A stretch of DNA of 64,000 nt from Tetracentron sinense (Eukaryota > Streptophyta > Magnoliopsida > Trochodendrales > Trochodendraceae), in assembly GCA_015143295.1 (NCBI GenBank), contig CM026571.1, forward strand, positions 4,855,501 through 4,919,500, written 5' to 3'. A model generated the notes under the pieces. It did not search any database and was not told the origin of the DNA. It saw only the letters and a list, made by a program, of their open reading frames with translations. Positions 1 through 64,000 of the stretch are shown piece after piece. Both the position numbers and the translations under genes were made by a program. How positions within the stretch are numbered: the stretch's first letter is position 1; every line of letters begins with the position of its first letter.

Positions 1-664
1 ACACGAGGATTGAAAATCTTCATAGGTTTGTCGCAACTCGAGTACTCCGTTTGTTGATGAATAACTAGAACATCCAAAACCGTGCTTGGTGGTAACCACC
101 AGTCTGTGAAGTCCATCTCTGTCACATCCCACTCATTTTAATGAGTCTGTCAGAGCCAGTGGCCTACTAGATCAGGTTGTCATGATCGTCTTCTAAAAGC
201 ATATAAAGGACGATTCGGCGATTTGAAGAAAGAACTCTCGTTGGAGAGGTCTTCAATAAATAAGAAAATGGGAGACTATGAGGGTGAGAACTGGGGGTTG
301 TAGAGGTAATGAGGTATGGAAGATGATGGTATATATATATTTTTTTTAAATTCAAAAGTTTCACACCCGGCGGGCGGTGGCGGCACCACCCGTCAAAAAG
401 AGAAAAACAAGAGCTAAGATGTCACTAAAGGATCAATGACTTTGATACCATGTTGACAAACTGATTTATTGAATAGCTTGGATGGATTACAATGACCCAA
501 GAGAAGGTTTAAATAAATAATCCAAGACTCCTAACTTAGAAAGACAACCTTAAAGATAATCCTAATCTACTAAAGGATAAAGATAGTAATCCTTAAGATT
601 GTGATTCTGATGAGATACACTTATGATAGAGTGTATCTCATCTTACATTTATTTCCCTAATAAG
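1..664 (-). mobile_element. Non-autonomous LTR element, 5' LTR and leader (partial)
   Basis: Read on the minus strand, an AT-rich LTR (about 664 to 451) ends in CAACA. It is followed directly by TGGTATCAAAG (450-440), a near-match to the initiator-Met tRNA primer-binding site. Downstream (450 to 1, running off the window) there is no gag or pol. Positions about 1-200 are the reverse complement of 14246-14440, which ends in a polypurine tract and LTR of the same family. The element therefore looks like a TRIM/LARD-type non-autonomous retrotransposon. The outer LTR edge is approximate because the sequence there is itself repetitive. Confidence 0.6.
451..664 (-). repeat. 5' LTR of the left-edge non-autonomous element
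   Basis: The inner edge is fixed by the primer-binding site at 440-450. The stretch shares blocks with the LTR at about 14462-14690, for example the segments around 545-580 and 500-530 in reverse. The outer edge near 664 is inferred from that alignment by eye. Confidence 0.5.
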
Positions 665-1575
665 TGTATATCATACGATGCAAAAAAATAAGTGTAAATG
701 TAAGATGAGATACATTTATGAATTTTGATTTGTAGAGCCTTCTATTCCATTAAATCATAGTTTTGGAGAAGAAGAAAAAAAATATAACTTCTGCTCGCAA
801 CCAAATCCCATCACAACCAGCCTTTCCTAACTGTGTCGCATATTCAAAGTTTTAAATTGCACTACATTGTGTTGTTAAATCTAAGTGAGAATAAGTGTGG
901 GAAAAAAAAAGCAAAAAAGAAATAGGTATCAAATACTTGAATTGATTTCAGATAAATAAGGAAGTGAAAGGAATCATTTTGGCCTTTTTGTATACAATTG
1001 TCTGATTTGAAATTAATAGGGAGATTCAAGTGTTTACTATGAAAATCAAAATCATGCCACTTTTCCTTTATTTGATCAACATCTAGGTACAACGCACTAT
1101 AAATCCTACATACAGTCTGTAATTTATTATCTGGGCATGAAGGGTGTGTACCGGGGGGAATCCACCATGGATTTGGTCACACCAAATGACCATATCCATC
1201 TTTTATTATGATAATTGTAATTGCTTACAATGGTAATGGTCAAGAGATGAAAGCAAATGATTCACTAATCTAAGTAGAGCAGCTAAGTCTGAAATCCTAG
1301 TAGACGTTAATCCCTACATAAGATAGAAGATCAGATACGAAGTTATTCAAAATCGTGGTGAGATTTGAATTGTAGCTATGTTGTGATAATACATTTCTCA
1401 TATACAGGTGTCAATCCCAAAATTACAGAAGAGGAGAAAAAAAATACAGCTTATACTGAGAAAACACAGCACTACAGCATTCAAATTTTGAGAGAAGTAC
1501 CTTGGCCACTATTCACAAACCACAAACTCTCAGTCAGGACTTGGGTATTTCAGACCAACGGATAGTCCCATCGGC
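665..1575. other. Intergenic, no gene seen
   Basis: AT-rich sequence between the LTR and the stop codon of the USO1-like gene. The part nearest 1575 probably contains the 3'UTR of that gene. A short copy of the LTR end motif (gatgagataca) recurs near 706-716. I see no supported coding sequence. Confidence 0.5.
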
Positions 1576-4500
1576 CTAAGAGGAACCTTTGGAAGCTTTT
1601 AAGCGAGAGTGCTGTGCCTCTAACCTTGCTTCAAGTAGCTTTGCCTTCAAAGTATTCTCCTTTAAGCTCCGCGGCCATTTCGAAGAAGATTCAGATATCT
1701 CGAGATCCGGGGATGTGATTCTAGACATCCATTGCTGTACTGGACTAGCATGCCTCCTCCAGGCAGATTGGCCACAAGAATCTTCCCTGTAATCAGTCTC
1801 AGGACGAATCTTTCCACCTTCTGACAGTGCCATGTGACTTCTGATTAAGTTATCAATCACATGGATCGAGTTGAGTCCATGGGTCCCATCTCGTTTAGTC
1901 TTTGTCTCGTAATTACTTTCTTGTGCAGTGTCGCAGTTATCAGGCTTCTGGGAAATGCCTCCTTCTACCGGTTTCCCTTCTCCCATTTTCTCCAGTTCCC
2001 TATCCACAACCTGGGTATTGTTCCCATTACATGAGATGGCCCAGGCCATCTGTTCTTCAAATTGCACTTGCAAGCAGGATGGGTTACGACTTTTGACCTT
2101 TTCATGAGACCCAAGTTTTTTCTTTGTAGAATTAGATCTCCCTTTTTCTTCATGCTGACCTTCTACAGCTTCATGTAGTTTAGAACAGCCTTTGCTTTGT
2201 TTATTACCCACATTCTCGTTTAGCTCAAAACAGTGTGTCTCGCTACCTGTAGAATCTTCATCATCACCCACATCTTGAGGTGCACTAGCAGCCTCGTTCA
2301 AGCGGATGGACTCCAAAGAATGCCGGCGTAAGCAGCTCTCCTTCGTGGGATCATTTGGGAGCAAGTTATCACTGTTCTTATAACTACTAGATCTTTTAGC
2401 ACGAAGGAAACTCTCTATTTCAAGGCTTAACTTGTCCACTATTGTGTTCCTTTCAGTGAGATCACACCGAGCTTCTGCATGCTTCATCTGCATCCGCTCA
2501 TCAAGCCATGATTCGGAAATATGGAGAATCAACCGGTCATTATTGTCCATGCCACCTTGATCCTTCTCAAACTTGTGTTTAAAGGCCCGCACCTCCTGTT
2601 CGTAATCTCCTATTCCCCTAGCAAACTCATCACACAGGTCTTCCAACAGCATCCTTGTTTTTCTCTCTTTTTCAAGTTCTTTCAGAGCATTTGAGAAAGC
2701 AGACTTCACCTCAGACAGCTCTCGAGCTAACTTCCGGTGCAAGCTCTCCGAGCGCTTTCTTAACTTCCTTTCATCTTCTAGCTCATCCCTCACAGACTGA
2801 ACTGCAGCTTTGATGCGGTCTTGTTCCTTGCTCTTCCTAACTAGTTTGTCTTCTGCGACTTGGTTCATCAGATTGTCTATTTCATGTTGGTCTGCTTGCT
2901 GCTCTTGTAGCAACACTTTGATCTGGGCCCGCGCACGGTCCAGCTCCATCTTCAGCGCTCTCACCAATGAATTATTGGATGCATGCTGTTCTTCCAGGCT
3001 CCAGATCCGATTCAATACTTTTAGTAATTCCGTAGATGTTTTAAGACTATAACCTGACTCTCCAAGCCTTCCCTTCAAGTCCAAACTAGTAGGAGTGACA
3101 GCAGGGTTATACGGTGCCACCTGCGAGGAACAAAAAGGTACGTGAAGCTATTTTCAAATGATATAGAAGAGTGAATTTCTTTGTGATTGGTGAGGCATTT
3201 GAAGGTAAATGTTATGAATAGGATGGCAAGATTGCAATAGAGGCAGGGGCAGAGCCAGGATTCTCTTGCTGCGGGGGGGGGGCTAGCAATGGGGGTTCGG
3301 GGGTGCAAACCCCCAATTTTTTGTTGAGGGCCAAATTCATGTGCCATCGTGTCTGTTTGTGTCCGTTTGTAAAGAATAAATTTTTTTCTCATAAGTTTAG
3401 GGAGGGCTAAAGCCCCCATCCCCCGGCTCTGCTCCTCTCATAGGCTATTAATACTATAAATATTATAGTAAATTTTTTTCCCAAAATTATGTGGCTCTGC
3501 CCCTAAATACAAGGAGTGGGCCCATTCTAAAGATAATGATAAATGATAATAATTTGGGGTAGCTAAATTGCCAGTCAGTTGGTGGGGAGTCTTTTGGAAA
3601 ATTGATAATAATTGGGGTAGCTAAATTGCAAGTTAGTTGGTGGGGAGTCTTTTGGAAAATTGATAATAATTGGGCTAACTAAATTGCAAGTTAGTTGGCA
3701 GGGAGTCTTTTGGATGAATGCTACAGAAAAATCTAAACAACAGGAAAATTTTGAAATAAATGATGCCTTGCAGCTGCACAATTTCATAAGGCACTTTGGA
3801 AATGATAGCTAAACTAAGATTAGTAAAAAACATCTAGCTTTATATATAACCCTGTTATCTTAGTTTTTGAATTAATTACAGGGCATGTGCGTGATCAATA
3901 ACAAACATATTGAATGCTTTCTCTTAACAAGGGAGACGAAAGGTATTTTTCCTCTGATTCAATAAGGACTGGTTGTTCTATAACTCACTTTTCTAGACTT
4001 TGAATGTTCATATCCTTCAATATTTTTAAATTTACTTCCTTACTTATGTCTTTTGGGTGGGTAAGCTGGGATTGGAGTATTGGACACACGATCTCATGGT
4101 TCTTCTGCACTAGGCCAACCAATTGAGCTATGGGTGCAAGCCTGTAGCTCTAGTCAATCTGAGTCCAATTACTTCACAATTTACGTAAGACTCATCCTAG
4201 TCATAGTAGTATAGTACACTCAGTTGCAGTATCAGTTTAAACTCAGACAATAATTCTTACTAAGAATTAACAATTCCTTTTTGTTTTTCTTCGTTCGTAT
4301 ACTTCGTATAATCTTTATTATCAAAGCAGTTCATCAAAAAAGAGAACAAAAGAGAAAGGCTAGGATGTTTACCTCCATTGAGCTACCATAACTTGCAGGA
4401 GATACAGGCTGTAGAGCGTGACCATTTCTTTCAATTGATCGATGGTGTTGCATCAACGACGCAGCTACATGCCGCCTCAAACTACTAGCACTCGCTGGCT

Positions 4501-6548
4501 GGTGTGAGAAACAAAAAACATCATTTGTTAAAGAGAAAATCTCCAACTTGTCTAGCATTAAAGTTCTAGGTATGCCTGAAAAGATTAATATCATACCCCA
4601 ATATCATTAATGGTACCTAGCAACCCCTAACAACTGTTCTATAAATAGGCCACCTCTTGGTGGGGCATAGCTCAAAAATCATACGATCGGGGTAATTATC
4701 ATCACCAAATCCATGAACCTGTTCCCAATTTGTATTTATTTGTTCAACCATTCAAGTTAATCATCAATTGATGAGATTTTGGGCCTCTACTCATACTAGA
4801 GTACCGACCGATTGAAGAGTCCCGATAAAGATTTCAGTGGGTCATGTTCAGAGTGCGAGAAGTAAATACAGCGTGGATGGCAGGCCTCAGGTCAATGGTA
4901 TACATTCTCTTTTGCTTAAACCACAGTGAAGTGCCAACCCAGGCCAGCTTCAACAAAATCAGAAATAGCAGACATTTGATAAGAAATGATTTTACTTGTT
5001 TGAGGGCCACATTGGACAATGACTGCAAGATCAGTGCTTTCTATCCCCTAGGACAGAAGGCGTTTAAATTTCCACTTGCAGAATTATAAACTCTTAAAGC
5101 CCAAGAGAACAAGATCAACAACTACCATTACTGATCAAGTTCAATCCATTCTATTTCTATACAATCAAAACAGGTTGAATGACGTACTCAAGCTTAAAGA
5201 ATAAAAATTGAGGTTCCTTAGCCAAAACAATAATTAGATAAATAAGTAAAAGAAACAAAGCTCTTTATTCGATAAAAGGCCAAAGCACCATTACAGTAAA
5301 GGAAATTTGGTTCTCCCACATAAAATGGGCAAGTTTCTCCCTCCAAAATTTAGGCAAGTTTTAACGAGTACAAAAACGAAGTTTAGTCCTCTGATAAACA
5401 GAGGGTCATTCATAAACCATCGAAGAAAGATCATTTAGTATCAAAATCAATAACATGAAGGACCAAAAATCTACATAAAAGCAGATATAAAAGAGCTCCA
5501 AATAAGAATTTAGATAAACCAATCAGTGGAAGATCAGACCAATAACAACTGAAATTCATCGAAGTCAGGAAAGAAAATGTGGAGGATGAAACTAGATAAA
5601 CCCAAAAGATAACACAAAGTAACAAACTGACTGGACTATATATATATATACAGACACACACTAAAATATCAGGACTAGAAATCAGATAAACCCATCAGAA
5701 CAAGAAACCAATTGGGGAAAAGCCATACTTTTTTCTTAATAAAATCCTTAAAGAAAATCATGCCCACTAGTTCAACCCATTTAATCAATAAATGAGATAA
5801 ACCAAACTAACCTTAGAACCTTAAAAAAATGCCTAAAAAATAAAGACAATGCAAAAATATGAAATTTAAGTAAATTCAACTCAAATAAGAAAATTCATAA
5901 ATTAAAATACCAATAATATATGCAAAACCATTAACGAATCAGGATTTAGAGAACAAAATTGCAATAATCAAGCAACCATATATGCTTTTTCCTAAACAAA
6001 AGATGGATAAATCATATAACCAAAAAAAAAATGCGGGACAAGCAAGTAGAATCGAACAAAAAATAAGTATAAATCACAAAACCCAGATAAACATTTCAAA
6101 TAAAGACCCCAAAAAAGCATAAAAAACCCGATTTTTTCTTAAATAAAATAATTAAAATGAAAAACCCATGAACATGAAACAATGGTTTTTGTTTGGGGGT
6201 GTAATTAAAGTAAAATTGTACCTGGTCAGGCGGCCAGTGAGAAGGATCAGCCAAATGGGCGGGGAGGTCGAGACGCATTTCCTTGTGGTGGTGGTGGCGA
6301 GGTCTAACACCACCCCTGCTCATTTTAGCAAGAGGCTGAATCTCCCAGAGATTTGCAGCTAGCTTTCGAGCAGAGATGGTGGGTGGTAAAGTGAGAGGTT
6401 CTTTAATGGTGAAATCTTCTGCACCCCCAAGTCTCCATGTGGGTACTGGAGTACAAGGCCCCCCTCTTTTCCCTACCAAAATCCCTCGTTTCAACTTTAT
6501 TCCCATTAATTCCTGCTTTTCTGCTCCACCTTTTTCTTCTCTTTCCAT
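1576..6548 (-). CDS. USO1-like coiled-coil protein (At5g41620 family), three exons
   Basis: Three coding exons on the minus strand: 6548-6222 (109 codons), 4498-4373 (42 codons) and 3120-1576 (514 codons plus stop), giving 665 residues. Introns are bounded by GT/AG (CAG|GTACAA to CACCAG|CCA; GAG|GTAAAC to CTCGCAG|GTG), all in phase 0. I chose the start ATG at 6546-6548, giving MEREEKGG; codons further upstream in this frame are not ATG. Exon 1 carries the family's KRGILVGKRGGP and TPVPTW motifs and SARKLAANLWE. Exon 2 has QPASASSLRRH and LQPVSPASYGSS. Exon 3 starts with a conserved LKTSTELLKVLNRIWSLEE block and then a long charged coiled coil (about residues 185-370), ending in ESWLDERMQMK. 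The C-terminal third is low in predicted order. The family is annotated 'intracellular protein transport protein USO1-like' from its coiled coil; its biochemical role is not established. At about 620 residues the Arabidopsis relative is a little shorter. The gene appears intact. Confidence 0.9.
3244..3505. mobile_element. hAT-type MITE, CAGGGGCAGAGCC termini
   Basis: The left end CAGGGGCAGAGCCAGG is matched in inverse by GGCTCTGCCCCTA at the right end, with a second, internal inverse copy near 3421-3437. Flanks aatagagg (3236-3243) and aatacaag (3506-3513) look like a decayed 8-bp target duplication. It belongs to the same family as 14859, 39407, 46393 and 48759. It lies in intron 2 of the coiled-coil gene. 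Confidence 0.55.
3544..3716. repeat. Three-unit tandem repeat, about 58 bp period
   Basis: The unit begins gataataattggggtagc and ends gagtcttttgga. It occurs three times in a row with a few substitutions, the last copy being the most divergent. Intronic; no coding meaning seen. Confidence 0.8.
4035..4135 (-). repeat. tRNA-derived SINE-like fragment
   Basis: On the minus strand the sequence has TAGCTCAATTGG, a perfect fit to the pol III A box (TRGCNNARYNGG), followed about 40 bp later by a weak B-box-like segment. It does not fold as a tRNA gene and has no clear acceptor stem, so it is a SINE or tRNA pseudogene lying in intron 2. Confidence 0.4.
4499..6221 (-). other. Intron 1 of the USO1-like gene
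   Basis: A 1,723-bp intron, strongly AT-rich, with donor CAG|GTACAA at 6221-6220 and acceptor CACACCAG at 4500-4499. I see no recognisable transposon or open frame of interest in it. Confidence 0.8.
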
Positions 6549-6780
6549 CCCTCTCTCTCTCTCTTCAAACTTCAAATTCTTGGTTCTTCTCTCTCTCTCT
6601 TTACTTCTTCCCGCTTTAAATCTTCTATTTCTTAAGTTGGGATAGTGCTTGGTCGATGATGATGAGGATCTTCGGTTCTTTCAGTTCCTCTTCTCTCTTA
6701 CTGTGACTGAAAATTTTCTTTCTTTTTGCTCTTCTTCTCTCTCTTTTCTGTGTTTTCTTCGAGGAGTGACATGATGGATT
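6549..6780 (-). promoter_or_regulatory. Probable 5'UTR with GA-rich tracts
   Basis: On the minus strand the sequence just upstream of the USO1-like start codon is a run of AGAGAG tracts (6550-6600 and around 6690-6750). Such purine-rich leaders are common in plant genes. I could not fix a transcription start or a clear TATA box. Confidence 0.35.
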
Positions 6781-7540
6781 TGTTAAGGTTTTTTTTTTTT
6801 TTTACTTAATTGAAGTTTTGTGTTTGTATAATTGTATTTTAGTCCAAATGTTAGAAATAATAACGTGTTTAAGTACGAAGTTCTATTTGTGGTCATAAAT
6901 GGTTCCAGGCTTCCAGACTCCAGTAGCAGAGCCTTGGTTCGTTAGTGTTGGGACCTAAAATTCTGAACATCGTGGGTCCAGGGGGTCTCTACAAGACCTA
7001 GGAGCACTAGATCATGTTTGTGGTCTATAGTCATTGACCGTGTCTAAAGACTCTAAACATTTGGTCCCAGTGGTCAGTAGACAGTAGGCACTAGCTATAG
7101 TTGGGTCTAGCAATAGCTTTAGATTTCATCAGTGTCCAAAATGGGACCCACCGATTGGCCAACGGGCCACATTGAAATTTTTATCACTCCATAACCCCAT
7201 ATGTGATGATGATCCAACGGTGGACGAAAGCAGGTGATGCCGTGATAGGTATGGTCCTTAATATTTTTTTGATCGGTGTGGAGTGGTACTGTGGTCCTCA
7301 CCAAATTTTTTCCTATATAAAATATAAATTGCTTTGCATTGTCCGATCTACATTGTGTCTTCTTGTTCCTTATCTTACTTTTCTTTAATAAACGTCTTTG
7401 TCATATCTTGTCTCCTAGTACCCGGATGTTTGTCCGGGTCGGGGCAAAGATCAGATCAGTGCCATGGTTCGTAAATTTGGCAAAATTCGGCTAAAGTTTG
7501 GTACCTGAAATCGATATTTCTATTATTTCAGATGAAACCT
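6781..7540. other. Intergenic, no gene seen
   Basis: AT-rich sequence upstream of the USO1-like gene, with several poly(T) tracts. No reading frame here has support from a known family. Confidence 0.4.
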
Positions 7541-7712
7541 TTTTTTTTTTTTAAAAAAAAAAATTTGGGTAGGTCTTAAATCATTTATCTAGCTAGATTA
7601 GAGGTTAGGGTGTTAGCACTCCTGGTAGGCGCTCAACAGCCACACAAAGACTCAAACTCTGGAGAAACACCTCCCCAAAGGGAGGAGATACACAACCACC
7701 GGAAAGGGAGGA
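7541..7712 (-). repeat. SINE-like dispersed repeat
   Basis: Shares aaatcatttatctag, a tRNA-B-box-like gactcaaactc segment and gatacacaaccac with copies at 33009-33155 and, in inverse orientation, 26300-26480. The poly(T) run at its left edge would be the A-tail on the minus strand. The B-box-like element suggests tRNA ancestry; the family is not named here. Confidence 0.45.
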
Positions 7713-8406
7713 ATTTTAGAATTTCAATTGAAATATTATAGGTTTTTTTTTTTAGTTTTTAAATGAAAGTTTTAATAAAATTACCAAAATTTTGAAACAT
7801 TTGTACAAATTTAATAAAATTTTTGAGTTTTGGTTAAAAAATAAAATATTTATATTTTGTTTCTAGACTACAAATTTAATTAGATATTTATCAATAATTA
7901 ATAGAGCACCTAATAAGTTAGGATATTTAGGACCCTTAAACACTGCTAACCTATTCAAACTAAAAACTCAAAATATTATGACAATTGTTCAATATATTTA
8001 TTTAATTTTTATAAATATAATTTTAATTATTTAATCTAGAATATTATGTATATAGAATTAATATTTTAATAAGTTCTAATAGTTTAATAATAAAAATTTA
8101 AAAGTAGTATATTTAATAATATTAATTTAATAATTAGAATTTTATGTAAAATATGTAAATATATTAGAAAATACTAAAATTTAAAAATTAGAAAGAAAAA
8201 AAAAAGATAATTGATTTTGGTCGAAATTTTGCCAAATTTTTAGAATAATTTGAATCTTTCACTACAATAAAATATTCAAAAAACAACTCACCTTAATTTT
8301 TATTTTATTTTATTTTAAATTTCGGTTTTGATTGAGGTCTGGAATTGGTGAAATTTTCGCCATTCAAATCCTTCATCAATTATCAGTGCATAGGAGTTCA
8401 ATCAGC
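7713..8406. other. Very AT-rich spacer, no gene
   Basis: Mostly A and T with many short poly(A) and poly(T) runs. No open frame, repeat structure or insertion boundary could be supported. Confidence 0.4.
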
Positions 8407-8409
8407 TTA

Positions 8410-9034
8410 GGGGTTGTTTGTCATCGTTCCTCAGGAACAATTTTTCTTATCTCGGGAACATTTTAAACACGTTTGGCAAGTCATTTTTAGGAAACGATTT
8501 TAAGAATCGTCTTGCTCTATGATTTTTCTTATAAATAGTTTAAACATGTTTGGCAAGTCATTTTTAGGAAACGATTTTAAGAATCGTCTTGCTCTATGAT
8601 TTTTCTTATCTCGGGAACATAAACAATTTAAACGCGTTTGGCAAGTCATTTTTAGGAAATGATTTTAAGAATCATCTTGCTTTAGGCACAGTTTTTAGGA
8701 AAAAGTCATTTTTTAGAATCAATTTTGAGAAATACGCTTAAAACAAACGAAATAAGCATCAAAATTGACGAGATAGATAAAACATAATTAAAAAAATTTG
8801 TATTTTATGATACTAATGTATTTGTTGATGATATAACCATATTTAATGCCTAAATCAATTTATTATTTTTTTTCATCCAAACATGATTCTGTTATTTCTT
8901 TTCTTTATAATTAATCTTGACTCCCAGTTACCAAATGTATTCACAATACAAATTTGATAATAAGAATCAAAACTTATAAGAATTAATTCTTTTTCAAAAT
9001 GAAAGAATCACTAGAATTGATGCCAAATGACCCC
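8410..9034. mobile_element. PIF/Harbinger-type MITE, TTA target duplication
   Basis: Termini GGGGTTGTTTGTCA (8410) and, in inverse, GGGGTCATTTGGCA (to 9034) form imperfect TIRs. They are flanked by TTA at 8407-8409 and 9035-9037. The 3-bp TWA duplication and G-rich TIR fit Tourist-like elements. The left half is expanded by an internal tandem repeat. No transposase frame. Confidence 0.65.
8452..8700. repeat. Three-copy tandem repeat inside the MITE
   Basis: A unit beginning with a variant of cgtttggcaagtcattttta, followed by ggaaacgattttaagaatc and a variable tail, occurs three times with slightly different spacers. It contains a small hairpin (gattttaagaatc). Confidence 0.75.
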
Positions 9035-9040
9035 TTAGCT

Positions 9041-9844
9041 GAACCATGCTTATAAAAAATTCCCAATGGGCTTAGGCCTAAATTAATGAACAAATAAGTT
9101 GGACCTAGCCTGGTCCAAGACTCAGCTCATCAGTGCAGACCTATTTCAAGCAATGCCTTACAGTTCTCAGCCAGATATAAACTGGTTATGTAGCAAGTAC
9201 GTACCCAAGAAGAAATAAAATATAGGGTATGGGGATATGTCCATGAATCAACTAGCCCAGAACAGTCACAGTCCTCCATTAGTGCAGTTCTTGGGCTATG
9301 AGGTGCCTTACTGACTGGAATGTCGAAACTCGAGATGCACGATTCTAACCATTCGATCAATCACGCACTCGTATAACTCGAGACCTCGGCCCTGTCAAAC
9401 TGCATTTTTGTGGTCCACTGGAGCTGGCATTGTCCATGTTCTAAAAGGTGTGGTCCATGAATGGAATCCTACATGCTTCCAGTGTGGCCCCCCCTTGTAC
9501 TCATGATGCCACTGGGAGAAGAAAATAAAAGAAAGAAATGCAGATGATTTATGGGGGGCCAAAATATTTTATGCATACTAATTTAACTGGGCTTGAGCTT
9601 TTACAGTGAGCACTTTCATTGACTTGGGTCTCAACAGCATAGCTTAATGGGCTTTAGTTAGGCACTAAGACAAAGTTTACAATGGGCTTGATCCAGTTCT
9701 TGGAGTGGATTCCGTGAGCTTTCCTACAAAAACCATCCATCTATATGCATAGGGAATAAAACTATATTGATTTGTAGATGCTCTTGAACACAAATGTATC
9801 ACTGAAGAATATCTCTAGTTACAAAAAAAAAAATAGTATAACCT
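9041..9844. other. Intergenic, no gene seen
   Basis: Sequence between the MITE and the Copia 3' LTR. A 76-codon open frame on the minus strand (9130-9360) resembles no family I know and I do not treat it as a gene. Confidence 0.4.
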
Positions 9845-10226
9845 TGTAACACACCCTCGCTCCTACTCTCCGATGAGACAAAGATTATAAAACCAAAGGA
9901 ATACTATCTCACTTTCTCATTCATTGAAAGAAGCTAACGAATGTATTTATGGTTTACAGCATACAACTAGGAATATTTAGGAAGATCTACACAGAGCACT
10001 AGTCTTTGACTAGGAATATTTAGGAAGATCTACACAGCTCACTAGTCTTTGACTTCATTGGAATGCTTTCCCTATCTATAGAGTCTAGTCTTTCCTTTAT
10101 TGTAGAGTCCTCACTGTTGTGTAACATTCTTTCCATATTTGTGATGTTGCTAGCTGTTGTACAGATCTTAGAGAAGATATTAGAAGATCTTGGATATGAT
10201 GTAGTGCATGGTAGACGTCCTTATCA
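9845..10226 (-). repeat. 3' LTR of the decayed Copia element
   Basis: Minus strand TGATAAGG to GTGTTACA, 382 bp, directly after the tract CAACTTGAGGGGGAG (10241-10227). It contains an internal 44-bp tandem duplication (9966-10009 and 10010-10053). Confidence 0.8.
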
Positions 10227-10249
10227 CTCCCCCTCAAGTTGGGTAGTCG

Positions 10250-10326
10250 GTGAAACTGAGCTCCCAACTTGTTGCGTAAGTCCATGAAAACACATTTAGG
10301 TAGTGCCTTAGTGAAGACATCAGCTA
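10250..10326 (-). pseudogene. Copia pol C-terminus, cut off by a nested LTR
   Basis: The minus-strand frame reads IADVFTKALP and, further on, LPNLRG. This is the usual C-terminal end of Copia polyproteins after the RNase H domain. The residues that should precede it (HQLA) lie at about 12101-12112, beyond the inserted solo LTR. Confidence 0.8.
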
Positions 10327-12100
10327 TGTCACGCCTCATAACCTACACATAATACATCTCATATTTGTGCAAATTCCAAAGCATGAACCTTGAACAAATC
10401 CCGAGATAATGAAATTTAATCTAAATAAATTACCATTAACAAATACATATCTCTAACATTAAGTTTAAACTAACAAGAGTAAATAATCGTAAAACTGAAT
10501 CTATATAAAAAATCTCACTAACGTGACACTTTACCTCAATTGAAAAATACTAATTAAAGTTTTGCAACAAAACCCAACAGCTAACTAAGTTCTTGACCGT
10601 TTTCCCTAGGTCCTTCAAGTACTTCTTGAAAAATCAATAAATATAAAAAGGGTAAGATTTTGGCTCAGCAAGAGAATACAACAACATGCAACCATTATGA
10701 TAAATAAAACAATGAACAACAGATATGAATATGCATAATTTAATTTATCAGTTTACACAGTTCTTCTGTCAATAAGGTTTACACGTAGTTCACCCTATTG
10801 ACAACAGTGTTAATCTTATATGGTTTTATACAAGGACCCTTAGGTTACACATAACTCATCTAAGGTAGTCACTCTGAGAAGCATGCAACTTCTCAGTGGG
10901 ATTACACAGAGCTTTCTCTCAGACTTTAGACTTATAGAGTCTCCTCTTCTATATTTGTCATCCCTTAATCTTATTCCCTTCAATTCATTAACCTCACTCT
11001 TTATTATGGCGTCCATTACCATCATAATAAAGGGGACATGATATTGTAAAGCTAAAACAATTACAATTACGCAAGATGATAATTGAAATAGATTCTTTTA
11101 AACATGTCATTCTAAAATAAAGAGAATATACAATTTATCTAATATGTTCACAATGTCAACCATTCCAAATTAATTATTTTACAAAGAATAAAATAATTAA
11201 ATCATTTTATTTTATTTTATTATCCTTCTTTTTTTTTTGTTTTATTTTGCCATTCATTATTTAATTTATTTAATTTTTTTTATAATCTATTTTATTAATT
11301 CAATTAAATACAACCCCCAAAACAACCATTGCAAAACACCCAAAACGGCGCCGCCAATCGATCGACGGGTCGCTTGCGATCGATCAGTGACCACCGATCG
11401 ATGAGCCCAAGGTCCCCGATCGATTGGCATCGGCGATTTGGCTAGGAAACGCCAGCCCAAACCCCATATTTCGATTTTTTAACTTTCTGAATCATTTTTC
11501 TCAATTTTCCAACCCTCGAAACCCTTGTTAATTTGCCCACCATTGTTCTTTCAATTTATACTTTTTTATTCAAACATTATTTATGCATTATAATTTAATG
11601 TACATAGATCTCTATCCTAAATATCACACAAATATTAATAAATCTATATAAACTCAAAATAAACAAAACTCTAACTCTAGGGGAGTATTCACTTGCCTCA
11701 AAGGTTCGAATCTCAGACTTTTAATACTTCAATCCTACCCGAACACGCTTGTCTCGAAGGATCAGACCATCACGAGGAAGAAAACTCAAATTTCCAAGCC
11801 TCGAATCTCGATCTAGGTGCTTGAAAGCTCTACCAAAGTGCAACTTTTTTTTCCTTTCTCTCCCACGTTCTATTCTCCAGAATTTCAGTTTAGATTAAAA
11901 TAATGAGGATTAGGTTTAACATGTTCTATTTATATTAACCTTAATTCTTATTTACCAAAAGGTCATTAGTGGCCTTTGTTTGTGTATAGGTTCTAACTAA
12001 CCCCAATAAACTTACTCCCATTCTCAAATTTATTACTCATATTTAAAGAGATTACTGAATCACTCTTAAAAATAGGAAAAGAAATTTCAAGATCATTACA
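10327..12100 (-). mobile_element. 1.77-kb solo LTR nested in the Copia pol
   Basis: Starts TGTCACGCC and ends ATTACA. It is flanked by agcta (10322-10326) and agcaa (12101-12105), a 5-bp target duplication with one mismatch; removing the insert rejoins the Copia frame at HQLA/DVFTK. There is no coding content. A cluster of GATCGATC-containing palindromes lies at 11350-11430, and GCTGAGCCAAAATC lies near the 10.65-kb end. Position of the latter motif suggests minus orientation; its size suggests a Gypsy-type LTR. Confidence 0.7.
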
Positions 12101-14230
12101 AGCAAGTTGGTGAGTGGAGGGAATAAATCGAGTGAGTAGAGAACCAGCAACCACTTTCTCGCGGACAAAATGATAGTCAAGCTCGATGTGCTTAGTGCGA
12201 GCATGGAAAAAAGGATTTGCGGCTATGTGAAGAGCACTGATATTGTCACAAAATAGTGTTGGGGGGGTGATGATGAAATAACCCAATATCGCGTAGCAAA
12301 TAACATATCCACGTTAGTTCCGCGGCTGCAGAAGCCATGGAGCGGTACTCAGCTTCTGCACTAGAACGAGAGATGGTAGGTTGTTTCTTAGCGTGCCATG
12401 CAATGCAGTTAGAACCAAGAAAAACACAATACCCAGTGGTAGAATGACGGGTGATGGCGCAGCTAGCCCAATCTACATAAGAGAAAGCATATAAGTCAGA
12501 AGAACTGTGTGATAGTAATTGTAACCCATAGTGCATTGCACCATGTAAGTAGCGAAGTATTCGCTTCACGGCTTGAAGGTGGGCCTCACTTCGCTTCAGG
12601 GCTTGAAGGTGGGCCTAAGTTGGAGCATGCATATGTTGACAAACACTGTTAACACTATAAGAGAGATCTGGACGAGTCAATGTGAGATATAGAAGTGCTC
12701 CCACCATGCTTCGGTGCTCGGTAGGATCATCAAGAGGAGTTGAGGAAGATCGAGATTTTCCGGTAGCAATCATAGGGGTAGGAACTGGGTTGAATTCCAA
12801 CATATGACAACGGGACAATAAAGTTTGAGCATACTTTATTTGAGACAAGAACATGCCATCTGGGAAGGAAGAGACTTCAATTCCAAAGAAATAATGAAGT
12901 GACCCTAAATCTTTCATAGCAAATTCAGATGCTAATTTGTGAATGAGTTGATGGAAAAACCTATCATCATTGCACTAATTTGTGAATGAGTTGATGGAGA
13001 AACCTACCATCATTGCCTGTTAAGATAATATCATCTACATAAAGCAATAGAAGAGTAGTACCATAAGAGCAAAGAAGTATGAAGAGAGAGGCATCAACCT
13101 TGCTACAAGAGAATCCCAAGTGAAGGAGATAAGTGCTAAATCGCTCGAACCAAGCCTGTGGAGCTTGTTTAAGGCCATATAAAGCACGTTTAAGTCGGCA
13201 AACATGATGGGGATAAAAGAAATTGACAAATCCTGGAGGTTGTTCCATATAAACTATCTCTTTGAGGTGACCATGGAGGAAGGCATTCTATGTCCAATTG
13301 CCGAATGGCCCACTTCTTTGTCACAGCAAGAGAGAGAACTAACCGAATAGTTGTGGGCTTGATAATGGGACTAAAGGTCTCATCAAAGTCTATTCCATGG
13401 CGTTGATTATACCCTTTCGCAACCAAGCGAGCTTTAAGCCGCTCAACGGATCCATCAGCCTTGGGTTTGGTTTTGTACATCCAATGGCAATCGACGATAT
13501 TTAGCTCAGGAGAACGAGGGACAAGATCCCAAGTGGAATTTTGATGGAGGGCAGCTATCTCTTCTTCTATGGTAGCAACCCATCCAAGATGGTGTAGAGC
13601 AGATTTCAGAGTCTTAGGTTCAATGGGAGGAGAGTCCGTATGATATTCCACCAACAGACCTTTCGTTATATTTGATCGAGTCAACATAGGGTGGATGTTA
13701 GTGGAGGGCGATAAAGGTTCTATAGATGGAGGTGGTAGTGCAATAGAGGCAGAGGCAATTGTTGATTCAAGAGGTGGCAGCCAGATTGTAAGTGAGCCAC
13801 ATGGGGAAGGATTAGGTGCAATTGGTGGAGAAATGGTGGAATTAATTGCTGGTTCAGCACAAACTGAAGGTGGTGGTGATGGCGGGGTTATAGTTGGTGG
13901 GCTGTTATCATGACTGTATGTTGTTGGTGTTGACTAAACAGTGTTAGATATGCCAATACCACTATTAGCTGCTGCAATACGTGATCGGACATCATTGAGT
14001 GGACTTAGACAAGTAGGATCTGATGTAGTAGAAGGTCTAACATCATCCGGGGCTACTCTAGGGGATGCTGAAACGATTTCAGCCTGTGATAGTACACTTT
14101 TGAGTGGCCGCTGCTCTGCTATAGATGGAAGTGAATGACTCCATGGCAACCACTTAGGATCCGGAGATGTAGTTAGCCCCTGAACCTGTGGATAGGATGA
14201 TAAGAGACTATGGTCAGAGTTTTTATTCAC
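12101..14230 (-). pseudogene. Copia reverse transcriptase-RNase H remnant
   Basis: Minus-strand pieces in successive frames. The RT N-terminus is at 13687-13290 (KARLVAKGYNQ, DFDETFSP). The RT catalytic part is at 13248-12967, with YGLKQAPQAW and LYVDDIILTGND. The connection region is at 12917-12615 and the RNase H domain at 12569-12101 ([28 protein letters not shown]). At least four frame changes separate them. Two are associated with small tandem duplications (12561-12616; 12932-12974 repeated at 12975-13017). The stretch 14230-13690 is the low-complexity linker before RT. It cannot encode an active enzyme. Confidence 0.85.
12932..13017. repeat. 43-bp tandem duplication in the Copia RT
   Basis: The unit starting ctaatttgtgaatgagttga occurs twice head to tail with a few mismatches. 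It breaks the reverse-transcriptase reading frame just after the YVDD region. Confidence 0.85.
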
Positions 14231-14245
14231 ATTGCAAAGTATTCT

Positions 14246-14700
14246 TCCAGTGCTTTGGGGAGACGATCATGACAACTCAATTTAGTGGGCTACCGGCTCC
14301 GACAGACTCATAAATATGAGCGGGATGCGACAGAGATAGACGTCACAGATTGGCGGTGACTACCAAACACAGTTAGATATTTTAATTCTTCATACACAAA
14401 GGGAGTACTCAAGTGGCGGCAAACCCATGAAGATTTTCAATTCACATGTGTTTGAGGGGGAATATTAGAGCATATCTAATTGTAATAAAGTGAATGAGAT
14501 ACATTGTATCTTTTCACAATTGGATAGTATCAATTAAGTTTGAATTTAGGATTTGATTTGATATGATTAGATTATGATTATCTTTGAGAGATCTTTCTAT
14601 ATTAGGAATCTTAGAATATTATTTAAACCCTCTTAGGGTTCTTGTAAATCATCCAAAGAAATCAGTTTCTCTTTAGTTTCAAGGGGACTGGAGTGCTAGA
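14246..14700 (+). mobile_element. 3' end and LTR of the left-edge non-autonomous family
   Basis: Plus-strand counterpart of the element at the window's left edge. Positions 14246-14440 match the reverse complement of about 200-1. A polypurine tract GAGGGGGAATA (about 14454-14464) precedes an LTR (about 14462-14690) sharing blocks with the LTR at 451-664. Its 5' part is missing and it abuts the Copia remnant. Confidence 0.6.
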
Positions 14701-14858
14701 CAGCACATGCTCGCAATTTCACACCAAGCATAAGATCAGCCTGCAATAAGAACCATAATGGTGAAATGTCAAAAAAGTTTTGGTATGTCTCGTTATATAA
14801 TCAAAAACTATAATGTGGATTTGTGAAGTGTCAATAATACTACAAACATTGTATCAAC

Positions 14859-15481
14859 CAGGGATGGAGCCAAGGGGGTGGGGGGCCATGGCCCCCCCAA
14901 ATTTTTTGTAATTCTTTAGTGCCCTAGAATGAATAGTGGGCCCATCAATTAAAAAAAAAAATTTAGTATACTTGGCCCCCCTAATTTTTTTTTCCTATAT
15001 AATATAGTGGCCCCCCAATTTTTTTTGTCATATATATAGTGGGCCCCCCAATGGAGCCCCTTATGCCCTTGAGGCTGCCACATGTCCCTATTGACATCCC
15101 TAAACTATGGTTAAAATTCACTGAATCTCAGGGTTCACCTACTTATCCTTGGTTTTTAGAAAAAAATATTTAAATAATTTTAACCTTATGAGTTAATGAA
15201 TTTTAAACAAGGGTTCAAAAAGAAATTTGATGTTTTTTTAAAAACCAAGGATAGGTGAGTGAATCTTAACCACAATTAAGGGGTATTAATAGGGACACAT
15301 GGCGACCTCAAAGGCATTATCGGGAAAAAAAAATTCTCAAAATAAAAAAACTACCTCAAATTTTTTTTCTCAGGGGTGTAGCCCCCGAACCCCCCAAATT
15401 CCATACCCTCAAATCAAAATTTTTTTTTATACATGTATTTTGCCCCCCCCCCCCAATGAAAAATTCGAGGCTTCGCCCCTA
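14859..15481. mobile_element. hAT-type MITE with perfect 8-bp target duplication
   Basis: Starts CAGGGATGGAGCC and ends GGCTTCGCCCCTA. It is flanked by GTATCAAC at 14851-14858 and 15482-15489. CAGGG-type ends and an 8-bp duplication are hallmarks of hAT elements. The middle (15075-15300) is a palindromic core shared with several other foldback elements in the window. A 104-codon open frame at 15299 is incidental. Inverted relative to the copy at 48759. Confidence 0.8.
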
Positions 15482-15682
15482 GTATCAACAATAGTATCAT
15501 TAGAAATATTATCAGTATATAAGCATGATTCTTGCATGTTTATGTGGGGAATATCATCTCTGGAATATTCAAATATTATATTTTCTCCGAAGGTCTATTT
15601 CACACATGTTTAAATAAAATAGGTTAGGGAGTCTTATGCACCTCTGGGACCTTTATTCTTGTAAAGTGTCCTACCTTCAATT

Positions 15683-15924
15683 TGTAAGACCAGTACACTA
15701 GTTGGAGAAGAAGGTCTCTATTCCTCAATGATATTATGAGGAAAGAGTATTGCATTTATATAATACTTTTACAATAGGGAAAGAGAGAATATACGTATCA
15801 ATGAGATTACATTAGAATGCAATAATAAGAGAAAGAATCCTATTAGGTTACTCCTTGATTAGTTGGCAGATCCAATCTTTGGGTGGTTTCCATATTTGAA
15901 GGGATCTCACACGATCCACTAACA
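15683..15924 (-). repeat. 3' LTR of the full-length Copia
   Basis: 242 bp, TGTTAGTGG to CTTACA on the minus strand, after the G-rich polypurine tract at 15939-15925. Confidence 0.9.
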
Positions 15925-18900
15925 CGCCCCCCGCAAGTTAAGTGGCACGACAGTGACATGAAGCTTGGATTGAAGAGCTTTGAAACGAGTGGTTGAAAGA
16001 TCTTTAGTAAAAATATTTGCTATTTCATCAACAGAACCAACGAAGCGCACTGCAATGTCCCCACGCACTACTTTTTCACGAATATAGTGATAATCAAGCT
16101 CGACATGTTTTGTTCGGGCATGATAAACCAGATTGGAAGCTAAGGAAATAACGCTGATGTTATCACAATAAATTATTGCAGGAGACTTTAGAAACACATC
16201 CAGATCACGTAAGATCATACGAATCCATGCCAATTCAGCTGTCGTATGAGCTAAGGAGCGATACTCAGACTCAGTGCTTGAGCAAGCAATAGTAGCTTGT
16301 TTCTTGGCACTCCAAGACACGAGGCTTGACCCAAGATAGACACCATATCCAGATGTAGAATGTCGGTCATCGGGGTCACTAGCCCAATTGGCATCCGAAT
16401 AAGCTGTTAAGGAGGGGTTGCCACGCTGAAAATGAAGGCCATAATGGATCGTACCTTTGAGAAAGTGAAGAATGCGTTTGACAGCAGCCCAATGAGAAGT
16501 CCTGGGCAAGTGCATATATTGGCAAACTTGATTAACTGCGAAAGCAATGTCAGGTCTCATCAAGGTAACATACTGGAGAGCACCAACTACACTCCGGTAT
16601 TTTGTCGGATCTGGAAGGGGGTCACCATCAAGTTTGGAGAGCTTAGAACCCGAGGCAGCAGGAGAAGTAATTGGTTTAGCCACATCTATCTGAACTCGAG
16701 TAAGCAAGTCACAAATATATTTGGACTAGGAAAGATATAAATCAGAGGCAGTCCTATGAGCTTCAAGCCTGAGAAAATAATTAAGTGGGCCAAGATCCTT
16801 CATCGCAAAGAGACGATTAAGATTGATCAAGATGGTGGGCAAGCTAGACTCGTGATTCCTTGTCGCGATGATATCATCAACATAAATCAGAAGGAAAATC
16901 ACACAACCATTCATATTATGGAAGAAAAGAGAGGAATCTGCCGAAGAACCAACAAAACCAAGTCCCTGAAGGTAATCGGTAAGGCGGAGGAACCATGCAC
17001 GAGGAGCTTGTTTGAGTCCATAAATGGACTCGTGCAAGCGACAGACATATGAAGGTCGACTGAGATCAACAAACCCAGGAGGTTGGGCCATGTAGACCTC
17101 CTCAAAAAGCAGCCTATGTAGAAAGGCATTGTGAACATCCATCTATCTGATTGACCAACCATTTTGAATAGCTATAGTCAACACAATCCAAATCGTAGCA
17201 TGCTTGACAACAGGGCTAAAGGTATCTGTATAGTCGACCCCTGGTTGTTAATGAAACCCTTAGCCACAAGACGTGCCTTGTATCGTTCAATAGAACCATC
17301 AGACCTTTGCTTTATCTTGTAGACCCATTGACAACCAACGACATTTTGAGAAGGGTGTGCTGGGACAAGAGACCATGTCCCTGCTTTTGAAGAGCATCAA
17401 ATTATGAACCCATAGCAGCCATCCATTGAGATAATTTTGCTGCTTGTGTATAAGATGTAGGTTCATCCAAACTGACAATAGAAAGCAAAGCGGTTGGTAG
17501 TGGATGTCGGACTTTTGGTTTGAAAATACTGGATTTAGAGCGAGTGTTATGGGAATGTTGAAGTGGATCAGAAGGGGTAGGCAAGGGTTCAACTGAAGTG
17601 GTGGTGGGGTGTGATGCAGGTGGGTCAAGTAAGGGAGGTAAAGAAGGGATATGAGAGGCCGATGAAGATGGGAGTGATTCAGCAATAGGGGTTGGTGGGG
17701 AAGGCATTACCTGAGGTTCTGGTGAAGGCATATGCATAACAGATCCGAGAAGGACATGGGTTGAATCCTCTGCAGCTTGTCCAGAAGAGTGAGCCTTTTC
17801 CAATTCAGCATATGGGTAGCGTGACTCATCAAAAACGACATGTGCATCCTATGTGGGGGTTCAAACACTTAAAGCCACGATGATTTAGACTATAGCCAAT
17901 AAAGATACAAGGAGTGGTGCAATAAGAAATTTTTCCAGAATTATAAGGACGGAGAAAAGGATAGCACACACAACCAAAACTTCGAAGGACACTATAGTCA
18001 AGAGGTTTATTGAACAATTTTTCATAGGGAGAAATATTGTCAATAACATGAGAGGGCATTCTATTGATCAAAAATGCAACAGTAGCAAAGGCATCGTACC
18101 AATGTCGAGCAGGCATATGAGAATGAGCCATGAGAGCTAAGCCCGTTTCAACAACATGACAATGCTTACGTTCGGCTAAGCCGTTTTGTTGAGGAGTATG
18201 AGGACAAGAGATGCAATGGGAAATACCATTTTGGGATAAAAGATTTTTAAAGCGAAGACTTGTATATTCCCCACCGCCATCGGATTGAAGGGACTTGATT
18301 TTCAAATCAAACATATTTTCAACAAGCAATTTAAAACGAGCAAACACGTCATAAACTTCAGATTTGAGAGAGGGGGAGAAGCCAACAATATCTACTAAAG
18401 TCATCAACAAAAATAACATAAAAACGATGTCCATTTATTGATAAATCAGGAGCTGGTACCCACACATCGGTGTGGATAAGCTCTAATGGATATGTGGTTA
18501 CAGACTCAGATGACTGAAATGGTAAGCGAGAGCTTTTGCCCCGTTGACATGAAGAGCAAATAGACTGTAATTTAGACGACCCAAGACAAGAAACAAAAGG
18601 TAAAATAGCAGCCAAAGTATGCTCAGCTGGATGACCAAGTCTATGGTGCCAAATGTTGCTAGTGACACGAACACTCGTAAAGGCAGATGGAGATGACATG
18701 AACACTCGTAAAGGCAGATGAAGAAGACACCTCACTAATTTTATTGTGCTGAGGAAGCTGAAGAGGGTAGAGGCCATCATTGATCCGTCCTTGGAAGAGG
18801 ATCTTCCCCGACTTGTTGTCCTTCACAGAAAAGCCAGAATTAGTGAAAACAAAATAACAGTTATTATCTTGAGTGAACTGAGAAACTGATAAAAGGTTTG

Positions 18901-20049
18901 TTTTTATGGTAGGAACATGTAAAATGTTGTGCATGCGGAGATTAGAACCATTGTGAGGGATCAAGGTAGTGCCAACATGAGAGATGGGGAGTTTGTTACC
19001 ATTACCAAACGCGAGGCTTTCATAGCCAGCATAAGCAGAGTGCAAGGAGAGGTTGCTTAAGTCAGATGTGACATGATTGGAGGCCCCTGTGTTTGTGTAC
19101 CATGTCGAAGCACCTTGCTTAGAGGCCACCATTGCTTGAAGCTTATGTGGTGGTTGTCGACCCTGATAAGAGAGATCAAGACATTGAAAGCAGTCCAAAG
19201 CATTATGACCCACGCGGTTACAAATTTGACAAGTGGACAGATTTCCTGGCTTTGAAGAAAAATTGTTGGTGGTGCTTTCTGCCGAAGAGTTGCCACAACC
19301 ACCATTATTACGGCCACGCAGGCCTCGACCGCGATAATTGTTGGGGCGACCACGATAGCCCCCACGACCTTAAAACTGTTGTGAGGTAGCTCGATTTGTA
19401 AAAAGAGCAGTAGATTGTTGTTCTAAATTCAAGGATGCAGAATACGACTCCAAGTGTAACTCAAAGGTCAACAATTGTCCAAATAATTTATCAAAAGTAA
19501 TCGGGGTATCACGATTATTAATGGAGGTATGAACCAAATCATACTCCTGTCCGAGGCCATTAAAAATTTGATTGCACAGATCATACTTAGAGACTAGCTG
19601 TCCCACAGACTCTAGAGCATCAGCAATAGTTTTCATCTTGTCAAGATAATCAGTAATAGAAAGGCCCCCTTTTTTAAGAGACTGAAACCGTTGTTTCAAT
19701 TGAAGAACTCGCGAACGAGATTGAATGAGGTGAAGACGTTCAAGACATAACCATACCTCTCTAGATGTTTGAAGGCCTACCACACGTTGAAGCACAGGTG
19801 CCTTGAGAGTGGCGTTTATCCAACGTAACACCAACGAATCACGCTAATAGTTGCAGTAGGCGTGTGGTCTTTATCACGAAGAAATTCTACGTGACACGGG
19901 AGGGATCCATCAATGTATCCATGTAGTTTGTTTGCTCTCAATACCGGAACAAACTGACTTTTCCATAGAAGATAATTATCACGATCCAACTTAATGGAGA
20001 CGAGGCTCATGATATTAGGGACAACGATCGAAGACGAAGATGACGCCAT
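15919..20049 (-). pseudogene. Copia gag-pol polyprotein, multiply broken
   Basis: Gag starts at the ATG 20049-20047 and contains a CCHC knuckle (CQICNRVGHNALDC, about 19230-19190). The protease region reads NTGASNHVT where active Copia proteases have D-T/S-G-A, so the catalytic aspartate is Asn here. The integrase follows with its HHCC zinc-binding segment (HHRLGHP...CSSCQRGK), IHTDVW and a downstream SDGGGEY block. The reverse transcriptase (17300-16726) has YGLKQAPRAW and YVDDI. RNase H (16707-15919) has TESEYRSLA and CDNISV. At least five frame breaks separate these blocks. By domain order (integrase before RT) the element is Copia. Confidence 0.88.
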
Positions 20050-20121
20050 TGGAAGAAAGAATTTTTTATGCAAATGATGGAGGATCAAAATAGGAGGAAA
20101 CCTATTTTCTGGTTGATACCA

Positions 20122-20347
20122 TGTAAGACCAGTATACTCGTTGGAGAAGAAGGTCTCTATTCCTCAATGATATTATGAGGAAAGAGTATTGCATTTATAT
20201 AATACTTTTACAATAGGGAAAGAGAGAATATACGTATCAATGAGATTACATTAGAATGTAATAATAAGAGAAAGACTCCTATTAGGTGGCAGATCCAATC
20301 TTTGGGTGTTTTCCATATTTGAAGGGATCTCACACGATCCACTGACA
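20122..20347 (-). repeat. 5' LTR of the full-length Copia
   Basis: 226 bp, TGTCAGTGG to CTTACA on the minus strand. It lacks a 16-bp segment present in the other LTR near 15853. The primer-binding site follows without a gap. Confidence 0.9.
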
Positions 20348-20505
20348 CTATTTAATATTAAAAATTCTCTTATTTTGTATTTTGGCTTGGATTTTCAAAG
20401 AATGACTTTATCAAGAAATTATAACAGTATTAACAGATTTGATATGGGAATAAACAGCGTTCACTAGTTAAAGACAACAAAATATAAGTAAACGAAAGCA
20501 AGAAC

Positions 20506-20672
20506 CTGAAATCCACAGGAGAGTATGTTTCCACTCAAAGTCGGTAAATGTGCCTGGAGGAAGATGTATTGGACCATGTTTGGGAAACTGTATCCAGGTA
20601 CTTTCAGTATATCTGAAGTCAAGAGACAAAAGCTCGTTTTCTGGCAGTGCCATGTACAACCCAGCAAAATAC
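20506..20672 (-). CDS. Candidate internal exon of an unrecognised gene
   Basis: The minus-strand exon is bounded by CATGTAG| at its acceptor and TTTCAG|GTTCTT at its donor. It reads in one frame as YFAGLYMALPENELLSL and, after a gap, FPKHGPIHLPPGTF. Codon use and composition look coding. With the candidate exon 26656-26699 it joins in phase (2 nt plus 1 nt) to give VDGHAIPNDSRYFAGLYM across the junction. Without splicing at 20506 the frame stops at 20468. I do not recognise the family. The intron between the two pieces holds the 4.3-kb LTR element at 21937, and the full-length Copia sits just downstream, so the gene may be dead. Confidence 0.35.
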
Positions 20673-21931
20673 CTACATGGGATAAATAGATACAAATTAG
20701 AAGAGGAGGATATGTATGGTGTCATGTGAGCCACGATATTAAAGCGATCTCTTGGTTTTCAAATTTCAACATGAGGATCTAATTAAGCAAAATACACTAG
20801 GTTGCTTGTATCAATCATCCGGGGTGTTGGAACCCCTCAAGGACTTTACTAAAGCGCCTCATGAGTTATTTGAGTCTACCTGAAAAAAACTTTGGCGAAA
20901 TATGCGGATCAACAGATATAAGTAGCCCTTAGATCCTTAAGAACAATAGTCTTGGAGGTAGGAAAGAAAAATTGAATCAAAGGAACTTCAATTCTGGATA
21001 AAGAAACAGTATATAGCAAAAACACTGTCATGAACATAAAAACCTCGGCTACATATGCAGTTCATCAATGCATAATAACTTGACAGACTTCATCTTTGAT
21101 GGTCAACACAATGATAGAATGAAACATCGGATCTATACTACTGGGCAGTCCGGAAACCACGGAAAAAGTCTCAACGAGAGAGACCACTAAATTGGTAGTT
21201 AGAATTGTTCAAGTGGATCATATCTTGGCAAAGAATGGGGTCCATCAGATAATTACAGAAGTCTTTTGCATTCTCTATTTATTTTTTTCTTTTTCTTTCT
21301 TTCAAATTTCCCTTACTTTTTCATGTTAGTTCTCAAAATGAACACCTTCCACGGCTATATTGGAATATATACAAGCAGTAATCTCAGAGTTTTACTTAAC
21401 TATAAAAAAACAAAGAAAATAAGTATTATCCAAGGTTCTAATTTACATGTCAATGCAGACGAGGTAGCAGCCATACAAAGGCAGATTATCCAAGGTTCTA
21501 ATACTATTAAAAGTATTAAAACATTATAAGGTCCTCCAATGACAGGGTAGCCACAATAACAAGGACTACAGTTATTTACAGCTTGGAAATTATATGATCA
21601 ATAATCTTTATAACTATGTTATAACAGCCTTTATTAAAATGGTGGCATTATCTGTAGAACAGGCAGATTACATAAGAACAGTTGTTCTAATTTTCTCTTC
21701 CAAATCTCAAATTTCAGATGCCACAAAGATAAAACTAATAGGTGGTAAAGAGGGTACAAATAAAACCCAACTCCAAGTTGTAGAGCACGCATTAAATTGT
21801 AATTTAAGTACCCCTTGCGGATCACTTCTCAGAGCCTCTTCAGCTTAATTATCATGACCCCCAATTTGTGAAACACAAACAATTTATATGCAGAAAGGCT
21901 TGAAACATCTTCCACATTGGAGGGCCATGAA
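20673..21931. other. Intron-like or intergenic sequence, no firm feature
   Basis: Between the candidate exon and the young LTR element. Contains a short direct repeat (attatccaaggttctaat at about 21426 and 21487). Open frames here on both strands resemble no protein family I know. Confidence 0.35.
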
Positions 21932-21936
21932 ATCAT

Positions 21937-22600
21937 TGTTATATTTTTTTAATGTAAAACAAAAGTTTGAAGAAGTTTCTATTGGTATTTAACCTTGCCC
22001 TTTTGAGAATCTCTTAACCGTTACAATCTCCTTTATTTTGGTTAACTCTCTTTTAATAGTAGTAAATGTGGAGTTACATTTTAGATTTATGAGGTCAGTT
22101 TTCTTTTAGAAAACATGGGTTTTTGGGGCCTTATTGCTCCATTATTTTGGGTTGCCTTACCTCTATAAATTGAGCCTTAGTTTCTCTTCCAAGAGATATA
22201 CTCATGGGATTTTATTTACATCTTTCTCATTTGTCTTAATCAAGATTTATTGTGTTTTCAATACTTTGGGCTGGATCATAGTCGAGTTCGCTGTAGACCA
22301 AGGTTTTGAGAGTGCTCCTTCTCCTTGGTGTTGATCGTTGTATCCTGGGGGTGACCGCCAAGTTTCCTGTGAGCATCACGGTTAGAGAGAACCAGCAGGG
22401 GGCGAATTTCACCTTAAGGACAGCGTGTCCAACACGTGCCTCGATCAAATTATACTGATAAGTTTTCTACTATTGAGATTTTTTTTTTCTTCTTTTATTG
22501 ATTTACTATCACTCTATCATCTAGATTATTTATCTCTTGCTGAAAAAATATTTTGATATATTTTCTATACTAATTTAAATTGCTTACATTTATTCTAACA
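21937..22600 (+). repeat. 5' LTR of the young Copia-type element
   Basis: 664 bp, TGTTATATTT to TTCTAACA. It contains a probable promoter region with ctataaat near 22164. Nearly identical to 25592-26256. Confidence 0.92.
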
Positions 22601-25591
22601 ATCTTAAGGTGAAATTGTGAAATTGCATGTTATGTTTTGCCGTCATATATGATTCTATGACCTTATAAACATACTAGCTGTAAATGATTGGACACAAGTA
22701 AGAGAATAAACTGACTATATATAAAATATGGAGAGTCAGATAACCTGATATAAATTATTTTAAAATTTGTGATTGCTTACCTGTAAGACTAACTAATCTT
22801 AAAATAACAAAATTAGGATATGAATTAAGGAGATGTGCCTCTATTGCCTATACTATATATATTAAGGCATATAAAAATTTAGATCTTGATAATAATGTGG
22901 TAATAGAATTAAGGAAAACTGAAAATTCTTTTCCTTTTAAATTCTAAATAATTGTGGGGGATTAATAAATCAAGATCTAATTGAAACTAGCAATTCTAAT
23001 CCTAGTGTACAGTTATCGTCAAATGAAAGAAATAATGTAAAGTAGAATTGAATACTAGTGGAATGGGGATATGCACATATATACCATATTGATGTGATGC
23101 ACGGTAAGAGAATAACATTCTCCATGTTTCGTCCTATGTCGTGAATAGTGCATAGAATATGTGAAATTTAGAGGTTGAAGATTTCTTCTTAGTGAGATCT
23201 ATAGCTCTTCAGAGTGGGATATATAGTCAAATATCCTTGATAGACTCACCTATATGATTGTATGTTAAGGAAACATACAATAAATAGTGTATCTTAACTA
23301 GAGTACAGAGCATATTCACTCAATTTGTGTATTAGTTTTCCACTTGATATGACGTGCTAAATATATTGTGCAAAACAAGTTATGTTGAGCCAAGTTGAGC
23401 TATGAACATATTTATTCTTAAATTGAATAATATGCAAAACATATTTATTCTTAAATCGAATATTGTGCAAAATATATACAAAAACTTCCAAATAACACCA
23501 TATATTTTGAGTTATGTTGTTGATAAATGATGATTGATTTAAAGGTGATCTGAGCATGTGCTTTGACTATTATACACTAGAAAATTATGTGGCTGGATTA
23601 ACCCATATGGTTAGTGAAGTATATGCTCTCATTGATCATATGCTCTCATAGAGAACCTCATTTTAACTCTGGGTGTATTATATAATATTTGGAATTGTGG
23701 GGGTGTTTCACATAAAAGCAACCTAATAAAACATTTGATTATATGTCAATGATATTATATGAGAATAAACCTAAAGTTTATTTATAACCTAGAGTTATGA
23801 GAATTATATGTTAATGATTTGATCATTTAAATTTGACATGGTAGAAGCAAATTAAAATAAAATGAGTTTATATAATTATCTCAATGAGATCAAATATTAT
23901 GTGGATTTATTCACCCTTGGTAGGACTATCTCTTGGAAATTATCCAAGTAGACAATTTCATTCCACTATAGAGCTCAAATTTGATGCCTGTAGAGAGAAA
24001 ATGTAAAGAAATCGTATGACTTAGAATTTTATTTGTTGTATGACACAAAATTAAGAATAATATCTATGTTAGCATTGAATTATATCTATATTGAGAATCC
24101 TGACATATACGTTAGATGAAGTACTATGCTAGTCATTCTACATATGAATATCATGCAGATGGTCATACTGCAGATGATTATCTTGCACGTTATTATCCTA
24201 TAGATGTTTATCCTACAGATGGTTAGACAATTACTCTAGGAGAGGGTTATTGTAATTTGGATCCATTAATTCAGTGGACTAGCTAATAAATAAACTTGAG
24301 GGTAATAAGCAATCTGATTTATTGTATTATACCTAAATAGCATGTGATATAGGTAAACTTTGTAGATTTACTTGTAACTCAGGACAAAATATTTGAGATA
24401 CTTTAATTAAGGTGTTAAGAAATCTGAGATATAATCCAGATTGTTGTCTTAAACTATATTGAGTATCTCGTTGTATTAGAAGGATACAATGATGCAACTG
24501 TAATGAGTATTCCGTTATATTAGAAAGATATACCGATGCAAATTAGTTGTCAGATTCATAAGCATCTAAGTCCATGAGTGGATATATGTTCACTCTTAGA
24601 AGAGGTGTAGTGTCATAAAAAAAAAAAAAAAAAATCTATTAGCAGACCTACAAAGTCCGATTCATGATGTAATTGAAGTTCATAGCTTTGGGTAAAGCTA
24701 TAGAAGAAGCAGAATGGTTAAGAACATTGCTGGTAAATATACCGCTTTGGAGTCAGTCAATAACTGCTATTTTAATACATTGTGATAGCCAAGCTGCTAT
24801 AGCTAGAGCTAACAATGTATCATACACTGAGAAATCCCGACATATATGTCGAAGGCATAATTCGGTTAAGGAATTACTTAACAATTGAATTATTGCACTT
24901 GATTTTGAGGTCAAAAGAAAAATATTGCGAATCCGTTGACCAAATGATTAGCTCAAGAGCTAATTCATAATACATCGAGGGGGATGAGGCTAAAGCCTAT
25001 TGATAAAAAGTCACCTATAATGGAAACCCAACCCGAGTGACTGGAGATCGATCCCAAGAACTAGGTTCAATGGGAAAAACAAATTGTTGAGTGACTTGTG
25101 AGAACACTAAAGTGGAGGATTCATTATTCTCAAACTCATCCCTATGGTGTACTAGTGTTACTTGTAACGAAAGGAGGATGAGTCTTTGACTCTTAATGTC
25201 TTCTATAGCTGATTCACAGTGGGATGTATAGTTGCAAGGCATCCTTGATAGAGACACCTATATGAGTGTGGAAGTGGGGTCGCTTCCTATGAGAATTTAG
25301 GCTGATTCTCTAGAGCACTCATGAATACCGGGATTTAGCACATGGCCGATAACGTGCACAACCGATAGAACTCGACAATGTTAAGGGGATATTGTGTGTG
25401 TGATATATTGTCTTGGTTCATGAATAAAGAGATTGGTTCAAGACACAGTTCACCAATCTCTTCATGCACCCGATATATTCACACTAAGCAAAGGTTCAAG
25501 TCTAAAAGACACCTTTGCCCATATGCAGTAACTCCATTAAGCCCTATATAATTTTATTTATTTCTTCAAAATTTTGTTTTATGTGGGGGAT
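22601..25591 (+). other. Internal region of the young LTR element, largely non-coding
   Basis: AT-rich with no gag, protease, integrase or RT that I can find. A segment near 23210-23262 recurs in altered form at 25216-25262 (shared catccttgataga-like and cacctatatga-like blocks). The leader and the 3' tail are thus partly duplicates, as expected if most of pol was deleted. Confidence 0.6.
24673..24888 (+). pseudogene. Copia RNase H remnant
   Basis: The frame contains EEAEWLR, IHCDSQAAIARA, EKSRHICRRHN and VKELL. These correspond to the C-terminal RNase H block of a Copia polyprotein (CDSQAA, KSRHI-RRHN). It continues in a broken frame towards about 24980, where GGGGGATGAGGCTAAAGCC-like sequence marks the usual end of this lineage's pol. 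It is plus strand, consistent with the LTR orientation. Confidence 0.75.
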
Positions 25592-26256
25592 TGTTATATT
25601 TTTTTAATGTAAAACAAAAGTTTGAAGAAGTTTCTATTGGTATTTAACCTTGCCCTTTTGAGAATCTCTTAACCGTTACAATCTCCTTTATTTTGGTTAA
25701 CTCTCTTTTAATAGTAGTAAATGTGGAGTTACATTTTAGATTTATGAGGTCAGTTTTCTTTTAGAAAACATGGGTTTTTGGGGCCTTATTGCTCCATTAT
25801 TTTGGGTTGCCTTACCTCTATAAATTGAGCCTTAGTTTCTCTTCCAAGAGATATACTCATGGGATTTTATTTACATCTTTCTCATTTGTCTTAATCAAGA
25901 TTTATTGTGTTTTCAATACTTTGGGCTGGATCATAGTCGAGTTCGCCGTAGACCAAGGTTTTGAGAGTGCTCCTTCTCCTTGGTGTTGATCGTTGTATCC
26001 TGGGGGTGACCGCCAAGTTTCCTGTGAGCATCACGGTTAGAGAGAACCAGCAGAGGGCGAATTTCACCTTAAGGACAGTGTGTCCAACACGTGCCTCGAT
26101 CAAATTATACTGATAAGTTTTCTACTATTGAGAATTTTTTTTTTCTTCTTTTATTGATTTACTATCACTCTATCATCTAGATTATTTATCTCTTGCTGAA
26201 AAAATATTTTGATATATTTTCTATACTAATTTAAATTGCTTACATTTATTCTAACA
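25592..26256 (+). repeat. 3' LTR of the young Copia-type element
   Basis: 665 bp, same ends as the 5' LTR. Differences by eye: gctgtag/gccgtag, agggggc/agagggc, cagcgtg/cagtgtg, and one extra base in a T run. Confidence 0.92.
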
Positions 26257-26299
26257 ATCATACCTTTTCCTGATAATTTTCATTGCAACAATAGCCCTT

Positions 26300-26482
26300 G
26301 TTAGAGATACCCATCTGGCAAGCCTCCTCGTTTGCAGCAATGGTAGGTTGTATATCCCCTTTGGAGAAGGATTCGGATTCGAGTATTTTGGTGTGGCGGT
26401 TGAAGGTCCACCTTTGTACTAACCTAACTCCTACCCTAGATAAATGATTTACCCCTACCAAGAATTTTTTTTTTTTAATAAG
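26300..26482 (+). repeat. SINE-like repeat, inverse of the 7541 and 33009 copies
   Basis: Contains attcggattcgag (B-box-like), tgtactaacctaactc and gataaatgatttacc, which match the other two copies in reverse complement. It ends in a poly(T) run at 26466-26477. Lies close to the candidate exon at 26656. Confidence 0.4.
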
Positions 26483-26655
26483 AGAATCATCTGTCCAAAA
26501 ATACTATGCCATATACTGGAAGTTCAAGAATAAGCAGAAAATTACTAAAGGCATTTGTGTTTTTCTTAACTATTCTTTAAGATAGATCAACAAAGCATTT
26601 CAATATAATTGTCACTTATCTAATAAACATATTATCAAATAGCTAAAGCTCTTAC

Positions 26656-26699
26656 CTTGAGTCATTCGGAATTGCATGCCCATCGACTCGTAACAAATT
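26656..26699 (-). CDS. Candidate 44-nt exon of the same unrecognised gene
   Basis: Acceptor GCATTGCATAG| and a strong donor CAAG|GTAAGAGC enclose 14 codons plus two bases, reading NLLRVDGHAIPNDS. It is phase-compatible with the exon at 20672-20506. A further upstream exon ending near 26790 is possible but its donor is weak. The evidence is only splice sites, phase and coding-like composition. Confidence 0.3.
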
Positions 26700-26861
26700 C
26701 TATGCAATGCGAAGGCACGCCATATGCCATCCAAGTGAATTTTGTCAATTCGTCGACCACATATTTCTCTAGGGACGATACCCTATGTGAAGAATCAAAT
26801 AGAGTTTCCTTAGTGGCTCCAAATGTGGGATTAAATTCAATAAACATCTAGATATATAGAG

Positions 26862-28445
26862 AACAGCGAAAAACTACGTAAGAAAGGAAGAACATAGATG
26901 GAACTATTTAGATTAGAATGTAAGAGAAACCCATCTCGTTCACTTTATTATGTCCAAATAAAGATCAAAGTGTTTTGATCAAATGGGGTATCTTTAAAAT
27001 GCGGCATTACTGCATCAATTAATTCATTCGAATCTGTATTCAACACATATAATTTCAAAAGAAGAGAAAAGCTGCAAAATCCTGCAATTCTGAACAAAGT
27101 CCCACTTGGGGTATCATTTCAACAAGAAGATCCTCAACATTGTAGCACCTTTACAGCTCTTATGAGCTCTATCATCCAATCAGTAATTAAAGATTTCAAC
27201 TTTCGACTTAAAGCGCCTGTAAATCTCTCAGAGTTGTAAAAACAAATTGGAAAAAAGCAGATGAACCCATTAAAGGATTAAAGGTCAGAAATTTATATTG
27301 GCTAGAATCCTGTCATTTTCGCCTTCGAATTGCGAGAATCTCAGTCCTCTACAAGAGAATTAAAATGGGTATTTTTTTTTTCTATGAACAAGAAATATCT
27401 ATTTAAAGACGCCGTTGTCACTTGTCACTGTACCATGAATCTTTTCGCGCTAAAAACAAAAAAATTGATGTTTACCGCGTGCGTTAGGGTTGTGTGGAAG
27501 GGGCATCAACCCTCGTTAAGACGGCCTGTTGGAGTGGTTGTTTGGACTTACCTTACGGCACCTTAGCGGTACTTTAGGTTTAGCGGTGTGCACGCGTTTA
27601 GGGTGGGTGGGTGTTACATGATAACCTTTGTATAAATAAATAAAAAAAAAAGGTGACGCTACGTGTACACCACCCTTTACTAATATACACCAAAATTAAA
27701 AAATTCCTTATATTTGCTTATATACACACACCAAAAGAAAAGAGAGAAGGACAATGATACCCTAATCCCCTTTCTCGCTTAAGCTCTCATAAACCGTCGG
27801 AAAAATCAAATTCTCTAGGGACACAGACGTATGCTCCGAGTAAATCCTTTGTTGGACATAAATATGGAAGTTTACTGTCATGGAGAAGAAGTTTTAATCA
27901 AACCACAAATTGCAGAAAATCATGTTGTGGTGTCATTTAAAGGGTTTTGTTGTCTCTATCTTTTCCATCAAATAATTTGCTTATGCTTCAACAAAAACAG
28001 CACCTCTCCAAGTGCAATCAACAATCACCTTCTCTTTCAGACTAATTATCAATGGCTCGGCAAGTAGATGGCAGTGAATGAGAGAGAGACAGAGAGAGGG
28101 AGGGTTAATCGATCAGGAATCAAGAGAGAGAGAGGGTGGGTATTCATACTCAGATTAAAATGCCCTAACCATGAGGTCTTTCTCCCTTTCAATTTGCTTT
28201 TTAATCTTTGGTCCTCACCCTCTTTCTCAATCTCTCAAATTTATTGCATTTTTTAGTCTCATCAATTGATGCAAAAAGGGTCACTCACAGACAACGTCAT
28301 TTGTTTTGGTTGGCCCACGCATAAATGGCCGTAGCGAATGGCTCCAGGAAGCTTTTGTCATTCTCGTTCCTAGTTTTAATGTTAGTATTTCAGTAAAAAT
28401 TGAGGTGCGTGTAACACCACCCAAAAAAAATTATATACGTATGAA
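26862..28445. other. No supported gene; GA microsatellite
   Basis: A GAGAGA tract at about 28078-28135 and an AT-rich remainder. Plus-strand frames at 27330, 27831 and 28068 are short and match no family I know. Upstream exons of the candidate minus-strand gene could lie here but I cannot place them. Confidence 0.35.
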
Positions 28446-29607
28446 TAAATTACACTAACCTCTCCTTAGGTTTGACAAAATTTTAGAAACCTCTTATCCG
28501 GTTTTTGAAATTGAGTCCCTATTCTATTAATATGTTATATTAACATTTATGAAATTTGATGATGTCATTGTTTAAATATTTCAAAATACCTGAATTGTCC
28601 CTGAAATACCAATAACACAAAAAATATTTTTTAACTCACTTTTCTTTAACAAAAATACTTTAACATCAACATAAGAAAGGGTTTTAGACTTTTATGTTAT
28701 GTTTGTTTCAATGTAAAATTAGGAAAAACAAATCAAATTCGTGAAAAATATCAATTATGTGCATTTATTTGCTCATAAACTCTTTCCTAAGTTTCAAGTA
28801 CTTACAAATTATTTTTTTGTAAAATCTGTGTCTCTTAAAATATGTTTTAAATTTTACAAATTTACCTATATTCACTAAATTTTTTTTTTTTTTAATATTT
28901 TAAATTTTGTTAGTTTCAAATTTTTATAATTTTAACATTTAAAAAAATTCAAAAAATATTTCATCTTATTTTCAAAGAATACAACTATACAACAAAAAAT
29001 TAGTAAAAAAAATAATAATATTTTATCATAAAAGTTTTCCTTCATAAATGGTTTACGTCGTAAAACAATTTACATGCAAACAAATAGAGCCATAGTGACG
29101 CTATGGGAGTACGTAAATCTTTCTCTTTTAACATAAACTTAATTTTGATCCAAAAATAAACACTAATTAACAAAACATAAATTACATGTTTTTTTCTTCA
29201 ACTATTCACACATACATAAATGTCTTTTTTTTTTTGGTAGGAGGTAAATAGATACATTAAACACCACCATAAACAACATAGGGTGTCCTGGAAGCCAGAA
29301 TAAATCTACATTGCCAAGGAGATAACCTCTTAGGTTGAAAACACCGATTGCGACTAGAGAGATAGAGAGATAGGAAGGAGACCTACTAGAGAGAACGGTT
29401 TGTTTACTAGAGAGATAGGAAGGAGATCGGCCTACTAGCATCAAACATTTCACAAGCTTGGTAAAATGGGGATAAAATAGTAAAAGTAGATTCTCAAGTT
29501 AACAGTGTTAACTTTAAACACCGACAAGTAATGTCAATGTAATTTTAGAAACAAGGGGAAAGTTTATGAAATTTTGTCAAACCTCAAGGGAGGTAGGTGT
29601 GATTTAC
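28446..29607. mobile_element. Long-TIR DNA transposon derivative
   Basis: The left arm (taaattacactaacctctcc, then ttaggtttgacaaaatttta) is matched in inverse by the right arm ending ggtaggtgtgattta, over roughly 70 bp. A subterminal block (tttgatgatgtcat) is shared with the element at 58388. No transposase. Target duplication not resolved. Confidence 0.55.
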
Positions 29608-30483
29608 CCAAAAACATATCATTGGATTAACATTCATTTTGGAGCAAACGCGGTTAACGATTAAACGACCTTTTATTTTATTTTAATTTACTATTTTACC
29701 CTTAAATTTTGTAAGACCAATGGCCACACACTCAGACTACGAAAATATACACATTATGGACACTAATCCCCACATCATATACATGACTCTTTCACAAACT
29801 CACCTGGATCATCCAATCGTGGGACGTTCTTGAATGGGGCATTAGAATAACTAGGACGAACGGTCACAATTATCTGATCAGTCATGCCCCATCTATCCAA
29901 GTGGTGGGTGGCTGATTAGACCATCCGGTGAATTGATTGGCTGCTTTTCTCATATTGGAATTAGGGTTCATTGAAGATGGTGAACCTTATTGTAGAGACC
30001 CGAATCGTTTTCATGTTTTTATTTCATTGTGTTAAGGGTATTTTAGTCCTTGTGATGTTTGATGTTTATTGTTTTTTTATGCCTAATTATTGTGGTGTAA
30101 ACTAGGCTTAATCAACTTGTAACGGATGGATGCAATAACACACCCTAAACTTTAGGAAGCTCTAGTTTTAGCACCGTTTACTGGAATTGTGTGATTCTTG
30201 AACCATTAGAAAGGTGTTGGAACCCTCTTCGAGGTCCATGTTTAGTGTTTTTCCTCATTTTGAGTTTAAGTCAAGTCAATAGTGAGTTTTGTCTAATGGA
30301 ATTACAGATCAGTCAACTTTGGGGATATTTTAGTCTATAAATTAAGTGAAATTTGAAAATTCTAAAATGTCAGAAATGTTCGTTTTCGAAATACGAATCC
30401 AACCCAAGTTGAATCGTCAAAATCCGTCAAGCGAGTCAAAAGTTATGGCCAAAACAGTAGAGTGGGCCAAAAATCTGCAAGAA

Positions 30484-30670
30484 CCGATCGCTCGGTCAGA
30501 ATCAGCGATCGATCGGTCCAAAACCGATCGATCGGTATCTATCGACTGGTCCAAAATTTTGTATGGGGAAATTTTCCAGAGAGTGTGTTTTTGACCGATC
30601 GCCCGGTCATAAACACCGATCGATCGGTAGGCAACCGATCACTCGGTCATAACCACCGATCGCTCGGTCC
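30484..30670. repeat. Cluster of ccgatcgatcggt palindromes in the solo LTR
   Basis: At least eight variants of ccgatcGNTCGGt-type half or full palindromes occur within 190 bp, about 60-250 bp upstream of the LTR's TATA-like motif. A similar cluster lies in the other solo LTR at 11350-11430. Could be a protein-binding array; this is inference. Confidence 0.7.
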
Positions 30671-31646
30671 TTCAAGCATTTTTGCTGATTTTTAGTAAGG
30701 GCTTTTTGGTCTTTTTGTTCTCAGACCTTGAGGCTATAAATAGGGGGTCTTATTCGAAATATTAAAATACTCCACCTAGTTCTAACCTAATTTTGCAAAA
30801 AATGGGAGAAACCCTAGGGTTTTGAGAGAGGGTTGCTTGGAGAGGAAGGAGATTGGTAGAAGATTGAGAGGAAAGCTTGGAGATCGTCCTCAAAGCTTCT
30901 CCAAATCGTCTTGGGAGCATTTTGAATCCAATGGAAGGATTCCTAAGGTCGATATATTATCCTAATCAACTTTATTTTAAGGTTTTGTGAATGTTAAGAT
31001 GCTAGGAATGGTAGAAATAGATGTTTGATGCATTTTCCCTAATTTTCTAAGAAGCAAGCTAATTATGGATGGATATGTGGATTGGAAATGTGGATTAAAT
31101 GTGGATAGAATGTATGGAGGATGGGAAATGTATGAAGGATGAGATTAATTTGTGGATGTGGATGAATATATGGATTGTATGGATGGAATTATGATTTGAT
31201 GAATGCATGAAAAGGTAGAGAAACAATGGATTCATATTATGTGTACTCAAGGTGTTTGTGAAAATGTCTGTGAGAATAAATGCTATGATACTTTTATGAA
31301 ATGGTGGTAAATGGATTTTAAATGATGTTAAGAATTATGATAAGAAATATATATGTGATTGTTTGTTAAGTATACTTAATTACTTGCATGGGAATTGATA
31401 GTCGGGAAGGTAAGAACTTAGAAGAACATTTCTCAAACCGGGAATTCTCTAACTATTTGGTATGGGACATATAGTGGAGTTTCCATGGTGGGAAATCGGA
31501 ATCTAAGCAATTACCGACTCGAACGTTAATTTCGACACTTAAGCACATAAGCACGTGTATGTTAAGATAAGAGTCTCACAAGTCACACATGTGGACCACA
31601 AGCATGAGCATGGCATACGTATGACATTCTGAATAAGCATAAGCAT

Positions 31647-31776
31647 GACATGGTCCGTATCTTCCAAGAACGGCATGTCAACCTGATTCTTAGACATGGT
31701 CTGTATCCTCCAAGAACGGCATGTCAACCACATGATTTCTAAGGCATGGTCCGTATCCGCCAAGAACGGCATGTCT
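31647..31776. repeat. Three-copy minisatellite in the solo LTR
   Basis: Units starting acatggtccgtatc at 31647, 31693 and 31744 each contain ccaagaacggcatgtc. A run of aagcat hexamers follows at about 31801-31828. Confidence 0.75.
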
Positions 31777-32478
31777 CATCCTTGTATGATCTTAATAAGT
31801 GCATAAGCATAAGCATAAGCATAAGCATCTCACAAGCGCGTGGTCTCGTAAGCATAAGTACCTCATAAGTGTATGATTTTCTAAGTCTAAGATTCTCACA
31901 AGTACACGAGTCAAGGTGATGATATGATGTATATGCGCACACGTTCTTCCGCACTCTGATTATGTTATTATGCTATTGGATATGTTTCTGACTAAGTGCA
32001 GGTATATTATTATTGTTGATTGGATTTTATATACACTGAGTACCTTTGTACTCAGCCGGATTTTGTCTTGGCAGGTATAGAGCAGGAGTACACGGCGGAG
32101 CTGTGGGTTGAGGAGACTTACCTCGAGGAAGGAGGTGAAGGTGAGCCTTCTGAGGAAGGAGCCGGAGACTTGGGCGGCTACACCTCTTAGTTTACATTTC
32201 TTTTTATTGAGAGAGTTTTGTAATTGACTTTTAGAGGATGTTGCTCAGTAGACTTTTATGGTTGTGTATCAGACTCTTTGGATTTAGTAGTTGTAATTGT
32301 TGACTATAGACTCGTGTTATTTAGTTGGTTTGGGTTATATATATCAGAAATTTTATTACTCTCATTTTTGAAGACTCGTGTAGTAGCCTTGTATGCATGG
32401 TTTTAAGCAGGTTTAAGTAATGTGGCGATTCCAAAGTCCTATTTTAGCCTTGTGGGATTTTGGGGTCGTTACACTTAT

Positions 32479-32650
32479 AATACACTCCGCCTCTTGCTCC
32501 AGTAATGGAGTGTGGCCTCTCTGTAGGGAGGTTTGGGGATCCAATCCCCAGGGTGATGAGTCCACAAGAGCTCCAATCTCCTAAGCTAATCACTAATTGC
32601 TGCTCTAATTACTAACTGTAGTTAAATGATACCCTCAACCAAAAAAAAAA
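32479..32650 (+). repeat. SINE-like repeat with A-tail
   Basis: Contains cctcttgctccagtaatgg, gtgtggcctctctgtaggg and a B-box-like ggatccaatcccc, then ends in A10 at 32640. A similar unit lies at 56993-57075. tRNA ancestry is likely but the A box is weak. Confidence 0.4.
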
Positions 32651-33008
32651 GGGTTAAACCTTAGTCATCGTATAAAACATTATATAAGGATGCATTTGTG
32701 TTAGGTTTTTTCCTATTTCATTGTTGTAAATTGATTAAAATATTTAATTTTTATATTTAATTGGATAATAAATGATTTAATCAATTTTACAAATATTATT
32801 ACCATTTTAACCATAACCATATTAAACACTCTAGGCATGTTTAAGATTTAATTAATTAATCATTTCTCATGATTGTATGTCCGATTATATTATTAATTAA
32901 TCCTGTTTCATTTTCTGTAGGAATGAAGTTCTTCTAAAAAACTAAAAAAAAACATTTATGGGCAAAATAACCAACCCCAATGCACCCTAAGAGAAGTTGA
33001 TTCAGTAA

Positions 33009-33155
33009 TGCAATTCTTTTTTTCTTTTTTTTTGGTAGGCAGCTAGATCATTTATCTATGCAAGTGGTAAGGGGCTAGAACTCAGGGGTAGGATTCGAAC
33101 ACGAGTCACTCCTAAGGGAGATAGATACACAACCACTGGACAAACCCAGGCGTTT
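33009..33155 (-). repeat. SINE-like repeat, minus orientation
   Basis: On the minus strand: CCAGTGGTTGTG, then GTGTTCGAATCC (fits the pol III B box), then CATAGATAAATGATC and a poly(A) tail (the plus-strand T run at 33009-33032). Same family as 7541 and 26300. Confidence 0.5.
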
Positions 33156-34263
33156 GTAATGCAATTCTTTCAAGAGCTTAGGTTTAGCACAATTCTAAGT
33201 TATTCGGAAGTTCATTTTTAATTGCTTATACCTAGCAATCTTTTGGACATGGAGTCTTTGCCTTTGTCTCAATAAGAAAGGAGGACTCGGGTTTGAGCAT
33301 GTGCAATAAGTCTGTGTGGTGTGTGTGGTTGAGAGATCCCCCATTTGTACTAACTTAACTCTTAATCTATATCTACTAACCTAAATACAAGATGACATCT
33401 ACAAAAAGATAATATAGGAAATGAAATACTCTGGATGTGTTTATTTTAGCTTATTTCAGGCGATTTTAATTGCTTTTAGTGATTAAAATTATCTTCGCAA
33501 GAAGAAAGGGTTTGGTTGGCACATTCACTATCGGGTTGCACCTTCACCGTCGGCCACTCGACCATTTGGTTGTGACCATCCAACGGTAGCAAATTACGGT
33601 CCCACTCCCAGTGCAGTACGATGGGTGGCCCGTCCATTGGAGTTAAGGTATATATGAATTTGCATGTGCCCAACATGAAAGGTTACTAGCATTGTATCTA
33701 ATACAGAACCATGTCCTATTGTCTATTCCTTTTTGAGATCAAAATCTGGTACTTTGGTTCTTTGAAGGAGAAATCAAACAGACCCCTTTTTAACCCTAAG
33801 TTAGGTATAAAGATGAAATGCCAAAACAAGACATGCATTGCCAAAACCATACCCCACCGAGCTAGGTCATGTTTCGTACCTAAACACACTGAAAATCACA
33901 CCAAAAAACACACTGAAAATCACACCAAAAAACAAAGCACCAAACCAAAACCAGTAAAGAATATTAGAAGTATTCCCACAATATTTGAATTTTGATGCAA
34001 CACAACCCCCACACGTCTAACCTTAGGACATACATTGAAATTTGAACAAAGCCACCATGTGCACCCAGTCTCTATTTTGACGTGAAGTACCAAGGAAACC
34101 CCTATTTAGGGAAAGAGAAGAAACACCCATCCTCAAAAATTGACTTTGGAGTGCAATAAACCCCAATTGTGGGAAAGTTGAAGGACAGCACCCATCTCCA
34201 AAGTTTGATTTGGTGAACGCAAAAAAAAAAAAAAGACCCCACTCCAAAGTTAATCCCCCCCAA
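33156..34263. other. No supported gene; small tandem repeat
   Basis: A SINE-like fragment at about 33240-33400 (plus). A 22-bp unit starting cacactgaaaatcacacc is repeated twice at about 33885-33932. Otherwise featureless. Confidence 0.35.
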
Positions 34264-34890
34264 AGAGCAATAGTCTACTCCTCGCCCTTTACAAAGCCCC
34301 TTTAATTGCCTTGAACTATGGTTAAGAAGTTTTAACCCTCAGGATTAAAATATTCAAAATTTTTTTTCTTTTAAAAACTAAGGGGTTTATGCTTTAACCC
34401 TAAGGGTGTGTTCCTTTGGCAAAAAAGTAAGGGAAAGGAAAGGAAAAGTATGTTTTCGTGCATTTTCTTGCGTTTGGTTTGCAATAAACACCCTTTCATT
34501 TTCTTGCATTTTCTCAATAATGACAAACTTTCTCCCAAAAACTTCATCAATCTTTTGATGATTATTTTACGAGAAAATTTAAGTTTTTTTTATTTTTCCT
34601 TTCTCTTCCTTCACTCACTTTCCCACAAAACGAACGCATCCTAATCCTATGTTTAATTGTCGAGAAAATAAATGAAAGCATTGAAAAGAAAAGAAAATTG
34701 GACAAAACACAACTAAAATTGTACTAGAAATTCAAAAAAAAAATTTATTTTCCATGTTTTTACCTATTCTCTCAACAACCAAACATAGCATAAGGGTTAG
34801 TGAACTTTTACAAGAGTTAAAAATGAGACACATAGCAAGAAAAGAGGAGCCGCCTTCTTGCGTCACCGACCAAAGAGGTGATTATTTTCC
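34264..34890. mobile_element. Foldback element (agcaatag...gattattttcc type) with a nested MITE
   Basis: The left end agagcaatagtctactcc and right end ggtgattattttcc match those of 49724-49992 and, reversed, 61499-61758. The middle carries the ctatggttaag core. It is interrupted by the TAA-flanked MITE at 34404-34790; without that insert it would be about 240 bp like its relatives. Confidence 0.6.
34404..34790. mobile_element. TAA-flanked MITE nested in a foldback element
   Basis: Starts GGGTGTGTTCCTTTGG and ends CCAAACATAGCA, flanked by TAA at 34401-34403 and 34791-34793. Removing it restores the continuity of the surrounding foldback element when compared with 49866-49885. Tourist-like by target site and termini; TIRs are imperfect. 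Confidence 0.55.
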
Positions 34891-35490
34891 TTCCCAAAAT
34901 GGATAATGCTAGGTCCACTTTCCTTCCCATTCACTCTTAACATTTTTTTGATGGAAAAAAAGTTAAAAAATTTCACATTTACCCACCTTGGGAGTAAGAA
35001 CTAAGAAATATACCAGCATTATTGGGGTCTGAAAATAGAAAAACCATGTTGAGGTACATTAAGAGCCTTATAAGATGGGTTGAATTCGATCTCAGAAAAC
35101 CAGGTATTTCAGTGTATTATCCCCTTTTATATAGGACTTTTTTAAAAAAGAAAAATTATGGAAGCAGTACTTATCCTACTGGAGTACTCAAAACAATATT
35201 AAGCAGAAACAGTATTAACCTTAGGTAATTGAAACTGTTATGGGCCTTTGGAGAGAGAAATGCAGGGATGACTCCTCTTCATATTCTCAAATTTGTATCT
35301 CATCCCACTGTATTTCAGAAAGAAAAGAATAATCTTGCCAATATCATGAATGAGCAGCTTTATCCGCTACTACATTTTCTATGAACTTTTCCCATAACTT
35401 GGATTCCAAAATTAACTGAAGAAAAAAGGGGGAACTCTGAACAAAATTATTCATAACATCAAATCCAATCAAATCAAAAGAGACGCCAAA
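34891..35490. other. Spacer, probably includes the HWS 3'UTR
   Basis: AT-rich sequence between the foldback element and the stop codon of the F-box gene on the minus strand. No other feature supported. Confidence 0.4.
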
Positions 35491-36714
35491 TTAGGGTGCA
35501 ACTTCGAGCCTGGGTTCAAAGCAAAAACCTGTGAAGAGCTGAAGGGGGAATCTCTTTGTCACAGGACACTTTTGTGACCACTTCCACTGTTTCTGCTTCA
35601 TATCAAACACAAGAAGAGCAGGAGCTCCATAACTCTGGATGTATATTAGATCATCGGCGCCACTGCTTGCAAAGACATCATCAAACTCACCAAATCCTTG
35701 AAAACACTTGTGGGGCATCCGAGAAACCTCTTGCCATTCCTTTCCCTTAAGAATCCAGATGCCAATCCCCTTAATTATGTCGGGCCGGTCTTGTTTCCCA
35801 ATCCCTCCCACCATTACAAGCTTATCTTTGAGGTTCATCAGGCGACCACAGGTGAGAGAGCAAGGTATCCGGATAAAAGTACTAATCAACATGCCATGAG
35901 AAGATCGTCTAGAGAGATCATATGTTATCAGGCCGTGGCGGTTCTCAGTCCAACCCATGCCGCCTCCTGTTGAGTAAATCAAGAAGTACAGAACCCCATT
36001 ACAGATCACACTCTCAGCGCCTCCCCTCCACCCAGTCAAAATCTCAGTCATAGAAGTCACCCACTCCATCGTTTCTGAATCATAAACATGGATTGAGAGA
36101 TCCCATTGGACGAAGTTACCTGGGACTTGCTTAGATTTCGCAATTGCGACAGTATAACTCTGCGATAACCTGTTTACGGAGATTGCAAGAGCACTGTAGT
36201 CAGAGAATTTCAAACCTGGAGGCTCCTCAAGCTTTTTGCAACCTTTGGTGATTGGGTTACAGACATATAGCTCACTTCTACTTCCATTGTTCATGAAGCA
36301 AACCAACCCACATGATGAAGCAATAAACCAATTGGAGCTCTCAATATATGGGAGTTCAAAGCTGTACCATTTCCTAAGGATGGGGTCATATACATACCCG
36401 ATGGGTTCATCAGAGCTGGTAAACATGAAGTACCAAGGTTTGTGTGACAACACATTTGAGAAGTTCCATAAGAACCTTTCTGAATTCACTATTTCCTTCC
36501 ATCTTTTACACACAGAACCTGCTCTAAAGATGCTAGCGACAGGAAGACAAGCTAGAATTCGTTCCAGTAGATCATCAGGGAGAACTAAATCCATGGAAAC
36601 AAGTGTATTTTCTTTGTTGCATTCATCATTGAACTCTGAGTATGAATCAAACTCTCCAATCTCTCTTCCAACATCCTCAAAACGGTGGTTGATCCATGAT
36701 GTTTCCCCCTCCAT
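35491..36714 (-). CDS. HWS: F-box/kelch protein HAWAIIAN SKIRT orthologue
   Basis: A single coding exon of 407 codons plus stop. The start ATG (36714-36712) gives MEGETSW, matching the family N-terminus; the frame runs 16 codons further upstream but those residues are not conserved. The F-box lies at about residues 48-90 (LPDDLLERILACLPVASIFR, then AGSVCKRW). It is followed by a kelch-like beta-propeller with FSNVLSHKPWYFMFTS, WFIASSCGLVCFM, SWRGG-type GWRGGAESVIC and the strongly conserved end CPVTKRFPLQLFTGFCFEPR. Arabidopsis At3g61590 (HWS, 411 residues) has the same layout. HWS is known as an SCF ubiquitin-ligase subunit that limits sepal-stamen growth and affects the miRNA pathway. No frame break or missing motif is seen. 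The minus-strand sequence just upstream has an acceptor-like TTCAG, and a 5'UTR exon is likely at about 38.4-38.8 kb. Confidence 0.95.
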   Translation of the reverse strand: MEGETSWINHRFEDVGREIGEFDSYSEFNDECNKENTLVSMDLVLPDDLLERILACLPVASIFRAGSVCKRWKEIVNSERFLWNFSNVLSHKPWYFMFTSSDEPIGYVYDPILRKWYSFELPYIESSNWFIASSCGLVCFMNNGSRSELYVCNPITKGCKKLEEPPGLKFSDYSALAISVNRLSQSYTVAIAKSKQVPGNFVQWDLSIHVYDSETMEWVTSMTEILTGWRGGAESVICNGVLYFLIYSTGGGMGWTENRHGLITYDLSRRSSHGMLISTFIRIPCSLTCGRLMNLKDKLVMVGGIGKQDRPDIIKGIGIWILKGKEWQEVSRMPHKCFQGFGEFDDVFASSGADDLIYIQSYGAPALLVFDMKQKQWKWSQKCPVTKRFPLQLFTGFCFEPRLEVAP

Positions 36715-36734
36715 GATCGAAAGTAAAATAATAC

Positions 36735-38441
36735 TGAACACAAGGAAGAAAACCATACACATATCATAAGATTATGATCATCAATAAGTATCTCACATTA
36801 AGTTAAATGTAATAACCATTGAGCATAACCCATATCACCTTGAAATATATTGGCCTGAGGATTCAAACAAAGATGAGAGAATCCATACCAGAAAAAATTT
36901 CGAATAATATCTTATTAAGAGAATAATAAAGCCTTCAAATAGATCAAATTTCATGGTTGAGGATCAAAATCACTTAATAACTCTTATAACTGAAGCCTTC
37001 AAATATCTCAGATAAGGAAAGGAAGTTCCCATTTCATACAACTCACACCCATCTTTTACAATAAGGGCCCGTTCTTTTGCGGAGACTTAAAAGGTCCACC
37101 AGTCTGCAAATTTTGTCAATGGACAATAAACATTTTCTTTTGAAAATGAGATTGTATTGATGCTCTTCATCTATTGGGTTCCAATTCCCATAAGACTTTA
37201 AATGTCAAAAAATGTATGATTTCAAATCTCATAAAAAATGGTAAGACTTAAAACACATGATGGTAAGAAATAAGAATTAATCTTGTTAAAAACCTTGACA
37301 AAGTGACACAAATTTCCTACCAACTACCATGACGAGGTGTAAAGTGCCAAGCTTTATAAGTCTCAGCAAAAGAACGGACCCTAAAGAAAAAGAAAGTGAG
37401 AAAAATCGAATTCATCTCGTTTTCATAAGAATGCACATGATTGAATCAACCTCCAGAAGTCATTGCACATTTCAATTTCAGAAACATCCCAAGTAAACCA
37501 GAACATCCCTACCACAAAGTATAAAATAACTATGGTTACAATTGAACTTAGAGAGACATCCAATTTACAGGTTTTATAACTGAAGCTAGTCAAGCTTCAA
37601 ATATTTCAAGGTTATGTTGATACCGGAAAACCCATACTGAGAAAATCAGAGAATCCAAAAAAGAAACATTCATCTCAAAGAGAATATAAATGAACATGAA
37701 TTAGCTACAAACACTTCAGATTCAAGAACATATAATAGAAAATCACATATCACACAGAGGAACTTCAGATATTACCAGATTAATAAATGCCAATGAAGTA
37801 ATAACAGAGAAAATGAAATATGAAAATAACAAAACAGAATCATTTTATAAGTATTTTTTTCATTTTATAAAATAAAATAAAAACATTTTAAAAGTATTAT
37901 CACACTGAAATAAACGCCTATAAATAATGTAGATATTATCAGATTAAGAAAACTAACACAACCACATATAAGTATTAATAAATGTGGATTATTACTCTAA
38001 ACCAGAAAATTTAAATCACATTCATGTAGCTAAAATCAAACAGCAACTTAAAGTAACTAAAACCAGACTCATATTCCTCCACCCCACAACACAATGAGCC
38101 AAACTAAGAAGATAATTTTAAAAAAAAGGGAAACCGTCTTCACCTGATTTTCTATTACTACAGTGAGTTGAATCAATCCGAAACAAACTTACGTTTTTAA
38201 CAAACAAAAAACAACAACCACTCTTTCATGATATTATCAAAACCCTCAAAACACATTTTCTCAAAAATAAAAGATAAAAAAAATGTTAGATGCGAGATTA
38301 GACCAAGGAGGACAATCAATCCAACATCAAAACCCAGAATAGCTATAACATACAAAACAGCCATATCAAAACACAAACAGATCAATCTGAAAAAACCCAA
38401 AATGAATATAAAAATAAAAATAAATAAATCAAATCACATAC
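36735..38441 (-). other. Probable 5'UTR intron of HWS
   Basis: A good donor, GGCAAG|GTATGTG, lies at 38442/38441, and an acceptor-like GTGTTCAG lies just before the start codon, near 36736-36735. The 1.7-kb interval is AT-rich and contains a TAA-flanked MITE (37065-37381). The exact acceptor is an inference from sequence. Confidence 0.5.
37065..37381. mobile_element. PIF/Harbinger-type MITE in the HWS leader intron
   Basis: Termini GGGCCCGTTCTTTTGC and, in inverse, GGGTCCGTTCTTTTGC extend to about 25 bp with two mismatches. They are flanked by TAA at 37062-37064 and 37382-37384. 317 bp, no coding content. Confidence 0.8.
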
Positions 38442-38800
38442 CTTGCCCGAACCAGAGCTTTTGTTTTCTCTCTATTTGCACACTCCTACTTTTCCAACAA
38501 AATGGGTGTTCCTATATTTATCCAAAACCTCAAGATATAGCAGAAAATGGCGAAGAGAGATTACTGAAGAAAACCCATTTGCAGAAACAAAAGAAATGAA
38601 ATGGGCCGCTCTACTGATAGATTTGGCAGCTGACCCTAGAGAGAAAAACCTGGTTCTTGTTTATAAAAAGAAGATTACAGACAGGAAATGAAATGGAAGG
38701 TGGTTTTGTATGGGGCTGAGAAGGAGATTTGGATTTGGATTTGAGAGAGGGCTTTGAGAAGAGGGGGTTTCAGCTTTATGTGCTTTTTTAGTGAGAGTCT
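38442..38800 (-). promoter_or_regulatory. Probable 5'UTR exon of HWS with a five-codon uORF
   Basis: Minus-strand sequence ending in the donor at 38442 is CT-rich, as plant leaders are. It contains a tiny upstream frame, ATG at 38578-38576 reading MGFLQ and then stop (38563-38561). The 5' boundary is a guess from composition. Confidence 0.4.
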
Positions 38801-39398
38801 GAGAGATATACCATTGGGTATTTGGACGGCCTTACTCAAAAGGCAAAAATAATGCTGTCTTGCTCATCACCCCCAATTTCCTTCTCCCATGTTTTTTTTT
38901 CTTCTCTTAGACTCTTTTGTTTTTAATCTTTTCTTATTCTCCCTTTTTGCCCCCTTCCAAATCTCCCCTACCCCTTTTCTTAGGGTTTTGCCCTCTCTTT
39001 ACTTCTTGGGTTATACTTGGCTAACCCTAACAAGATTGCCCTAAATCCCAAACCTCATGGGGAAGCTTTGCATTTTCTTCTCTCAAGTCTCACTTGCTTT
39101 AAATAGTGAAAGAAAGCCATGGGGTTACTTCCACGTTTGGGTAGAAGCACTAAGGGGACTTCTAACCTACCTAAAATCTCATCTCATGCATGTAATGTCA
39201 CCCACCATGTGACATGTTTCTTTTGCTATGAAATAAGCTCATACATGACAATCCAATCCATGGGAAAGAAAGATATTGTGAGGGCAACATAGGTTTTTTT
39301 TCTTTAAATTAGTTTGATCAACTAATATTTATGGGGTCGTATTCTCCCTTCTTGGGCGAATTATTAGAAATCCAAGTATTATGTGTCAAGTGTAAACA
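38801..39398. other. Upstream region of HWS
   Basis: Presumed promoter of the minus-strand HWS gene. Pyrimidine-rich segments near 38880-38990. No single element can be assigned with confidence. Confidence 0.35.
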
Positions 39399-39406
39399 TT
39401 TGTGAC

Positions 39407-39817
39407 TAGAGGCGGAGCAATGAGTCTATTATAGGGGCAAACAATGGTTGATTGATAATAATAGTAATTATTATTGAAGGATTTGTAAAAATGATTAAGC
39501 AAGTATGTGTATTCTTTGTCCACCCCCCAAATTTTTTTTTTTTTTTTGAGAGATGAGTTTGCTGGCTATGTCATCCATTTGTAAAGATTTTTTTTTTTTT
39601 TTTTTTTCAGATAGGGAGCAGTTGCCCCCTTGCATTCGGTTGTGCCCTCTTAAATTAAATAAATAAAACTTTTTCTTTTCAAAAGTTTAGGGGGCAGCTG
39701 CCTCCCTTGCCCTATGCCTATTCCCTCTAAAATTTAATAATATAATATAAAGTAAGTTTTTTTTTTCCTCAAAAGATCAGGGGACTCTAACCCTCCTCGC
39801 CCCTAGCTCTGCCCATG
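39407..39817. mobile_element. hAT-type MITE, TTTGTGAC target duplication
   Basis: Left end TAGAGGCGGAGCAATG, right end CTAGCTCTGCCCATG, flanked by TTTGTGAC at 39399-39406 and 39818-39825. Same family as 14859 and 48759, with more decayed ends. It has internal poly(T) runs and repeated gcagctgcc-like blocks. Confidence 0.7.
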
Positions 39818-39825
39818 TTTGTGAC

Positions 39826-41523
39826 ATCTGCTCCTGCATAGAGGATGGTGAAGGTGAATCTGTCATTGAAAAGAGGTCTTGGATTCAATTCCTAGATAGT
39901 AAAACTCCCAATTAAATTCAAAGATTAGTGTTATACGGTGAATTTTTTTTTTCCACAATGATATTAGTTTGCCAAATTTTGATTAAGTTTGTTGATAGTG
40001 AGGTTTCAATAGTCTTACGGGGCAATGTACACAGATATATATGCATAGATGCATACACCTCATGCATTGGAATGCCTGAACTTTTAGGTAAAAGTGTTTA
40101 TATTATAATTTTAAATATGAGCCAGAGTTCTGGTTCAAGAGATAACTGAATCTCCCTGAAATACGCCTATGGTAAGGGTACTTCATAAATTATATAAAAG
40201 TATTAATAGACCTAAATGTCCTTATTTTATTTTGAAAATTTCAAAATATCCCTGATTATATTTTGAACCTGTTCATACGTGATGACGTAAAATGCCATAT
40301 TGAGATTAAGTTGATAAAGTGCGAGTCTTCCAGGCGATTTACACTAAGATGTTTGCATTTCCTTTCTCTTTATATCTTTCTCAAGGAGGGAAGAAGCCTC
40401 CATACAATAAAACAAAGAGGGAATAGAACATATCTTAAGGCATATCCGTCGCGACTATCGCGGAATATAAGCTTTAGACAATAAAGACATAATGGAATAT
40501 AGAATAAAGATTATTATTTTTGGCCTCCTCACTAAGGGAGAGTATGTGGAGCTAGATGACTCATAGGACAACCCTTAGTTGAAACCAAAGCACATTGCCC
40601 TTCACACTTAGCAATAGTGTGATTGTACTACAGAGAACTCACTAAGGGGTAGTGGCAGCACCACTATGGCATTTCTTTTCAGCCTAGCCATCTTTCTGCC
40701 TCCTATGTCATGTTTCACTTCTAATAGTTTATCCTAAATTAACTCAACTAGCTAGCCATGGATTCTTTTTGTTACAGACTATAGATCACAAGTCTATATA
40801 TACAAGAGATAGAAAGAGTTTAAATATGATGTGTAGCTCAGCATGAGAACATATGGGAGCCCTTTTTTTTTTTTTTGTATTACTGTAGATGTGAATTACC
40901 ATGCGTATCTCAATATACTTATTTTTTTTAATGCCAAATACAATTAGGCCGCATCCTTACTGGTTATCATTTCACTGATTATTGAGTTAAAGAGCCTAAA
41001 ATTCGAAATTTGACCAACAGTGAACATTTCAACTGTCACATTACAATGAATCACATACCACCCATATAGGAATGCACACTGCCACTTACACGAGCAAGTA
41101 GGTGTATCTCATTATACTCTAGATCAATTCTTTTACTTTTCCCTAATGGGTGGGGGAAGGGGGAGCATTAAATCTCACACATGAAAAATTGTCAACCTTA
41201 ACATTGAGAGATGCAACAATTTTAGGATTATGGTAGTGGAAGTGAGATAGGAGAAAGTGACAACACATGGTTGAATAACTATACAGAATTATTGCTAAGT
41301 TAGAGGAGTCCAAATCAGCGATAGAAATGTCTGTAAGCTTGTGGTGGAAAGAATGTCAAACCAAGTACAAAAGGCACATCAAGTGTGAGAGAATGTGGAT
41401 GGAAAAGGAAGCTGAGTTTTGTATTGCGAAAAAAGTGTGCCATTAGATGGTATGTTGAGCTAAAGGCCCAAAAGGTTGTAGGAAAGTAATATATGTTTTT
41501 GTATGCAAACATGTGCTATCCGC
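39826..41523. other. No supported gene
   Basis: AT-rich intergenic sequence. Frames at 39928, 40263 and 41315 are short and without family support. A stretch at 40150-40260 weakly resembles the subterminal part of the long-TIR elements at 28446 and 58388. Confidence 0.35.
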
Positions 41524-41937
41524 GGCTAGGTGTGTCTCGCTCTCACGAGAGTGACCCTATGATCAAGCCTCAAGGATGGCAGTTTTTTTTTTGTTGTTGG
41601 CTCAAATGGCGATGTGTGCCTCTTTCATGATGTTGGTCCTAAGATCAATTCCTAGCAAGAGAAGCTTTTCCTCAGTGACTTGGTAAGCAAGAGATCCACT
41701 CACCAATTACAAACATATCCACTCACCAATTACAAACATACAGTAGATAAAATAATGTCTTAGATCAAAAAATTAAAAAAAATTGTTCAACCAATTTAAG
41801 TTGTGGCTTGAACTCATATTACCCTTTCCTTTTTATTCTCCTTTTGGTGGAAGGTGTTGTATATCTACAGAAGAAAAGTTTCCTTCTCTTAGGGCTTAAT
41901 CCCGGGGCCACCCTCATGAGAGGGACGCACCTAGCCA
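41524..41937. repeat. Inverted repeat, about 414 bp
   Basis: The left arm ggctaggtgtgtctcgctct (41524) and right arm ending gagggacgcacctagcc (41937) are imperfect reverse complements over about 34 bp. Likely a decayed foldback element; target duplication not found. Confidence 0.5.
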
Positions 41938-41999
41938 TCTACCTTAGAGGAGGTAGATTTGTAATGAAAAAGTGGAGCTCCACTTCAACCTGTTAAGGC

Positions 42000-42660
42000 A
42001 CACTCTTATTTTAGACAGTTTGCTACCTTTTCTTTTGCTTGAGTCTCAAATCGACCTCTAGAGGAGCCTTTATGGGCTAAAGCGAGAGCCTATTGTCCTA
42101 GAAATTGGGCCTCTAAGGACCTGTACATGAGTCTCAAGGACAGTCTCTCCGTAGTTTAAAGTGGTCCTTTATAGCCCTAAGAACAACGTGAGCCTCTTGG
42201 GCTTGAAACTTGAGACTCAACGGAAGTGGCATATAATAGGCTATACGAACCAAAAAGAGCAGGGTTTATTTGAATAAGTCGATGACAGGCATGCTAGGAT
42301 GCTAATCCTACTCTTAAGCATCCCCTACTCTCGGACAAATGTCAACACCTATTAAAGCAAAGACAAGTGTTGGGTTTTTTGGCTAAAATTAGGGAATGCT
42401 CGAGAGTAGGGTTAGCACAGTTCTATGAGCAAATATTATCTACAACCCACGAAGAGCTCTCAATGGGCCTGACCACCACCATTAGTCATCTGGGCCAGGC
42501 CTAACTGAATAGTGATCCAGGCTTGATTATAAAGGTCCAAGCTAATCCCACAACCCATCGTTTTCTAACAAATCTAATGTGCTCTAAATTGTAGGGCCGT
42601 AGGCCATGGGTGGGGTGACCGGAGCTTCCCCATGGGTTCCATAGAGAGGTTAACCTCTCC
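42000..42660. repeat. Dispersed duplicated block, also at 52.5-53.6 kb
   Basis: Shared stretches include gcctattgtcctagaaa, gtgagcctcttgggcttg, agagtagggttagcac-like, aaatattatctaca and atggggtgacc-like segments in the same order as at 52640-53590. A third, partial copy lies at 44090-44180. No coding meaning seen. Confidence 0.6.
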
Positions 42661-43140
42661 TTCCCACCATCTCCTAGCACAATGCCCTTATTCACCAAAT
42701 ATGGAGGTAATGATATCATGTTGTATAGGTAATGATATCATGTTGTATGATAAGTACCACTATAATCAAAGTGCCGTTAAGAGCAGTATAAGAAAAAAAT
42801 TATACTATATTATTATTATTATTATTAAACCAGGCATACCCATGGGCAAGGACTAAGGAGCCTCCTCCTTTTAACTTTATAACTTTAGGGAAAAAATCTT
42901 TTATACTATGTTATTTAATAATTTATCACGACATAGACATATACACATAGCCATAATAGTTGCAACTAAATAAAGAGAAACAATACATGTAAGATATGTA
43001 CAAAATGTACAAATGAGATGGTCCATTAACTCAGCCTTCAAAAAATTTTCTCGGTAGGCTACTCCCTCAACCCCCATGAGGTTGGAACATCACCACCTTC
43101 CTAAATCCATAATATTTTGTACTGTTTAATCATTCTTAAC

Positions 43141-43599
43141 CATAGTTCGAAAACTCGTCGAGTCACCCGAGTAACTCGGCCGAGTTACTCGACTCGACTG
43201 AATTTCGAGTCGAGTCACCTCAAAACTCGAAGAAGACACTATTTGCCGAGTTACTCGAGTGACTCGGACGAGTCAAGCCGAGTTTTTCGACTCGCCAGAC
43301 TAGGTCGAGTCACAAAAGGGTATTTTTATCATTTTTTAAAACCTAAACTCGAATGTCACATTGTTTTTGCATCATATGTTTTGAGTCCACAAAAACAACC
43401 TTCTATGTGTTCTATTAATCCTACTTTTTAGGTTTGAGGCTGTAAAATTAGTGTACTTTGAGTTGTTTTAACCCAGTTTTTTGCAAGTTATGACATATAT
43501 ATTCCTAGTTAAACCGAGTCGAGTTTTTTTCGAGCTTTCCGAGTTACTCAACCCGGTTAACTTTCAAGTCGAGTCGAATTTTCGGGTTTTTGAACCATG
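43141..43599. mobile_element. Foldback MITE with TTCTTAAC target duplication
   Basis: Ends CATAGTTCGAAAACTCG and, in inverse, CATGGTTCAAAAACCCG, flanked by TTCTTAAC at 43133-43140 and 43600-43607. The interior is dense in CGAGTNACTCG-type palindromes. It interrupts a repeat whose uninterrupted forms lie near 44515-44570 and 44860-44910, which confirms the boundaries. The 8-bp duplication suggests hAT. Confidence 0.8.
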
Positions 43600-44399
43600 T
43601 TCTTAACAAATCCATCATCAACTACTAACATTATCAATCAACCCTTCCTCCCTAGAGGTGGGCACGAGTTGTCAGAGCTCAAGCTTGGGCTCAGGCTCGA
43701 CTCGGCTCGGTTCAGTTGGCTTAGCAAACAAACTTGAACATCATTTTGAAGCTCATTTAATAAATGATTCCATTGGCTAGTGATGATAATATGATATTGC
43801 TACCGTAATCAACAAAAGGACTATAGGCGGATCTTCGTCTCTTATAACATGATAGAAATCTAAGTTTATAGATAGGTGAATTATTATTATCTCATATATT
43901 TATATAATAAAAATAATTCAAGATTAATTATTTTTTATTTATTAAAAAGGGTTCTTTATTTGGTTGGTTTTGGTTTATCCTTTTCAACCGCTTAAGTTTG
44001 TTTGAGTTGAGTTGCCTTCTCATTTTATTGGTGCTCAATTTGTTGCCACAGATTGGCCATAATATGAGTAAAAGAAAGCCAAAAATCAACACATATTAAA
44101 GCAAGGATAGATGTTAGTTTTTGGCTTGGAGTAAGGAATGCCAGAGAGTAGGGTTAGCACGGCTCTATGAGAAAATGTTATCTAGGGCAATGTTAACTAC
44201 ACTTTAAAATTATTCCATATTATTAAATTCTTTTTTTGGATGGTATGTTATTAATTTTTAACTCAAGAGGGTGGAGAGTTGCCTTAAAATTATTTAATTA
44301 TTTATCAGGACATAGGCAATTAGGCATAGCCATGGTACAAGGCTCTCACAAGTGAATAGCTGCCCCTTAAATAAAGAGAAACAATGCTATAAGATACTT

Positions 44400-45240
44400 A
44401 GGACGATGAGATGACCCATAAATATGCTCTCAAATTTTCTTTTAGGGATACGCCCCAAATTCGCATGAGGTTGGAATCCCTTGCAACTTTCTTAAACTCA
44501 TAATAATTTATACCACCTAATCATTGTCTACAAATCGATCACCAATTATTAACTTTACCAATCAACCATCGCTTGCCTCCCTACAATAAAATCCGAGCTC
44601 TGCTTTTAGGTGATAAAATTGTGTTTTCACCGGAAGGAAGAGTTTGTTTATCATCCAACCCACTTTTGCAAAAAACAATTAAGAACCCTATTAATTAGAT
44701 ACGTGTTTTTGAAATAAATATGTTCTTTTGAAATCATTTAAACGGGTATTTTGTTGTCCCATAAATTTGGTCTCAATTTTTTTTTTTTTTTGGGGATACT
44801 CCCCAAATTCACAAGGGTAAAATCCCTTGCACCTCTCTTAAACTCAGAATAATTTGTATCGACTAATCATTCTCCACAATTCCATCACCAATTGCTAACT
44901 TTACCAATCAACCATCGGCTTGCCTCCCTACATTAAAATCTGAGCTCAACTTTGCGGTGATAAAATTGTTTTTTCTTTTTTTTTGTAAACCCAATCATAC
45001 CACAAGGCAATGACTGAAGGCAAAGACAAGGGAATACTCACACCACCCAAGCGCGCGCGCGCACACACACACCACACACATGCAGCACCATGTAAGCTTC
45101 ACTGGAAGGAAGAGTTTGTTTTATCATCCAAGACACTTTTGCAAAAAGCAATTAAGAAACCTATTAATTAGATGCATGTTTTCGAAATAGATTTGTTCTT
45201 TTCAAATCATTTAAACGGGTAATTTGATGGTTTCCATCTA
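44400..45240. repeat. Direct duplication of a 400-bp unit
   Basis: The unit running from ccaaattcgcatgagg through ctttaccaatcaaccatcg, ggaaggaagagtttg and catttaaacgggta occurs at about 44440-44760 and again at about 44800-45230. The second copy carries an inserted GC/CA microsatellite region (about 45051-45080). A third partial copy at 43050-43640 is broken by the MITE at 43141. Confidence 0.75.
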
Positions 45241-45397
45241 TGCAAATTCTGTTATACACATTGCACACTTAAAAAATAAATGCCAAAAGCGTCTATATTT
45301 AAGCAGTACTACTCTTCATAAGCATTTATATAATGAATAATCTATACGAAACACACTCACCATATCTATCTTTTCCTTACTACACTACCAAGTATTA

Positions 45398-45769
45398 GAC
45401 CATCTTCAAAGGGAGTAGCAAAGGACAAATGTTGTACCACGTTGGATAACATTATCTCCAACGGCCACGGCAAATTCAATATCAAATTTGCTACTTTCAA
45501 TTTCACACAGCAAATTTGCTGTGTTTGAGGCATACAACAAAATACAATATTCAAATGTTTAAATATTATAAAACCCTCTGCTCAAAGTCTCTCTCATGCC
45601 AACGACTCTTTAAAAGATAAATAATAATAATAATAATAAAATAACATTTGCCACTTATCCTTAGAGTGATAATTTTGAAAAAGTGTAAATGGAGGTAGCA
45701 AATATATATATGGGGGTAGTAAATGACACATTTGCTACCTTCATTTGCTACTTACCCTTGGTGATGGTC
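45398..45769. mobile_element. TTA-flanked MITE
   Basis: The left end GACCATCTTCAAAGGGAGTA and the inverse of the right end, GACCATCACCAAGGGTAAGT, are imperfect TIRs of about 26 bp. They are flanked by TTA at 45395-45397 and 45770-45772. 372 bp; PIF/Harbinger-like by target site. Confidence 0.8.
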
Positions 45770-45884
45770 TTACCATAAATAAAATGTAAGGCCTAATTAA
45801 ATAAGAAACACAAAAAATGCTTTTTTGGATGGCTAATATTTGATGAGTCTATGGGTAATCCCAATTATACTTTCAAATTTAACC

Positions 45885-46080
45885 AATAGGGGTTGGTGTG
45901 TTAGCCAAGACCACGCCTCAGGAAGCAGAGGTCTTGAGTTCGATTCTCTTCTCTCTGTTGGTCACCCTCAAGGATTTGTCCCTACTTACCTAGTGCGTGT
46001 GGTTGAGGGGTCTAAACATGCCAAAGAGATTAGTCGGGTGCTCTAAGAGACACGAACACCCTTGTCACACAAAAATAAAA
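45885..46080 (+). repeat. tRNA-derived SINE-like repeat
   Basis: Has TTAGCCAAGACC (partial A box) and GTTCGATTC at 45938-45946 (perfect B box), and ends in an A-rich caaaaataaaa. Spacing of about 35 bp between the boxes fits a tRNA-type pol III promoter. Confidence 0.5.
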
Positions 46081-46392
46081 CACTCTCAAATTTACTCTCA
46101 TATCTTAACCTTTTGATATTCTCTTCAAGGCTAAATGCCACATAACATCATCTTCGACCAACCTCCCTTGTACATACCCTTCGATACGGCCACTAAAGAA
46201 TTACTTATACACTAAACAACTACTTATATACACTTATTATGATCTATTTAAACATGAACTTTCCTGGGGAGTCTTATAATTAAGAATCAAGATTAGAGCT
46301 GGCGTGACTTTAAAAAATGTTAAAATAAATCATGCAAAATCTAATCTTAACCAGGAGCAGCCAAGTGGGGGACAAGTAACCAGGGCGGAGCC

Positions 46393-46919
46393 ACATAAGG
46401 CCTAGGGGTTGAAGGCCCCCTTAACCTTTGAAAAAAGCTTTGAAAAACATAAATTTTTATATGGGTTTAGACTATGCTTCTCTAGGGGGAGTAGTAGAGC
46501 TCCCCCCCCCCCCCAATTTTTAACTTTTTTTCCTTATTAGAAGGGACTGAAACCCTCTACGGTTATTACCAGACACGGGAGAGTCTAGTTACGTCCCTGA
46601 GGTCATCATGTGTCCCTTTTGACACCCCTTAATTGTGGTTAAGATTCACCCATTTATCTTTGATTTTTTGAAAAAAAAAAATTATAAAAAATTAATTGTG
46701 GTTAGAAAAAATATCGATTTTTTTTTCTAAAAATGAAGGATATATAAGTGGGTGAACTCTAGGGGTGTGTGAATCTTAACCACATTTGAGAGGGGGCAAA
46801 AGGGACACGTGGCAACCTTAAGGGCGCAGCCAAATTCCCCAGAGTCCGGTCATAACCATCAAGGATTTCATTCCTATTAGAAGTGTTGCCCCTAGAAGAA
46901 AATCCTGGCTTCACCCCTG
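46393..46919. mobile_element. hAT-type MITE enclosing another foldback element
   Basis: Left end CAGGGCGGAGCC, right end GGCTTCACCCCTG. Inside it, at 46561-46857, lies a second foldback with ggttattaccagacacgg / ccggtcataacc ends and the shared core. An 8-bp target duplication is not recognisable for the outer element. Confidence 0.5.
46561..46857. mobile_element. Foldback element, accggactc-type ends
   Basis: Ends are inverse of one another (ggttattacc ... cataacc) and match 59938-60256. The core arms carry cttaattgtggttaagattc and gtgaatcttaaccac. Confidence 0.55.
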
Positions 46920-48100
46920 CACGTGCCCTCACTCAACTTTTGAAAAATTGGATTTTTATTTTTTTAAAAATTTAGGCTATAGCATGGGAATGGGGGCATG
47001 TGCCTCCAAACTTTAGGACAAAAATTATTTATTGAGTTAGGATCATATTCAATTGAACTTGCACCACAATTATGGTTAAGAATTATTAACCCTTAGGATT
47101 CAATATCTAACCTTTGTTTTTAGAAAAAAAAAATTAATCCTAAAGAATTGGATAGGATTTGGACTCATATGTTTTTTTATACTAAGTTGTTTAAGTATTT
47201 AATTGGGTATACTCATGAGACAAGGGGGCAACTATCTCTTGAACTTTTGAAACAAAAAATATATCTTTCGTACCATTTAATTTAATTATTTAATTGGGCA
47301 TAGTCATGAGGCAAGAAGACAGTTGCCTGTAAACTAGGAGAAACAATACTCACAAGATATGTATAAAATGTATAAACGAAACAACCCAAGAACTTAGTTA
47401 TCAAAAAAAAAAAAAGTCTAGGGCCAAACCCCCATCCCCTAGACCCAAAATGTGTCGTATCCACCTAATCTTACTTCACAGAATCTTTGAACAATTACTA
47501 CTATTCTCAATCAATCATGGGTGCCCCCTCTACTAGAAAATCCTGACTCCACCCCTGATCTTAACCCTTAATTAATTGAATTAAATTATTCAGATTTGGG
47601 AGTATATTTGAGAGTGCCTGATTCATATTTGAATACTGACAAGAGTGAAATGGGATCACTATGTCTTGCGCGGATGCCCGAGCTTGGCCCTAGGCCCATG
47701 CTAGGCCACTCTTGAGTCTCCACAATTGCCTGCTCGTGCTAGTGCAAGTGTGTATCCCACATTAGGGTGATCTTCCAATCTCTTCTAACGCTATGGTTGT
47801 GATGCCAACCGATTAGCCTAACTTCAAATGCTAGGTTTTTAACCCTTTAACTACCGAACATATATTAACACTATTAACCGGGGTTGCGACTGAACGGCTA
47901 GTCTTGTACTAAAAAAAACTCTCTCGAGTCCTTTTTTTTTTGTAGTCGAATACAGTTAGGCCGCAAACTCAGTTAGCATTGATTAGTTGTTAACGGGTTA
48001 CAGAGCCGAGCGCCCAATTTATAAGCGGACTAGAAGTGGTAGACTTTTGATTTCTCGGGACTAGAAGTGGCCGCAAACTCAGCTAGGTTTTGATATTTAG
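46920..48100. other. No supported gene; decayed repeats
   Basis: Contains a decayed right end of a hAT-type MITE (about 47535-47555, gactccacccctg) and taggccgcaaactcag-like fragments near 47951 and 48068. No coding region seen. Confidence 0.35.
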
Positions 48101-48426
48101 TTTTCAAATTCTCTGCCTATTGTATCATTGAATATTTTATATTTTTAGCCGTGTATTGCTTATGAGATCGAATCACAGCCAATAGCGATTGAATTCAGGG
48201 AGAGTTCAATCACTCCCACAGCTCAACACGTGTCCCCTTTAATCCATATGAACTGTGGTTAAGTTTTCATATTCTCTGCCTATTGTATCATTGAATATTT
48301 TATATTTTTAGCTGTGTATGGCTTCTGAGATCGAATCACAGCCAATCACGATGGAATTTAGGGAGAGTTCAATCGCTCCCATAGCTCAATATATGTCTCC
48401 TTTAACCCTTATTAATTATTGTTAAG
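48101..48426. repeat. 163-bp tandem duplication
   Basis: Units 48101-48263 and 48264-48426 share ctctgcctattgtatcattg, gagatcgaatcacagcc and gggagagttcaatc. The duplication doubles the left arm of the foldback element below. Confidence 0.8.
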
Positions 48427-48655
48427 ATTTTCTAATCCTTAGTGTTCAATAATCTAACCTTAATTTTTTGAAAAAAATGTTAAAAAAATATTAACCGTAA
48501 GGGTTAAAAATTTTTAACTAGAGTTAAATATATTTTTTTCAAAAAAGTTAAGGTTAGATTAATAAACACTAAGAGTTAAAGGGGATACGTGTTGTGATGG
48601 GGGGAGCGATTGAACTCTTTCAGAATTCAATCACGATTGGCTGTGATTCGATCTC
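48164..48655. mobile_element. Foldback element, gatcgaatcacag-type ends
   Basis: The left arm gagatcgaatcacagccaat is matched in inverse by attggctgtgattcgatctc ending at 48655. The core (acacgtgtcc ... gtggttaag) lies inside both arms. The left arm is present twice because of the 163-bp tandem duplication. Confidence 0.7.
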
Positions 48656-48758
48656 ATCGCTTCTACATTTTACCATCACGCCGCATCACATCATAAGAAT
48701 GTTTTACTTGTAAACCTTAGGGCATTTCTACTGTAATCCCATAGTCGTTGACTAGATC

Positions 48759-49356
48759 CAGGGGCGGAGCCAGGAAGTTTTCATTGGGGGGGCCAAAATA
48801 CATGTATACAAAAAAAAATTTGATTTGAGGGTATGGGATTTGGGGATTCGGGGCGTAGCCCCCTAGAAAAAATTTTTTGGGGTAGTTTTTTTATTTTGAA
48901 AATTTTTTTTCTCGGTAATACCTTTGAGGTCACCACGTGTCCTATTAATATCCCTTCATTATGGTTAAGATTCACCCACCTATCCTTGGTTTAAAAAAAA
49001 TATATCAAATTTCTTTTTGAAACCTTGTTAAAAATTCACTAACTCCTAAGAATAAAATTATTTAAATATTTTTTTCTAAAATCAAGGATAAGTAGGTGAA
49101 CCATGAGATTAGGTGAATTTTAACCATAGTTAAGGGGTGTCAATAGGGACATGAGCATAAGGGGACTCCATTGGGGGGCCACTATATATGTGACAAAAAA
49201 AATTAGGGGGGCCACTACATCATATTGGGCAAAAAAATTAGGGGGCCAAGTATACTAAAATTTTTTTTTTTTAATTGAGGGGCCCACTAGTCATATTAGT
49301 ACACTAAGGATTTACAAAAAAATTGGGGGGCCATGGCCCCCCTGGCTCCGCCCCTG
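48759..49356. mobile_element. hAT-type MITE with empty site in the duplicate locus
   Basis: Ends CAGGGGCGGAGCCAGG and CTGGCTCCGCCCCTG, flanked by actagatc (48751-48758) and actggatc (49357-49364). The duplicate locus at about 62268-62295 has the same flanks with no insert, so insertion followed the duplication. 598 bp with the shared palindromic core at about 48920-49160. Inverse of 14859. Confidence 0.85.
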
Positions 49357-49723
49357 ACTGGATCAGCGTTGTCCACCACTTTCAGTGCAAAAAGAAAGGT
49401 CTATTATAGGCCTAAGTGGTTATTTTCGCCCCCTGAGAAGGTGCAATTATTGTGGTGGTGGTAGAAATTAATAGTGGTTAGCAAGCAGGGCCAAGAAGAA
49501 AAGGGTTAAGAAAGGTCTCTAGGAAATGATACAACAATTTTTTGAGTTTAAACTACTCTATTTATACAATCTCATAATTATGGAGAAAATATTTTGTAAA
49601 ATTATCAGTACCTTTCTCCGTATTTATAAAAATGTCACCACCGTCTTTACATTATAAATGGGAGCTCCACTTTTACGTCTTCCAAGAACGAGCTCCGCTT
49701 TGTAGTTATACTTCTTTTTTTAC

Positions 49724-49992
49724 ACGAAGAGCAATAGTATGCTCATTGTGCAAGGAGCGGACTATTGCTCCATGCCCCTCACAAAGTCCATTTAATTGCC
49801 TTGAACATTGGTTAAGAAGTTTTAACTACCGTGGTTAAAAAAATTAATTTCTTTTTCTAAAAATCAAGGTTAGATGCTTTAACTTTAAGGGTGAGTAAGT
49901 GAATCTTAACCACAGTTAAAAAGAATTAAAAAAAAAGACACAGGGAACAAGATGCCTCCTTCCCTCCACCAACGAGTAGGTGATTATTTTCC
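49724..49992. mobile_element. Core-bearing foldback-like element upstream of dirigent gene 1
   Basis: Flanked by TTTAC at 49719-49723 and 49993-49997. The duplicate locus (about 63405-63420) has no insert. The outer ends are not clear TIRs, but the core ccttgaacattggttaag / cttaaccacagttaa is palindromic. Related to 34264 and 61499. Confidence 0.55.
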
Positions 49993-50162
49993 TTTACCAA
50001 ATACCAAGAGTTTCCAAATAATGTAATTAGCCCACCTTATACAATGAGATGAGGGCAATGGGCTGAAAGCCTCAAACTCAGATCTAACAACAGGCTCATA
50101 GAGTATTATCCTTCTCTTCTCTCTTTTTGCCTTTTCTCCTCCTTCAACCAAGGAGAGGAAAT

Positions 50163-50663
50163 ATGGGAGCAATAAGCTTCACTCTTATTCTCCTCCTCTT
50201 CTTCATCTCCTTCTCTGGTTCTTCTGCCATGCCTCGCAAGAAGATCAAGCAATATGAACCATGTAAGCACTTAGTTTTATTTTTCCACGACATTATTTAC
50301 GACTTTAAGAATGCGGAAAATGTCACTTCAGCCATTGTAGGGGCACCCGAAGGGGCGAACCGTACCATCTTAGCCGGACAAAACCATTTCGGAGATGTAG
50401 TTGTGTTTGATGACCCCATTACTCTCGACAACAATCTACACTCGAAACCAATTGGCCGTGCACAAGGTCTATACATCTACAACTTGAAAAACGCCTTCTC
50501 TGCTTGTTTAGCCCTCACATTTGTTCTAAATAGCACAGACTATCAGGGGACTATTAACTTCATTGGAGCTGATCCTATACTTGCAAAGACGAGGGACATT
50601 TCACTGGTGGGCGGCACCAGAGACTTCTTCATGGCTAGAGGCATCGCGACTCTGAGGACCTAG
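50163..50663 (+). CDS. Dirigent protein, C-terminus truncated by a MITE
   Basis: A single-exon frame of 166 codons plus stop. The start ATG (50163) gives MGAISFTL; codons further upstream in frame are not ATG. Residues 1-23 form a signal peptide, so the product would be secreted to the apoplast. Family blocks in order: [59 protein letters not shown] and [17 protein letters not shown]. Three N-glycosylation sites (NVT, NRT, NST) are seen. Dirigent proteins steer stereoselective radical coupling (lignans, gossypol-type products). The frame ends at TAG 50661-50663, which is the first base triplet of an inserted MITE. The lost last 17 or so residues (DAFEEVYFRLS and onward, ending YECW) remain at about 50832-50891 behind the insert. 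In this copy the usual GGTGDF motif reads GGTRDF. Probably non-functional or altered. Confidence 0.9.
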
Positions 50664-50822
50664 GAAGCACGGATACTTTGAAAATGGAAACCTATCGTAA
50701 CGCCGTACCCGTATCGCCGTATCGGATACGACATTTCTAAGGTAAAACTTAACTGTTTTCATAATTTCTGTCGTATCGCCCGTATCGCCGTATCTAAGTA
50801 TCGCCGTATCCGTGCTTCCTAG
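50661..50822. mobile_element. 162-bp MITE inserted in the dirigent exon
   Basis: The right end, read in inverse, is CTAGGAAGCACGGATAC. The left end is TAGGAAGCACGGATAC, or the same 17 bp if the preceding C is counted. The flanks ctgaggacc (50652-50660 and 50823-50831) form an 8- or 9-bp target duplication depending on that C. A 9-bp duplication would fit Mutator-like elements, an 8-bp one hAT. The interior is rich in cgtatcgccgtat units. A longer relative is at 62652-63170. Confidence 0.9.
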
Positions 50823-50894
50823 CTGAGGACCGATGCTTTCGAAGAAGTATATTTTCGACTTAGCGTCGATGTCAAATTGTATGAGTGTTGGTAA
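50823..50894 (+). pseudogene. Orphaned 3' end of dirigent gene 1
   Basis: Starts in the duplicated target site and continues in the original frame through AFEEVYFRLSVDVKLYECW to TAA at 50892-50894, the normal dirigent C-terminus. It is separated from the rest of the gene by the 162-bp insert and is no longer translated with it unless the insert is spliced out. Confidence 0.85.
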
Positions 50895-52490
50895 CTAGTG
50901 TGTTAGTGAGTGAGAATGAGTGTTCATGTGTTGGTTTTATCTAAATCTGAATCTTTCAAGTTTGTTTAATTGAAATAAGTTATCTAAGCATGTTCTTATT
51001 GCTTTTTTTTTTGTTCAGATATCATTTACCTATGGTCAGTGGTTAGCTTGAGGATTGGAGCTAAACTAGTCATCTATGTACTTAATCCAATTTAAACCCA
51101 GTACCTTATTGTACTATGACTTGGAACAAAGTCTCATGGAGTTTGAGTGTTGATTTTTGATTGAAAGCATGGTGATTTATGGTTGCGAGTAGGGATGCAT
51201 GAGAGTAGGGCTTGCAAGACTCTTGTACTCTTGCTCGACCCTGTCCACCACCTGAAATAGTTTGATGTTGTAACCTCTATTTAAAAGTATGAAAGTGATT
51301 TAAAACTCTTCGTAGGTACTCGAGAGCTTGGCTGCTCGATTGAAACTCAACCAATGCTAAGACATACATGCATTAAATGGTGGGCCTCATTTAATGTTCA
51401 ACTCTCAATAGAGTTTTGAATCACTTTTCTAGTGCTGCCACATCTTTTAAGCTCAAAATGTTAGTTGAACCCAAAAACAAGGCTTCACGTGGTTATAAAA
51501 TTGAGATCAGCTCTACCAAACTCCAAAAGTCGATAACTGCTATCTCTGGCTTACCCCCAAAGGTTGCTAACTAGTTTCTAACTGTCATAATACACAAACT
51601 ACATGAATATAAACTTGGGGCTGACCCAATGATATATATACTCACAGAATATTGTATTCGACCCAAGAATAAAAAAAATAGAATAGGTTCCTAAAAAAAA
51701 TACCAGATTTTTGGAGATATATAAAAGAAATAATATTTTGGCACATAATTTTGGACCAATCTCTTACAGCTACCACGCTTCCTTGGGGGATGGAGTAAGG
51801 ATATCTGTTTGGTGAAATCCATTAATTAAATGTGGTCAAACAATTTAAGTCATCTGTATACTGATGTTTAAAAAAGTGGAGCAAGTTCTCCTTTTTCTTC
51901 TTTGAGTTCTCTTCTTATACATTTTATTATTGTTCCCCTCCCACCTCGGGCCTCAAGCATCTCTTCTTACATGTTTGCTCAAGAAACAAAAGTTGTTATT
52001 AAATATTCCCCTAAAATATTTAATAGCATTTTAGGCTTGTTATTCTTAAACGTATTTATTTACTTTTTAGTATCGGATATCTTTTATCTAAAGTTAGAGG
52101 GGTCCTCATCCAAGGGACTGGAAATCGACTCCAGCCTAGCCTTTATTGGGATACTCTTAGCACTGGAGCAACCAAGAAGGTGTTTCGAATGATATGTTAA
52201 AATGAAGATAAGTGAAGTTTAAAAATGGGTTTTCTTAACACATTTAAACGGGTACACCCCCGGCTTTGGTCTGTCCAGATTGCCTAACTATTTTATTAGA
52301 TTAAATATGAGCCGAAGCTCTGCTTCAACCAAAGTGGAGCTCTCCATTTCAATGCAAAGCTCCTGACAATTATGCAATTACGGGAAAAAGAGTGAATTTC
52401 TTATAGCATGGTTTCTCCCATAATTACAAATTGCCATCAATTGTAATGAAAAAAGCAGATCTCCGAACTCCTATTTACACTCTTATTTTA
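50895..52490. other. No supported gene
   Basis: AT-rich sequence downstream of the dirigent gene, its first part probably 3'UTR. A 96-codon frame at 51902 is not supported by any family resemblance. Confidence 0.35.
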
Positions 52491-52499
52491 GACAGAGCC

Positions 52500-53600
52500 T
52501 TTTCTTTTTGGGCTATAATCTCAAATGGACCTCTAGAGTGGCCTCTATGCATTCCTCTCTATCGCGACAATTGTGGCCTCTCGGAGAATCGATGACTGCA
52601 TCTTTGATGCACTACTAGTACTTACTCATCATTGATGCAGTCTCTTAGTGGGCTAAGAGAGAGGGCCTATTGTCCTAGAAACTGGGCCTATAATAGTAAA
52701 TGAGCCTCTATGGGCTTCAATAATAGATCTCCATGGGCCTCAAAGGATAGCCTCTGTATTTTGAAGTGATCCTTTATACCCCTAAGAACAATGTGAGCCT
52801 CTTGGGCTTGAAACTTGAGACACAATGGACCTGGCCTCTAATAGGCCACATAAAGCAAATTGTTTTTCCTAACGAATTAATGTTCTCTTCTTCTTCCTCC
52901 TCTATACGAACCAAAAGGAGCATAGGGTTTATTTGAAACCCTAAAGACAGGTGAATGACACAATTGATGACAATATAACGACAATATTGGTACATATAGC
53001 AGCTGCCAATTGGCCCGTGGCGGCAATATGACATTGCCGGAAATGCATAATCAAGAGGAGGACTAGCCAGAACTTTGTCTCTTATACCATGATAGAAATC
53101 AATGTTTATAGATAGGTGAACTATAAGTTATTAGATAATTAATTTAAGTTGTTATTATTATTTTTATTTAATTATTATCTAATTATTTAAAAGGTTTCCT
53201 TATTTGGTTGGGTTCTGGTTTATTCAACTCGCTTATAAATTGGTTGAGTTTGAGTTGAGTTGCCTTCTCACTGCATAGGTGCTCAATTCGTTGCCTCCCA
53301 TAAGCCAGAATATAACAAGTGTTGATTTTTGGCTAGGAGTAGGAAATGTCTGAGAGTAGGGTTAGAACGATTCTATTAGCAAATATTATCTACAGCCCGC
53401 GAAGGGCTCTTAATGGGCCTGGCCACCACCATAGTCATCCGGGCCAGATCTAACTGATTGGTGGTCCAGGACAAATTATACAGGTCCAAACTAATCCCAC
53501 AGCCCATCTACTTCTAACAAAAGGAATGTGATCTAAATTTTAGGTCATGGATGGGGTGACCAGGAGCTTCCCATGGGATCCATATAGAGGTTAGGGTCAA
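52500..53600. repeat. Second copy of the dispersed block at 42.0-44.1 kb
   Basis: Co-linear with 42000-42660 and, for 53000-53300, with 43780-44050 (shared atgatagaaatc, tttatagataggtga and gagttgagttgccttctcac-like stretches). The copies are diverged but recognisable. Confidence 0.6.
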
Positions 53601-54583
53601 ACCCCTAGAAGTATGGATTAGTGTTTTCTTCCCATCATTTCCTAATTCCTAGCCGAACGCAGGTTCTTTTTCGGTAGCTCGTGATCTACCAAGTTAATTG
53701 GTGTAGCCAGTAATCATAGCTGATCCTACAATCATAAGTTAGTTATAAAAGGACTATTATAATGTTGTGCATCTGGTCATCTATTACTAGCAAACACCCC
53801 TTGGGCACCAAAATAAATTAAACCTTAAAATTTTAGTAAAGTACAATCCAAAATAATGCTGTGCATCTGATCATCTATTAAGAATGTTAAGGTGTAACAT
53901 CACAATAGTTTGGTATGTTCTTCACATCTAAAACGTGAAGGAATATACAAAATCTAGGAAAAAAACATAGGTATCTTTTGATTGTCAATATCATAACATA
54001 GCATTGTAATTCCACTCTCCACCATTCGTTCACCGCTCAAAACATAACTATCAAACCATAAATCAAAATCCCATTAAAACTCCAAATTGAGCATACACAA
54101 TAAATCTTAAACCTAAGATTAGAACATAAATGAACAATAATTCAAAATAAACCTATAATCAAAGTAAAATTCATGAAAAAAAAGAATTAGCATACAAATC
54201 AAATTCCCAAAAAACGATGGAAGAGAATTCGAATCACCTTTGGTGCCATGGGAAAAGGACATTCGTTAGCCCCATATTTAGATCTTGCTACTTAACTGGA
54301 CATTCAATATCTTCATATTTTGATATTGGCCCGTAACTCCCTACAATAGAGCATTGAAAAAATACAATGTGGTGATACAAAAATATAGATCAATAAATGG
54401 AAACAAAATTTGTTTCAAGGATAAGGACAAATAGAGAGACGGTTGAATCAACGATTAAGAAATACTTGTAATCATAAAGGATACATATACAGTTATTGGT
54501 CAACCAATTGCACGATTCTGTCAATATATAAACAAACAATATAGACAAATTTGAAATTAGTACAAAAAATTACACCTTGTACT
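53601..54583. other. No supported gene
   Basis: AT-rich intergenic sequence up to the TRIM. A 28-bp imperfect direct repeat (ttgtgcatctggtcatctat / ctgtgcatctgatcatctat) lies at about 53764 and 53860. Confidence 0.35.
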
Positions 54584-54946
54584 TGTGAAAGCTTCCAACT
54601 CAGAACGAATTGGTAATGAGTGGAGAGGCCTTACATATATATAAGGCCACAACTATTTCTCTATTTAGTCGATGTGGGATTGGTTCTCTTACACGCCCCC
54701 TCACGTGCAGCCCTAATGCTTAGGTATGTCACGTGCGCCTTTTTATGGGTTGTCAATCATGCAGTCTTTATGTTTGGGTCTATCATCATGAGTATGAGCA
54801 TAAATTGGCCATTGAGCCTTTTGGGCTCTGATACCACGTGAAAACGTCCAACTCAATACCAATTGACAATGAGTGGAGAGGCCTTACATGTATATAAGGC
54901 CACAACTATTTCTCTATTTAGTCGATATAGGATTGGTTCTCTTACA
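54584..54946 (-). mobile_element. TRIM retrotransposon, complete, 363 bp
   Basis: Two 110-bp LTRs (54584-54693 and 54837-54946) flank 143 bp and are bordered by GTACT at 54579-54583 and 54947-54951. On the minus strand the primer-binding site TGGTATCAGAGCCC begins right after the 5' LTR (54836), and the tract GTGAGGGGGCG precedes the 3' LTR. There is no room for coding sequence. All features of a terminal-repeat retrotransposon in miniature are present. Confidence 0.92.
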
Positions 54947-55621
54947 GTACTACCAGAAACAGCAAAACCATATTGCCATAACACAAAATATTCCTATCGG
55001 TTGAAAGTATATATCGAAGTGGAGAGTGGACAAAGTCATCATCCTCTGAAAATGTGGTTTTTCTTTAGTGAGACCAACCAAAAGCTTCGGCTTTCACTGT
55101 ACTCCTGTTGCAGAAATTGAATTTATCCTAATTCCATATAACCTTTTTTTCCGAACTTCCATCCTACCTTATTTCGATCAAAGTGCTTGATCTGATAATG
55201 ATCGCTCTAAGACATGAAACAGTACCAAGATTGGCATGTGCCTACCATCTTTGGCGGGTCACATTGGGGCTGGACAACGCTAGGAACATACCAAATTCAG
55301 AAAAGCTTGGAAGATCATAACCTCTGGAGTCTAGAGTGTCTCAGGGAGGTCGTAGGTCACGCCAAGGAGGAGGCTATTATTCCATCAATCCGGACTTCGC
55401 ATGGATGCAGGAATGTTGCTGGTGATTGACGAATTTGATCGGAAAATAGGAAGCGCTGATCACAGCAAACAAAAAAATTCTTCATAGACTGTAATTTTTT
55501 TTCATTGAACAAATAATGAAAGAAACCACAAATTAATAGAAAGAGATGGAGAAATTGTTTGGGTCGTCATTGCTGAGATTGGAGGAAAAAAGATCGTATC
55601 CGCCTTCTTATACTATTTTTG

Positions 55622-56006
55622 TGTTACGTGTCCTTAATAAGTAAATTGATATTCCGCACCTCATCAGACCAGTCTTTTGAGGAGTATTGATCAAGGCACT
55701 TATCAATGGTATCAGAGCCAGACACCACGTCACGAGTTCGAGTCACGGAAATGGCTATTTGGGCAGGGCTATGGAAAAAAGGCTGGAGAAGTGCCCCGCC
55801 CCATAATGTAAGCCATTGCGGAAAGGGCTACTTAGGGAGGGCTATGGAAAAAAAAATCCGGAGAAGTGTCCTGCCCTAGAGTGAGAGCTACCGAGGACGT
55901 CGACTACGGAAGCATGATGATATATTACGTGCCTTTAATAAGTAAATTGATCTTACGTAACTCATCAAGCCTGTCTTTTGAGGAGTATTTGTCAAGGCAC
56001 TTATCA
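55622..56006 (+). mobile_element. Second TRIM-like element, plus strand
   Basis: Direct repeats of about 84 bp (55622-55705 and about 55921-56006) share cctttaataagtaaattga-like and cttttgaggagtatt blocks. TGGTATCAGAGCC (55707) follows the first, a plus-strand primer-binding site. The internal part has two imperfect repeats (gggctatggaaaaaa at about 55768 and 55839). A clean target duplication was not found. Confidence 0.75.
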
Positions 56007-56992
56007 ATAATTGATGTGTGCCTGCACCTCAAATAACTTCTACCGAAGTCGAGTTAGGAATTCTTCGTATCCTCTATTTACTTAAAAACAAGAAACCCCA
56101 ATTAAACTGACTACTACTAACAAAACAGTTACCATAACTAATTAAGTAAGTTTCTTATTTCTAAGGACCCACTAAATACACAACTCACTCTCTTAATTAA
56201 TTAAAATAACTAAATAATTATAATTAAGATAAGTACACAATATTTTGCTTCTTCACGCTTGAGAGCAATGGGATGTTTCTCATGTCTTCACCCTTGAGAG
56301 CAACGGCAAGTCACTTTTTAATATTTGGAAACTTCAACAAAGTTGAGGAAATAAGAAAATAAGTAGACTGGTTAAGGATGGCAGGAATGGAAAGAAAGAT
56401 AATGGAGAGAGAGAGAGGGCTGATTGAGGGGGTTTGTAAATTTAGTGGTTTAAAACCGTTTGGGACGGGTGTGTTATTTGAGGGGGTTCAGTTGTTTGAA
56501 ATGGTCAGTATAGTTGGTCCATCTGACTTGTAATCCCAAATGAAGAGATTCTCATAATAGAGAGCCACGTCATCTCAACTCTTGTATGGTATGGTAAATG
56601 ATAAATGATGAAGATATTCTCAAAATAGAGACCCACGTCATTTCAACTCTTGTATAATATTAAGTAATACATTAGGCTTAGAAGGGTTGTGCCTTTTTGG
56701 TAGATTATGTGAACGGTTGCAATTGCCCCAAACACCGAAAACGAAGACGTGGATTATTTAGAGAGAGAAGTAGGAAATGGTTCAAGTAAAACTAAATTGT
56801 TTAAATTAGGGGAATCAATGTAACACGTGTCATAAGATGGTAATATGATAATCCTACGTGACAGTGGTAGAAAGGGAGAAAACATTCTGACATACTATTA
56901 GTTAATAGATTTGAATAAAATGCTTTGGTGGGCTTCTGCGTAATTTTTCTCCTCTTTCAACCTTCCATTAAAAAAATAGTTTACTAATTATT
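56007..56992. other. No supported gene
   Basis: AT-rich intergenic sequence with a GAGAGA tract near 56406 and a degenerate direct repeat (gagacccacgtcat-like at about 56562 and 56620). Confidence 0.35.
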
Positions 56993-57345
56993 ACACCCCT
57001 CCTCTTGCGCTAGTAGTGGGGTGTGGCCTCTCTCTATTAGGATCGTAATCCAATCCCACTAGTTGATGAGGGCTTTAGATTTGCTCTGGTAGACACCCAA
57101 GCTGGACATTCAGGAATCCACACTTCATTGGACAGCGGGCGAAAAAAATGGGAGAGATATGAAGTGGGGAGAAGTCAAGATCATGAGGAAGAAATGAAAT
57201 GACTTATCTCAATTTTTAATGTCAGGTGCCCGATGAAGTGTGGATTGTGGATGCCCGAGCGCCCAATTCGAGCGTCGACCAGAGCAAATCGGAAGCCGAA
57301 AATGAGTTTCAATCGATCCCCAAGATAACCACTAACCCTAGGCCT
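56993..57345. repeat. SINE-like unit with a foldback inside
   Basis: 56993-57075 resembles the SINE-like repeat at 32479 (cctcttgcgctag, gtgtggcctctct, aatccaatccc). At 57076-57290 a foldback begins ttgctctggtagacacc and ends ggtc-type gaccagagcaaat; its arms are about 50 bp and carry ccacacttcat in both orientations. SINE-like sequence resumes near 57320 (ccccaagataaccac). Confidence 0.45.
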
Positions 57346-58387
57346 GTACTAACGTAGGACCAAGCCCCGGAAAAAATCACTCTTTCTCAAATCTCACTCA
57401 AGAGGGGTGGGTGGTGGGTGGGTTTGGAGGGCACACCTAATCTAATGGACTATTCCTAGGGACTCTTACTAGGGGCTATTAATAGGGTGTGTGGTCAAAA
57501 AGTGCTTCCTTACCTACTGCGCTTGGCTGTTCTACTTGTCATACTTCAAGAAGTAGGCTAAATTGAATTCAAAAGTAGCAAGATGGTTTGATATCCGAAG
57601 CAATAAAAAAAAACCTTTTCTAATTATTAGCTCTAATAGTGCACCAGAAAAAAATTATTACCTCTAATATTTTTTTTTCCGTAGGCTTTGTTTGTTTTGG
57701 ACGAAAAATAATATGGGAGAAAAAATTCTAAGAAATAAAACTTTCATTGTTCTAATGAGATTTTTTCTCAAATATAGAGTGATATTAGAGAATTATTTGC
57801 AATAAAAACTTATTTTGCATAAGGCCAAACATTAAAATCAACTTTCTTTCGAAAAGTAATTTAGTGCACCTATTTTTCTTCCAAATAAACGCAGTCTTAT
57901 AAGAAAATAATATTAAAATTAGAAAGTAAGCATCACCAATTGAATTTAGGCATCAACCCCTTTAAAAATAAAATCATTATTTGAGGTGTGGAGTTAATTA
58001 GAGTTGGGTTCAAGGTAAAATTAACTCGACTTGAATATTATAGTACATTTTAATAAAATAATATTAAATATTACAAATATGACGTATATATTTTTATTAT
58101 TATACTAATATTTTTTTTTTATGAATCAAGCTCAAACTCGACCCAAGTTATTATGTTGGAGCTGAGCTTTAAGTTTTTTTTTTCTATTAAAGTTGTCGGC
58201 TTGAATGCACCCTTTGGTTTAATCCAACTTAATTACCCTCCTCCACCCAAAAAAAAAGGAGATTGGACAAGATCTTAGTAGTAGTTACAAATTACAATGA
58301 AGGCTTTCCTCGGAGAGTAATTTAAAACTCTCCATAGTACCTACAATCGAGAATTGGACGGATTGAAATAAATATATAAATTTATAA
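57346..58387. other. No supported gene
   Basis: AT-rich intergenic sequence with several T runs. No open frame of interest. Confidence 0.35.
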
Positions 58388-59717
58388 GTAAATTACACTG
58401 CCTTCCCCTGAGGTTTGGTGAAATTGCAGAAACCTTCCATTTTGTTTCAGGAATTACACCACCCTCCCCTCTACTTTAATTGTCCACAACAGATTCACCT
58501 TTCTGTTAGTATGTTGTTAGTGAGATGGATGAATTTTGATGATGTCATGATTTTAACATTTTAAAATATCTAAATTACCCTCATGAAATTAGTTAATGCA
58601 ATAAAATAAATAATTGGTAAGCTTGGGTATACGTGATAGTGATCTGGGCCTCCAATTGAAAAATCTTGCCACTAATCATTTCACAGGATTAAATGAAAAA
58701 TGAGTTAAAAGGAGACACGTGACACAAAAGGGGACCCAAGATGCCCCTCCTCGAGTCACCAACTGAGGAGGTGATTATTTTCCGCTTGGAAAATTGTTGA
58801 CTGTGTTAACTATATGTGTATGTGTATTTCGAGATTGTCAAGTTAATATAAGTGCTGGGTTTGGCAGATCATTGCTTCCTTCTGCCTACTAGTGTTGGCG
58901 CTGGTTTTGTGGGCAGCTTTGAATTTAAGAAACTCTTGAGGGATTTCAAAGATAGCCTTGAAGCACTGGGTGTCCCAGGTGTTGAGGAATCAAAAACTAA
59001 TGGAGAAAAATTCTTTGCCAGGGGAAACATTGCTGCTGGTGTCCTCTTTCTTGTTATCAATTTGGGATCAAATGTAGTTGAAAAGAAACTAAAGCAAAAT
59101 TATTCAGAGGCTCCCACTGCTACTACTATCCAGACAATCCGTAGTGATTTGAATATCATAATGCGATTTTTTCTAAGTCTTCTTGGTTATTATACACAAA
59201 CACAATAACTCAAATACGAAATTGCTTGAAGAAACATTTTATCGAACAAGTGGTGTGATATATCTAAATTCTAACCAAACAGTTAATCTATGCAAACATA
59301 AGATCATGGTGTTTAGAGATTTCTCCAAACTACATCTAGGACGAGAAAAATCAAGCATTTTGGAATCTAACTAGATTGATATTAAGATTTTTTATTTTAT
59401 TTCTTAAATTTTCCCTTTGGTTTCTTTACTACAGAAATTTCTCAAACAGGTGTCGTAAAATGAAAGGTCTTACATCACGTAGAAATGAAAGAGAAGTATA
59501 AGCATAGAGCATCATAAAAAAGGAAGAGACAACGGGACTGATTGGTCTTCTTTCGTTGAGTTTTCAAACCAGGCCATAGGGGTAAAATTGTAAAACATCA
59601 TTTATTGGTTATCGACATCAACTTAACAAGCTTAACAGGTGAGGACAGTGTAATTTTATAAACAAAATGACAAGTTTTACAATTTTACCAAACCTTAGGG
59701 GAGGTCAATGTACGCGA
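58388..59717. mobile_element. Long-TIR element carrying a coding fragment
   Basis: The left arm (aaattacactgccttcccct, then gaggtttggtgaaattgcag) is matched in inverse by the right arm (acaattttaccaaacctta, then ggggaggtcaatgta) for about 70 bp. Subterminal tttgatgatgtcatg is shared with 28446. Between the arms lies a 118-codon frame with normal-looking protein composition and a half copy of the shared foldback core (58690-58790). Target duplication not resolved. Confidence 0.55.
58852..59208 (+). pseudogene. Captured gene fragment, family not recognised
   Basis: The frame contains LLPTSVGAGFVGSFEFKKLL, DFKDSLEALGVPGVEES and EKFFARGNIAAG. It looks like an exon of a cellular gene rather than transposase. 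The upstream sequence ends in GGGTTTGGCAG, an acceptor-like site at about 58868, so intron sequence may have been captured too. There is no promoter or start context of its own that I can support. I cannot name the donor gene. Confidence 0.4.
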
Positions 59718-59937
59718 ACCCTAAATTTATTTCCAAAACGTTATATATCATGATGCTAGCGAATGCAAATCACATCAGAATCTTAACCACGGGTAAAAAA
59801 CCAAGAAAAAGTTAAAAAAAGATACAATGACAAAAAACACCACCGAGGAGGTGACGACTATTTCCCTTTTTTAATGGATAGAGGTAAGTTGCTTGTAAGA
59901 CGGGTTTTATGAATTGACTCATGATTCTCTCCGTTTG

Positions 59938-60256
59938 TAACCGGACTCGGGGAGTCCCGTCGTGCCACTGATGCTGCCATGTGTCACTTTTGACACCCCT
60001 CAACTATGATTAAGATTCAACCACCATAGGGTTCATCCACCTATCATTGGTTTGTAGAAAAAATTATCTAAAAAGAAATTTAATCCTAGTTAAATTTCAC
60101 TAATTCCGAAGGTTAATATTTTAAAATAATTGTTTCTAAGAATGAGATTAGGTGGGTGAACCTAAGAGTGGGTGAATCCTAACCATAGTTAAAGGGGTGT
60201 CAAAAGAGACACATGGTAGTGTCAGTGTTGTAACAGGACTCCCCGGAGTCCGGTTA
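59938..60256. mobile_element. Foldback element, accggactc-type ends
   Basis: The left end taaccggactcggggagtcc is matched in inverse by ggactccccggagtccggtta at the right end. The inner arms carry the shared core (gacacccctcaactatg / catagttaaaggggtgtc). Same type as 46561-46857. No target duplication resolved. Confidence 0.7.
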
Positions 60257-60390
60257 TAACCGGAGATGATTACGAGTCTTATTAAAATAATATCATTGTG
60301 GGTCAAGGAATTTTAGGACTGAGGTTTGTTGGTATCAAAAAGATATGGGCCTACGAAAAAGACGAAGCACCCGTGATTACCGGTTGCTGA

Positions 60391-60606
60391 CTAGACCATG
60401 GATTTGGAGTTTGGATGGACAACAGCGCTGGCTGTTGCGTTACTCAAGAGTTGCGCTGTGCCCATCCAAACTCATGGATTTGAGATGGGGGGGAGATTCT
60501 AGACCATGGATTTGGAGTTTGGATGGACAAGAGCGCTGGCTGTTGCGTTACTCAAGAGTTGCGCTGTGCCCATCCAAACTCATGGATTTGAGATTGGGGG
60601 GGGGGG
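60391..60606. repeat. 108-bp tandem duplication
   Basis: Two head-to-tail units starting ctagaccatggatttggag at 60391 and 60499, almost identical. Within each unit atggatttggagtttggatg is followed by an inverse copy, catccaaactcatggattt. Confidence 0.9.
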
Positions 60607-61498
60607 TTTGACGGAGATCGATAGAAGAATCTCTCTATTAGTAGAGTACGTAGAGCTTTTACCTACCACTAAAAAACAAATACTCTGGCATTGACGGTCG
60701 TACGGTGATAATCGGATTTGGCAAATCCGGTTATCACCCCTAGAGGTCGCCACGTGTCCCCTTTGACACTCTTTAACCGTGGGTAATGTTCATCCACCCC
60801 TAGGGTTCACCCACTTATTTGTAGTTTTTTTTTAAAAAAATATTAATTTTATTTTTAAAATTAAAAGCTGTTTTTAAAATTTTATTATTATTAAAATTAA
60901 ATTCCACCATTTTTGAGATTAGAATTAAATTCCACCATTTTTCATGTCATAATTATAACCTTTTTAAATTCAATTTTGAGAATGGGGATTGCTAGGCTGG
61001 ATCTCCAACGGACTGGACGATCAGGTGAGCCACAAGACCTGTCCATTCTACCGTTGTTTTTCCACTTTGAGGTGGTGGGTCGGCTTAGCATTCCACCATT
61101 GAGAATATACTCGTACCCTTTCCAAGCGTGAAGGGAGAGAAAGGACTTGTCCTAGCTAACTGCAGTGTCCTGTGTCCCTAAATTTGGTTAAATAATGATA
61201 AATGTATCTTTCATTTTTTCTGAATATCAAAGATTAGATAGATGAGTCTCTAGTGAATTTTAACCACAGTGAATAAATGTTAAAAAAAGACATGGAACAA
61301 TGAGATTGAGATTGCACGGTAACTTAAGGTTCAAGCTGACCGTGGTGCGTTTCCTATTTCCCTATATTTTTCCTATCTTGGACTTAAACTAGACTTTTGC
61401 TTGGACTATGGGATTGGGGAGTCCATATAGGTTGAGAATTTCATTTCTAGCTTTTCACAAGGATACGGAAAGAAGATAAAATCCTATCAATTATCATA
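60607..61498. other. Decayed foldback pieces, no gene
   Basis: A half foldback with accggtt-type ends near 60700-60830 (core gtcccctttgacactcttta) and a matching inverse arm near 61245-61310. A block at 60615-60700 recurs at 62530-62625. Confidence 0.4.
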
Positions 61499-61758
61499 AG
61501 GGAAATAATCATCTCCTTAGTCAGAGAAGAGGGGGCGTCTTGGCTCCCCTTTACTTGTCACATGTCCCCTTTTAACTCTCTTTAACTGTGGTTAAGATTC
61601 AATCACCCCTACAATTCACCCATCTATTCTTGGTTTCTTAAAAAAAAAAATTTAATTAAAATTGATCACAAAGCTTAAAAAAAAATTTAACCCACACGAG
61701 TTCATACCATTTGAAAGGCAGGTTTGAGAGAGCTGAGGAACGAACTATTGCTCTTATC
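61499..61758. mobile_element. Core-bearing foldback-like element, inverted copy
   Basis: Starts gggaaataatcatctcc and ends gaacgaactattgctc, the inverse of the ends at 34264 and 49724. Contains ctctttaactgtggttaag. Confidence 0.6.
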
Positions 61759-61844
61759 AAAATGATAAGATCACATTCAGTTCATTTTCTACTACCCAAA
61801 GCAAAAGAGCAACAGCTGATACCTAGCTTCATATAATACGACTT

Positions 61845-62651
61845 TGATATTTAGTTTGCATATTCTCTCCCTTGTATCATCCTTATTTTAGTATTTAGTT
61901 TGCATATTCTCTCCTATGTATCATCCCTATTTTTGTATTTTCAGTTCTACATTGTACTTAATACTCCTTCACGCCACAGTATTGCATCATAATAATTTTT
62001 TGGACTTTGCTACTGAGACTGTCTTAGGCGAGACCACTTGTGTCCGAGCATGGGATTGCACAAGATCTCAGGTGGGGCCCACCTAAAATCCTATGCAATC
62101 CCTTGCTCATAGGGTGGGCCCCACTTGAAATGCCGTGCACTCTTGTGCTCGGGCACGAAGTGTCAGTAGTCTCAGTCCTAAGACGGACTCAGAAGTATTA
62201 TCCTAATTTTTTTCCTCGAGAACCCTATCACATTTCCACTGTAATGCGTTGCCTAGAATCTCTGGACCTAATCGTTGAGTAGATCTACGTTGTCCACTAC
62301 TTTCAGTGCAAAAAAGAAAGGTCGTTAGAGTTAACAGTTAAATATGAATTTCTTAAAAACAAAACTGATAGCCTAAGTGGTTAGCTTTGCTCCAGAAATG
62401 ATAGCCTAAGGTGGCCGTGGTGGTAATAGTAGTGTTTGCAAGCAGGGCCATGAGGAAAGTTCTCAAATGATACGATTGTTTTTTTGAGTTTAAATACAGA
62501 GCAGAGCTCTGCGTGTCAAGGTATAATTATGGATCGATAGAAGAATCTCTCTATTGGTAGACTACGTAGAGCTTTTAGCACAAAAAAACAAATACTCTGG
62601 CATTGACGGTCGGACAGCCACTACATATTACAATCATCAACACCTATCCCG
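61845..62651. repeat. Upstream half of the dirigent-locus duplication, copy 2
   Basis: Aligns in order with 48090-49560: the gatatttagtttgcatattc segment (tandemly doubled at 61848-61935), actgtaatgcgttgcc-like sequence, and gttgtccactactttcagtg followed by gcaagcagggcca. It lacks the hAT-type MITE present in copy 1. Confidence 0.7.
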
Positions 62652-63170
62652 TAAGAAGCACAAATACTTCAAATTGGGCTTCGTACCCGTATCCGATATG
62701 TATTGGATATGGATACGCTTCTGATACGGGAGGATATGTATAGGATACGGCCGAGACGTAAGCTGTTAGTTAAAAATATGTTTTTTAATTCAGATACGAT
62801 TCCAATACGGTATGGATATGTCAGGATACAACCAGGATACGGTTGGGATACAACCATGAATATTATTTTTTATTTTGTTTTGGAGACTTGGGAGTATGAT
62901 CCTATCTCTTTTGTTTTTTGCATGGACATGGTCCTCTTTATATTTTGCTTGGTGGAGTGGATGATGAGATGACCCTAATTCTTTTGCTTTTGCATGGATA
63001 TGATATTTTTTTATATATAAACAGAATTGAACTAATGGTTATTTTGTAATTATAATACAAAATATATCATTATTATTATTATTTTTTAAGTTACATATAT
63101 ATCCTAACCATACCCATATTCCTTTTTTTAAGTTTTGCCGTCTCGCCATATCCGTATCCGTGCTTCCTAG
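62652..63170. mobile_element. 519-bp relative of the dirigent-exon MITE
   Basis: The left end taagaagcacaaatac and the right end gtatccgtgcttcctag correspond to the ends of 50661-50822. The interior repeats ggatatg/gatacgg units and has an AT-rich insertion. It sits about 390 bp upstream of dirigent gene 2. Target duplication not clear. A 64-bp direct repeat (62469-62532 and 63215-63278) brackets the region. Confidence 0.6.
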
Positions 63171-63409
63171 CTTACCCCCAACCAAATCCCCACCAAACAA
63201 AGGCCTCGGATTGATACGATGGTTTTGAGTTTAAATACAGAGCAGAGCTCTGCGTGTCAAGGTGTAATTATGGAAAGAATATTTTTTTGCAAAACTATAT
63301 ATCACAACCTCTATCCATAATTACAAAATTGTAACGTCTTAACATTAAAAGGCGATTCTACTTTTACGCCATTAAAGCATAGCTCAACTTTGTAATTAAA
63401 CTCTTGTTT

Positions 63410-63560
63410 TTTTTACCAATTACCGATGGGATTAGACAACCTTATATATTGAGTTAAGGGGAGGCTCAAACTCAAATCTAACAGCAAGCTCATAGAGTGT
63501 TATCCTTCTTAATTTTCTCTCTTCTTATCTTTCCTCCGCCTTCAACCAAGGAGAGAAAAT
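63410..63560 (+). promoter_or_regulatory. Proximal promoter and leader of dirigent gene 2
   Basis: Co-linear with 50020-50162 upstream of gene 1 (shared ctcaaactcaaatctaacag-like, ctcatagagtgttatcctt-like and cttcaaccaaggagag segments). CTTATATATTG at about 63439 could be a TATA box. Conservation between the two copies marks the region as worth testing. Confidence 0.5.
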
Positions 63561-64000
63561 ATGGGAGCAAGAAGCTTCACTCTCATTCTCTTCCTCTTCT
63601 TCATCTCCTTCTCTGGGTCTTCTGCCATGCCTCACAAGAAACTCAAGAAATCTGAACCATGTAAGCACTTAGTTTTATACTTCCACGACATAATTTACAA
63701 CGGTAAGAACGCGGGGAACGCCACTTCAGCCATTGTAGGGGCACCCGAAGGGGCGAACCTTACCATCTTAGCAGGAAAAAATCATTTCGGAGATGTGGTA
63801 GTGTTTGATGACCCCATTACTCTCGACAATAATCTACACTCAAAACCAGTTGGCCGGGCACAAGGTCTCTACATCTACGACAAGAAAGACACCTTCACTG
63901 CTTGGCTAGGCTTCACATTTGTTCTCAACAGCACAGACTATCAGGGGACTATTAACTTCCTTGGAGCCGATCCTATACTAGTCAAGACGAGGGACATTTC
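63561..64000 (+). CDS. Dirigent protein, partial (runs off the window)
   Basis: An open frame from ATG 63561 to the window edge, 146 codons and two bases. It is about 85% identical by eye to dirigent gene 1 over the shared part. Signal peptide at residues 1-23 ([20 protein letters not shown]). Then [69 protein letters not shown] and KTRDIS. The conserved YNGKNA, where gene 1 has YDFKNA, fits the family consensus better. No frame break up to the edge, and the position of gene 1's MITE lies beyond the edge. Likely the functional copy of the pair. A secreted guide for stereoselective phenoxy-radical coupling by family; the precise product cannot be told. Confidence 0.9.

Follow-up and report, generated by a model that had tools for sequence, protein, structure and literature searches.

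Mutator-like elements and MITEs are described with target duplications (TSDs) of 8–11 bp and terminal inverted repeats (TIRs) of 14–500 bp in the excerpted text of PMC6446971. The elements in the 64,000-nt stretch of Tetracentron sinense DNA analysed here (the window) resemble Mutator-like MITEs in being small and non-coding, with long TIRs and, in types B and C, 9-bp TSDs; they differ from the elements of that excerpt in their type-specific consensus hairpins, in being known here from non-coding copies, and in that the likeness among types lies in their inner portion, not at the termini (PMC6446971). The Tip100 hAT transposon of Ipomoea has the TIR CAGGGGCGGAG and generates an 8-bp TSD upon integration (PMC12511174, in excerpt). 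Type A of the window has 8-bp TSDs, and one of its copies, A2, starts and finishes with CAGGGGCGGAG; unlike Tip100 as excerpted, type A is about 600 bp long and has its core in common with Mutator-like MITEs (PMC12511174). Galileo of Drosophila, a relative of the P element, likewise has long TIRs, subfamilies and chimeric copies in the portion of PMC3573991 consulted, whereas 72 of the 75 distinct assigned elements here have matching ends. The Tm1 Mutator/Foldback elements of root-knot nematodes share with our elements the mostly 9-bp TSDs, composite TIRs, MITE-like members and varied interiors, and are set apart by TIRs that, in the excerpt of PMC3169594, consist largely of 13–15 bp tandem repeats and short terminal motifs. 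When the literature was matched by end and core strings, the Tip100 paper was the one transposon paper noticed among the matches listed.

We consider the following reading likely: the elements belong mainly to one very abundant non-autonomous Mutator-like MITE lineage, most of whose dissimilar ends appear to be drifted versions of a single ancestral end, and to this a capture of the core by a hAT element, most likely a single one, has to be added. The elements of the window are as follows.

14859..15481, minus strand: A1, Tip100-like hAT MITE with a two-armed core (core arms 15060-15321, 111 and 77 bits); TSD GTATCAAC/GTATCAAC, 8/8; 85.5% identical to A2, which lies in inverse orientation.
34265..34889, no strand assigned: D1, agcaatag/gattattttcc end type (core arms 54 and 27 bits); by eye, other sequence interrupts the region between the arms.
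46544..46874, no strand assigned: B1, Mutator-like MITE of the accggactc end type; TSD TATTAGAAG, 9/9; TIR GGACTGAAAC/GGAATGAAAT; its arms, 46544-46652 and 46766-46874, are 74% identical inverted repeats, each a 63-nt end plus a core arm, and at either side the hexamer lies 63 nt from the terminus.
47067..47137, plus strand: F1, lone inner core arm (42.7 bits, outside training).
48164..48266, plus strand: tandem duplicate of the left end of C with a partial core (direct repeats 48096-48267 and 48259-48430, 87% identical).
48327..48655, no strand assigned: C, Mutator-like MITE of the gatcgaatcacag end type; TSD ATGGCTTCT/ATCGCTTCT, 8/9; TIR GAGATCGAAT, 10/10; its empty site scores 67 against a maximum of 44 in 200 shuffles.
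48759..49356, plus strand: A2, second hAT MITE copy (core arms 48914-49163), with CAGGGGCGGAGCC exact at both sides; TSD ACTAGATC/ACTGGATC, 7/8; its empty site is close to the second copy of the dirigent gene, where the joined flanks score 97 against a maximum of 38 in 200 shuffles.
49729..49991, no strand assigned: D2, agcaatag/gattattttcc end type (core arms 45 and 61 bits); empty site scoring 125 against a maximum of 36 in 200 shuffles. The dirigent gene at about 50140 lies downstream of it.
58697..58784, minus strand: half D end with almost no core (4.3 bits); 58702-58783 is 78% identical to 61500-61578 of D3.
59776..59868, minus strand: half copy with little core (3.8 bits), resembling a D end by eye.
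59916..60278, no strand assigned: B2, related MITE of the GACTC end subtype (core arms 97 and 81 bits; ends 62 and 63 nt).
60701..60861, plus strand: E, half copy with a hairpin end (z -5.3), without the outermost ~16 nt (core arm 95 bits); longer E ends occur in the genome, e.g. at L059, L092 and L094.
61209..61294, minus strand: F2, degraded arm (22.6 bits, outside training).
61500..61753, no strand assigned: D3, agcaatag/gattattttcc type in inverse orientation (core arm 96 bits); TSD TTATCATAA/TTATCAAAA, 8/9, scoring 10 against a 99th percentile of 9.01.

The recurrence of a core in at least ten elements, claimed from the sequence alone, is borne out: a core-arm model located arms in 11 window elements, at 15060-15321, 34278-34850, 46588-46831, 47067-47137, 48213-48266 with 48375-48609, 48914-49163, 49766-49932, 59958-60234, 60736-60861, 61209-61294 and 61541-61676. 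The best arm per element scores between 22.6 and 111.1 bits, compared to 10.8 bits for the top of ten dinucleotide shuffles. The model was trained on 17 arms, with those at 47067 and 61209 outside the training set. Because most of the detected arms had trained the model, each end type was held out in turn. Models built from the other types detected the best held-out arm with E-values of 8.5e-24 (A), 4.8e-22 (B), 3.2e-15 (C), 5.5e-21 (D) and 2.9e-22 (E). Detection was weaker for the two arms of D1 (1.5e-4 and 3.4e-3) and for the arm on the right of C (3.8e-3). The two strings by which the sequence-only reading had defined the core are mostly inexact, with 3 and 13 matches at up to 3 mismatches. 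Among its half copies, the one near 60730 has a core arm and an end of type E, whereas those near 58700 and 59770 fall below the best shuffle.

In the 1.16-Gb genome, one core 20-mer has 19,049 matches with at most one mismatch, compared to none for a backward control; the same 20-mer has no matches in viral contigs. Genome copies were sampled by motif: L009-L068 were picked by a motif favouring C cores, L069-L118 by an exact inner 20-mer favouring A/B/E cores, and L119-L138 by a hAT motif derived from the core-bearing A1 and A2, while L001-L008, which repeat L009-L016, were excluded. Type counts are not frequencies, since the loci were motif-selected. Some stretches overlap, and a few copies are therefore counted twice in the 306-arm, 118-element and some linkage and pairing tallies; duplicate-free recounts were used except for the 306-arm end-model set and the 118-element TSD set. 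Outer ends had been thought to be of four kinds, but genome-wide their kinds number more than four, and 52 of 296 distinct sampled arms carry ends outside the assigned types. A genome search with the PF10551 profile gave 1282 candidates, and all of the 150 that were scored match it (MULE transposase).

The accggactc (B) and gatcgaatcacag (C) ends are those of Mutator-like MITEs with 9-bp target duplications; the gattattttcc (D) ends, less surely, also belong to a Mutator-like MITE. That each end type could have its own target duplication holds at 9 bp for B and C, where it is clear, and at 8 bp for the hAT type A. Of 37 two-armed elements bearing a C end, 8 have a TSD of 9/9 (L011, L018, L019, L029, L031, L044, L059 and L067), and a further 9/9 match at L038 is poly-T. 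In type B this applies to 2 of 3 elements with B ends on both sides (window 46544 and L084). The best match in type E, 8/8 at L108, is below or near the null, and the other E matches were the hairpin itself. The TSDs of type P4 (8/9, score 18.5) and of the window C element (19.5) fall short of the 99% null, 20.3, in the 118-element test. In the narrower test, on window elements, both C and D3 pass, and B2, D1 and D2 have no TSD above chance.

Long terminal inverted repeats are present in both B and C, and their ends have a nearly constant length. The distance from terminus to CACGTG hexamer in the window is 63, 63, 62 and 63 nt in B and 63, 63 and 64 nt in C; in the genome it is 61 and 63 nt in the B element L084 and mostly 63/63 in C. 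The D ends, at 55, 59 and 62 nt, are not constant in length. The consensus starts with G-N6-AAT(C/T), and AATC or AATT occurs about 56 nt ahead of the hexamer in six type consensuses; among 20 B ends, 4 match AATC exactly at the predicted position.

Each of the six consensus ends folds into a hairpin whose sequence varies by type, and the hairpin claim rests on these six folds. Their z values are -1.92, -3.28, -3.90, -7.97, -3.22 and -1.84, where 18 of the 23 arms behind the E consensus were chosen for an intact hairpin; combined, z is -9.0 with related types treated as independent. In a first round of folding, 3 of the 13 ends from the window reached p < 0.05. Taken individually, B copies have no excess of hairpins (mean z -0.06), and pairing with the own arm exceeds pairing with other copies of the same type in E only. 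One structure shared by all end types was rejected, as RNAalifold, run on 20 ends, predicted no base pairs.

Outer ends of different types retain a weak likeness in register. Type-level column permutation of the window ends gave a sum z of 5.6 (0/300), compared to a mean z of -0.17 (sd 1.4) in 36 control comparisons; when the first 10 nt are left out the mean z drops to 1.2–1.6 and the D–E comparison is negative. The B/E end models detect none of 79 C ends and none of 10 D ends, and the reverse searches likewise detect none, so the case for a common origin rests on length, motif position, the hairpin and the permutation test. Within a group, two ends resemble each other more closely if they come from the same element than if they come from separate ones: 0.788 compared to 0.706 in E (p = 0.014, 7 elements), 0.740 compared to 0.672 in B/B2 (p = 0.022, 5 elements), and 0.821 compared to 0.808 in C (p = 0.024, 23 elements).

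End type and core type are strongly linked. Genome pattern counts, which sample only part of the copies because the patterns are exact, are 88 for C end with C core, 0 for C end with B core, 5 for B end with C-core-like sequence and 150 for B end with B core (Fisher's exact test, 8e-61). The five exceptional arms carry B-like junctions and may represent point changes in the core. For 213 of the 231 distinct arms, the nearest core from another locus belongs to the same end group, where 25% is expected, and among the 75 distinct two-armed elements whose ends were both assigned, 72 have matching ends (hAT long and short ends taken as a pair). A core tree of 122 arms, built with the ends excluded, requires 28 changes for eight labels compared to 81.7 when shuffled (0/200); C requires 1 change and D 3, and pooled groups require 7 changes in total, with a minimum of 4. 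The tree is poorly resolved, with 85 of 119 inner branches open. We read this pattern of ends and cores as drift with co-descent rather than free exchange or nesting.

The CAGGGGCGGAGCC elements are chimeric: they are Tip100-like hAT MITEs with 8-bp duplications that carry the core. All 20 copies sampled by the hAT motif bear the two-armed core at almost the same place. Their TSDs are 8/8 in three copies (one of them TATATATA), 7/8 in four, 6/8 in four, 5/8 in one and 3/8 in one, with seven left without a call; 8/8 duplications are found in A1, L124, L126 and L127. On the core tree the short and long hAT arms cluster separately (1 and 2 changes). The hAT family most likely acquired the core from outside, in a B/E-like, two-armed form, and most likely gained it once and then amplified. 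The core edges lie at positions -28 and -22, as taken from a continuous alignment; beyond the last 16 nt, the comparison of the hAT core with B/E ends is not significant alone (p = 0.12 to 0.996).

Under the lineage reading, each arm would be a long TIR whose end, some 63 nt in length, consists in order of G-N6-AAT(C/T), a hairpin and roughly CCCYTGAGGTC and is followed by the shared core CACGTGTCCC...GGTTAAGATTCACC..., and a MURA-type transposase would move the elements in trans. The outer ~60 nt would drift faster than the core while both ends of an element change together, and such fast, matched drift could therefore split one lineage into families with dissimilar ends. A Tip100-like hAT MITE would have taken up a two-armed B/E-like core, most likely once, and amplified later, the edges of the captured core falling within the inner half of the hairpin region. 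More tentatively, and with distinctly less confidence, hairpin template switching, end-to-end conversion, matched drift and apex breakage may act jointly. Mutations in either hairpin arm would be copied into its partner arm and carried by conversion to the opposite end; the ends would drift as a matched set into new families with mutually unrecognisable ends and a core that can still be read; and the hairpin apex would also be a break point freeing the core for other transposons, as in the hAT family.

The sequence-only reading had favoured modular exchange of ends or repeated nesting. This survives for the hAT type, where an exchange apparently took place once (20/20 copies), but not for B and C, with their constant end length and counts of 88/0/5/150. 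Repeated swapping of ends around a common core by recombination or gene conversion, in the manner proposed for Galileo, seems to us unlikely. It can draw on the hAT chimera, which is a real exchange, on L025, L040 and L063, which combine a B-type hairpin end with a C-like CCCACAGGTC junction, on the other ends found on 52 of 296 distinct arms, and on the 3 of 75 elements with differing ends, two of which join B with E. On the core tree the closely related subtypes B, Bc, B2 and E are also intermixed (15, 5, 8 and 10 changes), and exchange may occur among them. Against it, Galileo-like mosaics do not appear in number (3/75; 0 and 5 mixed arms compared to 88 and 150 matching ones), C forms one side of a core-tree branch, with low support (36), and among the 44 distinct arms that match the C-core motif exactly and whose outer side is complete, 42 have C ends. 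The counts across the genome and the tree of cores lead us to reject general end exchange between B and C.

Less probable still is that the core is an independent MITE inserted repeatedly into various host MITEs. The hAT family does hold the core as a block within its own ends, and neighbouring and tandem arms are common, but the ends of about 63 nt are equal left and right and between B and C, so nesting of a core MITE is rejected for these types: the near-constant distance from terminus to hexamer does not fit random insertion. None of the 20 sampled hAT copies, picked by a motif from the core-bearing A1 and A2, is core-free, and the direct repeats around the hAT core are scattered and mostly low-complexity. 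When the 20–130 nt surrounding the core were scanned in the 118 two-armed elements, no consistent repeat turned up at the core edge, and no core-only copies with a constant target duplication were recognised among the elements examined, a partial sample. Convergence or base composition, whose sole support is that MITEs in general are AT-rich and palindromic, has a practically negligible chance of explaining the similarity of the cores and is refuted by detection of the best arms of held-out types at 3e-15 to 9e-24 and by the genome 20-mer counts.

MITE families are customarily named after their ends. In the lineage reading, ends that look unrelated appear to derive from one lineage while keeping their link with their cores, and a count based on ends could therefore give too many origins. 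From the hAT chimera it is seen that a core can pass between transposon superfamilies, apparently by a single event. Since a single genome holds thousands of copies, the drift and hairpin mechanism proposed here is testable.

A shared core arm, approximately CCCYTGAGGTCGCCACGTGTCCC-TTTGACACCCCTTAACTGTGGTTAAGATTCACC and in most cases arranged in inverted pairs, was found with the arm model in eleven elements of the window. The best arm of every end type was re-found by a model trained without that type, with weak scores for both arms of D1, an element with agcaatag/gattattttcc ends (1.5e-4 and 3.4e-3), and for the right arm of element C (3.8e-3). The sequence-only reading of one palindromic core common to foldback elements with differing outer ends is borne out by these held-out models, and the shared-core observation is sound.

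The abundance of the core was assessed in the 1.161-Gb assembly containing the window, allowing at most one mismatch and using backward controls. ACACGTGTCCCCTTTAAC occurs at 5,859 places (control 1), TGTGGTTAAGATTCACCCAC at 19,049 (control 0), and a hAT-only 24-mer at 811 (control 0). The window and 130 sampled stretches (L009–L138) contain 306 arms whose outer side is complete, 296 of them distinct: 84 hAT (42 long side and 42 short side), 76 C, 23 E (a half copy with a hairpin end in the window), 20 B (accggactc ends), 13 T (tandem-array type), 11 B2, 10 D, 7 Bc and 52 unassigned. Further end types recur by eye among the unassigned arms (L070 637 with L087 2607; L076 1464 with L109 519; L084 2243 and 2709; L045 with L022), and these could be either drifted ends or real exchanges. 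In six stretches (L023, L024, L030, L035, L046, L047) a C-like end and outer core stand in tandem at ~104 bp spacing, which we read as MITE arms becoming small arrays; another array form, at 756–1599 of L055, has six same-direction core arms spaced roughly 145 bp apart.

The target duplications split the elements into two groups. In A1 and A2 they are 8 bp long and the TIR resembles that of Tip100 (PMC12511174), and the 9-bp duplications of B1, C and D3 exceed the 99th percentile of random placements, as those of B2, D1 and D2 do not. Among sampled two-armed elements with a C end, 8 of 37 have a perfect 9-bp duplication that is not poly-T (that of L038 is poly-T); their ends, measured from the CACGTG hexamer, are 63 nt on both sides in seven and 63 and 58 nt in L059. 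B has a perfect 9-bp duplication in 2 of 3 cases with ends of 61–63 nt, and the P4 end type (L070) matches at 8 of 9 positions with ends of 63 and 39 nt, its score of 18.5 lying below the 99% null of 20.3. No convincing target duplication was found for E among the sampled two-armed elements.

Modular exchange of ends around the core had also been proposed, and four tests address it: exact end-core patterns, the core tree, the nearest core, and the matching ends of an element. Exact end pieces joined to core pieces genome-wide gave 88 C-end/C-core and 150 B-end/B-core matches versus 0 C-end/B-core and 5 B-end/C-core, the last with B-like junctions. The core tree, built without the ends and poorly resolved, requires one change for C (support 36), one for the hAT short arm (98), two for the hAT long arm and three for D, with seven in all for pooled groups (minimum four); B/E subtypes are intermixed. 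Of 231 distinct arms, 213 share their end group with the nearest core from another locus, where 25% would be expected; for D the figure is 5 of 10. Among the 75 distinct elements with two arms whose ends could both be assigned, the ends match in 72; the other 42 of the 117 two-armed elements, each with an end unassigned or unscored, do not enter this count. Free exchange is not supported; exchange among B/E subtypes may occur, and L025, L040 and L063, which are Bc intermediates, fit either reading. Galileo is the nearest precedent for end exchange in the literature consulted (PMC3573991).

The ends look dissimilar yet are built alike: in B, Bc, B2, C, D and E the consensus carries AATC or AATT ~56 nt before the hexamer and folds into a hairpin, with z of −1.9, −3.3, −3.9, −3.2, −1.8 and −8.0, respectively. 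Other results speak against this: no excess of hairpins is seen in individual B copies, and only in E does own-arm pairing exceed pairing with other copies of the type. Hairpin halves pair at 6.7 within C and at 3.6, the shuffled level (3.7–4.0), between C and B. A further point against it is that RNAalifold found no common structure across the ends; B/E end models detect no C or D ends. A type-level permutation of the window's own ends gave a sum z of 5.6 (0 of 300 permutations as high; control of nine families and 36 comparisons, mean z −0.17); the mean z fell to 1.2–1.6 once the first 10 nt were removed. We hold with moderate confidence that the C ends, and with lower confidence that the D ends, belong to one TIR that has drifted far. 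Among Mutator foldback families that include MITE-like members, Tm1 is the nearest precedent in the literature consulted (PMC3169594); PMC6446971 served for comparison with Mutator-like elements, and PMC12595863 was also consulted.

The two ends of an element resemble each other more than those of other elements of the group in E (0.788 vs 0.706, p = 0.014), B/B2 (0.740 vs 0.672, p = 0.022) and C (0.821 vs 0.808, p = 0.024); the corresponding core identities are 0.807 and 0.772 (p = 0.055), 0.783 and 0.757 (p = 0.084), and 0.812 and 0.798 (p = 0.019). This is only suggestive of the two ends changing as a matched set, the basis for a reading in which template switching at the hairpin may copy changes between its arms and conversion may carry them to the element's other end.

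The hAT family differs from the rest: all 20 copies retrieved with a motif lying outside the core have both core arms at nearly the same place, with a weak right arm (34.9 bits) in L122. hAT arms are closest to B/E cores (identity 0.73–0.76), followed by D (0.70–0.72) and C (0.67), and the continuous match with Bc ends begins at 28 and 22 nt beyond the hexamer on the outer side, within the inner hairpin half. The hairpin apex is a plausible break point, because several E copies lack the outer half or the whole hairpin (L108 right end, L110, L111, L081, L082); the route by which the hAT family would have acquired the core is one we infer.

Several further features were seen in the window:
13190–19834, gag and pol fragments, Copia-type
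21935–22606 and 25590–26262, direct repeats 3.7 kb apart (673 columns, 99.3% identical), perhaps LTRs of a young retrotransposon
48164–49991, three MITEs with the core, all within ~2 kb on the upstream side of a dirigent gene and missing from the matching places of its second copy
58394–59712, inverted-repeat element (arms 58394–58470 and 59637–59712, 77%) enclosing a D half copy and an open frame of 94 residues, possibly a gene-capturing element
60391–60601, 103 bp duplicated in tandem, 98% identical

The two dirigent gene copies, which serve as a natural control within the window, lie ~13 kb apart with 88% identity across 539 columns, and the first has a PF03018 match. C, A2 and D2 lie upstream of the first copy and are absent at the matching places of the second. 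They are real insertions, since the joined flanks of A2, C and D2 align at the second copy with scores of 97, 67 and 125, against maxima of 38, 44 and 36 among shuffles. It is possible that these MITEs cause a regulatory difference between the dirigent copies.
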